Below, one piece after another: positions 1 to 64,000 of a stretch of 64,000 bases of DNA; the first letter of the stretch is position 1, and each line of letters begins with the position of its first letter. A program made the position numbers and the translations under genes. The DNA is from Aromatoleum petrolei (lineage in GTDB: Bacteria > Pseudomonadota > Gammaproteobacteria > Burkholderiales > Rhodocyclaceae): NCBI RefSeq assembly GCF_017894385.1, contig NZ_CP059560.1, forward strand, positions 1,736,001-1,800,000. Reading direction: 5' to 3'. Under the pieces are notes generated by a model. It was not told the origin of the DNA, did not search any database, and saw only the letters and a list, made by a program, of their open reading frames with translations.

Positions 1-177
1 CAGCACGTCGCGGATCGCTTCCTCTTCGCTGGCGTAGGGCCACATGCGGCAGCCGCCCAGCGCCGGGCCGAGGTTGGAGTTATGCACCGCGATGATGGCC
101 TTGAGGCCGCTCTTTTCGTCGCTGCAGAACACGACCTGTTCGTGGTCGGCAAAATCGCTCAGGTTGAATACGCTCAT
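1..177 (-). CDS. Leu/Phe/Val dehydrogenase, 3' part beyond window
   Basis: Only the first 59 codons lie in the window; the gene runs off the left edge. The start is ATG at 177 with a good Shine-Dalgarno (GAAGGAG) just upstream. The N-terminal residues contain the glycine-rich [12 protein letters not shown] stretch typical of the Glu/Leu/Phe/Val dehydrogenase family, which oxidatively deaminates amino acids to 2-oxo acids with NAD. It follows the arylpyruvate oxidoreductase on the same strand after about 210 bases, so the pair could turn an aromatic or branched amino acid into its 2-oxo acid and then an acyl-CoA. Substrate cannot be decided from this fragment. Confidence 0.85.
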
Positions 178-287
178 GATGTCTCCTTCATTGGTCTGGA
201 AAGGGTGCAACGCCCCCTCCACCACGGCTCGTGGCCGTGGCGGAAGGTTTGCTGCGAGGGGGGGAAGCTGTTAACCGGCAGGCAATT

Positions 288-301
288 ACGTGAAGTCACG
301 T
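288..301. promoter_or_regulatory. small dyad upstream of the dehydrogenase
   Basis: ACGTGAAGTCACGT has 6-bp arms around a 2-bp centre. It lies about 110 bases upstream of the dehydrogenase start, in the gap after the oxidoreductase. It could be an operator. No regulator is assigned. Confidence 0.25.
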
Positions 302-388
302 TGAGTGCCGCACGTTTGCTCCCTCCCCTTCAAGGGGGATGAACTCCGTGCGGGGCAGACCTCACATACTTGATCGCCGGATCGGTAA

Positions 389-3300
389 TTAGCCCGGTAT
401 GACGGCGATGGTCTTGCGCACCTTGCCGTTGGTCACCTCGGCCGGACGCTCCTTGCGGCGGAAGGCCGCGAGGAGTTCCGCTTCGCGCATCCGCGCGTTG
501 CGCAGATAGCGCTCGCGGATGTGGCCGAAGCCGCGGATCTGCTCGGGCAGGCTGGCGAGTTCGACGGCGGTCTCGAAGTTCGCCTTCTCGAGGCCGGCGA
601 GAATCTCCTCGACGATGCGCTCGTAGTCGGCGATCAGCTGGCGGTCGAGCTTGCGGTCGTGCGTGCGGGCGAAGGGGTCGAGCATCGAGCCGCGCAGGCC
701 CTTCATCTTCGCGAGCTGGCGCATCGCCTTCAGCATCCACGGGCCGTATTTCTTCTTCTGCAGCTCGCCGCTCTGCGGGTCCTTGTCGGCAAGCGTCGGC
801 GGCGCGAGGTGGAAGACGAGTTTGTAGTCGCCCTCGAACTGCTCCTCGACACGCTTGAGGAAGTCGCTGTCGGTGTAGAGGCGCGCCACTTCGTACTCGT
901 CCTTGTAGGCGAGCAGCTTGTGGTAACCGCGTGCGACCGCTTCGGTCAGCAGCGTCACGCCGGGCTCGACCTTGGCTTCGGCCGCGCGCACGCGCTCGAC
1001 GAACTTCGCGTAGCGCTCGGCGTAGGCGGCGTCCTGGTAGTCGGCGAGGAAGGCCTTGCGGCGGGCGATCACCTCGTCGACCGAGGCCGACAGCTTGTGA
1101 TGCTCGGGCGTGCCGTGCTGCGGCTTCGCGGCCTTCGCGACCGCATCCGGATCGACGGCGGCACGGCGGCCCCACTGGAACGCGGATTTGTTGGCCTCGA
1201 TCGCGGCACCGTTGAGCTCGATCGCCCGCAGGATCGCGTCGCGCGTCAGCGGCACGAGGCCACGCTGCCAGGCGAAGCCGAGCATGAAGAGGTTGGTTGC
1301 GATCGAATCGCCGAGAATCGCCGTTGCAAGACGCGAGGCTTCGAGGAACTCGACGTTCTGGTTCCCGACGGCGTCGACGATCTGGGACTCCATCGAGCCG
1401 GCCGGGAACTGCGGGTCCGGGTGCTTCGCGACGTTGCCGGTGCGGGCCTGGGCCGCGAAGCCGCGGACGAATTCGCTGGTGTTGGTCTGATCGCGGTTGA
1501 TGACGACGCGGGTGTGATTGGTGCGCATCTTCGCGAGCGATTCGTCGCTCGCCGACACGACGAGGTCGCAGCCGATCACGACGTTCGCTTCACCTGCGGC
1601 GACGCGGGCGGCGAAGATGTCTTCGGGCCGGTTGGCGATCTTGACGTGCGACCACACCGCCCCGCCCTTCTGCGCGAGGCCGGCCATGTCGAGGATGGAC
1701 ACGCCCTTGCCTTCGAGGTGCGCGGCCATGCCGAGCAGCGCGCCGATCGTGACGACGCCGGTGCCGCCGACGCCGGTGATGAGGATGCCCCAGGGAGCGT
1801 TCGTCGCCGGCAGCGTCGGCTCGGGCAGCGACGCGAAGACGTCCGCCGCCGCGGTCGCGGCCTTGCCCTTCCTGAGCTTGCCGCCTTCGATCGTCACGAA
1901 GCTCGGGCAAAAACCTTTGACGCACGAAAAGTCCTTGTTGCACGCGGACTGGTCGATCGTGCGCTTCCTGCCGAACTCGGTCTCGACGGCGGCCACGGAC
2001 ATGCAGTTCGACTTCTCGCTGCAGTCGCCGCAGCCTTCGCAGACGAGGTCATTGATCACGACGCGCATCGCCGGATCCGGGAACTTGCCGCGCTTCCTGC
2101 GGCGGCGCTTCTCGGCGGCGCAGGTCTGATCGTAGATGATCGCGGTCACGCCCGGCACTTCGCGCAGCTCGCGCTGCACGGCGTCGAGCTCGTCGCGGTG
2201 GCGGATCGGCACGCCGTGCGGCAGGTCCGCCGGACCGTAGGCGCGCGGGCCGTCATTGACGACAATGATGTTGTGGATGCCTTCGGCCTGCAGCTGGCGC
2301 GCGATGATCGGCACCGACAGCGTGCCGTCGTGCGGCTGGCCGCCGGTCATCGCCACGGCATCGTTGTAGAGGATCTTGTAGGTGATGTTCACCTTCGCCG
2401 CGACGGCCGCGCGGATCGCCAGTATCCCCGAGTGCATGTAGGTGCCGTCGCCGAGGTTCGCGAAGACGTGCGGGGTCTTCGTGAAGGGCGCCTGGCCGAC
2501 CCAGGGCACGCCTTCGCCGCCCATCTGGCAGAAGGTCTGCGTCGTCTCCGGCGACAGCCAGGTCGCCATGTAATGGCAGCCGATGCCGGCGATGGCGCGC
2601 GAACCGGCCGGGACCTTGGTCGAGGTGTTGTGCGGGCAGCCGGAACAGTAGTGCGGCACGCGCTGGATCGACAGGCGCGGCTTGGCGAGCGCGGCTTCCT
2701 TGGCGTCGAAGAAGGCGAGGCGGGCCTTGACCTTGTCCGAGGTGTAGAAGCGCGCGATGCGGGCAGCGATCACGCGGGCGATCATCGCCGGCGTGAGGTC
2801 GCCGGCGGCGGGCAGCATCCAGTCGCTATGCGGCAGCGCCCACTCGCCCTTCTCGTCGAACTTGCCGATGACGCGCGGACGCACGTTCTCGTTCCAGTTG
2901 TAGAGCTCTTCCTTCAGCTGGTATTCGAGGAACTGGCGCTTCTCCTCGATGACGAGGATCTCGTCGAGGCCGTTCGCGAACTCGCGCACGCCTTCAGCTT
3001 CGAGCGGCCACACCATGCCGACCTTGTACAGGCGGATGCCGATCTCGGCGGCGAGTTGCTCGTCGATGCCAAGGTCTTCGAGCGCCTGGCGCACGTCGAG
3101 ATAGCTCTTTCCGGAAGTGATGATGCCAAGCTTGGCGTTCGGGCTGTCGATGATCGTGCGGTTGAGCCCGTTCGCGCGGCAGTAGGCGAGCGCGGCGTAC
3201 AGCTTGTGATGCACGAGACGCTTTTCCTGCACCAGCGGGGGATCGGGCCAGCGCAGGTTGAGACCGTCTGCCGGGATCGGGAAGTCCGCCGGGATGATGG

Positions 3301-3994
3301 TCTGGACCTTGAACGGATCGATGTCGACGGATGCGGAAGTTTCCACCGTGTCGGTCAGCGCCTTGAAGGCGACCCAGCAGCCCGAGTAGCGCGACAGCGC
3401 GAAGCCGTGCAGGCCGTATTCCAGGTAGTCCTGGATGCCCGCGGGCGCGAGCACCGGCATCATCATCGACTTGAAAATGTGCTCGGTCTGGTGCGGCAGC
3501 GTGGACGACTTGGCGCCGTGGTCGTCACCGGCGATCACAAGCACGCCGCCGTGCTTCGAGGTGCCTGCGGCATTGGCGTGGCGGAAGACGTCGCCGGTGC
3601 GATCCACGCCCGGGCCCTTGCCGTACCAGATCGAGAACACGCCGTCGTACATCGCATTCGGATCGAGGTTCACCTGCTGCGTGCCCCACACGGCGGTCGC
3701 GGCGAGGTCTTCGTTGAGGCCGGGCTGGAAGCGGATGTGCTGCGGTTCGAGGTATTTCTTCGCCTTCCAGAATTCCTGGTCGACGTTACCAAGCGGCGAT
3801 CCGCGGTAGCCGGTGACGAAGCCCGCGGTATTGAGCCCCGCGGCCTGGTCTCGCAGGCGCTGCATGATCGGCAGGCGGACGAGCGCCTGGATGCCGGTCA
3901 TATAGGCGCGGCCGGAAGTCAGCGTGTATTTGTCGTCGAGAGAAACGGGCGCGAGGGCCTGCGGGGAGGGGGTGCTCGAATGGGTATTCGACAT
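389..3994 (-). CDS. indolepyruvate (arylpyruvate):ferredoxin oxidoreductase, single-chain IorAB type
   Basis: This 1201-residue protein oxidatively decarboxylates aryl 2-oxo acids to aryl-acetyl-CoA, reducing ferredoxin. The start at MSNTHSST was chosen over an in-frame codon 41 codons upstream because the upstream part looks like untranslated sequence. The chain runs from a pyrimidine/TPP-binding N-terminal half, through an HYCSGCPHN segment near residue 446 and a cysteine cluster (CEGCGDCSEKSNC near 650, then CVKGFCPSF) suited to iron-sulfur clusters, to a gamma-type domain beginning GVGGTGVV near 740. It ends with a long C-terminal region found in the fused bacterial versions. Archaeal enzymes split this into IorA and IorB. 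The adjacent dehydrogenase would supply its 2-oxo acid. Confidence 0.93.
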   Translation of the reverse strand: MSNTHSSTPSPQALAPVSLDDKYTLTSGRAYMTGIQALVRLPIMQRLRDQAAGLNTAGFVTGYRGSPLGNVDQEFWKAKKYLEPQHIRFQPGLNEDLAATAVWGTQQVNLDPNAMYDGVFSIWYGKGPGVDRTGDVFRHANAAGTSKHGGVLVIAGDDHGAKSSTLPHQTEHIFKSMMMPVLAPAGIQDYLEYGLHGFALSRYSGCWVAFKALTDTVETSASVDIDPFKVQTIIPADFPIPADGLNLRWPDPPLVQEKRLVHHKLYAALAYCRANGLNRTIIDSPNAKLGIITSGKSYLDVRQALEDLGIDEQLAAEIGIRLYKVGMVWPLEAEGVREFANGLDEILVIEEKRQFLEYQLKEELYNWNENVRPRVIGKFDEKGEWALPHSDWMLPAAGDLTPAMIARVIAARIARFYTSDKVKARLAFFDAKEAALAKPRLSIQRVPHYCSGCPHNTSTKVPAGSRAIAGIGCHYMATWLSPETTQTFCQMGGEGVPWVGQAPFTKTPHVFANLGDGTYMHSGILAIRAAVAAKVNITYKILYNDAVAMTGGQPHDGTLSVPIIARQLQAEGIHNIIVVNDGPRAYGPADLPHGVPIRHRDELDAVQRELREVPGVTAIIYDQTCAAEKRRRRKRGKFPDPAMRVVINDLVCEGCGDCSEKSNCMSVAAVETEFGRKRTIDQSACNKDFSCVKGFCPSFVTIEGGKLRKGKAATAAADVFASLPEPTLPATNAPWGILITGVGGTGVVTIGALLGMAAHLEGKGVSILDMAGLAQKGGAVWSHVKIANRPEDIFAARVAAGEANVVIGCDLVVSASDESLAKMRTNHTRVVINRDQTNTSEFVRGFAAQARTGNVAKHPDPQFPAGSMESQIVDAVGNQNVEFLEASRLATAILGDSIATNLFMLGFAWQRGLVPLTRDAILRAIELNGAAIEANKSAFQWGRRAAVDPDAVAKAAKPQHGTPEHHKLSASVDEVIARRKAFLADYQDAAYAERYAKFVERVRAAEAKVEPGVTLLTEAVARGYHKLLAYKDEYEVARLYTDSDFLKRVEEQFEGDYKLVFHLAPPTLADKDPQSGELQKKKYGPWMLKAMRQLAKMKGLRGSMLDPFARTHDRKLDRQLIADYERIVEEILAGLEKANFETAVELASLPEQIRGFGHIRERYLRNARMREAELLAAFRRKERPAEVTNGKVRKTIAVIPG

Positions 3995-4404
3995 GGCGCA
4001 TGATCCGTCGCAGTCCCTGGACGCGCGGCGCTCGTGACGCCCGTGTCCGGCCTGCCGACGTTGTCTCCTGTATGGTTGCTGTTGTGTGCGTCCGCGGCAT
4101 CGAACGCGAGTGAGCATCGTAAGGAGACGGGGTCGGGGAGTTTTTTCTCGTTGCAGGCGAAATCACGCGTCGCAGGAAAAATTTTTCCCCGGCGCGCGTT
4201 TTTCGGGAATGTCGCCCGAATTGCAGGCAGTGCACCGCAGCATCGCGGCCCTGCAAGGGTGCCCGAGCGCGAAAAATACCCTGCGGACTACGGCATTCCG
4301 GCGACGATGTGGCAGGTATGTCCCACGGGGAACATTGCCCGCCGCGCGCGCTGCGCTGAAGGACTATTTCTGCTGCGGCCCCAGCCCGGGCAAACCTGCC
4401 CCGC
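3995..4404. other. intergenic region upstream of the oxidoreductase
   Basis: There are 410 bases between the oxidoreductase start and the stop of the yegD-like gene. I see no convincing coding frame, RNA gene or sigma-54 promoter. An AT-rich patch near 4139-4205 (runs of T and A) is the most promoter-like part. Any promoter of the oxidoreductase must lie here or further upstream. Confidence 0.5.
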
Positions 4405-5676
4405 TCAGCCGTAGCGCCGGGCGGCCTCCACCGCCAGCCCCCCACCGATGCTGCCGTAGAGGTCGCCCTCGACGCTGCGCGCCTGCGGCAGTTCGGCGGA
4501 GATGCGCGCACGCAGCTGCGGCACCGCGCTGCCGCCGCCGGTGAAATAGATCGTATCAACCTGCTCGCGCCGCACGCCCGCCTCGTCGAGCAGCGCGCGC
4601 ACGCAGGCCGCGACGCGGTCGACGAGGTTGAGCGTGGCCGATGCGAAGTCCGCATCGGTGATCGTGTGACCGAGGCCGGCCTCCAGACGGTCGAGGTCCA
4701 TGACCGCCGCCGGCGCCGCGGACAGGTCGATCTTCGCCTGCTCCACCTGCAGCGCGAGCCAGTGCCCCTCGCGCCGGTTGATCAGCTTCGCCAGCCGGTC
4801 GAGCTCGGTGCGCGCGGCGGCATCGCGATAGACATTCTGCAGGTCCGCCCAAGCCTGACGCGTGTACGCGAAGTTGATCGTGTGCCAGGTCGCGAGCTGG
4901 AAATAGACACTGGCGGGAATCTCGGCGCCGCTCTTCATGCGGCTGCGATAGCCCAGCAGCGGCATCACGCATTCGAGGCTCAGCGCGCGATCGAAATCGG
5001 TGCCGCCAATATGCACGCCGCCGTTGCCGAGCAGATCCTCGCGGCGGTCGTGCTCATCATTCGATCGCCGCGCGCGCGCGGGCGACAGGCGCACGAGCGA
5101 GAAGTCCGCCGTGCCGCCGCCGATGTCGGCAATCAGCACCAGCTCCTCGCGCGCGAGCGAAAGTTCATAGTGCAGCGCCGCCCCGATCGGCTCGAACTGG
5201 AAGCTCACGTCGCGGAAGCCGACCTGCGCGGCGACCTCGGCGAGCGTTTGCTGTGCCTTGCGGTCGGCGTCCGCGTCGTCGTCGACGAAGCGCACAGGCC
5301 GCCCGAACACCGCCTTGTCGAAACTGCGTCCGGCCTGCGCCTCCGCGCGCGACTTCAACTCGCCAATGAAACTCGCGAGCAGGTCGCGGAAGCGCAGCGC
5401 CCGCCCCTGCACCTCCGTCTGACCATCGATGAGGCTGCTGCCGAGCAGGCTCTTCAGCGCACGCATCAGGCGGCCTTCGTAGCCTTCGAGATACTCCGCC
5501 AGCGCAGCCCGACCGAACGCGGTGGTTTCCTCGTCGGCGTTGAAGAACACCGCAGAAGGCAGCGTCGGCTTGCCGTCCTCGAGCGCGAGCAGGGTCGCCG
5601 CGCCCGGCCGTACCCAGCCGACCGTGGAGTTGGAGGTGCCAAAATCGATGCCGCAGGCGCGAGCGGGTTGGTCCAT
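4405..5676 (-). CDS. yegD: YegD-like Hsp70-family ATPase
   Basis: This 423-residue actin-fold ATPase has the Hsp70 phosphate-1 loop CGIDFGTSNSTVG at residues 8-20, a VLIADIGGGTADFSLVRL phosphate-2 loop in the middle and FTGGGSAVPQ near the C-terminus as adenosine motif. It stops after the nucleotide-binding domain and lacks a DnaK-type substrate-binding domain. That is the architecture of YegD, about 450 residues in E. coli, whose exact role is poorly known. The start ATG at 5676 places the DFGTSNS motif at the usual distance from the N-terminus. The gene stands alone on the minus strand. Confidence 0.9.
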   Translation of the reverse strand: MDQPARACGIDFGTSNSTVGWVRPGAATLLALEDGKPTLPSAVFFNADEETTAFGRAALAEYLEGYEGRLMRALKSLLGSSLIDGQTEVQGRALRFRDLLASFIGELKSRAEAQAGRSFDKAVFGRPVRFVDDDADADRKAQQTLAEVAAQVGFRDVSFQFEPIGAALHYELSLAREELVLIADIGGGTADFSLVRLSPARARRSNDEHDRREDLLGNGGVHIGGTDFDRALSLECVMPLLGYRSRMKSGAEIPASVYFQLATWHTINFAYTRQAWADLQNVYRDAAARTELDRLAKLINRREGHWLALQVEQAKIDLSAAPAAVMDLDRLEAGLGHTITDADFASATLNLVDRVAACVRALLDEAGVRREQVDTIYFTGGGSAVPQLRARISAELPQARSVEGDLYGSIGGGLAVEAARRYG

Positions 5677-6066
5677 GAGGCAAGTATCCGCGGGATGGGG
5701 TCGCGATGCTACCGGAGCGCCGCCCCGGCAGGAAACTTCGGGACTCGAAAATCGCTGGCATCAGGCCCGCTTGTTGCACTGCGCCACACCGTTCCGGTAC
5801 GAATTCCGTCGAAACAGGCGCGACCGGGGCAGAATATTCCGCGAAGCGTCCGTAAAAACCGCAAAACCCGCAAAACAATTCCCCACGCTCTCTTTAACAT
5901 GCGCATTCCGTTGCGCCGGCCCACGAGCGGCGCCAACGCAAAAACAACGCAAGGTGGAGACAACTCATCGTGGAGCCGTGTGCGCCGTGCCGCCCCGCAC
6001 GTCGTCCGCTGCCGTCTTCCCTTGCGCCGACTGCCCACAAGGCAATGCAATCCGGAGGAGACGCAG
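5677..6066. other. divergent intergenic region (yegD-like gene / symporter)
   Basis: This is 390 bases of non-coding sequence between divergent genes and should carry promoters in both directions. An AT-richer stretch with CTCTTTAACATGC lies near 5888-5902. No promoter pair is clear enough to assign. Confidence 0.45.
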
Positions 6067-6150
6067 ATGAATTTCACCACACACGCCCGCACGACCGCGC
6101 GCAACGCGCAGACCCGGGCACCGTCAATGACCGCTTGCGGGGTGCGCTGA
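6067..6150 (+). CDS. possible 27-codon leader ORF before the symporter
   Basis: A strong Shine-Dalgarno (CCGGAGGAGACGCAG) immediately precedes an ATG that opens a 27-codon frame. Its TGA ends one base before the symporter ATG at 6152. The peptide is rich in Thr, Arg and Ala and is not hydrophobic, so it does not look like the small membrane subunit found with some such transporters. The best site in the region belongs to this ORF rather than to the symporter, which suggests translational coupling or a leader peptide. No family is recognised. Confidence 0.35.
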   Translation: MNFTTHARTTARNAQTRAPSMTACGVR

Positions 6151-6151
6151 C

Positions 6152-7531
6152 ATGTCCGGCATCCAGTCCGCAACCGCAACGATGGCCGCCGGGGCGGTCA
6201 AGGTTCACGACCACTGGTCCTCGCGCATGGGCTTCATCATCGCCGCGGTGGGTTCGGCGGTGGGTCTCGGCAACATCTGGAAGTTTCCCTACATGGTCGG
6301 CCAGAGCGGTGGCGCCGCCTTCGTGCTGGTCTATCTCGCCTGCATCGCCCTGATCGGCCTGCCGATCATCGTCGCGGAGTGGCTCATCGGCCGCCGCGGG
6401 CAGAAGAACCCGGTCAACACGATGGTCGAACTGGCGAAGAAGAACGGACGCAGCCGCAACTGGGCCCTGCTCGGGATCGGTGGCACGCTTGCCGCCTTCC
6501 TGATCCTGTCCTTCTACAGCGTGATCGGCGGATGGGCCGTGTCCTATCTTGTCGAAGCCGGCACGGGCAGCTTCTCGGGCATTGACAAGGACGCCGCCGG
6601 AGCCCTCTTCAACGGCCTGCTCGCCGATCCGGCCAAGCTGCTCCTGTGGCACTCGGTGTTCATGGCCCTGACGATCGGCGTGGTCGCGATGGGTGTGTCG
6701 GGCGGCCTCGAGCGCGCCACCAAGATCCTGATGCCAGCGCTCGGCGTGATCCTGCTGATCATGGTCGGCTACGGCATGACGACCGGCAGCTTTGGCGCCG
6801 CGGCGTCCTACCTATTCACGCCCGACTGGAGCAAGCTCAACAGCGGCGTCGTGCTCGCCGCGCTCGGCCACGCGTTCTTCACCCTGTCCCTCGGCATGGG
6901 CGTGATGATCGCCTACGGCTCCTACCTCGGGCAGGACATCAACCTGCTGCGCGCGGCGCGCACCGTCGCGATCTCCGACACCGTGATCGCCTTGGGTGCG
7001 GGCATGGCGATCTTCCCGATTGTGTTCGCCAACGGCCTCGACCCCGCAGCCGGCCCGGGCCTCGTGTTCGTGACGCTGCCGCTGGCCTTCGGCAAGATCT
7101 CGGGCGGGCTGATCCTCGGCGTGATGTTCTTCGCGCTGCTGATCTTTGCCGCCCTGACCTCGTCGATCTCGCTGCTGGAGCCGGCCGTCGAGCTGCTCGA
7201 GGAGCGCACGCCGCTGGGCCGGGTGGGCGCAACCGTGGTCGCCGGCCTCGCGACCTGGGCACTGGGCATCGCCGCGCTGCTGTCGTTCAACGAGTGGAGC
7301 AACGTGCTGATCTTCGGCCAGAACATCTTCGACCTGCTCGACAAGCTGACCAGCAAGTTCATGCTGCCGCTGTGCGGACTCGGCGCGATCGTGTTCGTCG
7401 CGTGGTGCCTCGACCGCGAAAGCGTGCGCAAGGATCTCGGACTGGGCACAACCGGCTTCCGCCTGTGGAACCTGCTCGCCCGCTACGTCGCGCCGATCGG
7501 CGTTCTCGCGGTGTTCTGGAACAGCCTCTGA
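6152..7531 (+). CDS. sodium-dependent amino-acid symporter (NSS/SNF family)
   Basis: This 459-residue inner-membrane protein is a LeuT-fold neurotransmitter:sodium symporter. The family signature GFIIAAVGSAVGLGNIWKFPY sits at residues 27-47 in the first membrane segment, where Na+ and substrate bind. The length fits the shorter bacterial members, which have 11 membrane segments (for example the tyrosine transporter Tyt1), rather than 12-segment LeuT. Substrate is probably an amino acid; the Lrp-type regulator encoded convergently just downstream and the nearby amino-acid catabolic genes agree with that. The start is set by the signature and by coupling to the short upstream ORF. Confidence 0.93.
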   Translation: MSGIQSATATMAAGAVKVHDHWSSRMGFIIAAVGSAVGLGNIWKFPYMVGQSGGAAFVLVYLACIALIGLPIIVAEWLIGRRGQKNPVNTMVELAKKNGRSRNWALLGIGGTLAAFLILSFYSVIGGWAVSYLVEAGTGSFSGIDKDAAGALFNGLLADPAKLLLWHSVFMALTIGVVAMGVSGGLERATKILMPALGVILLIMVGYGMTTGSFGAAASYLFTPDWSKLNSGVVLAALGHAFFTLSLGMGVMIAYGSYLGQDINLLRAARTVAISDTVIALGAGMAIFPIVFANGLDPAAGPGLVFVTLPLAFGKISGGLILGVMFFALLIFAALTSSISLLEPAVELLEERTPLGRVGATVVAGLATWALGIAALLSFNEWSNVLIFGQNIFDLLDKLTSKFMLPLCGLGAIVFVAWCLDRESVRKDLGLGTTGFRLWNLLARYVAPIGVLAVFWNSL

Positions 7532-7557
7532 TCCCTTGCGCCCCGCTTCGGGCAAGC

Positions 7558-7589
7558 ACAGCCCTGCCGCCTCACAGCGGCAGGGCTGT
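7558..7589. terminator. bidirectional hairpin terminator
   Basis: A perfect 13-bp stem (ACAGCCCTGCCGC and its complement) with a 6-base loop lies between the convergent symporter and Lrp-type genes. The + strand continues TTCGTTCTT. The loop holds the stop codon of the Lrp-type gene, so one stem arm is coding. Confidence 0.8.
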
Positions 7590-8030
7590 TTCGTTCTTGA
7601 TCTCGCGCAGCGCAACGCTGGAGTTCGTGACGTCGACCTCGGGGATCTTGAGCAGGAAGTTGTGCATGAAGGAGGACAGCGCCTCCAGGTTCGGCAGGTA
7701 GAGCTTCAGCAGGCAGTCGGTCTCGCCGAGGAGCTCGTAGCATTCGACGACCTCGTCGCAGCCCTTCACCGCCTGCTCGAAGCGGTCGAGCACGTCGGCG
7801 CTGTGCTTCTTGAGCTTTACGCGCACCCACACGCAGGTCTCCAGCCCGAGCTTCCTGCGATCCAGCAGCGCGACGTAGCCGCGGATGAGCCCCGCCTCTT
7901 CCAGTTCGCGCACACGCCGCCAGCACGGCGACGAGGACAGTCCCACCTTTTCGGCGAGGTTCTGCGTGCTGATCGTCGAATCCTTCTGCAGCAGCGCGAG
8001 GATGCGCCGCTGGACCGGATCGAGTTTCAT
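7572..8030 (-). CDS. Lrp/AsnC-family transcription regulator
   Basis: This 152-residue protein has an N-terminal winged helix-turn-helix (residues 1-60, opening MKLDPVQRRILALLQKD and including SSSPCWRRVREL as recognition region) and a C-terminal ligand-binding RAM domain (about 70-145). Such proteins sense amino acids and control their uptake or breakdown. It faces the symporter gene tail to tail. The position suggests regulation of that transporter or of the aromatic amino-acid genes to the left, but no binding site can be shown. Confidence 0.92.
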   Translation of the reverse strand: MKLDPVQRRILALLQKDSTISTQNLAEKVGLSSSPCWRRVRELEEAGLIRGYVALLDRRKLGLETCVWVRVKLKKHSADVLDRFEQAVKGCDEVVECYELLGETDCLLKLYLPNLEALSSFMHNFLLKIPEVDVTNSSVALREIKNETALPL

Positions 8031-8143
8031 GTCTCCCCTCTTCCTGTCGTGACGGGCGAACGGGCGCCCGTGGCCGCGTGCCGGACGAGCGCCCGGCGAC
8101 GCGAAGCCGGGGCCTATGCGTGGCCCCTTCTCGTTCTACGCGC

Positions 8144-8488
8144 TTACAGAACCTTCAGCAGCTCGACCTCGAACACCAGCGTCGCGTTGGGCGGAATCAC
8201 GCCGCCCGCGCCGCGTGCGCCGTAGCCCAGCTCCGGCGGAATCGTCAGCTTGCGCTTGCCGCCTTCCTGCATGCCCTGCACGCCCTCGTCCCAGCCGCGG
8301 ATCACGTGACCGGCACCCAGCGGGAAGTCAAACGGGTCGTTGCGATCCTTGCTCGAATCGAACTTCTTGCCGTCGGTCAGCCAACCGGTGTAGTGCACCG
8401 ACACGCGCTTGCCCGCAGCGGCGGTGGCGCCGCTGCCGACTTCCAGATCCTCGATGACGAGGCCGCTGGCGGTGGTGGTTTGGGACAT
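8144..8488 (-). CDS. FKBP-type peptidyl-prolyl cis-trans isomerase
   Basis: This 114-residue single-domain FKBP speeds cis-trans isomerisation of prolyl bonds. Hallmarks are [16 protein letters not shown] (residues 31-46), [16 protein letters not shown] (58-73), IPPELGYG (83-90) and the closing FEVELLKV. It has no signal peptide, so it should be cytoplasmic. The start at 8488 was chosen because the frame upstream overlaps the msrA gene in another frame. An AGGAGAG ribosome site precedes it. msrA lies 32 bases upstream on the same strand, so the two are probably cotranscribed. Confidence 0.95.
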
Positions 8489-8520
8489 TGGAACTCTCCT
8501 GCGGGGTTGAAAACCCGATT

Positions 8521-9084
8521 CTACCCGCCCCGCTTGCGTCGGTTGGCGAACTTCTCGCGGAACTTCGCGATCTTCGGTGCGACGATGTACTGGCAGTAGG
8601 GCTGGTCGGAGTTGTTCGCGTAATAGTCGTGGTGGTAGTCCTCGGCCGGCCAGAAGGTTCCGGCACGCTCGACCTTGGTGACGATCGCGCTCGGATACAC
8701 GCGCGCCTCCCCCATGTGTTCGATGAGATCCAGCGCCGTGTGCAGTTGCTCGTCGCTCACCGCGAAGATCGCCGAGCGGTACTGCGTGCCGATGTCGTTG
8801 CCCTGGCGATTCAGGCTGGTGGGGTCGTGGATGACGAAGAAGATCTCGAGCAGCTCGCGATAGCTCACCACCGCCGGGTCGAAGACGATCTGCACCGCCT
8901 CGGCATGGCCGGTGCCCCCGTCGCAGACCTGCCGGTAGGTGGGCGCCTCGACACGCCCGCCGATGTAGCCCGAACTCACCGACTCCACACCATCGACTTC
9001 CTTGAAGACGGCCTCCAGGCACCAAAAACATCCCCCCGCGAGAATGGCGGTCTCGCGTGCTGCGGGTGCTTCGTTCTTCGTCAT
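8521..9084 (-). CDS. msrA: peptide-methionine (S)-S-oxide reductase
   Basis: MsrA reduces methionine-S-sulfoxide in proteins and so repairs oxidative damage. The 187-residue product carries the GGCFWCLE active-site motif with catalytic Cys19, and the expected [19 protein letters not shown] region in the middle. The C-terminal [19 protein letters not shown] holds a possible resolving cysteine. It lacks a signal peptide and a fused MsrB domain. It lies between tamB and the FKBP gene on the same strand. Confidence 0.96.
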
Positions 9085-9141
9085 GCATGTGTCTCCGTGG
9101 ATGCCCGCGATTAAGACAGCATCGTCGGGCCGCGATTCCCG

Positions 9142-12100
9142 TCATTCGAACGAGATCGTGTAATAGATATCGGCGGCATTGTCGCTGCCGCCGCGCGCCA
9201 CCAGCGAAACCCTGCGGCTGAGCTGGTAGGTCAGCTTGACGAGACTTTCGGCCCCGCCCAGGCTCTGCTCGAAGGACAGGACCAGATCCGATGAAAGACG
9301 CTTGCCCAGCGTCAGAACCTGGCCGGCGACGTTGTCGCCACCAGTTACGATGGTACCCTCTCCGACAACGCGGCTGGTGGCGGTTCGGGTGACACCGCCA
9401 ACTTCTCCCTGCCCGATCGAAAATTCGTCGAAGCCCAGGCTGCGGGACAACTGGTCCGTCATCCCGCCGCCCGGCCCGCCGAGCAGGGCCTGCGCCGCGG
9501 GCAACAGCAAGCCCATGTCCCCGCCACCGCCCGCGCTCGGCGCACGCCCGAGCACGATCCAGGACAGTTTTTCGGGATCCGGCACATTCGGCTCCGATAC
9601 CAGGCGGATGCGGGGACGCCGCGCGCTGCCGGCGATCTCGATCCCCGCCTCGACCGGCAAACCCTTGCGTAGCGCGACGACGTTCAGGCCGGGATTGTCG
9701 GGCGCGCCCTGAAAGTTGATCAGGCCGCGCTCAATCGCCAACATCTGTCCGTAGCCGCGATACGTGCCCCCGGCCGTGGCGATCGTGCCGATCGCGCTCG
9801 GCGGCGCCCCGTCGCGCAGACGCAGGCGCAATCCACCGGTCAGGCGCGTATCGATGCCCAGTGCCGACAGATAGAAATGATCCCCCAGTGCGACCGCCAC
9901 GTCCGCGGCGACCCGCAGCCCGCCGTTGGCGCGCCGCTCGTGCCCCAGGATCACGACGTCGTCGGAGAGGCTCGGTGCGGGCGTTTCCGCCAGTTCGACA
10001 TAGCCGGCGTCGGCGTTCAGGTTTGCCGCAAGATCCACGTGTGTCCAGGTGCTGTTGGCCGCACCGACGCCGGACAGGATCAGCCAACGGTCGCTGCGCT
10101 GCAGGATCGGCAGGCGCTCGGCGGCAAAATCGAAACCGCCCTTGCCGCTGTCCAGCGCGATCTCGCCGCTCGCGCTGAGGCGCCCCGGCGTGGCCGTCAG
10201 CCGCGCCACCGGCGGGCGGGAGTCCCGCGGACGCACCCGGTTGGGCGAGATGAACTCGAGGCGCTCTAGCCGCAGCCGGTCGCGATCGAATTGCGCAAGC
10301 AGCTCACCACCCGACAATTGCAGTCCCTGATCGACCAACGCCAGCGACAACTCCCCTCCGGTGATCGTGCCGCTCGCGCGCGGCGCGGCCGGCGTGCCGG
10401 CAAGCGCCACGCTCGCGCCGAGGCGGCCACCGGTCACGACGTTTTCCTGCATCAGCCGCCCGACCCAGGCGATCGACGGCATCGCGAGGTGTGCAGATCC
10501 GAGCAGCGCCGCATCGGGCGCAAGCCGCCAGCCGCCGTCCGGCGTCCGCTCCGCCAGAGCGGTCGCGGCGCCGGCCAGTTCGCCCAGCTCGCTGCCGCGC
10601 GCCTCCAGCGCCAGCGCAAGGCGGTTGTCGTGGGCGCCGAGGCGGGCCTCGAAATGCTCCAGTCCCAGGCGCGCCGGAATCTCGCCGGTCACGGTGAGGT
10701 CCCCTGCCTCGCGGAACACACGGGCCGAGCCCTGCGCCACCTCGCCCAGCGTCAGATCCCATTCCGCCCCGAGCACCAGCGGGCCCGGGCCGCGACGCGG
10801 ACGCCCGTCTGGACGCGAGATCAGGCCGAAGGCCAGCCCGGTCAGGGAGCCGCGGGCGACGATGCGCTGCGGCGACCAGCTCGTTTCGTCCAGCCGGATG
10901 CGGCCGCGTTCGCCGGCATCCAGCGCCGCGGCACCGAGCTGCACGCGCTGCGATCCGAGTTCCAGCGGCGCCGGCGCGGTCAGTCGCGTGGGCCAGCGCC
11001 CTGCCGTCTCCAGAGCGGTCACGCGGCCGCGCCATTCGGCAACGCCGTTTGCCACCCCCGCCTTCAGGGCATCACCGAACAGGCCCCCTTCCAAGCGCAG
11101 GCGCAGACTGTCACCTCCCAGACCGGTGGCGACGACATCGACGGCATGCGCACGCCGAGTTCCCCCGACCCGCAGGTTCGCCTGCGTCACCCAGTCCGGC
11201 TCTTCGGCGGCCCGCCCGCGGACCGGTGGCTTGTCCGCATCCCGAGTGACCGCTCTCAGCCCTCTCAGGCCCAGTGCGAGACGGACCTCGCCATCTGCCC
11301 CCGCCCCGAGCAACCCCTCGCCGTCGGCCGCAGCGATACGGATATCGCCCGGCAGCCGCAGCCCCTCGGCGGCGAACTTCACGCTGCCGGACGGCAGTTC
11401 CGCCCCTCCGGAAAGGCTTCCCGCAAAGGTCAGCCGGCCACCGAGGCGCGCATCGAGCGCCGCGAGCGCCGGGGCGTCCACATCCAGCTTCAGCACGTCG
11501 CGAGGCGCACCCCAGGCGCCGCGCGCGCGAATGCGATTGCCGGCGAGGTCCAGGTCCAGGTCGCCATCGGCCAGACGCGCGCCCTCCACCACCGCACGCA
11601 GCTTCCCGCGCACCGCCTTGCCGCGCAACTGGCCGTCGCGCAAGTCGACGGCGGTCTCGTAGCGGGACAGCTCGCCCAGGCTCGCGGCGAGACGGAAATC
11701 CAGATTCAGCTTGGCCTCCGGGGCCCCGGCAACGAAGAGGCGGGGATCGAAGGAAGACACTTCGCCGCTCGCTGCAAGGCTGCGCACCCCGGCCTCGCCC
11801 TGCGCGGTCACCACCGCCTTGGCACGCACACGCGTCGCCTGCACCTTCACGTCAAGCTCCGCGCTCTGGCGCTCGCGATCTCCATCTGCCTGCAGCCGGC
11901 CCGCGAGTACCGAGGGCGGCAGGCGTCCGTCCAGGCGCTGCAGCTCGATGCCCGCCAACTGCAGCGTGGCGCTCAGACGCCCGAGCGGATCGGCTGCTGC
12001 AGGCGCCGGCGTTGCCTCGTCCGCGCCTTCTCCCGGCGCAGCTCCTCGTCGTCCCGGTTGCCAGTCCACGTCGCCCGTGACCCGCCCGGCACCCGCGAGC

Positions 12101-13155
12101 TGAAGCACCAGCGCTTCGGCCCGCACCCGCTCCGGCGTCCACTGCAGCCGTGCGGCGAGTTTCGTGAAAGGCAGGCCCTGCCGGTCGATCGCGTCGGGCC
12201 GAGCATTCTCGACCGATATCGGCCCCGACAAACCCCCGGCGCCCTGCGTCCCGTCCTGCGCCGACAGGTCCGCCGCGATGCGCAAGGCCGCGCGCGGTGC
12301 GGAAGGTTCGAACGCTGCAGGGTCGAGATCGCCGAGTGCGATGCGCAGCCGGCGCACGGGCACCGCCGCGAACGGCGACGCAAGCACTTCGCCGTCGCCG
12401 CGCAAGCCGGCCCCTTCACCCTCGATCCTGAGTTGCGGCGCAAGCAGGTCGCCGGTCGCAGCGAGCTTCAAGCGGTATTCGTGCCCCTTGTTCGCGCCGA
12501 TCAGCGCCGCGCTCGCCGACAGCGCGAAGGGTGCGCTCCCGTCGATTTCGCCTGCGACCTCGGCCCGCCCGAAGGGCAAGGTCGCCGCGAGGGTTTCGAT
12601 ATGGTGGCGGCCGCCATCGCTGCGCGCACGGGCCGCGAGGTCGGCAAGCTCGAAGGCAGTCTCGGCAGCAGCAAGTTCGCCGTCCGTCCATTCGCGCAGC
12701 GCGAGCCGGCCGACGCTGAGCGATTGCGCCGCCACGGAAAACGGTAGTGCGAGGGACGCGGGCGGAGTCGGCGCTGGAGCTTGATCCTGCGGACGTGAGG
12801 CGAAGTCGACCCGCTCCGCCGAGAGCTCATCGATGGCGATGCCGCCGTCGAACAGGGCGCCCGGCCGCCAGACCAGCGCGAACCCCTCGACTCGCACGCG
12901 CAGGTCCGGGCTGTCGATGCGCAACACCCCGACGCGCAATGGCCCGGCGAGGCGACCGGCAGGGGATTCCAGCACCACCCGGCCGCCGCTCAGGATTCCC
13001 GCAAGGGCGACCGCCGCCCGCAGGCCGGACTCGGTCAGCACCAACCACGCCGCCGCGACGACGAACAGCGCCGGCAGCGCAAGCGCCGCCAGCCACAGAC
13101 GAGCCGCCCGCCGGCGCGGGCGAGCGGCCTGATCGGAGCTTGGTGGCGACGTCAT
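9142..13155 (-). CDS. tamB: TamB-like translocation and assembly module protein
   Basis: This 1337-residue protein has one N-terminal membrane anchor (about residues 20-42), a very long periplasmic region of repetitive amphipathic beta-strand sequence, and a C-terminal TamB/DUF490 domain (roughly 1000-1337) that ends in Phe-Glu like other outer-membrane-engaging proteins. TamB family proteins bridge the inner and outer membranes and take part in phospholipid transport or outer-membrane protein assembly, classically with TamA. No tamA is next to it: the gene starts 12 bases after the trpC stop, on the same strand, so it may be read from the trp operon. Confidence 0.88.
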
Positions 13156-13167
13156 GCGTCGCCCCGC

Positions 13168-13956
13168 TCAGCCGAACAGTGCGCGCAGCTCCTCGCCCGG
13201 ATCCGGCGCACGCATGAAGGCTTCGCCGACGAGGAAGGCATGCACGGCGCTCGACCGCATCAACGCCACGTCCTGCGGCTTGAGGATGCCGGACTCGGTG
13301 ACCACGATGCGCCCGGCGGGGATGCGCGGCAGCAGGTCCAGCGTCGTCTGCAGGCTGACCTCGAAGCTGCGCAGGTTGCGGTTGTTGATGCCGACCAGCG
13401 GGGTCGCGAGTTGCAGCGCGACGTCGAGCTCGGCCGCGTCATGCACCTCGACCAGCACCGCCATACCGAGGCTCGTTGCGATCGCCTCCATCTCCTGCAT
13501 CTGCGCGAGATCCAGGGCCGCGGCGATCAGCAGGATCGCGTCCGCGCCCATCGCGCGCGCCTCGTACACCTGCCACGCATCGACAAGGAAGTCCTTGCGC
13601 AGTGCCGGCAGTGCGCAAGCCGCACGCGCCGCCTGCAGGTACTCGGGTGCGCCCTGGAAGAACTGCCGGTCGGTCAGCACCGACAGGCAGGCCGCCCCGG
13701 CGCGCTCGTACTGCACGGCTATCTCGGCCGGGCGGAAGTCCGCCCGGATCACGCCCTTGGACGGGCTCGCCTTCTTCACCTCGGCGATCACCGCCGCCTC
13801 GCCGGCGGCGATCTTCGCGCGCATCGCGCCGACGAAATCGCGCGCCGCGGGCGCCATCTCCGCCTCCGCGCGCACGCGCTCGAGCGGACGCGCCGCCTTG
13901 CCTGCAGCCACTTCCTCGGCCTTCACGGCGAGGATCTTGTTCAGGATGTCGCTCAT
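13168..13956 (-). CDS. trpC: indole-3-glycerol phosphate synthase
   Basis: This 262-residue TIM-barrel enzyme closes the indole ring in tryptophan synthesis. Signature stretches are [15 protein letters not shown] (about 57-71), ALRKDFLVD (catalytic Lys region), [14 protein letters not shown] and IVVTESGI. It is a monofunctional TrpC without the TrpF fusion seen in enterobacteria. The start at MSDILNKI was chosen over an upstream in-frame start that would overlap trpD. It is the last trp gene of the block and follows trpD by 7 bases. Confidence 0.97.
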
Positions 13957-13963
13957 GCCTGCC

Positions 13964-14995
13964 TCACGCGAACTGGCGGTTGAAGGCGAGGAACTCCTCG
14001 AGTTTCGCCCGCGCCGCACCGCTGGCGATGATCTCGCGCGCACGCCCGATGCCGTCAGCGATCGAGTCCACGAGGTTCGCAGTGTACAGCGCCACCCCCG
14101 CGTTCAGGATCACGATGTCGCGCGTCGGGCCGGGTTTGTTGTCGAGCACGCCGAGCAGCACCGCCTTCGACTCCTCGGCGCTCTGCACCTGCAGGTTGCG
14201 CGTGCCCGCCATCGCCATACCGAAGTCCTCGGGATGGATCTGGTACTCGCGGATCTCGCCGTCCTTCAGTTCGCCGACCATGGTCGCGGCGCCCAGGCTC
14301 ACCTCGTCCATGCCGTCCAGGCCGTAGACGACCAGCACGTGATTCGCACCGAGCCGCTCCATCACGCGCGCCTGGATGCCGACGAGATCCGGGTGGAACA
14401 CGCCCATCAGCGTGTTCGGCGCGCCGGCGGGATTCGTCAGCGGGCCGAGGATGTTGAAGATCGTGCGCACGCCCATCTCGCGGCGCACCGGCGCGACGTT
14501 CTTCATCGCGCTGTGGTGGGCCGGCGCGAACATGAAGCCGATGCCGGTCGCCTCGATCGAGGCCGCCACCTGTTCCGGCGTCGCGCCGAGCTTCGCACCC
14601 AGCGCCTCCAGCACGTCCGCCGCACCGCTCTTCGACGACACGCTGCGCCCGCCGTGCTTGGCCACGCGCGCGCCGGCCGCCGCGGCAACGAAGATCGTCG
14701 TCGTCGAGATGTTGAAGGTGTTCGCCCCATCGCCACCGGTGCCGACGATGTCGAGGAAGTTCTGGTCCGGTCCGGCGACGACGACCTTGGTCGAAAGCTC
14801 GCGCATCACAGTCGCCGCGGCGGTGATCTCGCCAATGGTCTCCTTCTTCACGCGCAAGCCGGTGAGGATCGCGGCCGTCATCACGGGCGAGATCTCGCCT
14901 TCCATGATCTGGCGCATCAGCGACAGCATCTCGTCGTAGAAGATCTCGCGGTGATCGATCGTGCGCTGGAGCGCTTCCTGGGCAGTAATGGTCAT
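13964..14995 (-). CDS. trpD: anthranilate phosphoribosyltransferase
   Basis: This 343-residue enzyme transfers the phosphoribosyl group from PRPP to anthranilate. It has the PRPP-binding [14 protein letters not shown] loop near residues 84-97, [15 protein letters not shown], and the metal-binding DEVS segment near 226. It is separate from TrpG, unlike the fused enterobacterial form. It follows trpG by 13 bases in the trpE-G-D-C operon. Confidence 0.97.
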
Positions 14996-15008
14996 GGCAA
15001 GTCCTTGG

Positions 15009-15584
15009 TCAGTTCGCGCGGTGCTGGTCGAGGAAGTTCCGCAGCATCGTGTGGCCGTGTTCGGTCAGGATCGATTCGGGGTGGAACTGCACGCCCTCGA
15101 CCGCGAGTGTCTTGTGGCGCACGCCCATGATCTCGCCGTCGTCGGTCCATGCCGTCACCTCCAGGCAGTCGGGCAGGCTCTCGCGCTCGATCGCCAGCGA
15201 ATGGTAGCGCGTGCAGGTCACCGGATTGGGCAGCCCCTTGAACACGCCGATGTCCAGATGATGGACCGGCGAGGTCTTGCCGTGCATCAGGCGCTTGGCG
15301 TGCACGATCCTGCCGCCGAAGGCCGCGCCGATGCTCTGGTGGCCCAGGCACACGCCGAGGATGGGGAGCCTGCCCGCGAACTCGCGAATCGCCGGCACCG
15401 AGATGCCGGCCTCGGCGGGCGTGCACGGCCCCGGCGAGATCACGAGCTGCTCGGGTTTCATCAGCGCAATCTGTTCAAGGGTGATTTCGTCGTTGCGATA
15501 CACCTTCACCTGCGCGCCGAGCTCGCCGAAATACTGCACGAGGTTGTAGGTGAAGCTGTCGTAGTTGTCGATCATCAGCAGCAT
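15009..15584 (-). CDS. trpG: anthranilate synthase glutaminase subunit
   Basis: This 191-residue class I glutamine amidotransferase supplies ammonia to TrpE. The catalytic triad is visible: Cys79 in GVCLGHQ, and His168 and Glu170 in FHPESI. The PGPCTP oxyanion segment is at 51-56. The start is ATG at 15584, giving [14 protein letters not shown]; it lies 10 bases after the trpE stop. In many bacteria this subunit also serves as PabA for folate synthesis. I see no separate pabA here. Confidence 0.97.
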
Positions 15585-15594
15585 GGTGCGTTCC

Positions 15595-17082
15595 TCAGTC
15601 GATCCGGGTGTCGAGGCCGGACTCGGCCATTTCCGCGGCGCGCAGCATCGCGCGCGCCTTGTTCTGCGTCTCCGCCCATTCGGAATCGGGGTTGGAGTCG
15701 GCGACGATGCCGGCGCCCGCCTGCACATGGATGTGACCATCCTTGAGCACAGCCGTGCGGATCGCGATCGCCAGATCCATGTCGCCGTGGAAACCGATGT
15801 AGCCCACCGCCCCGGCGTAGATGCCGCGCTTGACCGGCTCCAACTCGTCGATGATCTCCATCGCACGCAGCTTCGGCGCCCCCGACACGGTGCCGGCCGG
15901 GAAGGTCGCGCGCAGAACCGCCAACGCATTGAGTCCGTCCTTCAGCCTCGCCTCGACGTTGGAGACGATGTGCATCACGTGCGAATAGCGCTCGATCGTG
16001 AACTGGTCGGTCACGCGCACGCTGCCGGTCTCGGCGACACGGCCCGCGTCGTTGCGCCCCAGGTCCAGCAGCTGCAGGTGTTCGGCGCGCTCCTTCTCGT
16101 CGGCGAGGAGGTCGGCTTCCAGCGCCTCGTCCTCGGCCGGGGTGGCGCCGCGCGGGCGTGTGCCGGCGATCGGGCGCACCGTGACGCGCTTGCCCTGCCC
16201 GTCCTCGTCGAGGCGCACGAGGATTTCGGGGGAGGCGCCGACGACGTGGAAGTCCTCGAAATTGAAGTAGAACATGTAGGGCGAGGGGTTCAGCGAACGG
16301 ATCGCGCGGTACAGCGCCATCGGGCTCGCCGCATAAGGCTTGCTCATGCGCTGCGACAGCACGACCTGCATGATGTCGCCGTCGACGATGTACTGCTTGG
16401 CGCGATTCACCGCGGCCTTGAAGGCCTCCTCGCCGAAGCTCGACACCGCCGGCTGCGGCTCGGCATGGTTGTCCTCGGGGATCTGCACCGGCGCACGCAG
16501 CCGCGCGAGCAGTTCGCGCAGGCGCTTCTTCGCGCGCTTGAAGGCGCCCGGCACTTCGGGCTCGGCATACACGACCAGCGTAAGCTTGCCGGAGAGGTTG
16601 TCGACGATCGCGATCTCCTCCGACAGCAGCAGCAGGATGTCGGGCGTGCCGATCGTGTCCGGCTTCTGCTCGTGCGCGAGGCGCGGCTCGATGTAGCGCA
16701 CGGTGTCGTAGCCGAAGCAGCCCACCAGGCCACCCGCGAAGCGCGGCAGGCCGTCGCGCGGCGGCACCTTGATGCGCTCCATGAACTCGGCGACGTAGTT
16801 CAGCGGGTCGCCGTAGTCACGCCGCTCGACGAGGCGGTTGCCGGTTAGCAGCAGCGCCGAGCGACCATAGACCTCGATGCGCGTCGAGGCCGCCAGCCCG
16901 ATCATCGAGTAGCGACCGAAGCGCTCGCCGCCCTGCACCGATTCGAGCAGGTAGGAATACGGTTCGTTGGCGAGCTTCAGGTAGATCGACAGCGGCGTGT
17001 CGAGGTCGGCGAAGGTTTCGAGCGTGACCGGGATGCGGTTGTAGCCCCGCGCGGCCAGCGCGTTGAATTCCTGCTCAAGCAT
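15595..17082 (-). CDS. trpE: anthranilate synthase component I
   Basis: This 495-residue protein turns chorismate and ammonia into anthranilate. The N-terminal LLES segment ([11 protein letters not shown], about 41-51) is the known feedback site for tryptophan, so allosteric control is likely intact. C-terminal chorismate-binding motifs include [18 protein letters not shown] (usual form GRNDLGRV), [12 protein letters not shown] and YAGAVGYIG. The ATG at 17082 was preferred to an in-frame codon 33 bases upstream because it has a GGAG ribosome site. It is the first trp gene. A 301-base gap containing a dispersed repeat separates it from gph. Confidence 0.97.
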
Positions 17083-17383
17083 GGAGACTCCACAGAAGAC
17101 GGTTCGATTCGGCAAGGGGGTGCGGGCAAGTCGTGGCCCGCGAAGCTTCGCGTATTAGTGGCCCGCAGGCCACGAGCGCCAGCCGCGCCAGCGCAGATGC
17201 GCGGCGACAAACTGGATGCTTTCCTTTACCGAATCCCGGTTCCTGTGGGTCACGATGTCTCGATGGAGAGTGTGCGGATAGTACTCGGGGCAACAAAATA
17301 CCGTTCGGGCTGAACCTGTCGAAACCCTTCGACAAGCTCAGGGCGAACGGTAAGCCTGATCGCCGCCTTTTCAGCCAGGCGCG
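17083..17383. other. gap upstream of trpE
   Basis: This 301-base region should carry the trp promoter or leader. It holds the palindrome CGCGAAGCTTCGCG (17139-17152), a GTGGCC/GGCCAC hairpin (17158-17173), and a dispersed repeat at its far end (17301-17350). I looked for a leader peptide with adjacent Trp codons and an attenuator and did not find one. Control may rely on TrpE feedback or another mechanism. Confidence 0.5.
17301..17350. repeat. palindromic dispersed repeat, copy 1
   Basis: This 50-base near-perfect inverted repeat begins CCGTTCGGGCTGAACCTGTC and ends GACAAGCTCAGGGCGAACGG around a short centre. Related copies lie at 18823-18883 and 62224-62283, all intergenic. The CTGTCGAA core is common between genes in many proteobacteria. 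It may act as a transcript-end hairpin between gph and trpE. Confidence 0.75.
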
Positions 17384-18052
17384 TCACGCCGCTGCGATGC
17401 GGTCGAGTGCCCCGGTAGCGACCGATAGTAGCCCATCGCATTCGATGGTGTCCACCGGCATGCCTTCGCTATATCCATAGGTCACGAGCAGCACCGGCAT
17501 GCCCGCGCCGCGTGCGGCGAGCGCGTCATTGGCCGAATCGCCGATCATCAGCGCCTGCGGCGACGGCACCCCCAGCAACTCGCAAGCGTGGTGCAGCACG
17601 GCCGGGTCGGGCTTCTTCACCGGCAGCGTGTCACCGCTCACCACTGCGCCGAAGTACGGTGCGAGGCCCATGCGCTCGAGCAGCGGGAGCGTGAAGGCTT
17701 CCGCCTTGTTGGTGACGCAGGCCAGGCGCAGATCCATCGCGCGCATCGCCTCCAGCGTTTCGACGACGCCAGGGTAGATACGCGTGCTGCGGCCGTTCAC
17801 GACCGCGTAGTGACGCCTGAACACGACGACCGCCTGCTCGATCTCGTCGTCGCCCGCCCCGGCGTCCTCTGTCATGCAGCGGCGCACGAGGTTGGGGATG
17901 CCCTTGCCGACGAAGGAATGGATCTGCTCGAGCGGGCGCGCCGCACGGCCCATCTCCGCGAGCATCAGGTTGGCTGCGTCGGCCAGGTCGTGGATGGTGT
18001 CGAGCAGCGTGCCGTCGAGATCGAACAGCACCGCCCGCACCGGGAAACGCAT
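17384..18052 (-). CDS. gph: phosphoglycolate phosphatase (HAD family)
   Basis: This 222-residue HAD hydrolase dephosphorylates 2-phosphoglycolate. Motif I VLFDLDGTLLD holds the nucleophile Asp at about residue 11; CVTNKA is motif II, and MIGDSANDALAARGAG motif IV. The ATG at 18052 gives the usual short N-terminus. An alternative GTG at 18073 overlaps the rpe stop (GTGA) and would add seven residues with coupled translation. The rpe-gph-trpEGDC order is widespread in betaproteobacteria. Confidence 0.94.
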   Translation of the reverse strand: MRFPVRAVLFDLDGTLLDTIHDLADAANLMLAEMGRAARPLEQIHSFVGKGIPNLVRRCMTEDAGAGDDEIEQAVVVFRRHYAVVNGRSTRIYPGVVETLEAMRAMDLRLACVTNKAEAFTLPLLERMGLAPYFGAVVSGDTLPVKKPDPAVLHHACELLGVPSPQALMIGDSANDALAARGAGMPVLLVTYGYSEGMPVDTIECDGLLSVATGALDRIAAA

Positions 18053-18069
18053 GAGGCTCACGGCTTCAC

Positions 18070-18765
18070 TCACTGCTTGACCTTGGCGAGCTCGGCGCGC
18101 AGCGCGGCGATCACGCTGTCGTAGCGGTGGGGGTCGGCGTCGCGCCCGGCACCGAACACCGCCGAGCCGGCGACAAAGGTGTCGGCCCCCGCTGCGGCGA
18201 TCTCGGCAATGTTGTCGACCTTCACACCGCCGTCGACCTGCAGCAGGATGTGGCGCCCGGTGACCGCCTCGTAGGCGTCGAGCCGCTCGCGCGTCGCACG
18301 CAGCTTGCCGAGCGTGCCGGGAATGAACTTCTGCCCGCCGAAGCCGGGGTTCACGCTCATCAGCAGCACCATGTCGATATCGTCGAGCGCGTGATCCAGG
18401 TAGTGCAGCGGCGTGGCCGGATTGAACACCAGCCCCGCCTTGCAGCCGTGATCGCGGATCAGCGCGAGGGTGCGGTGGATGTGATCGGAGGCCTCCGGAT
18501 GGAAGGTGATCACGTTCGCGCCGGCCTTGGCGAAGTCCGGGATGATGCGGTCGACCGGCTTCACCATCAGGTGCACGTCGATCGGCGCCTCGGTATGCGG
18601 GCGGATCGCCTCGCACACCAGCGGACCGATCGTCAGGTTCGGCACGTAATGGTTGTCCATCACGTCGAAGTGGATCCAGTCGGCGCCGGCGGCGATGACG
18701 TTGCGCACCTCCTCGCCGAGGCGGGCGAAGTCGGCCGAGAGCAGGCTGGGGGCGATGCGGTACAT
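18070..18765 (-). CDS. rpe: ribulose-phosphate 3-epimerase
   Basis: This 231-residue TIM-barrel enzyme interconverts ribulose 5-phosphate and xylulose 5-phosphate in the pentose phosphate and Calvin cycles. It shows [13 protein letters not shown] at the N-terminus, the metal and catalytic [17 protein letters not shown] (about 32-48), DVHLMV, and [13 protein letters not shown]. The ATG at 18765 follows a CAGGAG ribosome site. It is the first gene of the rpe-gph-trp block. Confidence 0.97.
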
Positions 18766-18822
18766 TGTTGCGTTCTCCTGTTGGGCAGCCGCGATTCTAT
18801 TCATGAATCCGGCGGTCGAATA

Positions 18823-18883
18823 CCGTTCGGGCGGAGGCTGTCGAAGCCCCGCCACCGCCCTTCGCCAAGCTCCGGGCGAACGG
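18823..18883. repeat. palindromic dispersed repeat, copy 2
   Basis: This is a more diverged copy of the 17301-17350 repeat. It begins CCGTTCGGGCGGAGGCTGTC and ends CTCCGGGCGAACGG, with a longer centre. It lies between the GspE-type gene and rpe. Confidence 0.65.
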
Positions 18884-18956
18884 ATGTATTTGATGGCCGG
18901 ACCGCCAAGCACTCAGGCAAGCTGCGCGCAGTCCGGTTCCCGTGGGGCGCGCACGA

Positions 18957-21317
18957 TCAACGCACGCACACTCGCCGCACCTGCTCCATGTCGGTGACGC
19001 CCGCGAACACCTTCTCGATGCCGTCCTGGCGCAGCGTGCGCAAGCCTTCGTCGAGCGCCAGCGCGAGCAGCTGCGCGACGCGCGCGCGCTCCTGGATCAG
19101 GCGCTTAACCTCATTGGAGGCGACCATCAGCTCGTGCAGGCCGACGCGCCCGCGGTAGCCGCCGTTGCACTCCGTGCAGCCCACCCGGCGGTACAACGTG
19201 AACTGGCCGTCCGCCCCCGCATGCTCGGCCTTCAGCCGCGCCAGCACCGCGGCGCGGGCCGCGACCGGATCGGCCCGGAAGTCGGGGGTCGCGGCCATGT
19301 CCTCGCAGTATTCGTCGAGGATCTGGTGCACTTCGGCCTCGTCGGGGTGATAGGCCTCCTTGCACTTGCACAGGCGCTTGGTGAGACGCTGCGCGAGTAC
19401 GCCGAGCAGGGCGTCGCCGAAGTTGAACGGGTCCATGCCCATGTCGAGCAGGCGCACGATGGACTCCGGCGCGCTGTTGGTGTGCAGCGTCGAAAACACG
19501 AGGTGACCGGTAAGCGAGGCCTCGATGCCGACCGAGACCGTCTCCTTGTCGCGCATTTCGCCGACCATGATCACGTCCGGGTCGGCGCGCAGGAAGGAGC
19601 GCATCATCGTCGCGAAATCCAGCCCCGCCTTGCGGTTTACCTGCACCTGGCGCAGGCCCTTCTGCGTGATCTCGACCGGATCCTCGGCGGTCCAGATCTT
19701 GGTCTCGGGGGTGTTGATGTGGCCGAGGATGGAATGCAGCGTGGTCGTCTTGCCCGAACCGGTCGGGCCGCACACGAAGAACAGGCCGTAGGGCTTCACG
19801 ATCACCGATTTCAGGCGCGCGAGGTTATGCGGGCTGAGCCCCAGCTTGTCGAGCGGCAGCGGCTCGCTGTTGGCGAGCAGGCGCATCACGACGTCTTCCA
19901 TTCCGCCGGCCGTGGGCACAGTGGCGACGCGCAGCTCGATGTCGAGCGGTGCGAACTTGCGGAACTTGATCTTGCCGTCCTGCGGCCGGCGGCGCTCGGA
20001 GATGTCCAGATCGCACATGATCTTGATGCGCGTCACGAGCGGACTGCGGTAGCTCGCGGGGATCTGGATATAGGGCACCAGCGTGCCGTCCTTGCGGAAT
20101 CGAATCAGCGTCTTTTCCTTGCCCGGCCGCGGCTCGATATGAATGTCGGAAGCGCCCTGGCGGTGCGCGTCGATGATGATCTTGTTCACGAGCTTGACGA
20201 GCTCGTTGTCGGCTGCCGCGGAGACGTCGTCGGCGACCGAACCGTCCTGCTCGTCGTCCATGAGGTCGTGCAGCAGGTCATCGACCGAACCGCTCTCGAT
20301 CGTCGGCTCGAAGTACTGGTCGACGGTCTGCTCGAACTCGCAATGCGTCGTGACGCGGTAGGCAAGCTTCTTTCTCGGAAACACGTTCTCGGCGACGCGC
20401 GACACGCGCACCTGCTCGGGATCGTAGGTGAGCAGGACGACACCTTCGTTGGTCTCTTCCAGCGGCAACCACTGGTTCTGCTGCACGTATTCGCGCTTGA
20501 TGTTGCGCAGCAGGTCCATCTGCTTGACGCGGTCGGAGCGGAAAGGCTCGTACGCGACATTGAAGAAGCGCGCCGCCGCGTCGCCAATCTGCGGCAAGCT
20601 GAGACCGTACTTTTCCACCAGCACGTCCTCGACATGCGCGCCGGTCTCGCGCGAAATGCGCATCGCATCGTCCATCTCGCCCGTGACGATGCGTCCGTCG
20701 GCGATCAGCGCGTCATAACGCGAACGCAGCGCCGCGGGCGCATTGCTGCGCTGCGCGAATGCCACCCCGAGGGTCTGCGCCAGCCCCAGCAGCCCTTCCT
20801 TGGCAACAGGCGAGAAATCGCTGCCGTCGATGGGATTCAAGACCTGGATGACGCCATGCAGTGTGCCGCTGTTCGGATCCACGATCGGCGCGCACAGCAT
20901 CTGCCGCGTGCGCGCGCCTGAAAGGGTGTCGCTGGTCGTGCGGAAGCGCAGATTCGGCGAGATCGCCGCGAGTTCGGCGGCATCGTAGACGTCGTGCAGG
21001 TTCAGCGCTTCGCCGGTCATTGCAACATAACCCGCGATGCTGCTCTCGTCGACAGGCAGCCTCGCCCCCGGCGCTGCTCCGCGGCCGGTCTTCACCCGTG
21101 CCACCAGGTGCGTGCCGCTCTGATTCACGACGAAAAACGACAGGTGCTCCGCGGCAAACAACGCGCACAGATCCGACGACAGCTCGGACACGATTTCGTC
21201 AATATCCTTGCTCGCATGGATGCGTGCGGTGATCGCCTGGAGCCCCTTGAAGAAGGCGAGCCGCGAGGCGACCTCCCCCCCGACTCCGGGTCTTGCTTGC
21301 GTCGTGCTCGTGGGCAT
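18957..21317 (-). CDS. GAF-domain GspE/PilB-type secretion ATPase, orphan
   Basis: This is a 786-residue type II/IV secretion ATPase. An N-terminal GAF-like sensor region (about 15-175) precedes an MshEN-like domain (about 185-330) and the motor domain with Walker A GPTGSGKTTTLHSIL, Walker B DPDVIMVGEMRD, and a zinc cysteine set (CKC then CTEC). The start MPTSTTQARP at 21317 was chosen because it has an AGG ribosome site; an ATG at 21356 would add 13 residues. No pilin, secretin or platform gene is nearby. Downstream is rpe and upstream is a cNMP phosphodiesterase-like gene. GAF domains often bind small ligands, so ATPase activity may be signal-controlled, but the machine it drives is unknown. 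Confidence 0.88.
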   Translation of the reverse strand: MPTSTTQARPGVGGEVASRLAFFKGLQAITARIHASKDIDEIVSELSSDLCALFAAEHLSFFVVNQSGTHLVARVKTGRGAAPGARLPVDESSIAGYVAMTGEALNLHDVYDAAELAAISPNLRFRTTSDTLSGARTRQMLCAPIVDPNSGTLHGVIQVLNPIDGSDFSPVAKEGLLGLAQTLGVAFAQRSNAPAALRSRYDALIADGRIVTGEMDDAMRISRETGAHVEDVLVEKYGLSLPQIGDAAARFFNVAYEPFRSDRVKQMDLLRNIKREYVQQNQWLPLEETNEGVVLLTYDPEQVRVSRVAENVFPRKKLAYRVTTHCEFEQTVDQYFEPTIESGSVDDLLHDLMDDEQDGSVADDVSAAADNELVKLVNKIIIDAHRQGASDIHIEPRPGKEKTLIRFRKDGTLVPYIQIPASYRSPLVTRIKIMCDLDISERRRPQDGKIKFRKFAPLDIELRVATVPTAGGMEDVVMRLLANSEPLPLDKLGLSPHNLARLKSVIVKPYGLFFVCGPTGSGKTTTLHSILGHINTPETKIWTAEDPVEITQKGLRQVQVNRKAGLDFATMMRSFLRADPDVIMVGEMRDKETVSVGIEASLTGHLVFSTLHTNSAPESIVRLLDMGMDPFNFGDALLGVLAQRLTKRLCKCKEAYHPDEAEVHQILDEYCEDMAATPDFRADPVAARAAVLARLKAEHAGADGQFTLYRRVGCTECNGGYRGRVGLHELMVASNEVKRLIQERARVAQLLALALDEGLRTLRQDGIEKVFAGVTDMEQVRRVCVR

Positions 21318-21397
21318 GCGGGTACCTGCTGTGCGGGACGTTTGAATGGCAAACATTCTGAACCGGCCATTCTAGCGGCAGCCGCGCAGCGGGAGAA

Positions 21398-22168
21398 TCA
21401 GAACTCGATAACCTGCCCTTGGCGCAGGGCCGAGGCGTGCAGCCGCGCACCGGCCGCGGCGAGCTGCGCCATGACGCGCTCGCCCTGCCCCGGCTTGATG
21501 TGGCTGATATGCACCTGGGGGGTGCCCGCGATCTCGTCGAGAAAGGCCGCCACCATGGCGGGGCTGAGGTGGCGGGAAGCGAGCGCAAGTCCGTGCTGTT
21601 CGTCGGGAAACGCAGATTCGATGATCAGGTGGCGCAGGTCGGGGCAGGCATTGATTGCGCTCACGAGCTCCGGCGAGTAAGTCGTGTCCCCCGAATACAC
21701 GAGCTGCCCCTTCCCGCCGTCGAGGCAGTAGGCCACCGCCGGCACGCTGTGCAGGGCCGGCAGCGGCGTGATGGTGCGGTCTCCGAGGCGGACTTCCTCA
21801 CCGATCTTGATCGGCTGCAGTCGGAGAAAGGGCCGGCGGCGATCGGGAATGGCGGTGAAATCGGGCCAGATCAGCCAGTTGAAGATGTGGGCGCGCAGGA
21901 TGCGCAACACTTCGGGGATCGCATACACCGTGATCGGCACACCGCGCATTTCGCCGACCGCATCGACGATCAGCGGAATTGCCGCGATGTGGTCCATGTG
22001 CGAGTGCGTGACGAAGATGTGATCGATGGCCGCGAGCTCCTCCAACGCCAGGTCGCCCACCCCGGTGCCGCAATCGATCAGCACGTCATCGTCGGCGAGG
22101 AAGGCGGTGGTGCGGGCCTCGGGCCCGCCAATGCCTCCACTGCAGCCCAGCACCTTCAGCCTCATCAT
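21398..22168 (-). CDS. metallo-beta-lactamase-fold hydrolase, cyclic-nucleotide phosphodiesterase-like
   Basis: This 256-residue protein has the MBL-fold metal motif THSHMDHI (HxHxDH, near residue 54), LIDCGTGVGD before it, LVYSGDTTY in the middle and ISHIKPGQ near the end. The fold and length match class II 3',5'-cyclic-nucleotide phosphodiesterases and relatives of RNase Z. The exact substrate cannot be read from sequence. It precedes the GAF-GspE gene by 80 bases on the same strand and follows the FHA gene by 112 bases, so it may belong to a signalling cluster. Two adjacent ATG codons (22168, 22165) could start it. Confidence 0.8.
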   Translation of the reverse strand: MMRLKVLGCSGGIGGPEARTTAFLADDDVLIDCGTGVGDLALEELAAIDHIFVTHSHMDHIAAIPLIVDAVGEMRGVPITVYAIPEVLRILRAHIFNWLIWPDFTAIPDRRRPFLRLQPIKIGEEVRLGDRTITPLPALHSVPAVAYCLDGGKGQLVYSGDTTYSPELVSAINACPDLRHLIIESAFPDEQHGLALASRHLSPAMVAAFLDEIAGTPQVHISHIKPGQGERVMAQLAAAGARLHASALRQGQVIEF

Positions 22169-22280
22169 CCCCCGCGCTTGCAGCGCCGCCCGACCCGATG
22201 GCTCAGCAGCTGGTTTTTCGTTCCCGATACGCTAGCACCCCCCCTCGGGAAACGTCGTGCACTAAAGCACACGACCAGGC

Positions 22281-22982
22281 TCAGTCGGCGAGCGAGAACG
22301 CCATGCGCACACCGGCGATTTCGAGGATGTCCCCGTTGTTGAGCGGATGCGCACCGGCCTCTATCGGGCGGTTGTTCACCTGCGGAAAGGTGCCGCCTTC
22401 GGCATGGGCGATGAAATAGCCCTGCGGCCGCCGCGTAATCACGGCAACCTGCACGCCAGGCTTGCCGAGCGTGATCATCGCCTTCGCCAGCCGCAACTCG
22501 CGGCCGGCGGTGGGGCCGGTGAGGACCTTGACGATCCCCAGCCGCAGGTCGTCGTCCTCCTGTTCGGCCGTGACGCTCGCGAGCACATCCGGCGGCAGCA
22601 TCTGCGCCGCGTCGCTGCGCTGGTCGGCGAACGCCCCCGCAGAGGAGCGCAGCGCATCCGACGGCTCCACGCGATCGCCGCGCGGACGACGCTTCACGTC
22701 GGACAGAAACTTGAGGCGGTACTTGCCGAGCTCGATCACGTCATTGTTGTGCAGCACGCACTTCTTCACCGGCTGGCCGTTCAGGTAGGTGCCATTCGTG
22801 CTGTTCTGATCCTCGAGGAAGGAGTCGTCGAGGATGGTCGTGATCAGCGCGTGCTGGCCGCTGATCGCGAGATTGTCGATCTGGATGTCGTTGTTGGGTT
22901 TCCGTCCGATCGAGATCCTCTCCTTGTCGAGGGCGATTTCCTTGAGCACCAGACCGTCCATGCTGAGGATGAGCTTCGGCAT
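22281..22982 (-). CDS. double FHA-domain protein
   Basis: This 233-residue protein starts with a clear forkhead-associated domain: ISIGRKPNNDIQIDN (about 24-38), ISGQHALI and NSTNGTYLNG (phosphothreonine-binding residues). A second, more degenerate FHA-like domain fills about 145-230 (ITLGKPG, NNRPIEAGAHPLNNGDILEI). FHA domains bind phosphothreonine. The GAAGGAAAG ribosome site supports the start. The PP2C phosphatase encoded 27 bases upstream is a natural partner, but no Ser/Thr kinase is in the window. Confidence 0.92.
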   Translation of the reverse strand: MPKLILSMDGLVLKEIALDKERISIGRKPNNDIQIDNLAISGQHALITTILDDSFLEDQNSTNGTYLNGQPVKKCVLHNNDVIELGKYRLKFLSDVKRRPRGDRVEPSDALRSSAGAFADQRSDAAQMLPPDVLASVTAEQEDDDLRLGIVKVLTGPTAGRELRLAKAMITLGKPGVQVAVITRRPQGYFIAHAEGGTFPQVNNRPIEAGAHPLNNGDILEIAGVRMAFSLAD

Positions 22983-23009
22983 CGTTTCTTTCCTTCGTCC
23001 ATGCGGCGC

Positions 23010-23780
23010 TCATGCCGCCATGCGCACCAGAATCAGGGAGATATTGTCGCGCCCGCCCTGCGCGTTGGCCAGCGCCAGCAGACGGTCGGCGGCTTCATCA
23101 GGTTGAATTTCCTGCACAGCAAGGGGCCGCAAGGCGGCAGCGATCGCCGCATCATCGAGCATGTCCGTGAGGCCGTCGGAACACAGCAGGAAGACGTCGC
23201 CCGGACCGGCGGAATGGGTTCCCGACTCGGGCACCACCACCGGGGCGACACCCAGGCCTCGGGTCAGCAGGCCGCGGAACTGCGAGTGCGTGACGTCCTC
23301 CGGCGCGAGGATGCCGGCGTCCACCAGTTGCTGCAGCATCGTGTGGTCGCGCGTCAGCCGCTCCAGCACGCCGTGACGCAGCCGATACATGCGCGAATCG
23401 CCGACGTGCGCCGTCAGTACGCGGTCGGCAAGAAACGTTCCGACGACCAGCGTCGATCCCATGCCCGCGACGTTGGGATCGCGCACTGCGGCAGCGCGGA
23501 TTTCGGCGTTGGCCTCGCGCACGGCGGCTTCGAGCACGGCCGCGATGTGCGCGGGTTCATCCGCGCCCGAGGCGCCCAGGTCCTGCCGCAGCCGCCGCAT
23601 GGTCACCTCCACGGCGATCCGCGACGCGACGTCACCCCCGCGATACCCTCCCATGCCGTCCGCCAGCACCGCCCACCCGCGGTCCTTGTCGACCGCGAGC
23701 GAATCCTCGTTGCGCTTGCGCACCCGCCCGACATCGCTGCGTGAGCAGAACTCCAGGCGGATCGGCGCAACGGAGCCCAT
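23010..23780 (-). CDS. PP2C-family Ser/Thr protein phosphatase
   Basis: This 256-residue metal-dependent phosphatase has the family motifs in order: RKRNEDS (residues 21-27), VLADGMGGYRGGDVAS (about 38-53), AHVGDSRMYR, LLCSDGLTDML and GGRDNISLILVRM. It should remove phosphate from Ser/Thr residues. Together with the double-FHA protein it forms a phosphothreonine signalling pair. It lacks membrane segments and a fused kinase domain. Stop and start are close to both neighbours (27 and 24 bases), suggesting one transcript from the cyclodeaminase-family gene onward. Confidence 0.94.
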   Translation of the reverse strand: MGSVAPIRLEFCSRSDVGRVRKRNEDSLAVDKDRGWAVLADGMGGYRGGDVASRIAVEVTMRRLRQDLGASGADEPAHIAAVLEAAVREANAEIRAAAVRDPNVAGMGSTLVVGTFLADRVLTAHVGDSRMYRLRHGVLERLTRDHTMLQQLVDAGILAPEDVTHSQFRGLLTRGLGVAPVVVPESGTHSAGPGDVFLLCSDGLTDMLDDAAIAAALRPLAVQEIQPDEAADRLLALANAQGGRDNISLILVRMAA

Positions 23781-23804
23781 GACCAGGCGACGCCCGACGC
23801 GGCC

Positions 23805-24758
23805 TCAGTACGGCAACTCGCAGCCGAGGCCGCGTTCGCGCGCAAGGGCGACAACGCGTGCCGCCACGGCGATGTCCTGGATCGCCATGCCCTGTGATTC
23901 GAACAGCGTGATCTGGCCGGAGCCGGTGCGCCCGTGGCGCACGCCGGCAATCACTTCGCCGAGCTCCACCCAGCGACCCGGCTGGGTGCGCCCCTTCTCC
24001 AGCAGCGGCATCAGGTCGCCCGCCTCGCGCACCGCAATCTCGCGCGAATCGACGCAGATCACATCGGCGCGCCGCACCGCCGCCTCGGACAGTTCCTGAC
24101 GAGCCAGGCTGTTCGAGCCCGCCGCGGTGACGTGCGTGCCTGCTTCGAGCCAGTTCGCATCGAAGAGCGGCTTGGGCGAGGTGGTGATCGTCACGACCAC
24201 GTCCGACCCGCGCACCGTTTCCTCCGCGCTGGCCGCCGGCACGACCTCGCGCCCGGTTTCGCGGCTCATCTGCGCGCAGAACGCCGCCACCCTCTCCGCG
24301 TTGCGCGCGAACACCTTGACGCGCTCGATCGGCCGAACCGCGCACAAGGCGAGCACCTGCCCCTGCGCCTGCCAGCCCGAGCCGAACACTCCGGCCACGC
24401 GTGAATCGGGCCGCGCCAGCCACTTCGCTGCAATCCCCCCGGCCGCACCGGTGCGCATCATGCCGAGGCGGTCCGCTTCCAGCACTGCGACAGGGTCGCC
24501 GCTGGTCGCGTCGAACAGATGGACCCAGAAGCGGTTGCGCCCGCCCGCCGAGGTGTAGACCTTGAGACCGGAGAGATTCAGCTCCGGCACGCCACCCTGC
24601 AACAGGTGCGTCATCGACGCCGGCAGACGCACGCGCTGGCGCGGATAATCCACGGTTTCGCCGCGCCCGTGCGCGGCCATGACCTGCTCGATTGCCTCCA
24701 GCACCACCGGCATGTCCAGCAGGCTGCCGACCTCGTGTTCCTTCAGGTAGATCGTCAT
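23805..24758 (-). CDS. ornithine cyclodeaminase/mu-crystallin family enzyme
   Basis: This 317-residue protein belongs to the NAD(P)-dependent family that includes ornithine cyclodeaminase, archaeal alanine dehydrogenase and delta1-pyrroline-2-carboxylate reductase. It shows LSGLKVYTS, EADRLGMMRTGAAGGIAAKWLARPDS and the Rossmann loop VFGSGWQAQGQ (about 124-134). The precise reaction cannot be decided. It is the first gene of the minus-strand block. The left edge of the putative island lies 75 bases upstream, so its original promoter or operon link to the TRAP transporter genes may have been cut. Confidence 0.88.
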   Translation of the reverse strand: MTIYLKEHEVGSLLDMPVVLEAIEQVMAAHGRGETVDYPRQRVRLPASMTHLLQGGVPELNLSGLKVYTSAGGRNRFWVHLFDATSGDPVAVLEADRLGMMRTGAAGGIAAKWLARPDSRVAGVFGSGWQAQGQVLALCAVRPIERVKVFARNAERVAAFCAQMSRETGREVVPAASAEETVRGSDVVVTITTSPKPLFDANWLEAGTHVTAAGSNSLARQELSEAAVRRADVICVDSREIAVREAGDLMPLLEKGRTQPGRWVELGEVIAGVRHGRTGSGQITLFESQGMAIQDIAVAARVVALARERGLGCELPY

Positions 24759-24806
24759 TTACGCGAAGTCGTCCTTTAGCGATGGGGCCGCGCTCGGCCG
24801 ATGGAT

Positions 24807-24823
24807 CAGTCTACTCCAGACTG
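24807..24823. promoter_or_regulatory. inverted repeat upstream of the cyclodeaminase-family gene
   Basis: CAGTCT and AGACTG flank a 5-base centre about 50 bases upstream of the start codon and just outside the island edge. It could be an operator of the cyclodeaminase-family gene or part of the insertion target. Confidence 0.3.
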
Positions 24824-24832
24824 GTGCATGCG

Positions 24833-24878
24833 AAAAAAAGCCCGCCCTGCGCGGACTTATACCCTAAGGGTACATCGT
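24833..24878 (-). repeat. left terminal inverted sequence of the putative island
   Basis: Read outward on the minus strand it gives ACGATGTA, a palindrome TACCCTTAGGGTA sharing its first TA, about 13 bases, then GGGCGGGCTTTTTTT. The same elements in the same order and nearly the same spacing occur in opposite orientation at 41105-41152. Neither copy forms a terminator hairpin with the G-rich/T-tract part. Confidence 0.6.
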
Positions 24879-25292
24879 TCGTGAGTGAGTGACTCAGGAG
24901 CCCAGTTAGTACAGGTGTTTCAGCGTCACAGTCTTGCGATGTATAAATGCATCGTAATGCATCATAACTTTAAGGCGCCGGCGGCAACGTCGGCGCTTTT
25001 CTTTACGCGCATCGGACTCCCTGGGACGCTGCCCCAGACCCCGCACTCGCCGTGAGGCAACCGCCGGGGATGACGTCGCTTCGCTCCTATTCCCCCGGCA
25101 GCAGCCGGGAGCGTGGGAGCCCTACAGGGCCTCAAGAGGTTTTCGCGGCATAAACGGCGTCCTCCCCGCTGCGCGGGGTCCCCTCCATTTATTCCAGGGT
25201 CCTCTTGACCCCCCTTCGTGCAGCGGCGCCCGCATCCGTCATCGCCGGTTGAATACTCCTAGGGGCGATATTTGCCGCACTTCATCGGAGCT
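24879..25292. other. non-coding left inner end of the island
   Basis: There is no coding frame in these 414 bases. They hold an inverted pair GCGATG (24936-24941) and CATCGT (24950-24955), a terminator-like hairpin (GCGCCG 24975-24980 with CGGCGC 24991-24996, then TTTTCTTT), and further GC hairpins at 25094-25109 (CCCGGC/GCCGGG) and 25164-25178 (CCCCGC/GCGGGG). The mixture fits an element end rather than a promoter for any visible gene. The LysR gene ends at 25293 pointing into it. Confidence 0.5.
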
Positions 25293-26183
25293 CTATGCTT
25301 GGACGTATGGTGACATCGCGTCCTTGAGCACCTCTGCAAACGATTGAGCCAACAGGGAGCGCGGCCGGTTCGCCGGGTACATGATGCCCAGATCGAAGGG
25401 GATCGGCGGATCGAACGGTCGGCACTCTAGGCCGCGATCGGCGTATGTGCTGGCGGTGATCGGCTCAATGATCGACACGCCGATGCCGCTTGCCACCATC
25501 GTGCAGGCCGGCGCGAACATATGCATCTCTGCGCACACATTGAGCTTGGCGCGCGCCTGCTCAAAGGCTCTGGTGACGCGGAAAAAGGTCATGTGATCGC
25601 GATTCAACGTTACGATCGGAACACCGCTCAAATCCTTTGGGGTGATCCGCTTCTTGGCGGTAAGCGGATGGCCCTGCGGCATCACGCAGACACACCGCAC
25701 GCTGAACGGATCAACGTCGATTGCTGCGTCGTCGGCCGGAAGCTCCGCGATGCCCACATCGAACTGCCTGGCGGCGATCCATTCCTTGACTTCTGCCGAG
25801 GTCCTGACTTGCAGCATCACCTTGACGTTCGGCCGATCTGCCAAAAAGCCGGCCAGCAAGCGGGGTACGAAGTCGATGCCCAAGCCGGGCAGACACCCCA
25901 CCCTAAGCAGGCCAGCCTTCTGTTCGCGCAAGTCTTGCGCCAAGTGGGACAACTTGTCTAGGCCGATAAGAAGCTTCTCCGCTTCATCCGACAGGTGTAT
26001 GCCTTCTGCCGTCGGCGACAAGCGCCCGCCGGCGCGCTCGAAAAGCTTGATGCCGATGCGGCGTTCCAGATTGGCGATCAGGTTGCTGAGCGCCGGCTGC
26101 GAAACACCCAGGTGCTCCGCAGCCCTGGTAACGGTGCCCCTAGCGATAACGGCCCTCAAGGCTTGAAGTTCACGGACGTTCAT
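25293..26183 (-). CDS. LysR-family transcription regulator
   Basis: This 296-residue regulator has an N-terminal winged HTH (residues 1-60, MNVRELQALRAVIARGTVTRAAEHLGVSQPALSN region) and a substrate-binding effector domain (about 90-295). The start at MNVREL was chosen over one 20 residues upstream because HTH domains of this family begin right at the N-terminus. It is divergent from the ABC importer operon, across a 232-base region with a T-N11-A dyad, the classic layout for a LysR protein controlling its neighbour. The inducer is probably the imported compound, which is not known. Confidence 0.93.
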   Translation of the reverse strand: MNVRELQALRAVIARGTVTRAAEHLGVSQPALSNLIANLERRIGIKLFERAGGRLSPTAEGIHLSDEAEKLLIGLDKLSHLAQDLREQKAGLLRVGCLPGLGIDFVPRLLAGFLADRPNVKVMLQVRTSAEVKEWIAARQFDVGIAELPADDAAIDVDPFSVRCVCVMPQGHPLTAKKRITPKDLSGVPIVTLNRDHMTFFRVTRAFEQARAKLNVCAEMHMFAPACTMVASGIGVSIIEPITASTYADRGLECRPFDPPIPFDLGIMYPANRPRSLLAQSFAEVLKDAMSPYVQA

Positions 26184-26219
26184 GATGCTCGCGGCTGCTG
26201 TTGCTCTATTCGAATGTTC

Positions 26220-26234
26220 ATAACTTTGCATTAT
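26220..26234. promoter_or_regulatory. candidate LysR-type binding box
   Basis: ATAACTTTGCATTAT contains T-N11-A with ATAA/TTAT arms, as in LysR-type boxes. It lies 36 bases upstream of the LysR gene and about 180 bases upstream of the ABC importer start, in the shared AT-rich promoter region. Confidence 0.4.
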
Positions 26235-26415
26235 ACATGACACATAAAGAATTATTGGAAATTATTCATCGGTGCCAGTACGATTCCGCTCACTCGCTCA
26301 TGCAAGAAAGCGAAATCAACTGATGACCCGGCGTATGCAAATCGGCCCCGGAAGCGCCACGCTACCGATGCCCGGCAGGCAAACCCTCATCAATATCGGC
26401 TGAAGGAGACTAGAG

Positions 26416-27501
26416 ATGACCAAGCCCATTGAATCCCCATCGAATGCCAGTCGACGCCAGATGCTTAAGGCGTCGGTCGCGGTTGCCGGGGCAGCCGTCC
26501 TTGGCGCACCCGCCATCGTCCGCGCACAGCAGGACCGCAAGATTGTCACGCGCGATCCGGGTGGCCCGTTCAGCAAGGGTTTTGCCAAGGCGTTCTACGA
26601 GCCCTTCAAGAAGGCTACCGGCATCACCGTGATCGGCATCCCTTCGACGTCGGAGCCTGCTGGCATGGCCAAGGCGATGGTCGAGGCCAAGAACTACACC
26701 TGGGACATGGCGCACCTAAGCAAGTCCACTTCCATGTCGCTGTCCGAAATCGGCTACCTCGAGCCGATCGCGCCGGCAGCCGGTGCTGGCCCCAACCTGA
26801 GCAAGATTCCCGCAAACATGCGCGGCGAGTTCATCTTGGGCATCGACGTCTACGCGACCGTGCTGGCCTATCGCACCGACAGCATGAAGAAGGCGCCTAC
26901 CAGCTGGGCCGACTATTTCGACACCAAGGGCTTTCCGGGCAGGCGCGCGCTGCGCAAGAACCCGTTCGACACGATCGAAGAGGCCTTGCTGGCTGATGGC
27001 GTCGCGCCGGCTCAGCTCTACCCGCTGGACCTTGACCGTGCGTTTCGCAAGCTCAACCAAATTAAGCGCGACGTGGCGGTGTGGTGGGAGAACGGTGCGC
27101 AGAGCTCACAGTTGCTGCGCACCGGTGAAGTCGACGCGATGCCGGCATGGAATGGCCGTGCCCAAGTGGCGATTGACGATGGTGCACCAGTCAAGCTCGT
27201 CTGGAACCAGTCGCTGTGGACATTCGAAGGCTTCACCATACTGAAGGGTGGTCCGAACGTAGCGATGTGCCGGGAGTTCATCGAGTTCTGTGCCCAGCCG
27301 CAGCAGCAGGCCCTGTTCACAGACGACATCGCCTACGGCCCGACGGCACCCGATGCGTTCAAGTTCATCAAGCCCGAGCGCGCCAAACTGCTGCCGACGA
27401 ACCCGGACTATCTTCCCAATATGATCCAGGTCAACTCCGAGTACTGGGGCAAGAATCAGGGCGCGATCACCGAACGCTTCAACGCCTGGCTGCTGTCCTG
27501 A
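26416..27501 (+). CDS. ABC transporter periplasmic binding protein (PotD-like), TAT signal
   Basis: This 361-residue protein starts with a twin-arginine signal: SRRQMLK at residues 12-18, then a hydrophobic stretch to about residue 37 ending APAIVRAQ. Export should therefore use the TAT route, folded. The rest is a type 2 periplasmic binding fold of the spermidine/putrescine-like kind. It has an AAGGAGA ribosome site and begins the operon with the ATPase and fused permease genes. It should capture the cargo pathway's substrate. Polyamine, opine or amino acid are all possible. Confidence 0.9.
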   Translation: MTKPIESPSNASRRQMLKASVAVAGAAVLGAPAIVRAQQDRKIVTRDPGGPFSKGFAKAFYEPFKKATGITVIGIPSTSEPAGMAKAMVEAKNYTWDMAHLSKSTSMSLSEIGYLEPIAPAAGAGPNLSKIPANMRGEFILGIDVYATVLAYRTDSMKKAPTSWADYFDTKGFPGRRALRKNPFDTIEEALLADGVAPAQLYPLDLDRAFRKLNQIKRDVAVWWENGAQSSQLLRTGEVDAMPAWNGRAQVAIDDGAPVKLVWNQSLWTFEGFTILKGGPNVAMCREFIEFCAQPQQQALFTDDIAYGPTAPDAFKFIKPERAKLLPTNPDYLPNMIQVNSEYWGKNQGAITERFNAWLLS

Positions 27502-27604
27502 CACACTGACCACCCAGTCGGGGCTGATCGAAGAAACGGCGCTTGGCGTGCCGATGCGCTCGTTCGCCCCGAGCCGCAACGCTCGAACCTGATTGGATAT
27601 TGCA

Positions 27605-28711
27605 ATGCTGACTTCCGAAAATTTCAAGCTCCAGATTCGCAATGCCCGCAAGACCTACGGGCCGGTGATTGCACTGGAGAACACCAGCCTGGAAATGCGT
27701 CAGGGCGAATTCCTGACCCTGCTCGGGCCCTCTGGCTCTGGCAAGTCGACGCTGTTGATGGCGATTGCCGGCCTCAACAATCCCGACAGCGGCGCAGTCT
27801 GGATCGACGGCAAGCTGGCCACCTATCTGCCGCCATCCCAGCGCGATATCGGCATGGTGTTCCAGAACTATGCGTTGTTCCCGCACATGACGATCTTCGA
27901 CAACGTCGCCTTCCCGCTGCGCATGCGCAAGGTCGATGCTGCCGCGATCAAGTCGCGTGTGGCCGCCGTGCTCGAGACAGTGCAACTTGGCCATGTTGCG
28001 CAGCGTTTTCCGCGTGAGTTGTCAGGCGGCCAGCAACAGCGCATTGCACTGGCGCGCTGTTTCGTCTACGAGCCTTCGATCATCCTGATGGACGAGCCGC
28101 TCGGCGCGCTCGACAAGAAACTGCGTGACGCCCTGCAGCTCGAGATCAAGCACCTGCACGAAAAAATGGGCATGACGGTGCTCTACGTCACCCACGACCA
28201 GGAAGAGGCGATGGTGATGTCCGACCGCATCTGCCTGATGAACCACGCTGCAATCGAACAGATCGGCACACCGCAGGATCTGTACTTCAGGCCGAAGACC
28301 GTTTTTGCCGCGGATTTTTTGGGTGAGTCCAATCTGATCGACACCGTTGTGAGTGAGATTGAGGGGGAACGCATCAAGGTGACGGCAACCAACGGCAGCA
28401 CGGTCTGCGGACACGCGCAGGCCACCTTCAGAGTCGGCGAAAGCGCGATTGCCATGGTCCGCCCGGAAAGTGTCCGGCTGCTTCGCGCCGACGAAGCTGA
28501 AGAAAACCAGGTCCAGGCAAGCGTCAAGGAGATCATCCTGTCCGGGCCGGTGATCAAGTGCTATGTCGAACTCGCCGGCGGCGCCGAGATGAAGCTGACA
28601 CAACTGACCAGCGGGCCGGTTCACGGTTTGGCGAAAGGCCAGAAGGTGCGCCTGGGCTGGTCGGCCGATCGCACGGTGGTGCTGGCGAACAAGCGGGAGT
28701 TGGCATCATGA
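27605..28711 (+). CDS. ABC transporter ATP-binding protein (PotA-like)
   Basis: This 368-residue ATPase has Walker A LLGPSGSGKST (about 38-48), Q-loop VFQNYALFPHMT, signature LSGGQQQRIALARC, Walker B IILMDEPLGALD and the switch His in THDQEEAM. A TOBE-type beta domain occupies about 280-368, as in PotA and other importers with regulatory tails. The ATG at 27605 was preferred to a TTG four codons upstream. It overlaps the permease gene by four bases (ATGA), so translation is coupled. Confidence 0.95.
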   Translation: MLTSENFKLQIRNARKTYGPVIALENTSLEMRQGEFLTLLGPSGSGKSTLLMAIAGLNNPDSGAVWIDGKLATYLPPSQRDIGMVFQNYALFPHMTIFDNVAFPLRMRKVDAAAIKSRVAAVLETVQLGHVAQRFPRELSGGQQQRIALARCFVYEPSIILMDEPLGALDKKLRDALQLEIKHLHEKMGMTVLYVTHDQEEAMVMSDRICLMNHAAIEQIGTPQDLYFRPKTVFAADFLGESNLIDTVVSEIEGERIKVTATNGSTVCGHAQATFRVGESAIAMVRPESVRLLRADEAEENQVQASVKEIILSGPVIKCYVELAGGAEMKLTQLTSGPVHGLAKGQKVRLGWSADRTVVLANKRELAS

Positions 28712-30525
28712 GCCCGCAAAAGATCGCGGCGGCCTTGCCGGCACAGACGCCCGGCGGGACGAAGCGCCGCAACTCGACCTGGCGCAAGGCCTGGCCGATC
28801 TACCCGGCCCTGCTGTTCCTGGCGATACTGTTCGTGTACCCGATCGTGGTGTTGCTCAGCATGAGCTTTGCCAGCGATGCGGGGGTTGCGGGCTTCGAGC
28901 AGTATTCGCGCCTGCTTTCAAGCCCGGTGTATGCCAAGGTTCTGGCCATCACCTTCAAGACGGCCGGCTGGACCACAGTGATTGCGATGATTGCCGGCTA
29001 CCCGGTGGCCTACCTGATCGCCACCGCCAGGCCAAGCATCTACAAGTTGCTGATCGTCCTGGTGCTGATGCCGTTCTGGACCAGTTTTCTAGTGCGCATC
29101 TTCGCGTGGATGGTGCTGCTCGGACGCCATGGCGCGATCAACGACTTGCTGACGGCTCTCGGGATTGTCGACGCGCCGATCTCGATGATCTACAACTTCA
29201 CCGGCGTATTGATCGGGATGGTGCACGCCATGATGCCGCTGTGTGTGCTGACGATGTTGTCGGTGATGGAGAAGATCGATGGCAACCTGATGAAGGCCGC
29301 CTCGACGCTCGGCGCGCGCAAGGGCTCGATATTTTGGAAGATCTACTTCCCGTTGTCGCTATCTGGCGTAGCCGCCGGTGGTCTGCTGGTGTTCATCACC
29401 TCGCTCGGCTTCTTCATGACGCCGGCCCTGCTCGGCGGCGCGGGCGAGACGATGATCGTGCAAGAGATCATCTTCCAGGTGCAGAACATGCTGAATTGGC
29501 GCTTTGCGGGCGCGGTGTCGGTGCTGTTGCTGGTTTCGGCACTGATCGTCTTCGTGATCTATGACGCCTTGCTTGGCCTGTCCACTCTGTCGGGTGAGTC
29601 AGGCGGGGCGCGTGCCAACCTGATCGGTCGGATTTCATCTCAGGTTGGTGGCCAGATCCTCTCGGTTCTGGCCTGGATCTTCGACAGCGCCGGCGCCTTG
29701 TTCGACAAGATGATGCCTGCGCGCGGCGACAAGCCGCGCAAGCAGCAAGGTGCCAGATTGCTGTGGATCGGCGGTTTGGCGGCGATCGGCTTCCTCGTCT
29801 TGCCGGCGTTGTTCGTCATCCCGATCTCGTTCACGCAAGACAGCTTCTTGTCCTGGCCGCCGAACGGCTTCACCTTGAAGTGGTATCAAGCCGTCTTCGC
29901 CGACGGTCGCTGGGGCGGGGCTGCAGGCCGTTCGTTCATCGTGGCGTTGCTGGCAGCCGCGGGTGGGACGCTGATCGGCGTGCCCGCTGCATTCTTCCTC
30001 GTTCGCCAGCGCATGGCGGGCAAGACTGCGCTGCTCGCCTTCTTGATGGCGCCGATGATCCTGCCGCACATCATCGTTGCCGTCGCGCTGTTCTATGTCT
30101 TCTCTCAGATCGGCTTGATCGGGACCACGTTTGGCCTGGTGCTGGGGCACACCGTGCTGACGATTCCCTATGTGGTGATCACAGTGATGGCCGTGATCAA
30201 AGGCTATGACATCCGCCTCGATCATGCGGCCTGGACGCTGGGGGCATCCCGTGTCAAGACCTTTTGGCACATCACCATACCGGTTCTGAAGTCCGGCCTG
30301 ATCGCCGCGTTCATGTTCGCCTTCATCACCTCGTTCGACGAATTGACGATTGCGCTGTTCCTGACCGGAGGGGAGATAACTACCTTGCCCAAGCTGATGT
30401 GGGACGACGCGCTGCTCAAGGTCAGCCCGATGCTCGCCGCGGTGGCCACCCTGTTGCTGGCATTCATGACTGTGCTGATCCTGGCATCGGCCGGGCTGCA
30501 GCGGCGCGGCAGCAAGCCGGCCTGA
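28708..30525 (+). CDS. fused ABC permease (PotB-like plus PotC-like halves)
   Basis: This 605-residue membrane protein joins two complete importer permeases. Half one (about 25-325) has about six membrane segments and an EAA-type coupling loop in the region AASTLGARKGSIFWKIYFPL. Half two (about 350-600) has another set and its own loop DHAAWTLGASRVKTFWHITIPV. PotB and PotC are normally separate, about 280 residues each. Here the linker (about 325-350) is polar and Arg/Lys-rich. The start is fixed by the ATGA overlap with the ATPase gene. One chain would supply both membrane subunits. Confidence 0.93.
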   Translation: MSPQKIAAALPAQTPGGTKRRNSTWRKAWPIYPALLFLAILFVYPIVVLLSMSFASDAGVAGFEQYSRLLSSPVYAKVLAITFKTAGWTTVIAMIAGYPVAYLIATARPSIYKLLIVLVLMPFWTSFLVRIFAWMVLLGRHGAINDLLTALGIVDAPISMIYNFTGVLIGMVHAMMPLCVLTMLSVMEKIDGNLMKAASTLGARKGSIFWKIYFPLSLSGVAAGGLLVFITSLGFFMTPALLGGAGETMIVQEIIFQVQNMLNWRFAGAVSVLLLVSALIVFVIYDALLGLSTLSGESGGARANLIGRISSQVGGQILSVLAWIFDSAGALFDKMMPARGDKPRKQQGARLLWIGGLAAIGFLVLPALFVIPISFTQDSFLSWPPNGFTLKWYQAVFADGRWGGAAGRSFIVALLAAAGGTLIGVPAAFFLVRQRMAGKTALLAFLMAPMILPHIIVAVALFYVFSQIGLIGTTFGLVLGHTVLTIPYVVITVMAVIKGYDIRLDHAAWTLGASRVKTFWHITIPVLKSGLIAAFMFAFITSFDELTIALFLTGGEITTLPKLMWDDALLKVSPMLAAVATLLLAFMTVLILASAGLQRRGSKPA

Positions 30526-30530
30526 AATGA

Positions 30531-30570
30531 CCCCGCCACGCTCACTTCGTTGGCTGCGCTCCCCCGAGGG
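30531..30570. repeat. GC-rich intergenic sequence of Comamonadaceae style
   Basis: A stretch containing CACGCTCACTTCGT and GCTCCCCCGAGGG follows the permease gene. Similar sequences are, from memory, common between genes in Comamonadaceae (Burkholderiales). If that is right, it hints at the donor of the cargo genes. Confidence 0.3.
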
Positions 30571-30627
30571 ACCTCAGTACTTCGAAACGGCCGGGCGGTA
30601 CTGTGAGATAGGTAAAGGAGCAGTTTG

Positions 30628-31362
30628 ATGCAAATGCAAGGCGGGCAAAACATCTGTGGCATCCCGATTGGCGTGCTGTGCCTGGAGTCGTACTTCCCGA
30701 AGCCGCCAGGGCATATCAAGTGCCCCAGCAGCTTTCGCTTTCCGATTGCCTACAAGGTCATCAACGGTGTGACGGTCGCGAAGCTGCTGCGTGAGCCCAG
30801 TGGAGCGCAGCTGGATCATTTCATCGCCGCAGCGCGAGAGCTCGAAGCCGAAGGTGTTCGCGCGATCACCGGCAGTTGCGGCTTTCTGGCGCTTTACCAG
30901 CAGGAGCTGGCAGCCGCGGTCCAGGTGCCGGTATTTGCTTCCAGCCTGTTGCAGGTGCCATTGGTTCGTCGGATGCTGCGACCGGACCAGAAAGTGGGCG
31001 TCTTGACTGCCCACAAGGCGAGCCTGACACCGGCGCACCTGCGCGCCGTCGGTGTTGACGAGGGCATGGTCTGCCTGTCGGGCATGGAGGGACAGCCCGA
31101 GTTCAGCGACGTCATTCTGGAGGGCAAGCGCCATTCGATGGATCTTGCCAAGGTGGAGTCAGAAGTAGTCGAGGTTGCGGTCTTGCTAGCGAAGGCCAAG
31201 CCGGAGGTCGGCGCGATCGTGCTTGAGTGCACCGACATGCCGCCGTTTGCGCACCGGATTCAGCAGCAAACGGGATTGCCGGTGTTTGATCTTTCCACGC
31301 TGACGAACATGGTCGGCGAAGCGGTCAACCGTCAGCCGTACAGCGGAATATGGCCGCGCTGA
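30628..31362 (+). CDS. Asp/Glu/hydantoin racemase-superfamily protein
   Basis: This 244-residue protein has the two-cysteine layout of the Asp/Glu racemase superfamily: one in ITGSCGFLA (near 84) and one in VLECTDMPP (near 199), each able to act as acid or base. Members include amino-acid and hydantoin racemases, maleate isomerase and arylmalonate decarboxylase, so the reaction is open. The ATG at 30628 follows an AAAGGAG site. It lies between importer and FAD oxidase. A racemase making the D-form for the DadA-like enzyme is a reasonable inference. Confidence 0.82.
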   Translation: MQMQGGQNICGIPIGVLCLESYFPKPPGHIKCPSSFRFPIAYKVINGVTVAKLLREPSGAQLDHFIAAARELEAEGVRAITGSCGFLALYQQELAAAVQVPVFASSLLQVPLVRRMLRPDQKVGVLTAHKASLTPAHLRAVGVDEGMVCLSGMEGQPEFSDVILEGKRHSMDLAKVESEVVEVAVLLAKAKPEVGAIVLECTDMPPFAHRIQQQTGLPVFDLSTLTNMVGEAVNRQPYSGIWPR

Positions 31363-31386
31363 GCCGGTGACAAAAAGGAGCAAGAG

Positions 31387-32682
31387 ATGTCTGCAGGATC
31401 TGGCGCACGGCGCGAGGTAACGATTGTCGGCGCCGGCATTGTCGGCATATCGGCCGCCATCAATTTGCAGCGCGATGGCTGCAAGGTCACCGTCGTCGAC
31501 CGCGGTCCTCCTGGCGAGGGAACCTCCATGGGGAATGCCGGCGTATTTGCCAGTTGCGGGTTCGTCCCGGTAGCGACACCGGGCTTCGCATGGAAAGCAC
31601 CAGGCATGTTGATGGACCCACTAGGCCCGCTATCGCTCAGATGGTCGTATATGCCGCGGATGATTCCATGGCTGGTCAGCTTCCTTCGAAACAGCTCACC
31701 GCAGGCAGTGGAGCGGATTGCCGACGCCATGAGCGCGCTCGTCGGCAGCAGCGTCGAGGATCATCTGGCCTTGGCGGCCGGCACAGGGGCCGAGCAATGG
31801 GTGCGGCCGTCGCCTTATCTCTATGTCTACGCGGACGAAGCTGCGTTCTTGGCCGAGTCTTATGCCTGGGGACTGCGGCGCGCGCGTGGAGTGAAGTGGG
31901 CCACGCTGCGGGGCGACGCAGTACGCGAGTTCGAGCCGGCTCTGGGCTCAGATTACCGATTTGCGGTGGTACTCGAGCGCCACGGCTATACGCCTGACCC
32001 GCTGCAACTGGTCACGGCTTTGGCGGCGCATTTCGTCCGCGAAGGCGGCACCGTCTTGCAGCGTGAAGTCAAGGATATCGAGATTGGCGCCGACGGCCCC
32101 ACCCGGCTGCTCACCGATCAAGGCCCGGTCGATATCGGGCGGCTGGTGATCAGCGCCGGTGCCTGGTCCGGCCGCCTGGCTGCGCGGCTCGGCAGCCCGG
32201 TGCCGCTGGAAAGCGAGCGTGGCTACCACGTCACCCTGCAAGAGCCGGGGCTGATGCCGCGTTACCCGATCATGTCGACCGGCGGCAAGTTCGTTGCGAC
32301 ACCGATGGCCTGCGGCCTGCGCGCTGCCGGAATCGTCGAATTCGGTGGCCTTGATGCACCAGCAAAGCCGGACATGACGCTGCGCCTGCTCAAGCATGTG
32401 AAGAACCTCTTTCCTGGGGTGTCGACAGAGAAGTACACCGAGTGGATGGGGCACAGGCCATCGCTGCCGGACAGCTTGCCAGTGATCAGCCGCTCACCGC
32501 ATTTCGAGTCGGTATTCTTCGCCTTCGGCCATCAACATGTGGGCATCACCGCGGGGCCCAAGACCGGGCGCCTAGTGGCCGATATGGTGGCAGGCCGCGT
32601 GCCGACCATCGATATCAGCCCTTTCAGCGTCAACCGATTCCAGGCTGCACGCCGGCCTGTGGCCGACCCGGCAATGGCGTAG
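31387..32682 (+). CDS. DadA-like FAD-dependent D-amino-acid dehydrogenase or amine oxidase
   Basis: This 431-residue flavoprotein of the DAO family has the N-terminal dinucleotide loop VTIVGAGIVGISAAINLQRDG (residues 11-31), GTSMGNAG flavin contact near 43, and the C-terminal FAD-site segment FAFGHQHVGITAGPKTGRLVADM. It is close in design to DadA and related enzymes that oxidise D-amino acids, sarcosine-like amines or opines to imines. It has an AAAGGAG site. The RidA-like gene directly after it would clear the imine product. Confidence 0.88.
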   Translation: MSAGSGARREVTIVGAGIVGISAAINLQRDGCKVTVVDRGPPGEGTSMGNAGVFASCGFVPVATPGFAWKAPGMLMDPLGPLSLRWSYMPRMIPWLVSFLRNSSPQAVERIADAMSALVGSSVEDHLALAAGTGAEQWVRPSPYLYVYADEAAFLAESYAWGLRRARGVKWATLRGDAVREFEPALGSDYRFAVVLERHGYTPDPLQLVTALAAHFVREGGTVLQREVKDIEIGADGPTRLLTDQGPVDIGRLVISAGAWSGRLAARLGSPVPLESERGYHVTLQEPGLMPRYPIMSTGGKFVATPMACGLRAAGIVEFGGLDAPAKPDMTLRLLKHVKNLFPGVSTEKYTEWMGHRPSLPDSLPVISRSPHFESVFFAFGHQHVGITAGPKTGRLVADMVAGRVPTIDISPFSVNRFQAARRPVADPAMA

Positions 32683-32741
32683 CGGCAATGCCGGCTTGCC
32701 GGTACCGTGCAATGCAAACAAGCGACTCAGGAGATCTACAA

Positions 32742-33101
32742 ATGACTTCGTCCATCGATCGCCAGCATACTGGTCCCCGGATGAGCAAGATCGTGCGCCA
32801 TGCCGGCCTGGTATACCTTTGCGGCCAGACGTCGTCGGATTCCGAGGTCACCGACATAGCGGGGCAGACTGCTGAGGTGATTTCGCGGATCGACGCCTTG
32901 CTGGCTGAGGCCGGAACCGACAAATCGAGGTTGTTGTCGGTGCTGATTCATCTCAAATCGATCAACGACTTTGCGGCGATGAACGCCGTCTGGGAAGGCT
33001 GGGTCGCGAAAGGAACAGCGCCGGCGCGAACGACTGTCGAGGCGCGACTGGCAAGCCCAGCGTTGCTGGTGGAAATGACGGTGGTGGCGGCCGCGGGATG
33101 A
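32742..33101 (+). CDS. RidA-family enamine/imine deaminase
   Basis: This 119-residue protein is a small YjgF/RidA-type trimer-forming protein that hydrolyses reactive enamines and imines. It shows GLVYLCGQTSS near residues 22-32, the internal QTAEVISRIDALLAEAGTDKSRLL stretch and PARTTVEARLASPALLVEMTVVA with the conserved Arg and final acidic residue. The ATG at 32742 follows a CAGGAG site. It is the last gene of the cargo operon and fits as the partner of the FAD oxidase. Confidence 0.92.
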   Translation: MTSSIDRQHTGPRMSKIVRHAGLVYLCGQTSSDSEVTDIAGQTAEVISRIDALLAEAGTDKSRLLSVLIHLKSINDFAAMNAVWEGWVAKGTAPARTTVEARLASPALLVEMTVVAAAG

Positions 33102-33139
33102 ATGGCGGCTGACCGGCGTGGGCAACCATCACGGTGTCT

Positions 33140-33460
33140 TCATCGGCGGCAAATGTCGCCCGCATCCAGCGCGCGCTTCAGCATGTCGACAGCTGAGTTG
33201 GCGGGTGGGGGAGGGGTGGTGTCCTTGGCCTCTGCTAGCTTGCCTTCGGCTGGCGCCTCGGGCTCGACCAGGCTGTCGTAGTAGCGGAACTCGTGGCAGC
33301 TCTTGGCCCAGTGCTTGTTGGTGTTGCGGCGGTTGCCGATGCCGATGAGGGTCCGGCCTGCAGCCTTGATCTTCTGGGGCACGGGCATGAAGTCGCTGTC
33401 GCCACCGACGAGGACAACTGCCTCGCGATGCTGCAGCGTCGTCCCGGCGAGAGTCTGCAT
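33140..33460 (-). pseudogene. C-terminal fragment of a NYN-domain (LabA-like) protein
   Basis: The frame carries the C-terminal half of a NYN (PIN-like nuclease) domain: VVLVGGDSDFMPVPQKIK, then GIGNRRNTNKHW and FRYYDSL, with a proline-rich tail. The conserved N-terminal half with its first Asp residues is missing. Sequence upstream of about 33432 in this frame no longer looks like the family. LabA-like proteins of this type are about 180-250 residues long, so this is a remnant of a metal-dependent RNA-processing-type protein. Confidence 0.7.
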
Positions 33461-33544
33461 CAGTTGCTCGTCCGACTCGATGACGCCATCGCCCGTGCCT
33501 ACGATAACGAGCTCTTCACCGACGAGATCAACGGCCAGGACTGA
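33425..33544 (+). pseudogene. 3' end of an unidentified gene
   Basis: A + strand frame reading RRPGESLHQLL then RLDDAIARAYDNELFTDEI shows coding-like third-position GC and protein-like spacing of charges, ending at a stop at 33544. Upstream of about 33425 it runs into the NYN fragment on the other strand and loses that character. It looks like the last 38 codons of a small gene cut at the same junction. No family is named with confidence. Confidence 0.4.
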
Positions 33545-33698
33545 GTCAAAGAAAGGGCAGCCGCGCCACCCCCCGGCTAGGTATGGGATTGCCGGACGGC
33601 TACTCAGTTCATGGGGCCGCTTTGGGTCGTTTTGAGCCAGTCAGGTCGGACGCGATTCAGTGGCCATCTGCATGCGATTTCGCAACTGGCGCGGCGGG

Positions 33699-34361
33699 TC
33701 AGTCGTTTAGGACCTTGCGAATCGCCCGGGCAAAGCCCACCTCGAACACGGTACGGCCGCGCTCGTTGAGGATTTCGCCATGGCTGCCTTCCTTCAGGCC
33801 CCGCTCGTCGAGGTAGTCAGCCGACACCGCCTTCTGTAAAGCGACGCGCTCGGACGGGGTCAGTTGCGCGGACAGGGCGAGGACGGCCACCGGCTGCGCC
33901 CCGGGCGCGGATGAGACGGTTGCGCCTAACGGGCGGCGGTCGACAGTGACCTGCGTGTTGGCCTTCAGCACGTTGAGCTGCGCCTTGAGCTTGTCGCGCT
34001 CGGCGATGATGGCCTGCATGATGGAGCGGAGGGCCGGGTCCTCGATGCGCATCAAGTAGTCATGGCTCGCCAGGGTCTTCGGGGGCTTCGGTGCGGGCGG
34101 TCCGGCGTAGGCACCCCAGGCTTCGATGAGCGCCTTGTAGTCCGCCGACTGGGCGTTGTAGAGCGCACGGCCCTTCATGATGCCTTCGGCTTCGGCCAGG
34201 CGGCCGATGGCTGCAAGCGAGAAATCGCGCGAGCCGGTCGCATGCTGCCTGCGACAGAGCTCGTGCATCTTCTCGAGGTTCCCCCGCCGGTTCGAGCGCG
34301 CGGCCTTGGCAAGCAGGGACTGCAGGACCGCGTCCGGGTGGATGTCGGTCGCGCCGTTCAT
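33699..34361 (-). CDS. gmtX: small recombination partner protein, GmtX-like
   Basis: This 220-residue soluble protein has a helical N-terminal region with ANLEKMHELCRRQH-type charge pattern (near 28-41), a short central helix likely to coil (about 110-130), and an Arg/Lys-rich C-terminal part. It overlaps the preceding integrase gene by four bases (ATGA). Its place as third and smallest member after two tyrosine recombinases matches GmtX of the Gamma-Mobile-Trio, as I remember that family; Tn554 has a comparable small third protein, TnpC. The name rests on order and size more than motifs. Confidence 0.65.
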   Translation of the reverse strand: MNGATDIHPDAVLQSLLAKAARSNRRGNLEKMHELCRRQHATGSRDFSLAAIGRLAEAEGIMKGRALYNAQSADYKALIEAWGAYAGPPAPKPPKTLASHDYLMRIEDPALRSIMQAIIAERDKLKAQLNVLKANTQVTVDRRPLGATVSSAPGAQPVAVLALSAQLTPSERVALQKAVSADYLDERGLKEGSHGEILNERGRTVFEVGFARAIRKVLND

Positions 34362-36958
34362 GCTTCATCTTCCAGCAGAGACTGTCGGCCGCCAGGCATC
34401 GCTGAAACCGGATGAGGCGTGGGTAGCAGCGAGGCGAGGTCCATGTCGAAGTGCTGGCTGAGACGCGCGCCGGCGTCCATCAGGCGAATCACTTCGCGTT
34501 GACCGAGCGCGGGATTCACCGGGTTCATCTGCTGGGCAAGGTGCCGCATGAAGGCGTTGCCGGCGAGCAGCTGCTCCTGTTCGCTCAACAGCATGAACAC
34601 GGGCGGCAGGTCGTCGCGGTAGAGGACCGCGTCGAGCAACTGGCTGCGGCGGAACACCGCCTTGCCGGGCTCGAGGTCGGGATAGACCTCGACGTTTTCG
34701 CACACACCAGCGAGCTGGAGCAGTTCGGACTCCGTTTCCTCGAAGGCGATATTCACATCGCCCGCCGTGCCGGCCGCCACCAGCGGCGTGCCGTCGCCCT
34801 GCGGCGCTTCGAGCGCCGTCTTGCAGCGTTCGATGAGACGCCAGCAGGCCACCAGGTCCTCCGCGAAGTCGCTGAAGCGCTTCATGGCGCTCTCCCACAC
34901 CCGCTCGGCCTGGTGGTAGGCGTCGAGCCGGGTGAAGGGCTGGCCGGCCTCCTCGGCGTCCGCCTTCTGCCTCTTCAGGTCCTGAAGCTCGTTTTCACGG
35001 TTGAGACAGGCATTGCGCGCCTCGTCGAAGTGGTAGGCGAGCGCGTTGAAGTGGGCGGCCAGCGCCGGCAGGTAGTGCGGCTCGGTCACGAACCAGCGGC
35101 AGCGCACGCAGTTGCGGCTGCCGCCCGGAACGGGCCCGTACTTAGGCGTTGAAGCCGAGCCCAGGTTTGGCCCGCCGTTGTGGCAGCCCCCCACCGCGCC
35201 GTTGTCCTCGACCTCGCTGGTGTTGCCGCCGACGAGACACAGGCCGTGGTGCATCGGCATCCAGCCCACCGGGTTGCGCGCGGCCGGATGCGGCGGGACA
35301 GCAGCGGCGAGGCTGGTCACGCTGTTGCAGATGGCCGTTTGCAGCAGTTCCTCGTGCTCGGTGTCGAGGAGGAAGTTCTGGATGCTCGCCTCCTTGGCCG
35401 CCTCCAGCCGCTCGCGGGCGCCGAGCAGCTCGTCGCGGATGTACGTCGCGCCGGGCTTCGTGTAGTAGAGCGTCATCAGCAGGCGGCTGTGCCCGACGAG
35501 CTTCTGCAGCACGGGGAACGGCACCTGGCCTTCGAGCGCCAGCGCGGTGATGAGGGAGACGCGCACGCTGTGCAAGGGGAAGAGTGTCGCCCACGAGTTT
35601 GTCGCCCGTTCTTCCGGCTGCGGCAGGAAGCGAATCGGCGTACCGTTGCGATGGGTCTCGCCCCGGTCGGCGAGCCGTTGCTCCAGCGCTTCGAGCAGGG
35701 AGAACCATAGCCTGTCCGGCATATTCCGGGTCACTGGCAGATGGTAGCCCCCGTCTCGTGCCTCCGGCAGCCTGAAGAGGAAGCAGGTGTCGGGGTAGCC
35801 CGCCAGTTGCACCTCGCTTTTCGCTTGGACGTGGCGAGCGTCCAGTTCCGTCCAGGCCGTGCGCCGCGAGACCGGGTTGTACTTTGCCTGCCAGTTGCGC
35901 AGCTTCTCCAGCCAGTAGCAGCCGTCCTGATGTACCGGTCCGCCGAAGGCCCACGGCAGGACGTAGCCCTTCTCGGCGCCGGACTTGGCGATGTCGGCGG
36001 TCTTGTTGGTGTTGATGTAGAGCACGGTCGAGACCGCCTCGCCATCGGCGAGCGGGTTGGTGCGGCGAAACACGCCCTGTTGCAGCGGCCGCCTTTCGCT
36101 GCCCTGCGCGAGCCGACTCGGGTTCAGCGTCCAAGAGCCGCCCGCGTAGCGCCAGGTGTCGGCCTCGCCCGAGTCGAGCATGCGCACCTGGAAGGTGCGT
36201 AGCGGCAGGATGAGCTTCACGAGCAGGGCGACCCAGCGCACCGGGCTCCACATCTCCAGACGCGTTCCCGTGCTTAGCGGGCGCTCACGCCACACGCAGT
36301 CCGGGTCCTTCCCGTCAATCTGCTCTTCGGTCACCTCGAACCAGTCGGGCGCGCTATGCCCGCGTTGACCGATTTCGGCCCCCAGTGCGTTCTGCGCCCA
36401 CTGCCAGTCACGGAAGTGCGGCCCGGCCGCGAGCATCTGCCGTAGCTCGTCGATGTAGCCGTAGGGCAGTGGCGAATGCACGCTCTCGTCGTGGTCGGGC
36501 AGCCCGCTATTGGTCAGCCGGGGCACGGGGTTGTGGAAGGCGGGTGACACCACCGGCTGGCCGTTGTCGGCGGCTTCGCTGAACTCGCGCAGCAGCACGA
36601 AATGCAGGAAGGCGTGGATGACGTTGTTGTATTTGATACCCTTCGCGGAATCCGGACAGGCTGTTCGATAGAAGTCGGGCAGGACGGTGGTGCGCGCCAG
36701 GAACACCGCCGGGTCGAGCGGCAGGCCCTGCATGATGAGATAACGTTCGAAGAAGGCCACCAAGGCGTGGAGCCTCATGTCGACCCCGCGTGTTTCGCCT
36801 TTCATCCACTCCACCGCCAGCGCTCGCCACGCGGCGAGCTGCGGATAGCCGCGTTCGACCCAGCCGAGGGTGGCATCTGTTTCCCGTGTCACCCCTTTCT
36901 CCCTGGGGGCCGGGACGGCGGATGCTCCGGACGCGCTTGTTTTCTTCTTTTCGCTCAT
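34358..36958 (-). CDS. gmtZ: large tyrosine recombinase, GmtZ (VPA1269)-like
   Basis: This 866-residue protein contains a tyrosine-recombinase catalytic core: His463 and Arg466 in LHSVRVSLIT, His490 in LVGHSRLL and Tyr498/Tyr499 in TLYYTKPG. More than 350 residues follow, including a CVRC cysteine pair near 617 and a coiled region near 645-675. That long tail is unusual for phage integrases (350-450 residues). It starts 9 bases after the GmtY-like gene and overlaps the GmtX-like gene. Size, position and catalytic core match the large integrase of the Gamma-Mobile-Trio, and Tn554 TnpB is a looser parallel. Confidence 0.75.
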   Translation of the reverse strand: MSEKKKTSASGASAVPAPREKGVTRETDATLGWVERGYPQLAAWRALAVEWMKGETRGVDMRLHALVAFFERYLIMQGLPLDPAVFLARTTVLPDFYRTACPDSAKGIKYNNVIHAFLHFVLLREFSEAADNGQPVVSPAFHNPVPRLTNSGLPDHDESVHSPLPYGYIDELRQMLAAGPHFRDWQWAQNALGAEIGQRGHSAPDWFEVTEEQIDGKDPDCVWRERPLSTGTRLEMWSPVRWVALLVKLILPLRTFQVRMLDSGEADTWRYAGGSWTLNPSRLAQGSERRPLQQGVFRRTNPLADGEAVSTVLYINTNKTADIAKSGAEKGYVLPWAFGGPVHQDGCYWLEKLRNWQAKYNPVSRRTAWTELDARHVQAKSEVQLAGYPDTCFLFRLPEARDGGYHLPVTRNMPDRLWFSLLEALEQRLADRGETHRNGTPIRFLPQPEERATNSWATLFPLHSVRVSLITALALEGQVPFPVLQKLVGHSRLLMTLYYTKPGATYIRDELLGARERLEAAKEASIQNFLLDTEHEELLQTAICNSVTSLAAAVPPHPAARNPVGWMPMHHGLCLVGGNTSEVEDNGAVGGCHNGGPNLGSASTPKYGPVPGGSRNCVRCRWFVTEPHYLPALAAHFNALAYHFDEARNACLNRENELQDLKRQKADAEEAGQPFTRLDAYHQAERVWESAMKRFSDFAEDLVACWRLIERCKTALEAPQGDGTPLVAAGTAGDVNIAFEETESELLQLAGVCENVEVYPDLEPGKAVFRRSQLLDAVLYRDDLPPVFMLLSEQEQLLAGNAFMRHLAQQMNPVNPALGQREVIRLMDAGARLSQHFDMDLASLLPTPHPVSAMPGGRQSLLEDEA

Positions 36959-36967
36959 GAGGATTCC

Positions 36968-38368
36968 TCAGTCGTTGTGTTCGATGCCGGGCAGCGACAG
37001 GCCGGACGCGGGCAGTGTCCCGGCGTGCTTGCCCCGCAGCCGCTGCGCTGCTGCCTCCAGCGCCGCAAACGCCTCGCGGGTGTTGGCCTGCGTATAGACC
37101 TCCTGGCTTTCCATGGAGGCGTGATGCATGCAGCGGCGGATGAGCGCCTTGTCGATACCGGCGTTCTTGAGCCGCCGGCCATAAGCGTGGCGGTGGCCGT
37201 GCGCCGTCGTGCCGAGCGCCTTGCCCACCGTGAGCCCGATGCGCTCGCAGGCGGCGGCAAGCGCCTTGTTGTACTGGCCAAGGCAGTACATCCCGCCGAC
37301 CGGCTCGCGGCCCAGATTGACGAAGGCGAAGGGGTGGTCGCGGTCGAGGCGCGCGACCTGTTCGAGGTAGCGGTGCCACAGCTGCAGGAACCATTCGCCA
37401 TACTCCGGCACGAACCAGTACGCCTGCTTGTAGTAGGGGCCATCGTGCATGCCGCCCTTCCAGCCGGCGTGCCGGCTGTCCATGAGTTCCGTGCGGGGTA
37501 CGAGGCCGAAGCGCTGGGCGAGGTATTCCGCCCGGTTGCCCTTGCGCGGTCGTCCCCGCTCGTCACGCCAATCGGCGGGCGCGGTGCCGTGGCTCGGGTG
37601 GTGGATGCGGACCAGGGCCTGGCGCGGGTTGGCGGGGTCCGGGAACACATCCGGGATGTAGAGATGGAAGGGCTCCGACTCGCGGAATCCCGCGCCATGC
37701 AGCAGCAAGGTGATGAGCATGCCGCGATAGTCGGTGCGCCCGGCCGCACAGAAGCCCTTGACGAGCAGTTCCTCGAAGCGCTCTTCGGGGAAGGCCGGCG
37801 GCTCCCCATTTTCGACCTTGGGCAGGCGCTGGCCCCGCACGCGATGTCCGGTCTCGGCGGGAGAGGCGTTCGCCGCCCACGTGTGGCCGAGGAAGGCCTT
37901 GCTGCGCCGGTACTGGTAGGCGGCCTCGTCGGCCTGCCGGTCGAAGGCGCCCCCCGCATAGCGCGGATTCACCTTGGCGGCCTCGGGGCGCATTTCACTC
38001 AGCCAGTCGAAGAAGTCGGTGAGGTGGGTGACGATGTGCGAGGCGTCCTGCGGTGAGCGCGGCGCCCAGCACAGGCCGCTCGGGTCAAGGCCTGTCTGGC
38101 GGTCGAAGGTCCCGGTGTAGAGCCGCTGGGCGAAGTTCTGGAACAGGCGGTAGGTGTCACGCTCGGCCGGGTTGGTCTGCAGGTATTCGAGGAACATCCG
38201 CACCGAGCGGTTCACCTTCGTCATCCAGGTGAGGCTGCGGTCGTGGCTGCGATGGAGGCAGTAATCGAGTAGCGGCTCCAGCACGCCGGCGGGCGTCAGC
38301 AAGGCGGGGAGCTCCGTATAGACGCCCGTGGCATCGGTGTAGACGCGGGCCTTGACGGTCACGAACAT
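36968..38368 (-). CDS. gmtY: tyrosine recombinase, GmtY-like
   Basis: This 466-residue recombinase has C-terminal catalytic motifs AHGHRHAYGRRLK (Arg393), CMHHAS (His416) and EVYTQA (Tyr425 as likely nucleophile). The central region LITLLLHGAGFRESEPFHL probably holds the first catalytic Arg. The start overlaps the helicase stop by ten bases. It precedes the large recombinase by nine bases, so both would be made together. Two unlike tyrosine recombinases side by side are a mark of Tn554-like and Gamma-Mobile-Trio elements. Confidence 0.78.
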   Translation of the reverse strand: MFVTVKARVYTDATGVYTELPALLTPAGVLEPLLDYCLHRSHDRSLTWMTKVNRSVRMFLEYLQTNPAERDTYRLFQNFAQRLYTGTFDRQTGLDPSGLCWAPRSPQDASHIVTHLTDFFDWLSEMRPEAAKVNPRYAGGAFDRQADEAAYQYRRSKAFLGHTWAANASPAETGHRVRGQRLPKVENGEPPAFPEERFEELLVKGFCAAGRTDYRGMLITLLLHGAGFRESEPFHLYIPDVFPDPANPRQALVRIHHPSHGTAPADWRDERGRPRKGNRAEYLAQRFGLVPRTELMDSRHAGWKGGMHDGPYYKQAYWFVPEYGEWFLQLWHRYLEQVARLDRDHPFAFVNLGREPVGGMYCLGQYNKALAAACERIGLTVGKALGTTAHGHRHAYGRRLKNAGIDKALIRRCMHHASMESQEVYTQANTREAFAALEAAAQRLRGKHAGTLPASGLSLPGIEHND

Positions 38369-40572
38369 GCGGCGGACTCCGTCATCAACTCGGCCAGGGC
38401 GACTTGGCGGTGCGAGGCATGCGGCGGGGCCTCGACGGCACGGTGGGCCACCTCCACGTCGCCCACCAGGATGACCTGGGTTTTCGCGCGGGTCATGGCC
38501 GTGTAGAGCATCGTCCGGTCCAGGTTGCGCGCCGCATAGACCGGAATCAGCACGCGCGGGAACTGGCTGCCCTGGGCCTTGTGCACCGTCACCGCGTAGC
38601 CGAGTTCCAGCGCATCAAGGACCTCCTCGGTCACCGGCCGGCGCTCGCCGTCGTCCCAGCGCACCCACGCCAGCGTCAAGCCCTTCGGCTCGCCGTCGGC
38701 CCCAAAGAGCGGCTGCGGCGGGTCCTCGATGGTTTCGATGTGCCCGAGGCTGCCGTTCTGCAGGCCCCACTCGTGCAGGTTGCGGGTGCACAGGACCGGC
38801 TCGCCTAGCCGCAACCCGGTATCCTCGCGGCGCTCGCGCTCTTCGCTCCAGACGAACAGACGACGCGATGTTCCGGCCAGGGCACTCTGGCACAGCCCAT
38901 TGAGCGCCTTGGCTGAAGCCACACCGCGCTCGCGGGTGAAGGTCAGCACCTGCGTATGTACGGGGTCTGCCAGATACAGCCGCAGCACCGCGTCGGCCAG
39001 CGCATCGGGTGCGCAGGGCAGGAAGGCCAGCGCCTCGTCCGCGGTGTCGGGCAGTGACGGCCATTGTCCGTCGCGTACCGCCCGGGCCCCGGTGGCAATG
39101 GCACCGCCGAAGCGCCTCACTTCGGTGAGCTCGACCCGCGGCACTGTCGGAACGCTGACCAGCGCGTGCAGGGTCAGGCCCGGCCCCACCGGCGGAAGCT
39201 GGAATGGGTCGCCGATGAAGACGAGGCGGCACGACGCGGGTATGGCATTGAGCAGTCGATAGGCCAGCAGGATGTCGAGCATGCTCGCCTCATCGACGAC
39301 GAGCACGCTACTCTCGGGCAACCCATGCGGTGCGACGTTGCGCAGAAACCCGGCAATCGTCATCGCCGGACGGTGCGTGGCTTCGGTCAGCCGTTTGGCC
39401 GCGCGACCGGAGAGCGCCATCGCGTAGATGTGCTGGCCGCTTTGCTCCAGCAGGGCTTCGACCGCCTTCAGCACTGTGGTCTTGCCGACCCCCGCGCTGC
39501 CGGTGATGAGCACGAGAGGAAGGCGCGCCACCGCGTGCACGGCCTCGCGCTGTGCGGCGTTCAGTGTGAAGGCGGGCATGCCGAGCGCGGCGGCCTCGTC
39601 TCGCTCGAAGCGGGTGAGGAACGCCTCCACGTCCGGCGGGTCCGCGAGTACAGCTTCCCGTCCGAGCCGGGCCCGAAGCGCAGTTGCAACGCCCTGTTCG
39701 ATGAGGCGTGGGCCCAGGGCATGGAACCGGTCACCAGAGACCTGGACCAAGTGATGTGCCTGCGCGAAGGAGATGGCAGTAGCCGCCTGTGCCTTGCCGA
39801 CTAGCCGCGCCAGCGCGGCCTCCACCGCCTGGCGCGCGCAGCAGGTGTGCCCCGCATCGAACGCCTGATACATCACGGCCTCCACGGCAGCCGCCAGGCG
39901 GCGCTCGTCGTCAGCGGGAAGCCCGAAGTGCTGCCGGGCCAGGGTGTCCGCCGCAATCCAGTTCATCCCGAACGCCAGCAGCCGATAGGGGTCGGCTTGC
40001 ACGGCGGCCAGCGCCTCGCCCTCATAGACGTCCAGGAGCTTGCGCGACAGGCACAGGCTCAAGCCGACGCGCTGGAACCAGCGCAGTGCCGCTGCATCCC
40101 CGTACTGGCGCCAGCCGGCGAGGAGCCCCTGCGCCAGTTCTGCCCCGACCACGCCGGCCAGGGTGTCGGCGTCGGCTTGGTCGAGGCTGTCGTACAGCGA
40201 TTCGCCCAGCCGCTCCCACAGCCGCCGTGCCTTGACTTCGCCAATGCCCGGGAACGCCGGACTGGTCGACAGCAACTGGATGATGTGCTCCCCACAGGGT
40301 CGCCGCAGCTCGGCATCGGTCGCGGTGATGCGGTGCTCGATGACGCGATAGCCGTCCACCGCGTATTCCGTCGGCACCGCCTTGCCAGTCAGCCGCCACC
40401 ACTGGCCCTGCTCGACCTCGGCGACCGCCCGGCGCGAGGGCAACGTCACGGCGTACCGTGGAGCGCCGGCCACCAGCCGGCCCTCTTCGTCAATCGCTAA
40501 CCCTGAGAAGACCGTTGCCCTGGCCGAGCGACGACGCACGCGCAGCACCCGCAGGAGGATAGCCTCGCTCAT
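38359..40572 (-). CDS. RecD2-like superfamily 1 helicase
   Basis: This 737-residue helicase begins with an OB-like segment and a helix-hairpin-helix region (FPGIGEVKARRLWERLG, about 100-116). The motor follows, with Walker A ITGSAGVGKTT (Lys364), Walker B VLVVDEASM and, near the C-terminus, the nucleotide-coupling motif YAVTVHKAQGSQFPRV. This is the RecD2/TraI-like layout of 5'-3' DNA helicases not bound to RecBC. ATG at 40572 overlaps the upstream gene's stop (ATGA). Its place inside the recombinase operon suggests it serves element excision, replication or end processing. Confidence 0.85.
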   Translation of the reverse strand: MSEAILLRVLRVRRRSARATVFSGLAIDEEGRLVAGAPRYAVTLPSRRAVAEVEQGQWWRLTGKAVPTEYAVDGYRVIEHRITATDAELRRPCGEHIIQLLSTSPAFPGIGEVKARRLWERLGESLYDSLDQADADTLAGVVGAELAQGLLAGWRQYGDAAALRWFQRVGLSLCLSRKLLDVYEGEALAAVQADPYRLLAFGMNWIAADTLARQHFGLPADDERRLAAAVEAVMYQAFDAGHTCCARQAVEAALARLVGKAQAATAISFAQAHHLVQVSGDRFHALGPRLIEQGVATALRARLGREAVLADPPDVEAFLTRFERDEAAALGMPAFTLNAAQREAVHAVARLPLVLITGSAGVGKTTVLKAVEALLEQSGQHIYAMALSGRAAKRLTEATHRPAMTIAGFLRNVAPHGLPESSVLVVDEASMLDILLAYRLLNAIPASCRLVFIGDPFQLPPVGPGLTLHALVSVPTVPRVELTEVRRFGGAIATGARAVRDGQWPSLPDTADEALAFLPCAPDALADAVLRLYLADPVHTQVLTFTRERGVASAKALNGLCQSALAGTSRRLFVWSEERERREDTGLRLGEPVLCTRNLHEWGLQNGSLGHIETIEDPPQPLFGADGEPKGLTLAWVRWDDGERRPVTEEVLDALELGYAVTVHKAQGSQFPRVLIPVYAARNLDRTMLYTAMTRAKTQVILVGDVEVAHRAVEAPPHASHRQVALAELMTESAACS

Positions 40573-40988
40573 CGTGCGAGCCGTCCGGTTTCGGCGAGAA
40601 GCGATTCCATCGACTCGAAACGATTGAGTCTGCGTCGCAGCTCGGCCAGCTCCGCCCGCAGGCCGGCGTTTTCGGCTTCGAGCTTGCGCAGCCGCTCCGC
40701 CTCGGTCGCGGCCTGCAGCTGACCCTTCGCACGCAGCGGCACGGCATCGCCCGGTGCCTGTGCCGGCAGGACGCCTCGTGACCGAAGCTGCTCCTCGAGT
40801 TCGTGCAGGGCTTCCTTGATGCGCGGATTCTGCACCAGCGTCGAACGGCCGAAGGCGCACTCCCGACAGATTTCACCCCGGTTCAGTCGCCCCTGCGTGA
40901 CCATCTCCCGAAAGTCGGCATCGGTCTTGGATGTTGCCCAAGTTTGGAAGGCCAGGAAGTTCTGCTCCGCGCGCTCTTGCCCATTCAT
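40569..40988 (-). CDS. small DNA-binding-like protein, VPA1267 family-like
   Basis: This 139-residue protein begins the recombination operon. Residues 1-70 (NGQERAEQNFLAFQTW, then GRLNRGEICRECAFGRSTLVQNPRI) read like a helix-turn-helix. Residues 90-128 form a probable coiled coil (LRKLEAENAGLRAELAELRRRL). I recall such proteins as the VPA1267 family, found beside GmtY/Z/X genes in Vibrio. Its start codon lies inside an inverted repeat, so it may control its own operon. A role as accessory end-binding protein is inference. Confidence 0.65.
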   Translation of the reverse strand: MNGQERAEQNFLAFQTWATSKTDADFREMVTQGRLNRGEICRECAFGRSTLVQNPRIKEALHELEEQLRSRGVLPAQAPGDAVPLRAKGQLQAATEAERLRKLEAENAGLRAELAELRRRLNRFESMESLLAETGRLAR

Positions 40989-41015
40989 CGTATGCCATCC
41001 TTTTTACATACGATG
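40986..41015 (-). promoter_or_regulatory. 9-bp inverted repeat over the start of the recombination operon
   Basis: CATCGTATG (40986-40994) and CATACGATG (41007-41015) flank 12 bases that include the ribosome site. The first arm contains the start codon of the 139-residue gene. Protein binding here, or an mRNA hairpin, would block expression. Confidence 0.65.
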
Positions 41016-41022
41016 CCACAAT

Positions 41023-41051
41023 AAGATATAGCTATATGCAAAGCAAGGCAA
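41023..41051 (-). promoter_or_regulatory. candidate promoter of the recombination operon
   Basis: On the minus strand, TTGCCT (41046-41051) and TATCTT (41023-41028) are 17 bases apart, each 4/6 to sigma-70 consensus. A perfect palindrome ATATAGCTATAT (41026-41037) overlaps the -10 element and may be another binding site. Confidence 0.45.
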
Positions 41052-41104
41052 AAAACACCCCTGCGAGAGGGGGGCTTGAGAGAAAACTGAGTAAAAAACC
41101 TCTT

Positions 41105-41152
41105 ACGATGTATTCCCCCCTGGGAGGAATAATGGACGGGCGGGCTTTTTTT
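41105..41152 (+). repeat. right terminal inverted sequence of the putative island
   Basis: Read outward on the + strand: ACGATGTA, a palindrome opening TATTCC and closing GGAATA (41111-41131), six bases, then GGGCGGGCTTTTTTT (41138-41152). It mirrors 24833-24878. The dctM stop codon is only 16 bases beyond. Confidence 0.6.
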
Positions 41153-41167
41153 GCAGTGCGCCGGGAA

Positions 41168-42451
41168 CTACATCATGCCGAGCGCCCGCGGCAGCACCAG
41201 CGAGATCCAAGGCACGTAGGTCACAAGCACGAGGAACACCAGCATCGACACGAGCCATGGCCACACGGCGACCGTGAGTTCAGTGATGCCCATCTTAGTG
41301 ATGCCCGACGCGACGTAGAGGTTCAGGCCCACCGGCGGATGACACATGCCGACCTCCATGTTCACGACCATGATGATGCCGAAGTGCACCGGATCGATGC
41401 CGAGCTTCACCGCAATCGGGAACAGGATCGGGGCGAGGATCAGCACGATCGACGACGGCTCCATGAAATTGCCCGCGATCAGCATCAGGATGTTGGCCAT
41501 AATCAGGAAGCCGACCACGCCCACGCCAGTGCCGATCATGAAGTCCGCCATCTGCTGCGGGATGTTCTCGTGCGTGAGCAGGAAGGAGAACAGCACCGCA
41601 TTGGTGATGATGTAGAGCAGCATCGCGCTCATGTTTGCGGAATTGAGCAGCACCTTGGGCACGTCCTTCATGCCGAGGTCCTTGTACACGAACACCGCGA
41701 CGAAGAACGCATACACCGCACTCATCGCGGCGGCCTCGGTCGGCGTGAAGATGCCGGTGTAGATGCCGCCCATCACGACCACGATCAGGAACAGGCCCCA
41801 CGCCGACTCCTTGAACGCGCGCAGCCGCTCACCCCCGCTCGCCTTCGGCTGGCGCGGATAGCCGAACTTGCGCGCCCGGTGCCAGGTCGTGAAGCCGAGG
41901 AAGGCCGCCAGCAACAGGCCGGGCACCACGCCGGCCATGAACAGCGCGCCGACCGACGTGTTGGTCGACACGGAGTACATGACCATCACGATCGAGGGCG
42001 GGATCAGGATGCCCAGCGCGCCCGACGTCGTGATGATGCCCGCGCCGAACTTGTTCGGAAAGCCCTGCTTGACCATAGCCGGCAGCAGGATCGCACCGAT
42101 CGCGACCACCGTCGCGGGGCTCGAGCCCGACACCGCGGCGAACAGCGCGCACGCCACCACGCCACCAAGGCCCAGGCCGCCGTGCCAGTGGCCGACCATC
42201 GCGGTCGCGAAGTTGATCATTCTCCGCGCCACGCCCCCGTGCGTGAGGAAGTTGCCCGCGAGGATGAAGAACGGGATCGCCATGATTTCGAACTTCTCGA
42301 TGCCCGTGAACAGCTTCAGCGCGACCGACTCGATCGGCACCTGGGTCATCGTGAACAGGAAGGTCAGGACGGTGAGGCCGAGCGAAATCGAGATCGGCAT
42401 GCCGGTGAGCATCAGCACCAGCAGCAGAACGAAGATGATTGCGGCGCTCAT
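41168..42451 (-). CDS. dctM: TRAP transporter large permease
   Basis: This 427-residue inner-membrane protein is the translocating DctM subunit of a tripartite ATP-independent periplasmic transporter, with about 12 hydrophobic segments. Family stretches include SGSSPATVVAIGAILLPAM (about 112-130), GALGILIPPSIVMV and GLNLYVASGITKMGI. It uses an ion gradient to import organic acids delivered by DctP. It overlaps dctQ by four bases (ATGA). The island edge is directly downstream. Confidence 0.96.
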   Translation of the reverse strand: MSAAIIFVLLLVLMLTGMPISISLGLTVLTFLFTMTQVPIESVALKLFTGIEKFEIMAIPFFILAGNFLTHGGVARRMINFATAMVGHWHGGLGLGGVVACALFAAVSGSSPATVVAIGAILLPAMVKQGFPNKFGAGIITTSGALGILIPPSIVMVMYSVSTNTSVGALFMAGVVPGLLLAAFLGFTTWHRARKFGYPRQPKASGGERLRAFKESAWGLFLIVVVMGGIYTGIFTPTEAAAMSAVYAFFVAVFVYKDLGMKDVPKVLLNSANMSAMLLYIITNAVLFSFLLTHENIPQQMADFMIGTGVGVVGFLIMANILMLIAGNFMEPSSIVLILAPILFPIAVKLGIDPVHFGIIMVVNMEVGMCHPPVGLNLYVASGITKMGITELTVAVWPWLVSMLVFLVLVTYVPWISLVLPRALGMM

Positions 42452-43143
42452 TTCTTGTCTCCCTTGCCGTGCTCGCCCAGCTGCTTATGCACGAGATCGT
42501 GCGGGTGCAGGTTGTCATCCATGTCGAGGTAGTTGGCATCCACCGGCAGGTGCTCCTCGTCGATGCCGTCGACGTGGCCGTGGTCATGGTGCGGCAGCTC
42601 GCCGGTGCGGATGAAGGCGGCCATCACCTGCAGGAAGCGGAAGCACATCAGATACGAGCCGAGCGGGATCGCCGAATAGACGATCCAGGTCGGCCACTCC
42701 AGGTCGGGCGTGGTCGGGCCTTCGTACAGATCGCCGACGTCCATGCCGAACCAGGTGAGAAACTGGTAATGCGCGCCGTTCTCGAGCACGAAGGTCAGGC
42801 CCAGCGTGCCGACAATACCGGTGAAGAGCGCGCCGGCCCCGAGGCCGATGACGACAAACTTGGCGCGGTTGGCATCCGACAGACGATTGATCAGCACATC
42901 GACGCCGACGTGGATGCCGGTGCGCACGCCATAGGCGGCGCCGAACTTCGCCATCCACACGAACATGATGATGGTGAGCTCCTGGGCCCAGCCGAGGTTC
43001 AGCGATAGCAGCCAGTCCTGCACGCCCGGAATCGACAGGCCGGAGCCATAGCGGTGGACGACGGACACGAAGATGATGAGCGTGGCCGCGCCCATGAGGA
43101 AGGTGATCAGCCACTCCTCGAGGTGATCGAGCACTTTAAGCAT
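42448..43143 (-). CDS. dctQ: TRAP transporter small permease, His-rich tail
   Basis: This 231-residue DctQ subunit has four membrane segments (first at about 11-32) and pairs with DctM. The last 50 or so residues form a polar tail rich in His and Asp (GELPHHDHGHVDGIDEEHL, then HPHDLVHKQLGEHGKG), longer than is usual for DctQ. The tail could bind metal or simply be a spacer. The start is ATG at 43143 and the dctP gene lies 95 bases upstream on the same strand. Confidence 0.95.
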   Translation of the reverse strand: MLKVLDHLEEWLITFLMGAATLIIFVSVVHRYGSGLSIPGVQDWLLSLNLGWAQELTIIMFVWMAKFGAAYGVRTGIHVGVDVLINRLSDANRAKFVVIGLGAGALFTGIVGTLGLTFVLENGAHYQFLTWFGMDVGDLYEGPTTPDLEWPTWIVYSAIPLGSYLMCFRFLQVMAAFIRTGELPHHDHGHVDGIDEEHLPVDANYLDMDDNLHPHDLVHKQLGEHGKGDKK

Positions 43144-43238
43144 GGGGTTCTCCCGTCGCGCGACGACGCCCCCGCCACGCGAAAACGCGGCGGGGACGAA
43201 GCGGGATCAGATGGTGGTCGTGACGTTACGACGCCGAC

Positions 43239-44243
43239 TTACAGCTTGGACGGGTCGAACCCGGTGTCCTTGTAGATGGACTGGATCGTCTCGGCACCGA
43301 TGCGCGATTCCATTTTCTTATGCACCGGCACCAGCGCCTTCTTGAACGCCAGCTTCTCGGCGTCGGTCGGCTTGTAGATCGCGGTCTTGCCCGATGCGCG
43401 CACTGCCTCGAGGGCCTTGTCGTTCTCTTCCTTGGCAATCTTGTTCGCGAACTCGGTCGACTCCTTCATCGCCTGCTCGAGCTGGCCGCGCACCTCGGCC
43501 GGCAGGCCGTCCCAGAACTTCTTGTTGGTGATCACCGCATAACCCAGGTAACCGTGGTCGGTCAGGGTCATGTGCTTCTGCACCTCATGCATCTTCTGCG
43601 TGTACAGGTTCGAATGCGGGTTCTCGGTGCCATCCACGACGCCGGTCTGCAGCGCCTGATACACCTCGGAGAAGGCCATCACCTGAGGGATCGCGCCGAG
43701 CGCACGCATCTGCTCCTCGAGCACCTTGGACGACTGCACGCGCAGCTTCTTGCCCTTGACGTCCTCCGGCGCCTTGATCGGCGTGTTCGCCGACAGCGAC
43801 TTGAAGCCGTTGTCCCAGAACGCCAAGCCCTTGATGCCGCGAGCCTCGAGCTTGCCGAGGAGCTTCTGGCCGACCGGCCCCATCGTCACCTTGTGCAGGT
43901 CGTCGTAGCCATCGAAGATGTAGGGCAGATCGAAGACCTCGAATTCCTTCACGCCCAGCGGCCCGAACTTGGCCAGCGACGGAGCGAGCATCTGCACGGC
44001 GCCCAGCTGCAGCGCCTCCATCTCTTCCTTGTCCTTGTACAGCGTGCTGTTCGGGTAGACTTCGACCTTGACGGCTCCCTTGGAGTACTTCTCGGCAAGT
44101 TCCTTGAACTTGTCTGCAGCCTTGCCCTTGGGCGTGTCGTTGGCAACGACGTGGCTGAACTTGATTACGACGGGATCGGCGGCGACCGCAGCGGCGGACA
44201 ACCCCATGGCGACAAGACCGATGAAAAGGGCGCGAATCTTCAT
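43239..44243 (-). CDS. dctP: TRAP transporter periplasmic solute-binding protein
   Basis: This 334-residue DctP family protein starts with a Sec signal peptide (MKIRALFIGLVAMGLSAAAVAA, cleaved near residue 22). The mature part shows IKFSHVVANDTPKG and the core region LRVQSSKVLEEQMRALGA with an Arg that usually contacts the substrate carboxylate, plus EVYQALQTGVVDGTENP. A strong GGAGGAG ribosome site sets the start at 44243 rather than eight codons upstream. A C4-dicarboxylate or similar organic acid is the likely ligand. Confidence 0.96.
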   Translation of the reverse strand: MKIRALFIGLVAMGLSAAAVAADPVVIKFSHVVANDTPKGKAADKFKELAEKYSKGAVKVEVYPNSTLYKDKEEMEALQLGAVQMLAPSLAKFGPLGVKEFEVFDLPYIFDGYDDLHKVTMGPVGQKLLGKLEARGIKGLAFWDNGFKSLSANTPIKAPEDVKGKKLRVQSSKVLEEQMRALGAIPQVMAFSEVYQALQTGVVDGTENPHSNLYTQKMHEVQKHMTLTDHGYLGYAVITNKKFWDGLPAEVRGQLEQAMKESTEFANKIAKEENDKALEAVRASGKTAIYKPTDAEKLAFKKALVPVHKKMESRIGAETIQSIYKDTGFDPSKL

Positions 44244-44363
44244 TCCACTATCTCCTCCAAATTGCATAGTTTTTTACCTGACCCATGTCCGGGCGGGTGC
44301 CGTGCAGCAACCAGAGGCGCCGGACACTTTCACCAGTCTATGAAGCCGCGCGCATCCATTACA

Positions 44364-44379
44364 TTGTGGACATCCACAA
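44364..44379. promoter_or_regulatory. perfect 16-bp palindrome in the dct divergent promoter region
   Basis: TTGTGGACATCCACAA lies 121 bases upstream of dctP and 22 bases before the kinase ATG. Perfect two-fold symmetry in a regulatory gap next to a LuxR/FixJ-type regulator suggests that regulator's operator, perhaps serving both directions. Confidence 0.6.
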
Positions 44380-44401
44380 CACCCCGCACCGACACCCGTC
44401 C

Positions 44402-46372
44402 ATGAGCCCCCCGCAGACGACCGCCCTCTCCGTCCGGCAGCGCTGGCTCACCGCCGTACCCTACCTGACGGTGCTGCTGTTCCTCGTCGTGATCGCCGCG
44501 CTGGTCTGGTTCACGCGCAGCTACGACGAGGAGGAACAGCGCGCCACCCTCATCAGCGACGTCCTGTGGATGGAGCAGAACCTCCAGTTCAAGCTCGAAC
44601 GCAACGCCTCGCAGCTCGCCCAGATCGGCCAGGAGATCCTCGCCGCCGACCGCCACTTACCACAAACGTCTGCCGCACTGCGCCAGCTCGTGCGCGCCGA
44701 GAACGGCCTCGTGCGGGTCATGTGGCTGGACGCCGAAGGCCGCCTGAAAGGTGCCCTTCCACCCATCGGGGAAGGCGAGATGCTCGGCGAGCAACTGGGG
44801 GAGCAGTCGGCCGCCAACCTGCGGCTCGCACAGGCCCTCGAACGACGCGTCTACGGCCAGGTGTACGCCGCTGCGGGCGACCGCCTGCAGTTCGAGGTGC
44901 ACGTCCCCATTTACGCGGAAAATGGCTTTGTCGGCGCCATGATCGGCGTGTACTCGCTCCACGATCTCGTCACCCACGACCTGCCGTGGTGGTTTGCGGA
45001 GCGCTATCGCGTCAGCGTGCTCGACAGCGACGGACACGAACTCGTCGCGAAATCCAAGGTCGCCCCGCTGTCCGACCGCCAGAGCTACACGATGGCCTTC
45101 GACCCGCCCGGCGGCGGGCTCACCCTGCAGGTCACCGCCTACCAGGGCGAAACGCGCTGGGTGCAGGTGCTGCTGATCGGCTCCATCCTGCTGCTCGGCG
45201 GCATCCTCGTCTGGAGCGTACTGCAGCTGCGCCGCGAACTGCAGCGCCGCCACCGGGCCGAGCAGGCGCTGCGCAGCGAATCCCTGTTCCGGCGGGCCAT
45301 GGAAGACTCCATGCTCACCGGCCTGCGCGCGCGCGACCTCGACGGGCGCATTACGTATGTCAACCCCGCCTTCTGCAGGATGGTCGGCTACAGCGCCGAA
45401 GAGCTCATCGGCCGCACCCCGCCCATGCCTTACTGGGATCCCGAGTTCCTGCAACAGACGCAGGACATCCACGACCGCGTCCTGCGCGGCGACGCCTCTC
45501 CGGAAGGCTTCGAGATCCGCCTGCGGCGCAAGAGCGGGGAACGCTTCGACGCGCTGATCTTCGAAGCCCCGCTGATCGACGCCGCCGGCCGACACACCGG
45601 CTGGATGGGCTCGATGCTCGACATCACTGCACAGAAGCGCGCCGAAGAACTCGCGCGCCAGCAGGAAGAACGGCTGCAGGCCACCTCACGCCTGATCACG
45701 ATGGGCGAGATGGCCTCGACGCTCGCGCACGAACTCAACCAGCCGCTCGCCGCGATCGCCAGCTACAACACCGGTTGCATCAACCGCCTCGAGCAGCCCG
45801 AGATTGACCGCAGCGAATTGAAGGACATATTCGACCGCATCGGCCGCCAGGCCCGCCGCGCCGGAGACATCATCCGCCGCGTGCACGACTTCGTCCGCCG
45901 CTCCGAACCCAAGCGTGAGCCACTCGACATCAACCTGATGATCCGCGAAGCGATCGGCTTGATCGAAGCCGACTCCACCAAGCGCGGCATGCGCATCGAA
46001 ACCGAGCTCGAGGAAGCGCTGCCGAGTGTCGCCGCCGACCCCGTGATGATCGAGCAGGTCATCGTGAATCTCGTGCGCAACGGCATGGACGCGATGCGCG
46101 ACAACCCGCCCGCCCGCCGCACGGTGCGCGTCAGCACCCGGCGCGAAGGCGACACGCTCGTCGTGCGCGTCGCCGACAACGGCACCGGCATCGATGCCGA
46201 AACCGGCCGCCGCCTGTTCGAGCCCTTCTTCACCACCAAGGCCGAAGGCATGGGCATGGGCCTCAACATCTGCCGCTCCATCGCCGAACTGCACCACGGC
46301 CGGCTCGGTTTCGAAACCAACCCCGACGGCGGTACCATCTTCACCTTGTCGCTACCCGTGGAAACCCCATGA
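44402..46372 (+). CDS. DctB-like sensor histidine kinase with PAS domain
   Basis: This 656-residue inner-membrane kinase has membrane segments at about 20-40 and 257-279 bounding a periplasmic sensor, a PAS domain (about 300-410, FRRAMEDSMLTGLRARDLDGRI), a HisKA domain with phospho-acceptor His443 in LAHELNQPLAAIASYNTGC, and a HATPase domain (QVIVNLVRNGMDAM, DNGTGID, GMGMGLNICRSI). The ATG at 44402 was preferred over upstream starts because those would run through the palindrome. It should sense the TRAP substrate, and it overlaps the regulator gene by four bases. Confidence 0.93.
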   Translation: MSPPQTTALSVRQRWLTAVPYLTVLLFLVVIAALVWFTRSYDEEEQRATLISDVLWMEQNLQFKLERNASQLAQIGQEILAADRHLPQTSAALRQLVRAENGLVRVMWLDAEGRLKGALPPIGEGEMLGEQLGEQSAANLRLAQALERRVYGQVYAAAGDRLQFEVHVPIYAENGFVGAMIGVYSLHDLVTHDLPWWFAERYRVSVLDSDGHELVAKSKVAPLSDRQSYTMAFDPPGGGLTLQVTAYQGETRWVQVLLIGSILLLGGILVWSVLQLRRELQRRHRAEQALRSESLFRRAMEDSMLTGLRARDLDGRITYVNPAFCRMVGYSAEELIGRTPPMPYWDPEFLQQTQDIHDRVLRGDASPEGFEIRLRRKSGERFDALIFEAPLIDAAGRHTGWMGSMLDITAQKRAEELARQQEERLQATSRLITMGEMASTLAHELNQPLAAIASYNTGCINRLEQPEIDRSELKDIFDRIGRQARRAGDIIRRVHDFVRRSEPKREPLDINLMIREAIGLIEADSTKRGMRIETELEEALPSVAADPVMIEQVIVNLVRNGMDAMRDNPPARRTVRVSTRREGDTLVVRVADNGTGIDAETGRRLFEPFFTTKAEGMGMGLNICRSIAELHHGRLGFETNPDGGTIFTLSLPVETP

Positions 46373-46986
46373 CCCAGCCTTGCGCCCACATCATCGACGA
46401 CGACGAAGCGATCCGCGACGCCCTGCAGTGGCTGTTCAAGACGCGCGACGTCGCGTGCGCCACCTGGCCGAGCGCCGAGAATTTTCTCGCAGCGCTCCAG
46501 CCCGGCTGGCGCGGTTGTGTCGTGCTCGACATCCGCATGGAAGGCATGAGCGGCCTGGAATGCTTCGACGTGTTGCGCCAGCGCGGCAACCAGCTCCCCG
46601 TCATCTTCATCACCGGCCACGGCGACGTCCCGATGGCCGTGGCCGCGCTCAAGAAGGGGGCGTTCGATTTCATCGAAAAACCGTTCAACGACAGCGATCT
46701 GGTCGACATCGTCACGCGTGCGCTGGAAATCGACGCGAATAACCACCGCGCCGAAACGACGCGCGAGACGGTCGAGACGCGCCTCGCGCTGCTCACCGCG
46801 CGCGAGCAGGAAGTCATGGAACTGATCCTCGCGGGCAAGTTCAACAAGGTCATCGCCGACGACCTGTGCATCTCGATGCGCACCGTCGAAGCCCACCGCT
46901 CCAAGGTCTTCGAGAAGATGGAAGTGCGCTCGGCCGTCGAGCTCGCACAACTCGTGAACCTGGTGCGCAACCGCCCCCCCCACTGA
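46369..46986 (+). CDS. FixJ/NarL-type response regulator
   Basis: This 205-residue protein has a receiver domain with acidic pocket DDDE (10-13), phospho-acceptor Asp54 in VVLDIRMEGMSG, Thr in ITGH and Lys in EKPF, then a LuxR-type HTH at about 140-200 (LTAREQEVMELILAGKFNKVIADDLCISMRTVEAHR). It is a FixJ-like activator, not a sigma-54-dependent DctD. With the upstream kinase it probably switches on dctPQM in response to the transporter's substrate. Confidence 0.95.
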   Translation: MTQPCAHIIDDDEAIRDALQWLFKTRDVACATWPSAENFLAALQPGWRGCVVLDIRMEGMSGLECFDVLRQRGNQLPVIFITGHGDVPMAVAALKKGAFDFIEKPFNDSDLVDIVTRALEIDANNHRAETTRETVETRLALLTAREQEVMELILAGKFNKVIADDLCISMRTVEAHRSKVFEKMEVRSAVELAQLVNLVRNRPPH

Positions 46987-47010
46987 ATCCCGCGCAGGAA
47001 CCGCCGCACC

Positions 47011-47430
47011 GTGTCGCACACCGGAAACGCCCCCGCACCTCACGACGCCGCACGCATGCGCATCGACAAATGGCTGTGGGCCGCGCGCTTCTTCAAGACC
47101 CGTTCGCTCGCCAACCAGGCCATCGAAGGCGGTCACGTCAAACTCAACGGCCAGGCGGTCAAGCCCGCACGCGAACTGCGTATTGGTGACAGCCTCGACA
47201 TCGTCGCCGGCGGCGCACACTGGACCGTCATCGTGCGCGGTCTCAACGAACAGCGCCGCCCCGCCGTCGAGGCACAACAGCTGTACGAGGAAACGCCCGA
47301 TAGCAGCGCCCGCCGCAGCGCCGAGAAGGAAGAGCGGCGCCTCGCGCCGCCGCCCGGCAGCGACCTGCGTGGCCGCCCGACGAAGAAAGCCCGCCGCCAG
47401 ATGCGCGGCTTCAGCGAAGGTTTCAATTAG
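47011..47430 (+). CDS. hslR: Hsp15-like S4-domain RNA-binding protein
   Basis: This 139-residue protein has an S4 RNA-binding domain (about 16-80: MRIDKWLWAARFFKTRSLANQAI, then HVKLNGQAVKPAREL) and a basic C-terminal tail. Hsp15 in E. coli recycles 50S subunits carrying stalled nascent chains. The GTG at 47011 is chosen because an AGGA lies upstream; an ATG at 47056 begins exactly at the domain and is possible. Confidence 0.9.
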   Translation: MSHTGNAPAPHDAARMRIDKWLWAARFFKTRSLANQAIEGGHVKLNGQAVKPARELRIGDSLDIVAGGAHWTVIVRGLNEQRRPAVEAQQLYEETPDSSARRSAEKEERRLAPPPGSDLRGRPTKKARRQMRGFSEGFN

Positions 47431-47526
47431 AACGGCAGCCCGATCAGATATCCGTCCGCTCGGGCCGAGCGTGCCGAAGGGCTCAGGGTGACTGGCTTTC
47501 CGAATCGCAGCCGGCCACCGTGCGAT

Positions 47527-48861
47527 TCAATGCTCCCAGGTGGGAACGACCCCCGGCTCGCCCGGCGCACAGCGGAACTCCGCCGCGGTGCCGATCTCTC
47601 CCACCCATGCCGCCGCACCATCCACCCGCAGCACCGGCAGGCTATCGCGTAGCCACGACGGAATTCCGGCCTCCTGGCACAGGTTCTTGAAGCTGCGGCG
47701 CGGCCGGCCGGCGCCCTCACGCAGGGCGAGCCCTGCCCAGCGCGGCCCCAGCAGCACCTCCTGCGCACGCTCGAGCGCAGCCCGGCTCAGTCCTTCGCCG
47801 ACCGCCTCAACGAACACCACCTTGCCCGCCCCCCACGGCAACTCCGCCTCGCCGTGCCAGACCGTCGCCTGCGGGACCGGGATTTCAGCCTCCGCCTCCA
47901 GCCACAGCCGGCCGCGATAGGCACAGCAGGCGACGCCACCCAACGGCAGCCGCAACGGCTCCTCCGGCGCAACGCGCAACTGGCGCACCGCCTCGACCAG
48001 CCGCGCGCGCGCCGGTGCCTCCAGCCCCATCGCGCGGATGCGCCAACGCAGCAGATTGCGCACACGCTCGTCGGACAGGCCCAACAGCTGCTTGCGCTCC
48101 AGCGCAGCTCCGCCGCAGGCCGCCTGGTCAAGCTGCGCCAGCTCCCCGAGCAGCACGTCCGCCTCGCGGAACTGCGCGCTCGCACGCGCGAGCGCCGGCA
48201 CCGCGGCGGGGAAAGCGTCCTCCAGCACCGGCATCACCCGGTGCCGCAGCAAGTTGCGCGCGAAGCGCTCGTCGGCGTTGCTCTCGTCCTCGACCCAGGT
48301 CAGCCCGTGCGCCCGAGCATAGGCGACGACGTGCGCGCGCCGCAGCCCCAGCAGCGGCCGCAGCCGCCCCGGCATCCCCGGCTCGACCGCCATCATCCCG
48401 GCCGCCCCGCGCACGCCGGCCCCCCGCAACAAGCGGAACATCAGCGTCTCCGCCTGATCGTCCTGATGGTGCCCGAAGGCCAGCCAGTCGCACGGCACGC
48501 GTGCAAGGGCGGCGTGGCGGGCAACGCGGGCGGCGGCCTCGAGGCCGGCCGGATCGTCGCACCGCACCTGCACACGGAAGGGATGGAATACGACGCCCAG
48601 GGCGTCGCACGCGGCGCGGCATGCCTCCAGCCACGCATCGGCGTGGGCACTCAGGCCGTGATGGACATGCGCGGCCACGAGGGTGAAGCCGCCGCGCCCG
48701 CGCAGACGCGCCAGGCTATGCAGCAGCACGGTCGAATCGACCCCGCCGCTCAGAGCCACGCACACGGTCTCGCCCGGCGCGACGCCGGCCGCCGCCAGCG
48801 CGCCGGCAACGGCCTCCTCGGCAACCGCCTCAGGCGGCGTTCTGTTCCTTGTAGCGGCCAT
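47527..48861 (-). CDS. tilS: tRNA(Ile)-lysidine synthase
   Basis: This 444-residue enzyme adds lysidine to the CAU anticodon of tRNA-Ile2 so that it reads AUA. The PP-loop SGGVDS is at residues 38-43, and HHGL and [11 protein letters not shown] follow. The C-terminal domains for tRNA binding are present (to [12 protein letters not shown]). The gene starts within the last 32 bases of accA, in the same order seen in many betaproteobacteria. Confidence 0.94.
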
Positions 48862-49798
48862 AACTCATCAGCCGCTCGAAACGCTTCTCGACGAGTTCGG
48901 CCGGCGACAGGTCCGCGACCTGGCGCAGCGCATCCTGCAGCGCCCGCTTGAGCGACTGCGACATCGCACGGTGGTCGCGGTGCGCGCCGCCCACCGGCTC
49001 GTTGACCACGCGGTCGATCAGACCCAGCGACTTCAACCGCGCCGCCGTGATCCCCATCGTCTCGGCCGCCTCGGAGGCCTTCTCGGCGCTCTTCCACAGG
49101 ATGGACGCGCAGCCTTCCGGCGAGATCACCGAATAGGTCGAATACTGCAGCATCATCACCTGATCACCCACCGCGATCGCCAGTGCGCCCCCCGATCCGC
49201 CCTCGCCGATCACCGTTGCGATGATCGGCACCTTCAGCTCGGCCATCACGTAAAGGTTGCGCCCGATCGCCTCGGACTGGCCCCGCTCCTCCGCGCCGAT
49301 GCCCGGATACGCACCCGGCGTATCGACGAAGGTGAACACCGGCAAACCGAACTTCTCCGCCGTGCGCATCAGGCGCAACGCCTTGCGGTAACCCTCCGGG
49401 CGCGGCATGCCGAAGTTGCGCAGGATCTTTTCCTTGGTGTCGCGCCCTTTCTGGTGGCCGATTATGACGCAGCTCTGGCCGTTGAAGCGCGCCAGCCCGC
49501 CGACGATCGCCTTGTCGTCGGCAAACGCGCGATCACCGTGCAGTTCCTGGAAATCGGTGAAAATGTGGCGCACATAGTCCAGCGTGTAGGGGCGCTGCGG
49601 GTGACGCGCGACCTGCGCGATCTGCCAGGGCGTGAGCTTGCCGTACAGATCCTTCGTCAGTGATTCGCTCTTGGCTTCGAGGCGAGCGATTTCCTCGGAG
49701 ATATCCACCGCCGAGTCGTCCTGCACGAATCGCAGCTTCTCGATCTTCTCTTCGAGATCGGCAATCGGCTGTTCGAAATCCAGAAAGGTGGTCTTCAT
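48830..49798 (-). CDS. accA: acetyl-CoA carboxylase carboxyltransferase subunit alpha
   Basis: This 322-residue subunit, with AccD, transfers carboxyl from biotin to acetyl-CoA in the first step of fatty-acid synthesis. It has [20 protein letters not shown] at the start, [37 protein letters not shown] and [15 protein letters not shown] in the core. The ATG at 49798 begins at the conserved N-terminus; an earlier in-frame start 24 codons upstream looks like leader sequence. tilS overlaps its end. Confidence 0.97.
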
Positions 49799-50248
49799 CC
49801 GACCCGTTCCAAGTAACCAAAACGCGCCATTGTAACGCTTCGTGCGCCGCCATCGCATCGCGGCCTTCACCGGGGGTGCGTGACAGCGACTGCATCAGTG
49901 ATGCATCATGTTGGAATCCAGCACACAAGGAAGGAGTAGCGGGGTCTGCACGAACCCCGCGCTATGGGTAGTCGAACTTCGCCTCATCCGCGCCACAGGC
50001 CCCGCCTGACGAGCCATCCGGGCGCATGCGCCCGCACCTCGCCGGGTCGATGTTGCCCTGCGCAACCCGCCATCCGACTCGCCCGGGCACGCCGACTGCC
50101 CCCCAGCCCTGCGCACCGCAGGCACCTCCTCACGATGACTGGTCGCTCGCGCCCAGTCGCGACACCGGCGCATCAGTCGGTCTTCCGCACACCTTCCCCG
50201 GGCGTGCCGGCACGCAGCGCGCGCCCCCGTCACGCATAGACCGCGAAA
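49799..50248. other. intergenic region upstream of accA and the CorC-like gene
   Basis: This 450-base divergent region holds no coding frame I can support. A 7-bp hairpin GCGGGGT/ACCCCGC (49939-49960) and an inverted ATGCATCATG-type stretch near 49895-49912 are the only structures seen. Promoters for both flanking genes must lie here. Confidence 0.45.
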
Positions 50249-51583
50249 ATGGAAATCATCGTACTTGTTGCCCTGATCCTGATTAACGGGGTCTTCGCCA
50301 TGTCCGAGATCGCCCTCGTCACGGCAAGGCGTGCACGTCTGGCACGCCTTGCCGAGGACGGCGACGCATCGGCCGCGGTCGCCATCAAGCTCGGCGAGGA
50401 ACCGACGCGCTTCCTGTCGACGATCCAGATCGGCATCACCTCGATCGGCATCCTCAACGGTATCGTCGGCGAAGCCGCCCTCGCCGCTCCGCTCGCGATG
50501 TGGCTGCAGGAACTGGGCCTTGCACAGCACCCGAGCGAAATCGGCGCGACCGTGCTGGTCGTCGTCGTCATCACCTACGTCTCCATCGTGGTTGGCGAAC
50601 TCGTCCCGAAACGCATCGGACAGATCAACCCCGAAGGGATCGCGCGTCTGGTCGCGCGGCCGATGAACGCGCTCTCCGTCGCATCGCGCCCCTTCGTGCG
50701 CCTGCTGAGCTGGTCCACCGCGCTGCTGCTCACGCTGATGGGCAAGCGCGACGAGGCCGCTCCCGGCGTCACCGAAGAAGAGATCCACGCGCTGCTCGAG
50801 GAAGGCTCGGAAGCCGGTGTCATCGAGAAGAACGAGCACGAGATGGTGCGCAACGTCTTCCGCCTCGACGAACGTCAGATCGCTTCGCTGATGGTCCCCC
50901 GCTCGGACGTCGTATGGCTGGACATCAACCTGCCGCTCGATGACAACCTCGCGCGCATGGCCGAATCCGAGCACTCGCGCTTCCCCGTGTGCCGCGGCGG
51001 CCTCGACGACATCCTCGGCATCATCTCGTCGAAACAGCTCTTCAACCAGACCCTCAAGGGCGGCACGCCCGACCTCACCAAACAGCTCGAGCCTGCGATC
51101 TACGTACCCGAGTCGCTCACCGGCATGGAACTCCTCGACCAGTTCCGCGCCTCCAGCACCCACATGGTGTTCGTGATCGACGAGTATGGCGAGATACAGG
51201 GCGTGGTCACGCTGCAGGACGTGCTCGAAGCCGTCACCGGCGAGTTCCGCCCGTCCAGCCTCGACGAGGCATGGGCGGTGCAACGCGAGGACGGCTCGTG
51301 GCTGCTCGACGGCATGATTCCCATCCCCGAGCTCAAGGACCGCCTCGAGATCAGGGCCGTCCCCGAAGAAGACAAGGGCCGCTACCACACGCTCAGCGGC
51401 ATGGTCATGTGGCTCCTCGGCCGCATCCCCCACACCGGCGACGTTACGACCTGGGAAGACTGGCGACTTGAAGTCGTCGACCTCGACGGCAAACGCATCG
51501 ACAAGGTGCTCGCAACGCGCCTCGTCGAGATCTCCGCCGAACAGGAAACCCCCTCGCAGGCCGACACGCCGCCCTCCGATTGA
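50249..51583 (+). CDS. CorC/HlyC-family membrane protein (CNNM-type DUF21 plus CBS)
   Basis: This 444-residue protein has an N-terminal DUF21 membrane domain (about 1-180; FAMSEIALVTARRARLARLAEDGD), a pair of CBS domains (about 200-320; MVPRSDVVWLDINL and VIDEYGEIQGVVTLQDVLEAV) and a C-terminal CorC/HlyC domain (about 345-430). Relatives act in Mg2+ or cobalt efflux and are often misnamed hemolysins. The P-type ATPase gene 55 bases downstream on the same strand hints at shared cation homeostasis. Confidence 0.92.
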   Translation: MEIIVLVALILINGVFAMSEIALVTARRARLARLAEDGDASAAVAIKLGEEPTRFLSTIQIGITSIGILNGIVGEAALAAPLAMWLQELGLAQHPSEIGATVLVVVVITYVSIVVGELVPKRIGQINPEGIARLVARPMNALSVASRPFVRLLSWSTALLLTLMGKRDEAAPGVTEEEIHALLEEGSEAGVIEKNEHEMVRNVFRLDERQIASLMVPRSDVVWLDINLPLDDNLARMAESEHSRFPVCRGGLDDILGIISSKQLFNQTLKGGTPDLTKQLEPAIYVPESLTGMELLDQFRASSTHMVFVIDEYGEIQGVVTLQDVLEAVTGEFRPSSLDEAWAVQREDGSWLLDGMIPIPELKDRLEIRAVPEEDKGRYHTLSGMVMWLLGRIPHTGDVTTWEDWRLEVVDLDGKRIDKVLATRLVEISAEQETPSQADTPPSD

Positions 51584-51638
51584 CGGCAACGCGGCAGCCA
51601 TCGCGCGCCGCCCTGCTCCCTGCGAGGACACCCCGGCG

Positions 51639-54329
<2,691 letters not shown>

Positions 54330-54436
54330 CCTGGACGCCTCCCCGTTGCGCGCTGTGGGGTGCAGCATCGGCCGCGAAAGGGCCAGGTTACGTACGACAG
54401 TGCCGATCCGCGCCTGAAACCGCGACCGCGAATGAA

Positions 54437-54464
54437 AACGGGGCGACCCGCAGGCCGCCCCGTT
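54437..54464. terminator. bidirectional hairpin terminator
   Basis: A 9-bp stem AACGGGGCG/CGCCCCGTT with a 10-base loop lies between the convergent P-type ATPase and BAX-inhibitor-like genes. The minus strand continues TTTTC, the plus strand TTCTCCTT. Confidence 0.75.
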
Positions 54465-54497
54465 CTCCTTGCCCGAACCCTGCCTTGGCTCAAGGGA

Positions 54498-55163
54498 TCA
54501 GTCGTCGTTCATCACCCCCAGCAGGTGCAGCAGGCTGGTGAAGAGGTTGTAGATCGACACATACAGCGTCACCGTCGCCATCACGTAGTTCGTCTCGCCA
54601 CCGTGGATGATGTTGCTGGTCTCGTAGAGGATCAGCCCCGACATCAGCAGCACGAACATCGCCGACACTGCCAGCGACAGCCCCGGCATCTCGAAGAACA
54701 CGGCGCCGAGGCCCGCGAGGAACGCGACGAGGATGCCGACGGTCAGGAAGCCGCCCATGAACGAGAAGTCCTTGCGCGTCGTCACCGCGTAGGCCGACAG
54801 GCCGAGGAAGATCGCCGCCGTGCCGCCCATCGCCTGCATGACGATCTGGTGACCGTTGGGCAGCGCCAGGTATTTCGACACGATCGGCCCCAGCGTGAAG
54901 CCCATGAAGCCGGTCAGCGCGAACACGAACAGCACGCCGAGCCCGCTGTCGCGGAACTTCGTCGTCAGGAACAGCAGGCCGAAGTAGCCCACCAGCGTGA
55001 TGATCAGCCCCGGATGGGGCAGGCCCAGCGCCATCGACAGCCCCGCGGTCGCCGCCGAGAAGGCCAGCGTCATCGACAGGAGCATGTAGGTGTTGCGGAT
55101 GACCCGGTTGGTCGAGAGGACCGAGGCCTCCGAGCGGGTCATTGTTGCGATACGGTTTTCCAT
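54498..55163 (-). CDS. BAX inhibitor-1/YccA-family membrane protein
   Basis: This 221-residue protein has seven hydrophobic segments and the family pattern NTYMLLSMTLAFSAATAGLSM, GFTLGPIV and a C-terminal YVSIYNLFTSLLHLLG. YccA in E. coli is a substrate and modulator of FtsH; other members leak calcium. A strong AAAGGAGG ribosome site sets the start at 55163 instead of farther upstream codons. Confidence 0.92.
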   Translation of the reverse strand: MENRIATMTRSEASVLSTNRVIRNTYMLLSMTLAFSAATAGLSMALGLPHPGLIITLVGYFGLLFLTTKFRDSGLGVLFVFALTGFMGFTLGPIVSKYLALPNGHQIVMQAMGGTAAIFLGLSAYAVTTRKDFSFMGGFLTVGILVAFLAGLGAVFFEMPGLSLAVSAMFVLLMSGLILYETSNIIHGGETNYVMATVTLYVSIYNLFTSLLHLLGVMNDD

Positions 55164-55215
55164 CGAGCGACTACCTCCTTTGTTCGAGTTTTGAATGAGA
55201 CCTGCGTGAAATCCG

Positions 55216-55563
55216 TCAGGTTCCGGCCGGCACGGGTTCCGGCAAGAACTCGCGCACGATGCGGCGCTGGCGTTCGAGCCGGCGCGCCAGCACCTGCGAC
55301 ACCCGGTCGGCGGCACGGTCAATCGCGGAACGCGCCTCGACTTCGGTGATCGCGAAGATCACGTCGGGCAGGTTGCGCAGACGCAGCTGCACCACGCAAC
55401 GCTTATCCACGCCGCCCCGCGGCCCATTCACGTCGGCAACCTTGATCCGCGCCCACTTGATCTGGTCGCGGAAGCGACCGATTGCGAATTTCATCCGCCG
55501 TGCGACGTACTCGCGCAGACCGGCAGGGGGTTCGACACCGTTACATTGCAGATCGATTCGCAT
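55216..55563 (-). CDS. HPF/RaiA-family ribosome-associated protein
   Basis: This 115-residue protein (MRIDLQCNGVEPPAGLREYVARR at the start, AITEVEARSAIDRAADRVSQVLARR at the end) has the beta-alpha fold of hibernation-promoting factors, which bind 30S or 70S ribosomes in resting cells. Unlike short HPF it lacks a neighbouring rpoN. It has a GAAGGAGAAG ribosome site and lies 52 bases upstream of the BAX-inhibitor-like gene, same strand. Confidence 0.82.
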   Translation of the reverse strand: MRIDLQCNGVEPPAGLREYVARRMKFAIGRFRDQIKWARIKVADVNGPRGGVDKRCVVQLRLRNLPDVIFAITEVEARSAIDRAADRVSQVLARRLERQRRIVREFLPEPVPAGT

Positions 55564-55880
55564 TGCACCTTCTCCTTCGTGATGAGCCGGCAAGCCGGCC
55601 CGCAGAAGAAGTATGGCCACCCTGTCGCTTCCAAAAAAGAAGATCAATGATGAACAATGCTCAGTTTTTTTCGAACTTGAAGTAAAACGCCCCGTCTGGC
55701 GCAGGGCCAACGCCGCACTGTGGCGCCGGGGAAATGCGCCGACAAGGGCTCTGCGCGCCCCATCCACGCCGAGTGATGGCGGACCGGAGCGGAGGTGCGG
55801 GAGTGGACGGAGCGGACTTTGGCGACCTGCGAACTCTGCTAGAATCCGCGACCTTGCTGCGCTTTCCGCTGAAGAAAGAC
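55564..55880. other. gap between tRNA-Leu and the HPF-type gene
   Basis: These 317 bases hold no gene I can support. An AT-rich part near 55625-55690 could carry the HPF promoter, and GCCGGC direct and inverted repeats at about 55588-55602 may form a small hairpin. Confidence 0.4.
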
Positions 55881-55965
55881 TGGTGCCGGGAGTGGGACTC
55901 GAACCCACACACCTTGCGGCGGCGGATTTTGAATCCGCTGCGTCTACCGATTCCGCCATCCCGGC
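55881..55965 (-). tRNA. tRNA-Leu (anticodon CAA)
   Basis: An 85-base tRNA including an encoded CCA end. The acceptor arms GCCGGGA/TCCCGGC pair fully. The anticodon loop TTCAAAA lies on a GCGGA/TCCGC stem and gives CAA. The long variable arm marks it as leucine class, and GGTTCGAGTCC is the T-arm. Confidence 0.97.
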
Positions 55966-55979
55966 ACGGGAAGCGCCGC

Positions 55980-56009
55980 ATTATCCATGAAAGCCCCAGC
56001 CAGCGGCAA
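55980..56009 (-). promoter_or_regulatory. candidate promoter of tRNA-Leu
   Basis: On the minus strand, TTGCCG (56004-56009) and GATAAT (55980-55985) are 18 bases apart, 4/6 and 5/6 to sigma-70 consensus, and 15 bases before the mature tRNA 5' end. Confidence 0.55.
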
Positions 56010-56013
56010 GCGC

Positions 56014-58153
<2,140 letters not shown>

Positions 58154-58324
58154 CGTCTCCGGCCAGGGCAATCGCACGACAGCGCTTTTCGTCCGTGTTA
58201 TCACGGAACCGTTCGGGGAAGCGCGGTTGCGTGGGATTGCGCCGGGACGCGCCTGCTTGCCACAGGCACGCGAAACCCTGCTGCTATAATCGACCGCTTT
58301 AAGCAACCACCCGGAGTCTCACCC

Positions 58325-58651
58325 GTGTTCATTTCCAACGCATACGCCCAGGCCGCGGCCGGCGGCGATCCCACCGGCGGCCTGATGGGCATGCTGCCGC
58401 TGATCCTGATGTTCATCGTCCTGTGGTTCCTGATGATCCGTCCGCAGATGAAGCGCGCGAAGGAGCACAAGGCGATGGTTTCCGCGCTCGCAAAGGGCGA
58501 TGAGGTCGTCACCCAGGGCGGCATCGCCGGTCGCGTGACCCAGGTCGGCGACAACTTCCTGCGCATCGAAATCGCGGACAACGTCAATATCCTTGTGCAG
58601 AACCAGGCCGTCGCCACGGTGCTGCCGAAGGGCACGCTGAAGACTCTCTGA
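58325..58651 (+). CDS. yajC: Sec translocase accessory protein YajC
   Basis: This 108-residue protein has one membrane helix (MLPLILMFIVLWFLMIRP, about 23-40) and a small cytoplasmic domain (AKGDEVVTQGGIAGRV). YajC associates with SecDF. The start is GTG with a GGAG ribosome site nine bases before it. It sits in the conserved queA-tgt-yajC-secD-secF order. Confidence 0.96.
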   Translation: MFISNAYAQAAAGGDPTGGLMGMLPLILMFIVLWFLMIRPQMKRAKEHKAMVSALAKGDEVVTQGGIAGRVTQVGDNFLRIEIADNVNILVQNQAVATVLPKGTLKTL

Positions 58652-58735
58652 GGTTCCCCGCGCGGGGCGCGCCGGCCTGTTGCCCGCCCCACGCCGCACT
58701 GACCTGCCGCATCCCCTTTCCAGCCCATTCAAGTC

Positions 58736-60595
58736 ATGAACCGCTATCCGCTCTGGAAGAACATTCTTATCGGTCTGGTCCTGTTCTTCGGCCTGATCTA
58801 CACCCTTCCCAACTTCTACGGTGAAGTGCCCGCAGTTCAGGTCTCCAGCGGCAAAGCCACGCTCAAGCTCGACGCCTCCCTCAACGGCACGATCGAACAG
58901 GCGCTCAAGGATGCCGGCATCGAGCACACCGGGCTGTTCAGCGACGCCAACAGCATTCGTGTGCGCGTCGCCAGCACCGACGTTCAGCTGCGCGCAAAGG
59001 ACGCCATCGAGAAGCGCCTGAACCCCGATCCGCGCGACCCCTCCTATGTCGTCGCGCTGAACCTCCTGTCCGCCTCACCGAACTGGCTCACCTCGATCAA
59101 CGCGCTGCCGATGTACCTCGGGCTCGACCTGCGCGGCGGAGTGCACTTCCTGCTCCAGGTCGACATGCCCGGCGCAATCACCAAGCGCCTCGACGCAACC
59201 GCCGCCGACCTGCGCACGCTGATGCGCGACAAGAACGTCCGCCACGCGGGCATCACGCGCGAAGGCAACAACGTGCTGCTGCGCTTCCGCGACGCCGAGC
59301 AGCGCGAAGCCGCGCGCAAGGCCATCTCCGCCAGCACCGCGGACCTGCAGCTCACCGATCGCGACGACGCATCGGACGACCTGAAGCTCGTTGCGACCCT
59401 GGGCCAGAACGCGCAGAAGAACATCCGCGACTTCGCGATCAAGCAGAACATCACCACGCTGCACAACCGCATCAACGAGCTGGGCGTCGCCGAGCCGGTG
59501 ATCCAGCAACAGGGCCTCGACCGCATCGTCGTGCAGCTGCCCGGCGTGCAGGACGTCGCCAAGGCCAAGGACATCCTCGGTCGCACCGCGACCCTCGAAG
59601 TGCGCCTCGTCGACGAGACCCCGGGGGCGCTCGAAGGCGCCCTTGCCGGCAGCGTGCCGCTCGGCACCGAGCTCTACAACGAACGCGGCGGCTCGCCCAT
59701 CCTGGTGCGCAACCAGGTCGTGCTCACTGGCGACCGTCTCACCGACGCCCAGCCCGGCTTCGACGGCCAGACCAACGAGCCCGCCGTGCACCTCACGCTG
59801 GACGCCGCCGGCAGCCGCATCTTCCGCGACGTCACGCGCGAGAACGTCGGCAAGCGCATGGCCATCCTGCTGATCGAGAAGGGCAAGGGCGAGGTCGTGA
59901 CCGCGCCGGTGATCCGCACCGAGATCGGCGGCGGGCGCGTGCAGATCTCGGGCCGCATGACGACCCAGGAAGCGAGCGACGTCGCGCTGCTGCTGCGCGC
60001 CGGCAGCCTCGCCGCCCCGATGGAGATCATCGAGGAACGCACGGTCGGCCCGAGCCTCGGTGCCGAGAACATCGCCAAGGGCTTCCACTCGACCCTGTGG
60101 GGCTTCGTCGCGATCGCGATCTTCATGAGCGTGTATTACATGCTGTTCGGCCTGGTGTCGGTGATCGCGCTTGCCGCCAACCTGCTGCTGCTCGTCGCCC
60201 TGTTGTCGCTGCTGCAGGCGACACTGACACTGCCCGGCATCGCCGCGATGGCGCTGACCCTGGGCATGGCGATCGACGCCAACGTGCTGATCAACGAACG
60301 GATCCGCGAGGAGCTACGCAACGGCGTCTCACCACAGGCCGCCATCCACGCGGGCTACGAACGCGCTTTCGACACGATTCTCGACTCCAACATCACGACG
60401 CTGATCGCCGGCATCGCGCTGCTGGTGTTCGGCTCCGGGCCGGTGCGCGGGTTCGCGGTGGTGCATTGCCTGGGCATCCTGACCTCGATGTTCAGCGCGA
60501 TCCTGATCTCGCGCATGCTGGTGAACCTCCTCTACGGCCGCCGCCGCAAGCTCGAATCGGTGTCCATCGGGCAGATCTGGAAGCCGGGCAACTGA
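58736..60595 (+). CDS. secD: protein-export membrane protein SecD
   Basis: This 619-residue RND-type subunit uses the proton gradient to help pull proteins through SecYEG. It has an N-terminal membrane helix (about 7-25), the D-type LGLDLRGGVHFLLQVD (about 128-143), a large periplasmic P1 domain and five C-terminal membrane helices with MALTLGMAIDANVLINERIREE. It is followed by secF after 38 bases. Confidence 0.97.
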   Translation: MNRYPLWKNILIGLVLFFGLIYTLPNFYGEVPAVQVSSGKATLKLDASLNGTIEQALKDAGIEHTGLFSDANSIRVRVASTDVQLRAKDAIEKRLNPDPRDPSYVVALNLLSASPNWLTSINALPMYLGLDLRGGVHFLLQVDMPGAITKRLDATAADLRTLMRDKNVRHAGITREGNNVLLRFRDAEQREAARKAISASTADLQLTDRDDASDDLKLVATLGQNAQKNIRDFAIKQNITTLHNRINELGVAEPVIQQQGLDRIVVQLPGVQDVAKAKDILGRTATLEVRLVDETPGALEGALAGSVPLGTELYNERGGSPILVRNQVVLTGDRLTDAQPGFDGQTNEPAVHLTLDAAGSRIFRDVTRENVGKRMAILLIEKGKGEVVTAPVIRTEIGGGRVQISGRMTTQEASDVALLLRAGSLAAPMEIIEERTVGPSLGAENIAKGFHSTLWGFVAIAIFMSVYYMLFGLVSVIALAANLLLLVALLSLLQATLTLPGIAAMALTLGMAIDANVLINERIREELRNGVSPQAAIHAGYERAFDTILDSNITTLIAGIALLVFGSGPVRGFAVVHCLGILTSMFSAILISRMLVNLLYGRRRKLESVSIGQIWKPGN

Positions 60596-60633
60596 CCGCC
60601 GCGCACGCACAAGGCTGAATAGAAGGCTGAATC

Positions 60634-61563
60634 ATGGAATTCTTCCGCATCAAGAAAGATCTCCCGTTCATGCGCCATGCGCTGACGTTCAACATCATCT
60701 CGTTGATCACGTTCGTGCTGGCGGTGTTCTTCCTCGCGACACGCGGCCTGCACCTGTCGGTGGAATTCACCGGCGGCACGCTGGTCGAGGTCGCCTACGC
60801 CGAAGCGCCGCAACTCGAGCCGATCCGCAGCGCGCTCGCCACCAGCGGCTACCCGGACGCGCAGGTGCAGAACTTCGGCAGTTCGCGCGACGTGCTGATC
60901 CGCCTGCCGAACCGCGAGGATCTCGACACTACCAAAGTGTCCGAGCGCACGATGGCGACGCTGCAGGCGGTGGGCGGCGCGCCCGAGTTGCGCCGCGTCG
61001 AATTCGTCGGTCCGCAGGTCGGCAAGGAGCTCGCGTCGGACGGCGCGATGGCGCTGCTGCTGGTGATCTTCGGCATCGTGGTGTATCTCGCGATGCGCTT
61101 CGAGTGGCGCTTCGCGGTGTCGGCGATCATCGCGAACCTGCACGACGTCGTGATCATCCTGGGCTTCTTCGCCTTCTTCCAGTGGGAGTTCTCGCTGCCG
61201 GTGCTCGCGGCGGTACTCGCCGTGCTCGGTTACTCGGTCAACGAATCCGTGGTCGTGTTCGACCGCGTGCGCGAGACCTTCAAGAAGAAGCGCGGCCTCA
61301 CGACGCCGGAAGTGCTGGACCACGCGATCACCTCGACCATTTCGCGTACGGTGATCACCCACGGCAGCACGCAGATGATGGTGCTGGCAATGCTGCTGTT
61401 CGGCGGTGAAACGCTGCACTACTTTGCGATGGCACTGACCATCGGCATCTGCTTCGGCATCTACTCTTCCGTGTTGGTCGCGAGCCCGCTCGTGATGTGG
61501 CTGGGCGTGTCGCGCGAACAGTTCATCAAGCCGAAGAAGGAAAAGGAAGAGGCGGTCGTCTGA
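60634..61563 (+). CDS. secF: protein-export membrane protein SecF
   Basis: This 309-residue partner of SecD has FTGGTLVEV in its first periplasmic part, six membrane segments and LGYSVNESVVVFDRVRE (with the conserved acidic residues for proton flow), then THGSTQMMVLAMLLFGGETL. It ends in a lysine-rich cytoplasmic tail. Confidence 0.97.
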   Translation: MEFFRIKKDLPFMRHALTFNIISLITFVLAVFFLATRGLHLSVEFTGGTLVEVAYAEAPQLEPIRSALATSGYPDAQVQNFGSSRDVLIRLPNREDLDTTKVSERTMATLQAVGGAPELRRVEFVGPQVGKELASDGAMALLLVIFGIVVYLAMRFEWRFAVSAIIANLHDVVIILGFFAFFQWEFSLPVLAAVLAVLGYSVNESVVVFDRVRETFKKKRGLTTPEVLDHAITSTISRTVITHGSTQMMVLAMLLFGGETLHYFAMALTIGICFGIYSSVLVASPLVMWLGVSREQFIKPKKEKEEAVV

Positions 61564-61581
61564 CCCCTCCCCCGCGCGGCA

Positions 61582-62202
61582 ATGAACGAGTTCCTGCAGG
61601 CCTTCGTCAGTCTCCTGGCGATCACGAACCCGATCATCGCCGCGACGATGTTCCTTGGCATCGTCTCCGGCATGCCGATCGCGGCACGCCGGCGCGCCGC
61701 CGGCCAGGCCGCGATGGCCGTGCTGGCGATCCTCGCTGGCGCGGCCATCGGCGGCCGCTACATTCTCGAGCTCTTCGGCATCTCGCTGGACGCCTTCCGC
61801 ACCGCCGGCGGACTGGTCATCATTCTCGTCGGCCTCGAGATGCTGCGCGGCAGCCCGAGCGGCATTCAGCGCGACGAGGCCTCGCCCGAGGACGCTGAGG
61901 ACCGCATCGTCGTGCCCTTCGCAATGCCGCTGGTCGCGGGACCGGGCGCCATCACGACGGCCATCACGCTGTCGGTGGCCTACCCGTCCCGCCTCTACCT
62001 GCCGGTCGTTGCCCTGCTCGCGTCAGTCGCCACCGCGGCCGTGCTGTGGGCGACACTGCGTCTCGCGCTCGTGCGCCAGCGCCTGGCCACGCCGCGCGTC
62101 GAGCGCATCTTCACCCGCTTCATGGGCCTGATCCTGGTGGCCATCGGTTTCCAGATCGGCATGTTGGGCATCCGCGATTTCTTCGGCCTGGGCGGCGCCT
62201 GA
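61582..62202 (+). CDS. MarC-family integral membrane protein
   Basis: This 206-residue protein has about six membrane segments and the family features LLAITNPI near the N-terminus, VGLEMLRGS near 88 and AMPLVAGPGAIT (about 116-127). MarC proteins have no settled function; early claims of antibiotic resistance were not upheld. It starts 18 bases after secF on the same strand, so it may be cotranscribed. Confidence 0.9.
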   Translation: MNEFLQAFVSLLAITNPIIAATMFLGIVSGMPIAARRRAAGQAAMAVLAILAGAAIGGRYILELFGISLDAFRTAGGLVIILVGLEMLRGSPSGIQRDEASPEDAEDRIVVPFAMPLVAGPGAITTAITLSVAYPSRLYLPVVALLASVATAAVLWATLRLALVRQRLATPRVERIFTRFMGLILVAIGFQIGMLGIRDFFGLGGA

Positions 62203-62223
62203 GCGAGACGAAGAAACAACCAG

Positions 62224-62283
62224 CGTCCGCCCTGAGCCTGTCGAAGGGCACTAGCACGGCCTCAACAGGCTCACGGCGCACGG
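62224..62283. repeat. palindromic dispersed repeat, copy 3
   Basis: It begins CGTCCGCCCTGAGCCTGTCG and ends CAACAGGCTCACGGCGCACGG around a variable centre. It lies between the convergent marC-family and DUF2322 genes, and may act as a bidirectional transcript end. Confidence 0.65.
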
Positions 62284-62299
62284 AGTACCAACTTCCGGT

Positions 62300-62617
62300 T
62301 CAGACCGCGAACACCTGCTTCACCCGCAGCACCTCGCCGCGCTCGATGACCCCGGTCAGCCGGTCGATGTTCGGATGCTTGCCCGGATTCAGGCGCGCGT
62401 CCTCTGCGTGCTCCGCGTACAACTCCAGTCCCTTCTTCGCCGCTTCGCCGTTGATCGAGCCATAGAGCTGGGCGAGGTGGTTGTACACCGCCAGGGAGCC
62501 GGCCTGCCCCGGCTTGTTCTCGATGGTGGCGACGGTCGCGCCCTCCGCATCGAGAAGATTGAGGGCCGCGAGGTGCGACACCTTGGGCAGTTGCTTGAGA
62601 TTGTCGGCAAACGCCAT
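62300..62617 (-). CDS. DUF2322-family protein
   Basis: This 105-residue soluble protein (LPKVSHLAALNLLDAEG near the start, GSLAVYNHLAQLYGSINGEAAKKGL in the middle, NPGKHPNIDRL near the end) matches my memory of DUF2322, a small proteobacterial family of unknown function. It starts with ATG at 62617 after a GAAAGGAAACAGG site. It lies 89 bases downstream of purB on the same strand, beyond a hairpin. Confidence 0.78.
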   Translation of the reverse strand: MAFADNLKQLPKVSHLAALNLLDAEGATVATIENKPGQAGSLAVYNHLAQLYGSINGEAAKKGLELYAEHAEDARLNPGKHPNIDRLTGVIERGEVLRVKQVFAV

Positions 62618-62646
62618 TCCTGTTTCCTTTCGAATGTTGCAATGGA

Positions 62647-62668
62647 AACGCCACCCGCAGGTGGCGTT
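62647..62668. terminator. 9-bp hairpin after purB
   Basis: AACGCCACC and GGTGGCGTT form a perfect stem with a 4-base loop between purB and the DUF2322 gene. The T-tract on the minus strand is short (TTTCC), so termination may be partial. Confidence 0.5.
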
Positions 62669-62706
62669 CGTCGTCGCAGCCCGTGCCGGCCGCAGCCGGC
62701 CCACGC

Positions 62707-64000
<1,294 letters not shown>

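What the first reader, a model, noticed from the sequence alone, without database searches (positions are those of the whole stretch)
24833..41152. Matched inverted end sequences bound a 16.3-kb island
The minus strand of 24833-24878 and the plus strand of 41105-41152 share, in order: ACGATGTA, a short palindrome, and an exact 15-mer GGGCGGGCTTTTTTT, with gaps of 23 and 25 bases between the outer blocks. Both read outward. The palindromes differ in sequence but keep position and symmetry, which suggests selection for structure. The G-rich/T-tract part has no hairpin partner, so a terminator does not explain it. Together they frame all the foreign-looking genes.
Basis: seen in the sequence. Interest (0 to 1): 0.88.

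Follow-up and report, generated by a model that had tools for sequence, protein, structure and literature searches.

The report
Mobile island splitting a transcription terminator
A 16-kb mobile DNA island of a known kind has jumped exactly into the loop of the hairpin that ends transcription of a neighbouring gene, and several relatives did the same elsewhere, which suggests that its recombinases pick hairpin-forming sites as landing pads.

Summary
GGGCGGGCTTTTTTT at both ends is host DNA: the two arms of one bidirectional intrinsic terminator behind the dctM-like gene, pushed 16.3 kb apart by an insertion. The missing hairpin partner is the other end. In 14 of 14 same-genus loci holding both flanks the terminator is unbroken. 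The island (24854-41132) is a Gamma-Mobile-Trio (GMT) island: gmtY, gmtZ, gmtX, VPA1267-family and RecD2-like helicase genes, with transport and amino-acid cargo. Its own ends are ACGATGTA plus the palindromes; 6 nt separate each from a host arm.

Relatives repeat the pattern: in 14 of 24 paired ends the 6 nt are centred on a strong inverted repeat (background 0.74%); in the 16 pairs not picked by complementarity, 6 of 16. Eight of 24 show none or are doubtful. A second, diverged GMT island in this genome split another terminator. Unbroken sites place the target's own 6 nt at the GmtY end (three exact, one near), as described for SEs. Whether hairpin or duplex is recognised is open. The founding GMT paper was not readable here, so novelty of the target rule is unproven.

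The parts
24833..24847 (-). Host: 3' arm and T-tract of the terminator behind the dctM-like gene (GGGCGGGCTTTTTTT), left half
   Evidence: unbroken terminator in 14 of 14 genus loci with both flanks
24848..24853 (-). 6-nt spacer CGCGCA, inferred to be brought in by the circular intermediate ('fingerprint')
   Evidence: Register from relatives and empty sites; inference for this copy
24854..24878 (-). Distal element end ACGATGTACCCTTAGGGTATAAGTC
   Evidence: Same kind of motif downstream of gmtX in relatives
25293..26243 (-). Cargo: LysR-type regulator
   Evidence: Pfam HTH_1, LysR_substrate
26416..30525 (+). Cargo: ABC transporter: solute-binding protein 26416-27501, PotA-like ATPase 27593-28711, ORF 28558-30525 taken to be the permease
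   Evidence: the 28558-30525 ORF was not profile-scanned; its name is my reading
30625..32682 (+). Cargo: Asp/Glu racemase family 30625-31362 and FAD-dependent oxidoreductase 31387-32682 (D-amino-acid dehydrogenase models match below their cut-offs)
33140..33460 (-). NYN-domain fragment
   Evidence: Pfam NYN matched only at profile positions 93-144 of 145
33699..34361 (-). gmtX
   Evidence: NCBIfam NF040692, 235.7 bits, cut-off 40
34358..36958 (-). gmtZ, large integrase; R254, K319, H463, R466, H490, Y499 invariant
   Evidence: NF047926, 1025.3 bits, cut-off 600; invariant in 19 rows and 13 rows; catalytic roles assigned from recall
36968..38368 (-). gmtY, tyrosine recombinase; R229, K304, H390, R393, H416, Y425 invariant
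   Evidence: NF040693, 531.7 bits, cut-off 340; invariant in 16 rows; catalytic roles assigned from recall
38359..40860 (-). RecD2-like helicase (optional module; a homologue was detected in 2 of the 31 relatives)
   Evidence: TIGR01448 337.8 bits, below its cut-off of 500; distribution
40569..40988 (-). VPA1267-family protein
   Evidence: NF040697, 170.3 bits, cut-off 90
41050..41072 (-). Element's own inward-facing terminator (5-bp stem CCCCT/AGGGG, then TGTTTTTT), just inside the GmtY-side end
   Evidence: Read by eye; terminators at a similar position in relatives
41105..41132 (+). Proximal (GmtY-side) element end ACGATGTATTCCCCCCTGGGAGGAATAA
   Evidence: Motif recognised in 18 of 31 relatives
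41133..41138 (-). 6-nt spacer CGTCCA, inferred to be the target's own loop ('footprint'); several genus empty sites have CGTTCC
   Evidence: exact in three other elements
41139..41152 (-). Host: A-tract and 5' arm of the same terminator (AAAAAAAGCCCGCC), right half

Best explanation
A Gamma-Mobile-Trio island integrated by tyrosine recombination into the loop of the bidirectional intrinsic terminator behind the dctM-like gene. Shown: gene content, ends, the split terminator, intact terminators in relatives, and the same arrangement in several other GMT islands, including one in this genome whose proteins are 36-53% identical. Inferred: a circular intermediate made by GmtY/GmtZ/GmtX recombines across a 6-nt spacer with a target that is an inverted repeat around about 6 nt, most often a terminator stem-loop. 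The target's 6 nt stay next to the GmtY end; 6 nt carried from the previous site end up at the far end. The element usually carries its own terminator a few tens of bases inside the GmtY end, which could replace the broken one.
For: Joined flanks fold into a 15-bp stem. Intact terminator in 14 of 14 same-genus loci with both flanks. NCBIfam matches for GmtY, GmtZ, GmtX above cut-off. Arm complementarity of 24 end pairs 8.63 of 10 against 6.30 +/- 0.22 for re-paired ends, 0 of 2000 as high; for the 16 pairs not chosen by complementarity 8.0 against 5.97 +/- 0.29, 0 of 5000. Spacer centred within 0.5 nt on a strong hairpin in 14 of 24 (6 of those 16) against 1618 of 218,327 background positions, 0.74%. 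Ten of 24 pairs have both AAAA on the 5' side and TTTT on the 3' side. Three exact empty sites (IncC plasmid; Pseudomonas; site of the second island) and one near, all with the target's 6 nt at the GmtY side. Terminator inside the proximal end 24 of 29 by rule against 60 of 1000 random segments.
Against: 8 of 24 pairs show no convincing hairpin centred on the spacer: L053 and L055 (one coding-looking site used in both orientations; L053 has a centred but weak 8-bp imperfect stem with a 10-nt loop), L060, L101, L102, and three doubtful distal assignments, L063, L069, L099. L048 and L075 have complementary arms with A- and T-tracts but failed the strict centred-hairpin test. L047, L058 and L062 have no TTTT in the 20 nt of the 3' arm. 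The window, L050, L056 and L062 seeded the motif and OWN2, G014, L127 and L130 were found or registered with help of complementarity, so only the 16-pair figures are free of that bias. For the G014 island the relatives carry a longer hairpin, so its empty site is inconclusive. Five of 29 proximal ends lack an internal terminator by the rule, and two of the 24 positives look spurious. No excision or transposition was observed.
Confidence: 0.88

Rival explanations
1. One reading: ACGATGTA, palindrome and 15-mer together form a composite inverted end recognised by the element's recombinases.
For: All three blocks occur at both ends, inverted.
Against: In relatives the block outside the 6-nt spacer differs from site to site and in most pairs is complementary to its own partner across the island; same-genus genomes without the island have an unbroken terminator there.
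Confidence: 0.03
2. Passive filter: insertions land anywhere, and only those in harmless terminators survive.
For: Terminators are intergenic; GMT islands usually carry an inward terminator.
Against: The 6-nt spacer sits on the hairpin centre to within half a base in 14 of 24 (background 0.74%); survival alone would not choose the loop. Inverted repeats with little or no T-tract are also used (L047, L058, L062).
Confidence: 0.1
3. The recombinases recognise the terminator arms as a double-stranded palindromic core site, as ordinary tyrosine recombinases do, and folding is irrelevant.
For: A 6-bp spacer between inverted arms is the usual core-site geometry (recalled); element ends in two subfamilies are inverted repeats about 6 nt.
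Against: By eye the target arms share no sequence with the element's arms and little with each other beyond G+C richness, so base readout would need to be very loose. No formal motif test was made.
Confidence: 0.5

Closest known systems
Gamma-Mobile-Trio (GMT) islands (Mahata et al. 2024, Nat Microbiol; not held; seen only through passages and reference list of PMC12039261)
   Same: gmtY, gmtZ, gmtX and VPA1267 family by NCBIfam; variable cargo beside a recombinase operon
   Different: Cargo here is transport/amino-acid metabolism, not the T6SS toxins and antiphage systems named in PMC12039261; whether the terminator target was reported is unknown to me
[quoted passage not shown]
   Same: Two catalytic tyrosine recombinases plus a small protein; inverted ends; 6-nt footprint and fingerprint with the same polarity
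   Different: No tfp gene between the recombinases here; the words 'terminator', 'hairpin' and 'palindrom' do not occur in that paper's main text
GInts (PMC5385486: parts 1-2 of 6 seen, plus a word search)
   Same: Recombinase operon plus small protein at one end, cargo, 6-nt staggered exchange
   Different: ginABCD has three recombinases; direct imperfect repeats; targets such as the ssb gene end; 'terminator', 'hairpin' and 'stem' do not occur in its main text
Tn554 family
   Same: Large and ordinary tyrosine recombinase plus small TnpC, 6-bp footprint (as described in PMC10214605)
   Different: Sequence relation not tested; resemblance of ACGATGTA to the Tn554 core is recalled only
Group IIC introns (passages of PMC7923331)
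   Same: Use stem-loops of Rho-independent terminators or attC at their target
Integron integrase / attC (PMC4792948: start of abstract in listing only)
   Same: Tyrosine recombinase recombining single- with double-stranded partners, asymmetric, resolved by replication
   Different: Cassette system; attC sites are dedicated, not host terminators (recalled)

Membership tests
GMT island | gmtY, gmtZ, gmtX adjacent in that order | tested here: met
   NCBIfam NF040693, NF047926, NF040692, all above curated cut-offs; coordinates
GMT island | Discrete island with cargo, absent from relatives at that site | tested here: met
   Empty site in 14 of 14 genus loci with both flanks; gmtZ homologue in 2 of 17 genus genomes, the own one and G014
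GMT island | Catalytic residues of the recombinases intact | tested here: met
   Residues invariant; their catalytic role is assigned from recall
GMT island | Mobility | not testable with these tools
   Only comparative evidence
SE | intA-tfp-intB-srap operon | tested here: inconclusive
   No gene between the two recombinases; no comparison with SE proteins was made
SE | 6-nt footprint/fingerprint polarity | tested here: met
   Three exact empty sites, one near
GInt | Three tyrosine recombinase genes plus ginD | tested here: not met
   Two recombinase genes by family profiles
Tn554 family | tnpABC homology | not tested
   No Tn554 sequence was compared

The most novel reading that the evidence does not exclude
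GMT recombinases do not read a target sequence but a target shape: they exchange one strand into the loop of a folded DNA hairpin (terminator stem-loop exposed as single strand or cruciform), and replication completes the insertion, an integron-like reaction aimed at host terminators. The 6 nt at the far end would then record the loop of the previous landing site.
Probability: 0.3. Interest if true: 0.82.

Novelty: new member of a known kind. Interest (0 to 1): 0.6.

Why it matters
GMT islands carry antiphage systems and T6SS toxins between bacteria (passages of PMC12039261). A target rule of 'inverted repeat around about 6 nt, usually an intrinsic terminator' would explain how they settle at many unrelated sites with little harm, would let their ends be found automatically by looking for split terminators, and would raise a testable question: can a tyrosine recombinase choose targets by palindromic or folded structure without shared sequence? 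The 6-nt fingerprint also offers a trace of earlier insertion sites.

Tried and rejected
Composite end signal including the 15-mer: rejected by empty sites. Stand-alone terminator at each end: half right; each half is a remnant, although the left half still folds with element bases (AGTCCGC/GCGGGCT). Blind search for paired arms plus inverted ends: put the pairs of OWN2, G014 and L130 on top (some a base or two out of register) but not those of the window, L098 or L127, and was too noisy to use. My first guess that the far-end 6 nt belonged to the target was wrong; the empty sites showed the GmtY-side 6 nt do. Search for other subfamilies' end motifs in 16 further loci: no new paired ends. Elements left out of the 24 pairs because one end was missing, at a contig end or unpaired: L052, L054, L059, L097, L126 (proximal only), L065, L076 (distal only), L100 (the proximal motif found belongs to another copy), and Marinobacter L128, Halomonas L129, P. 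mandelii L131 and the other loci without recognised ends. Host-gene orientation at junctions: ORF calls in GC-rich DNA too unreliable to use. GmtZ model: mean pLDDT 50.0, not used. GmtY model: mean pLDDT 65.8; best matches XerA, IntI4, XerH and Cre at E 5.7e-6 and weaker with low TM-scores, so it supports only the fold class. The GmtY alignment held one bad row (L062, two residues, my frame slip); the residues are invariant in the 16 rows. In one search two of the 24 positives (window, L097) look spurious; the window's real internal terminator has a 5-bp stem, below the rule's cut-off, and was read by eye; the five misses are L060, L063, L069, L099, L102. In one search the reversed control pattern matched once in 28 genomes. 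Contig identity was inferred from equal contig lengths. In one search only 11 of 16 fetched loci of the second island's site could be read (three not located, two read on the wrong strand). Paper searches for terminator-targeting recombinases: no such report among the listed titles and abstract starts (25 of 206 papers listed). The main GMT paper is not held.
Full report
Observation. The two composite sites are present at the stated coordinates. The 15-mer is found only at these two places in the window, and the composite only at these two places in the 5.4-Mb genome.

What the 15-mer is. Joined, they fold into a 15-bp stem with A- and T-tracts, a bidirectional intrinsic terminator. Of 29 non-self loci fetched, all of the same genus, match both flanks; in 14 of 14 an unbroken stem-loop with a T-tract follows the gene directly, and six of the 14 have a loop of exactly 6 nt.

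What the island is. NCBIfam names the recombinase operon gmtY, gmtZ, gmtX, all above curated cut-offs, with a VPA1267-family gene and, below its cut-off, a RecD2-like helicase upstream. This is a GMT island. Both recombinases keep residues that fit the R-K-H-R-H-Y set of tyrosine recombinases (roles from recall). Cargo is a LysR regulator, an ABC transporter, an Asp/Glu racemase family protein and an FAD oxidoreductase. G+C is 0.615 for the cargo stretch, 0.679 for the operon and 0.662 for the 10-kb flanks. The helicase was detected in 2 of the 31 relatives, so it is not a fixed part.

Exact ends. A protein search gave 31 relatives. In 18 of them a GmtY-side end like TTATTCCCCCCAAC..GGAATACATMGT was recognised, and in 17 a far end like ACKATGTACC.TTAGGGTATAAGTC. 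A pattern search for the far end in 28 genomes behind 29 of the 31 loci found 15 matches in 12 genomes (reversed control: 1); 12 of the 15 lie on a contig of the same length as the one holding the operon, the other three at small contigs or contig ends of one genome. Outside each end come 6 nt, then a host arm.

A target rule. I paired ends for 24 elements in three subfamilies; those with only one recognised end were left out (listed under Tried and rejected). Arm complementarity over 10 positions averages 8.63; re-pairing gives 6.30 +/- 0.22, never as high in 2000 trials. Eight of the 24 were seeded, found or registered partly through complementarity or a T-tract (window, L050, L056, L062, OWN2, G014, L127, L130). 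Without them, 16 pairs average 8.0 against 5.97 +/- 0.29, 0 of 5000; 8 of 16 score at least 9 of 10 and 6 of 16 have both A- and T-tracts. By a stricter test, spacer centre within half a base of a strong hairpin centre, 14 of 24 and 6 of 16 pass, against 1618 of 218,327 background positions. Ten of the 24 have both AAAA and TTTT beside the arms, so most but not all strong targets look like terminators. The exceptions are listed under evidence against.

Diverged members. A second GMT island in this genome (about 1934822-1947340, 12.5 kb, proteins 36-53% identical) split a terminator behind a gene that I read as cytochrome c; in 6 of the 11 same-genus loci where the intact site could be read (16 fetched) the loop is CCGCGG, the same 6 nt found at its GmtY end. 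A third, in G014, lies behind a gene I take from recall to be folE2. An island in a Shewanella IncC plasmid lies in an inverted repeat that is intact in another IncC plasmid, GCGCCCATTTAGGGCGC. One in a Vibrio alginolyticus plasmid splits a terminator. For the last two the far-end register was shifted by one base after seeing the IncC empty site.

Polarity. The target's own 6 nt remain at the GmtY side in three exact cases (L062 with L107; L127 with L132; OWN2 with L135) and one near case (this island: CGTCCA against CGTTCC). This is the polarity described for SEs, and a like copying of 6 bp is described for Tn554-related elements (PMC10214605). In 16 strong hairpins the first and last base of the GmtY-side 6 nt can pair in 11, and those of the far-end 6 nt also in 11 (binomial P 0.011 each), as expected if the far-end 6 nt came from an earlier loop; this is suggestive only.

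A replacement terminator. By rule, 24 of 29 GmtY-side ends carry an inward-facing terminator within 150 bp inside, mostly 35-59 bp from the end, against 60 of 1000 random segments. Two of the 24 look spurious; the window's real one, 41050-41072, has a 5-bp stem and was read by eye. The insertion thus breaks one terminator and supplies another in the same direction.

Mechanism and limits. By eye the target arms share no obvious sequence with the element arms, only inverted symmetry about 6 nt. This allows either loose recognition of a duplex palindrome or recognition of a folded hairpin, as by integron integrases. I cannot separate these. The GmtY model matches Xer, integron and Cre recombinases weakly. 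Mobility was not observed.

Known or new. The island is a new member of a known kind. I found no report of terminator targeting by GMT, SE or GInt elements in what I saw of the held library (listings; word searches in two papers), but the founding GMT paper is not held, so the rule may already be in print.

Noticed in passing
L039:4822-17340 (G000:C1:1934822-1947340): Second, diverged GMT island in the same genome, inserted in the terminator behind a gene read as cytochrome c.
   Followed up: yes
L041:10858-13547: A third, apparently partial copy: VPA1267-family and helicase homologues, no gmtY/gmtZ/gmtX match in the fetched 20 kb; Integrase_2 matches in the genome lie only in the two islands.
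   Followed up: partly
L053:8279 and L055:8277: Two GMT islands in Paraburkholderia and Caballeronia occupy the same coding-looking site in opposite orientations, a target unlike a terminator; their ends differ slightly (ATATTCC, AAGTT/GAGTT).
   Followed up: partly
window 38359-40988: Helicase homologue detected in only 2 of 31 relatives (L066, L067) but also beside the diverged copies in this genus: a swappable upstream module.
   Followed up: partly
L100:236 and 20793: A P. syringae plasmid stretch carries a GmtY-side motif on the opposite strand besides the far-end motif of its own operon, so there may be a second GMT copy.
   Followed up: no
L126, L127, L130: In these diverged gammaproteobacterial islands the VPA1267-family gene lies after gmtX instead of before gmtY.
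   Followed up: no
window 33140-33460: Partial NYN-domain gene between cargo and the gmt operon, possibly a remnant of earlier cargo.
   Followed up: no
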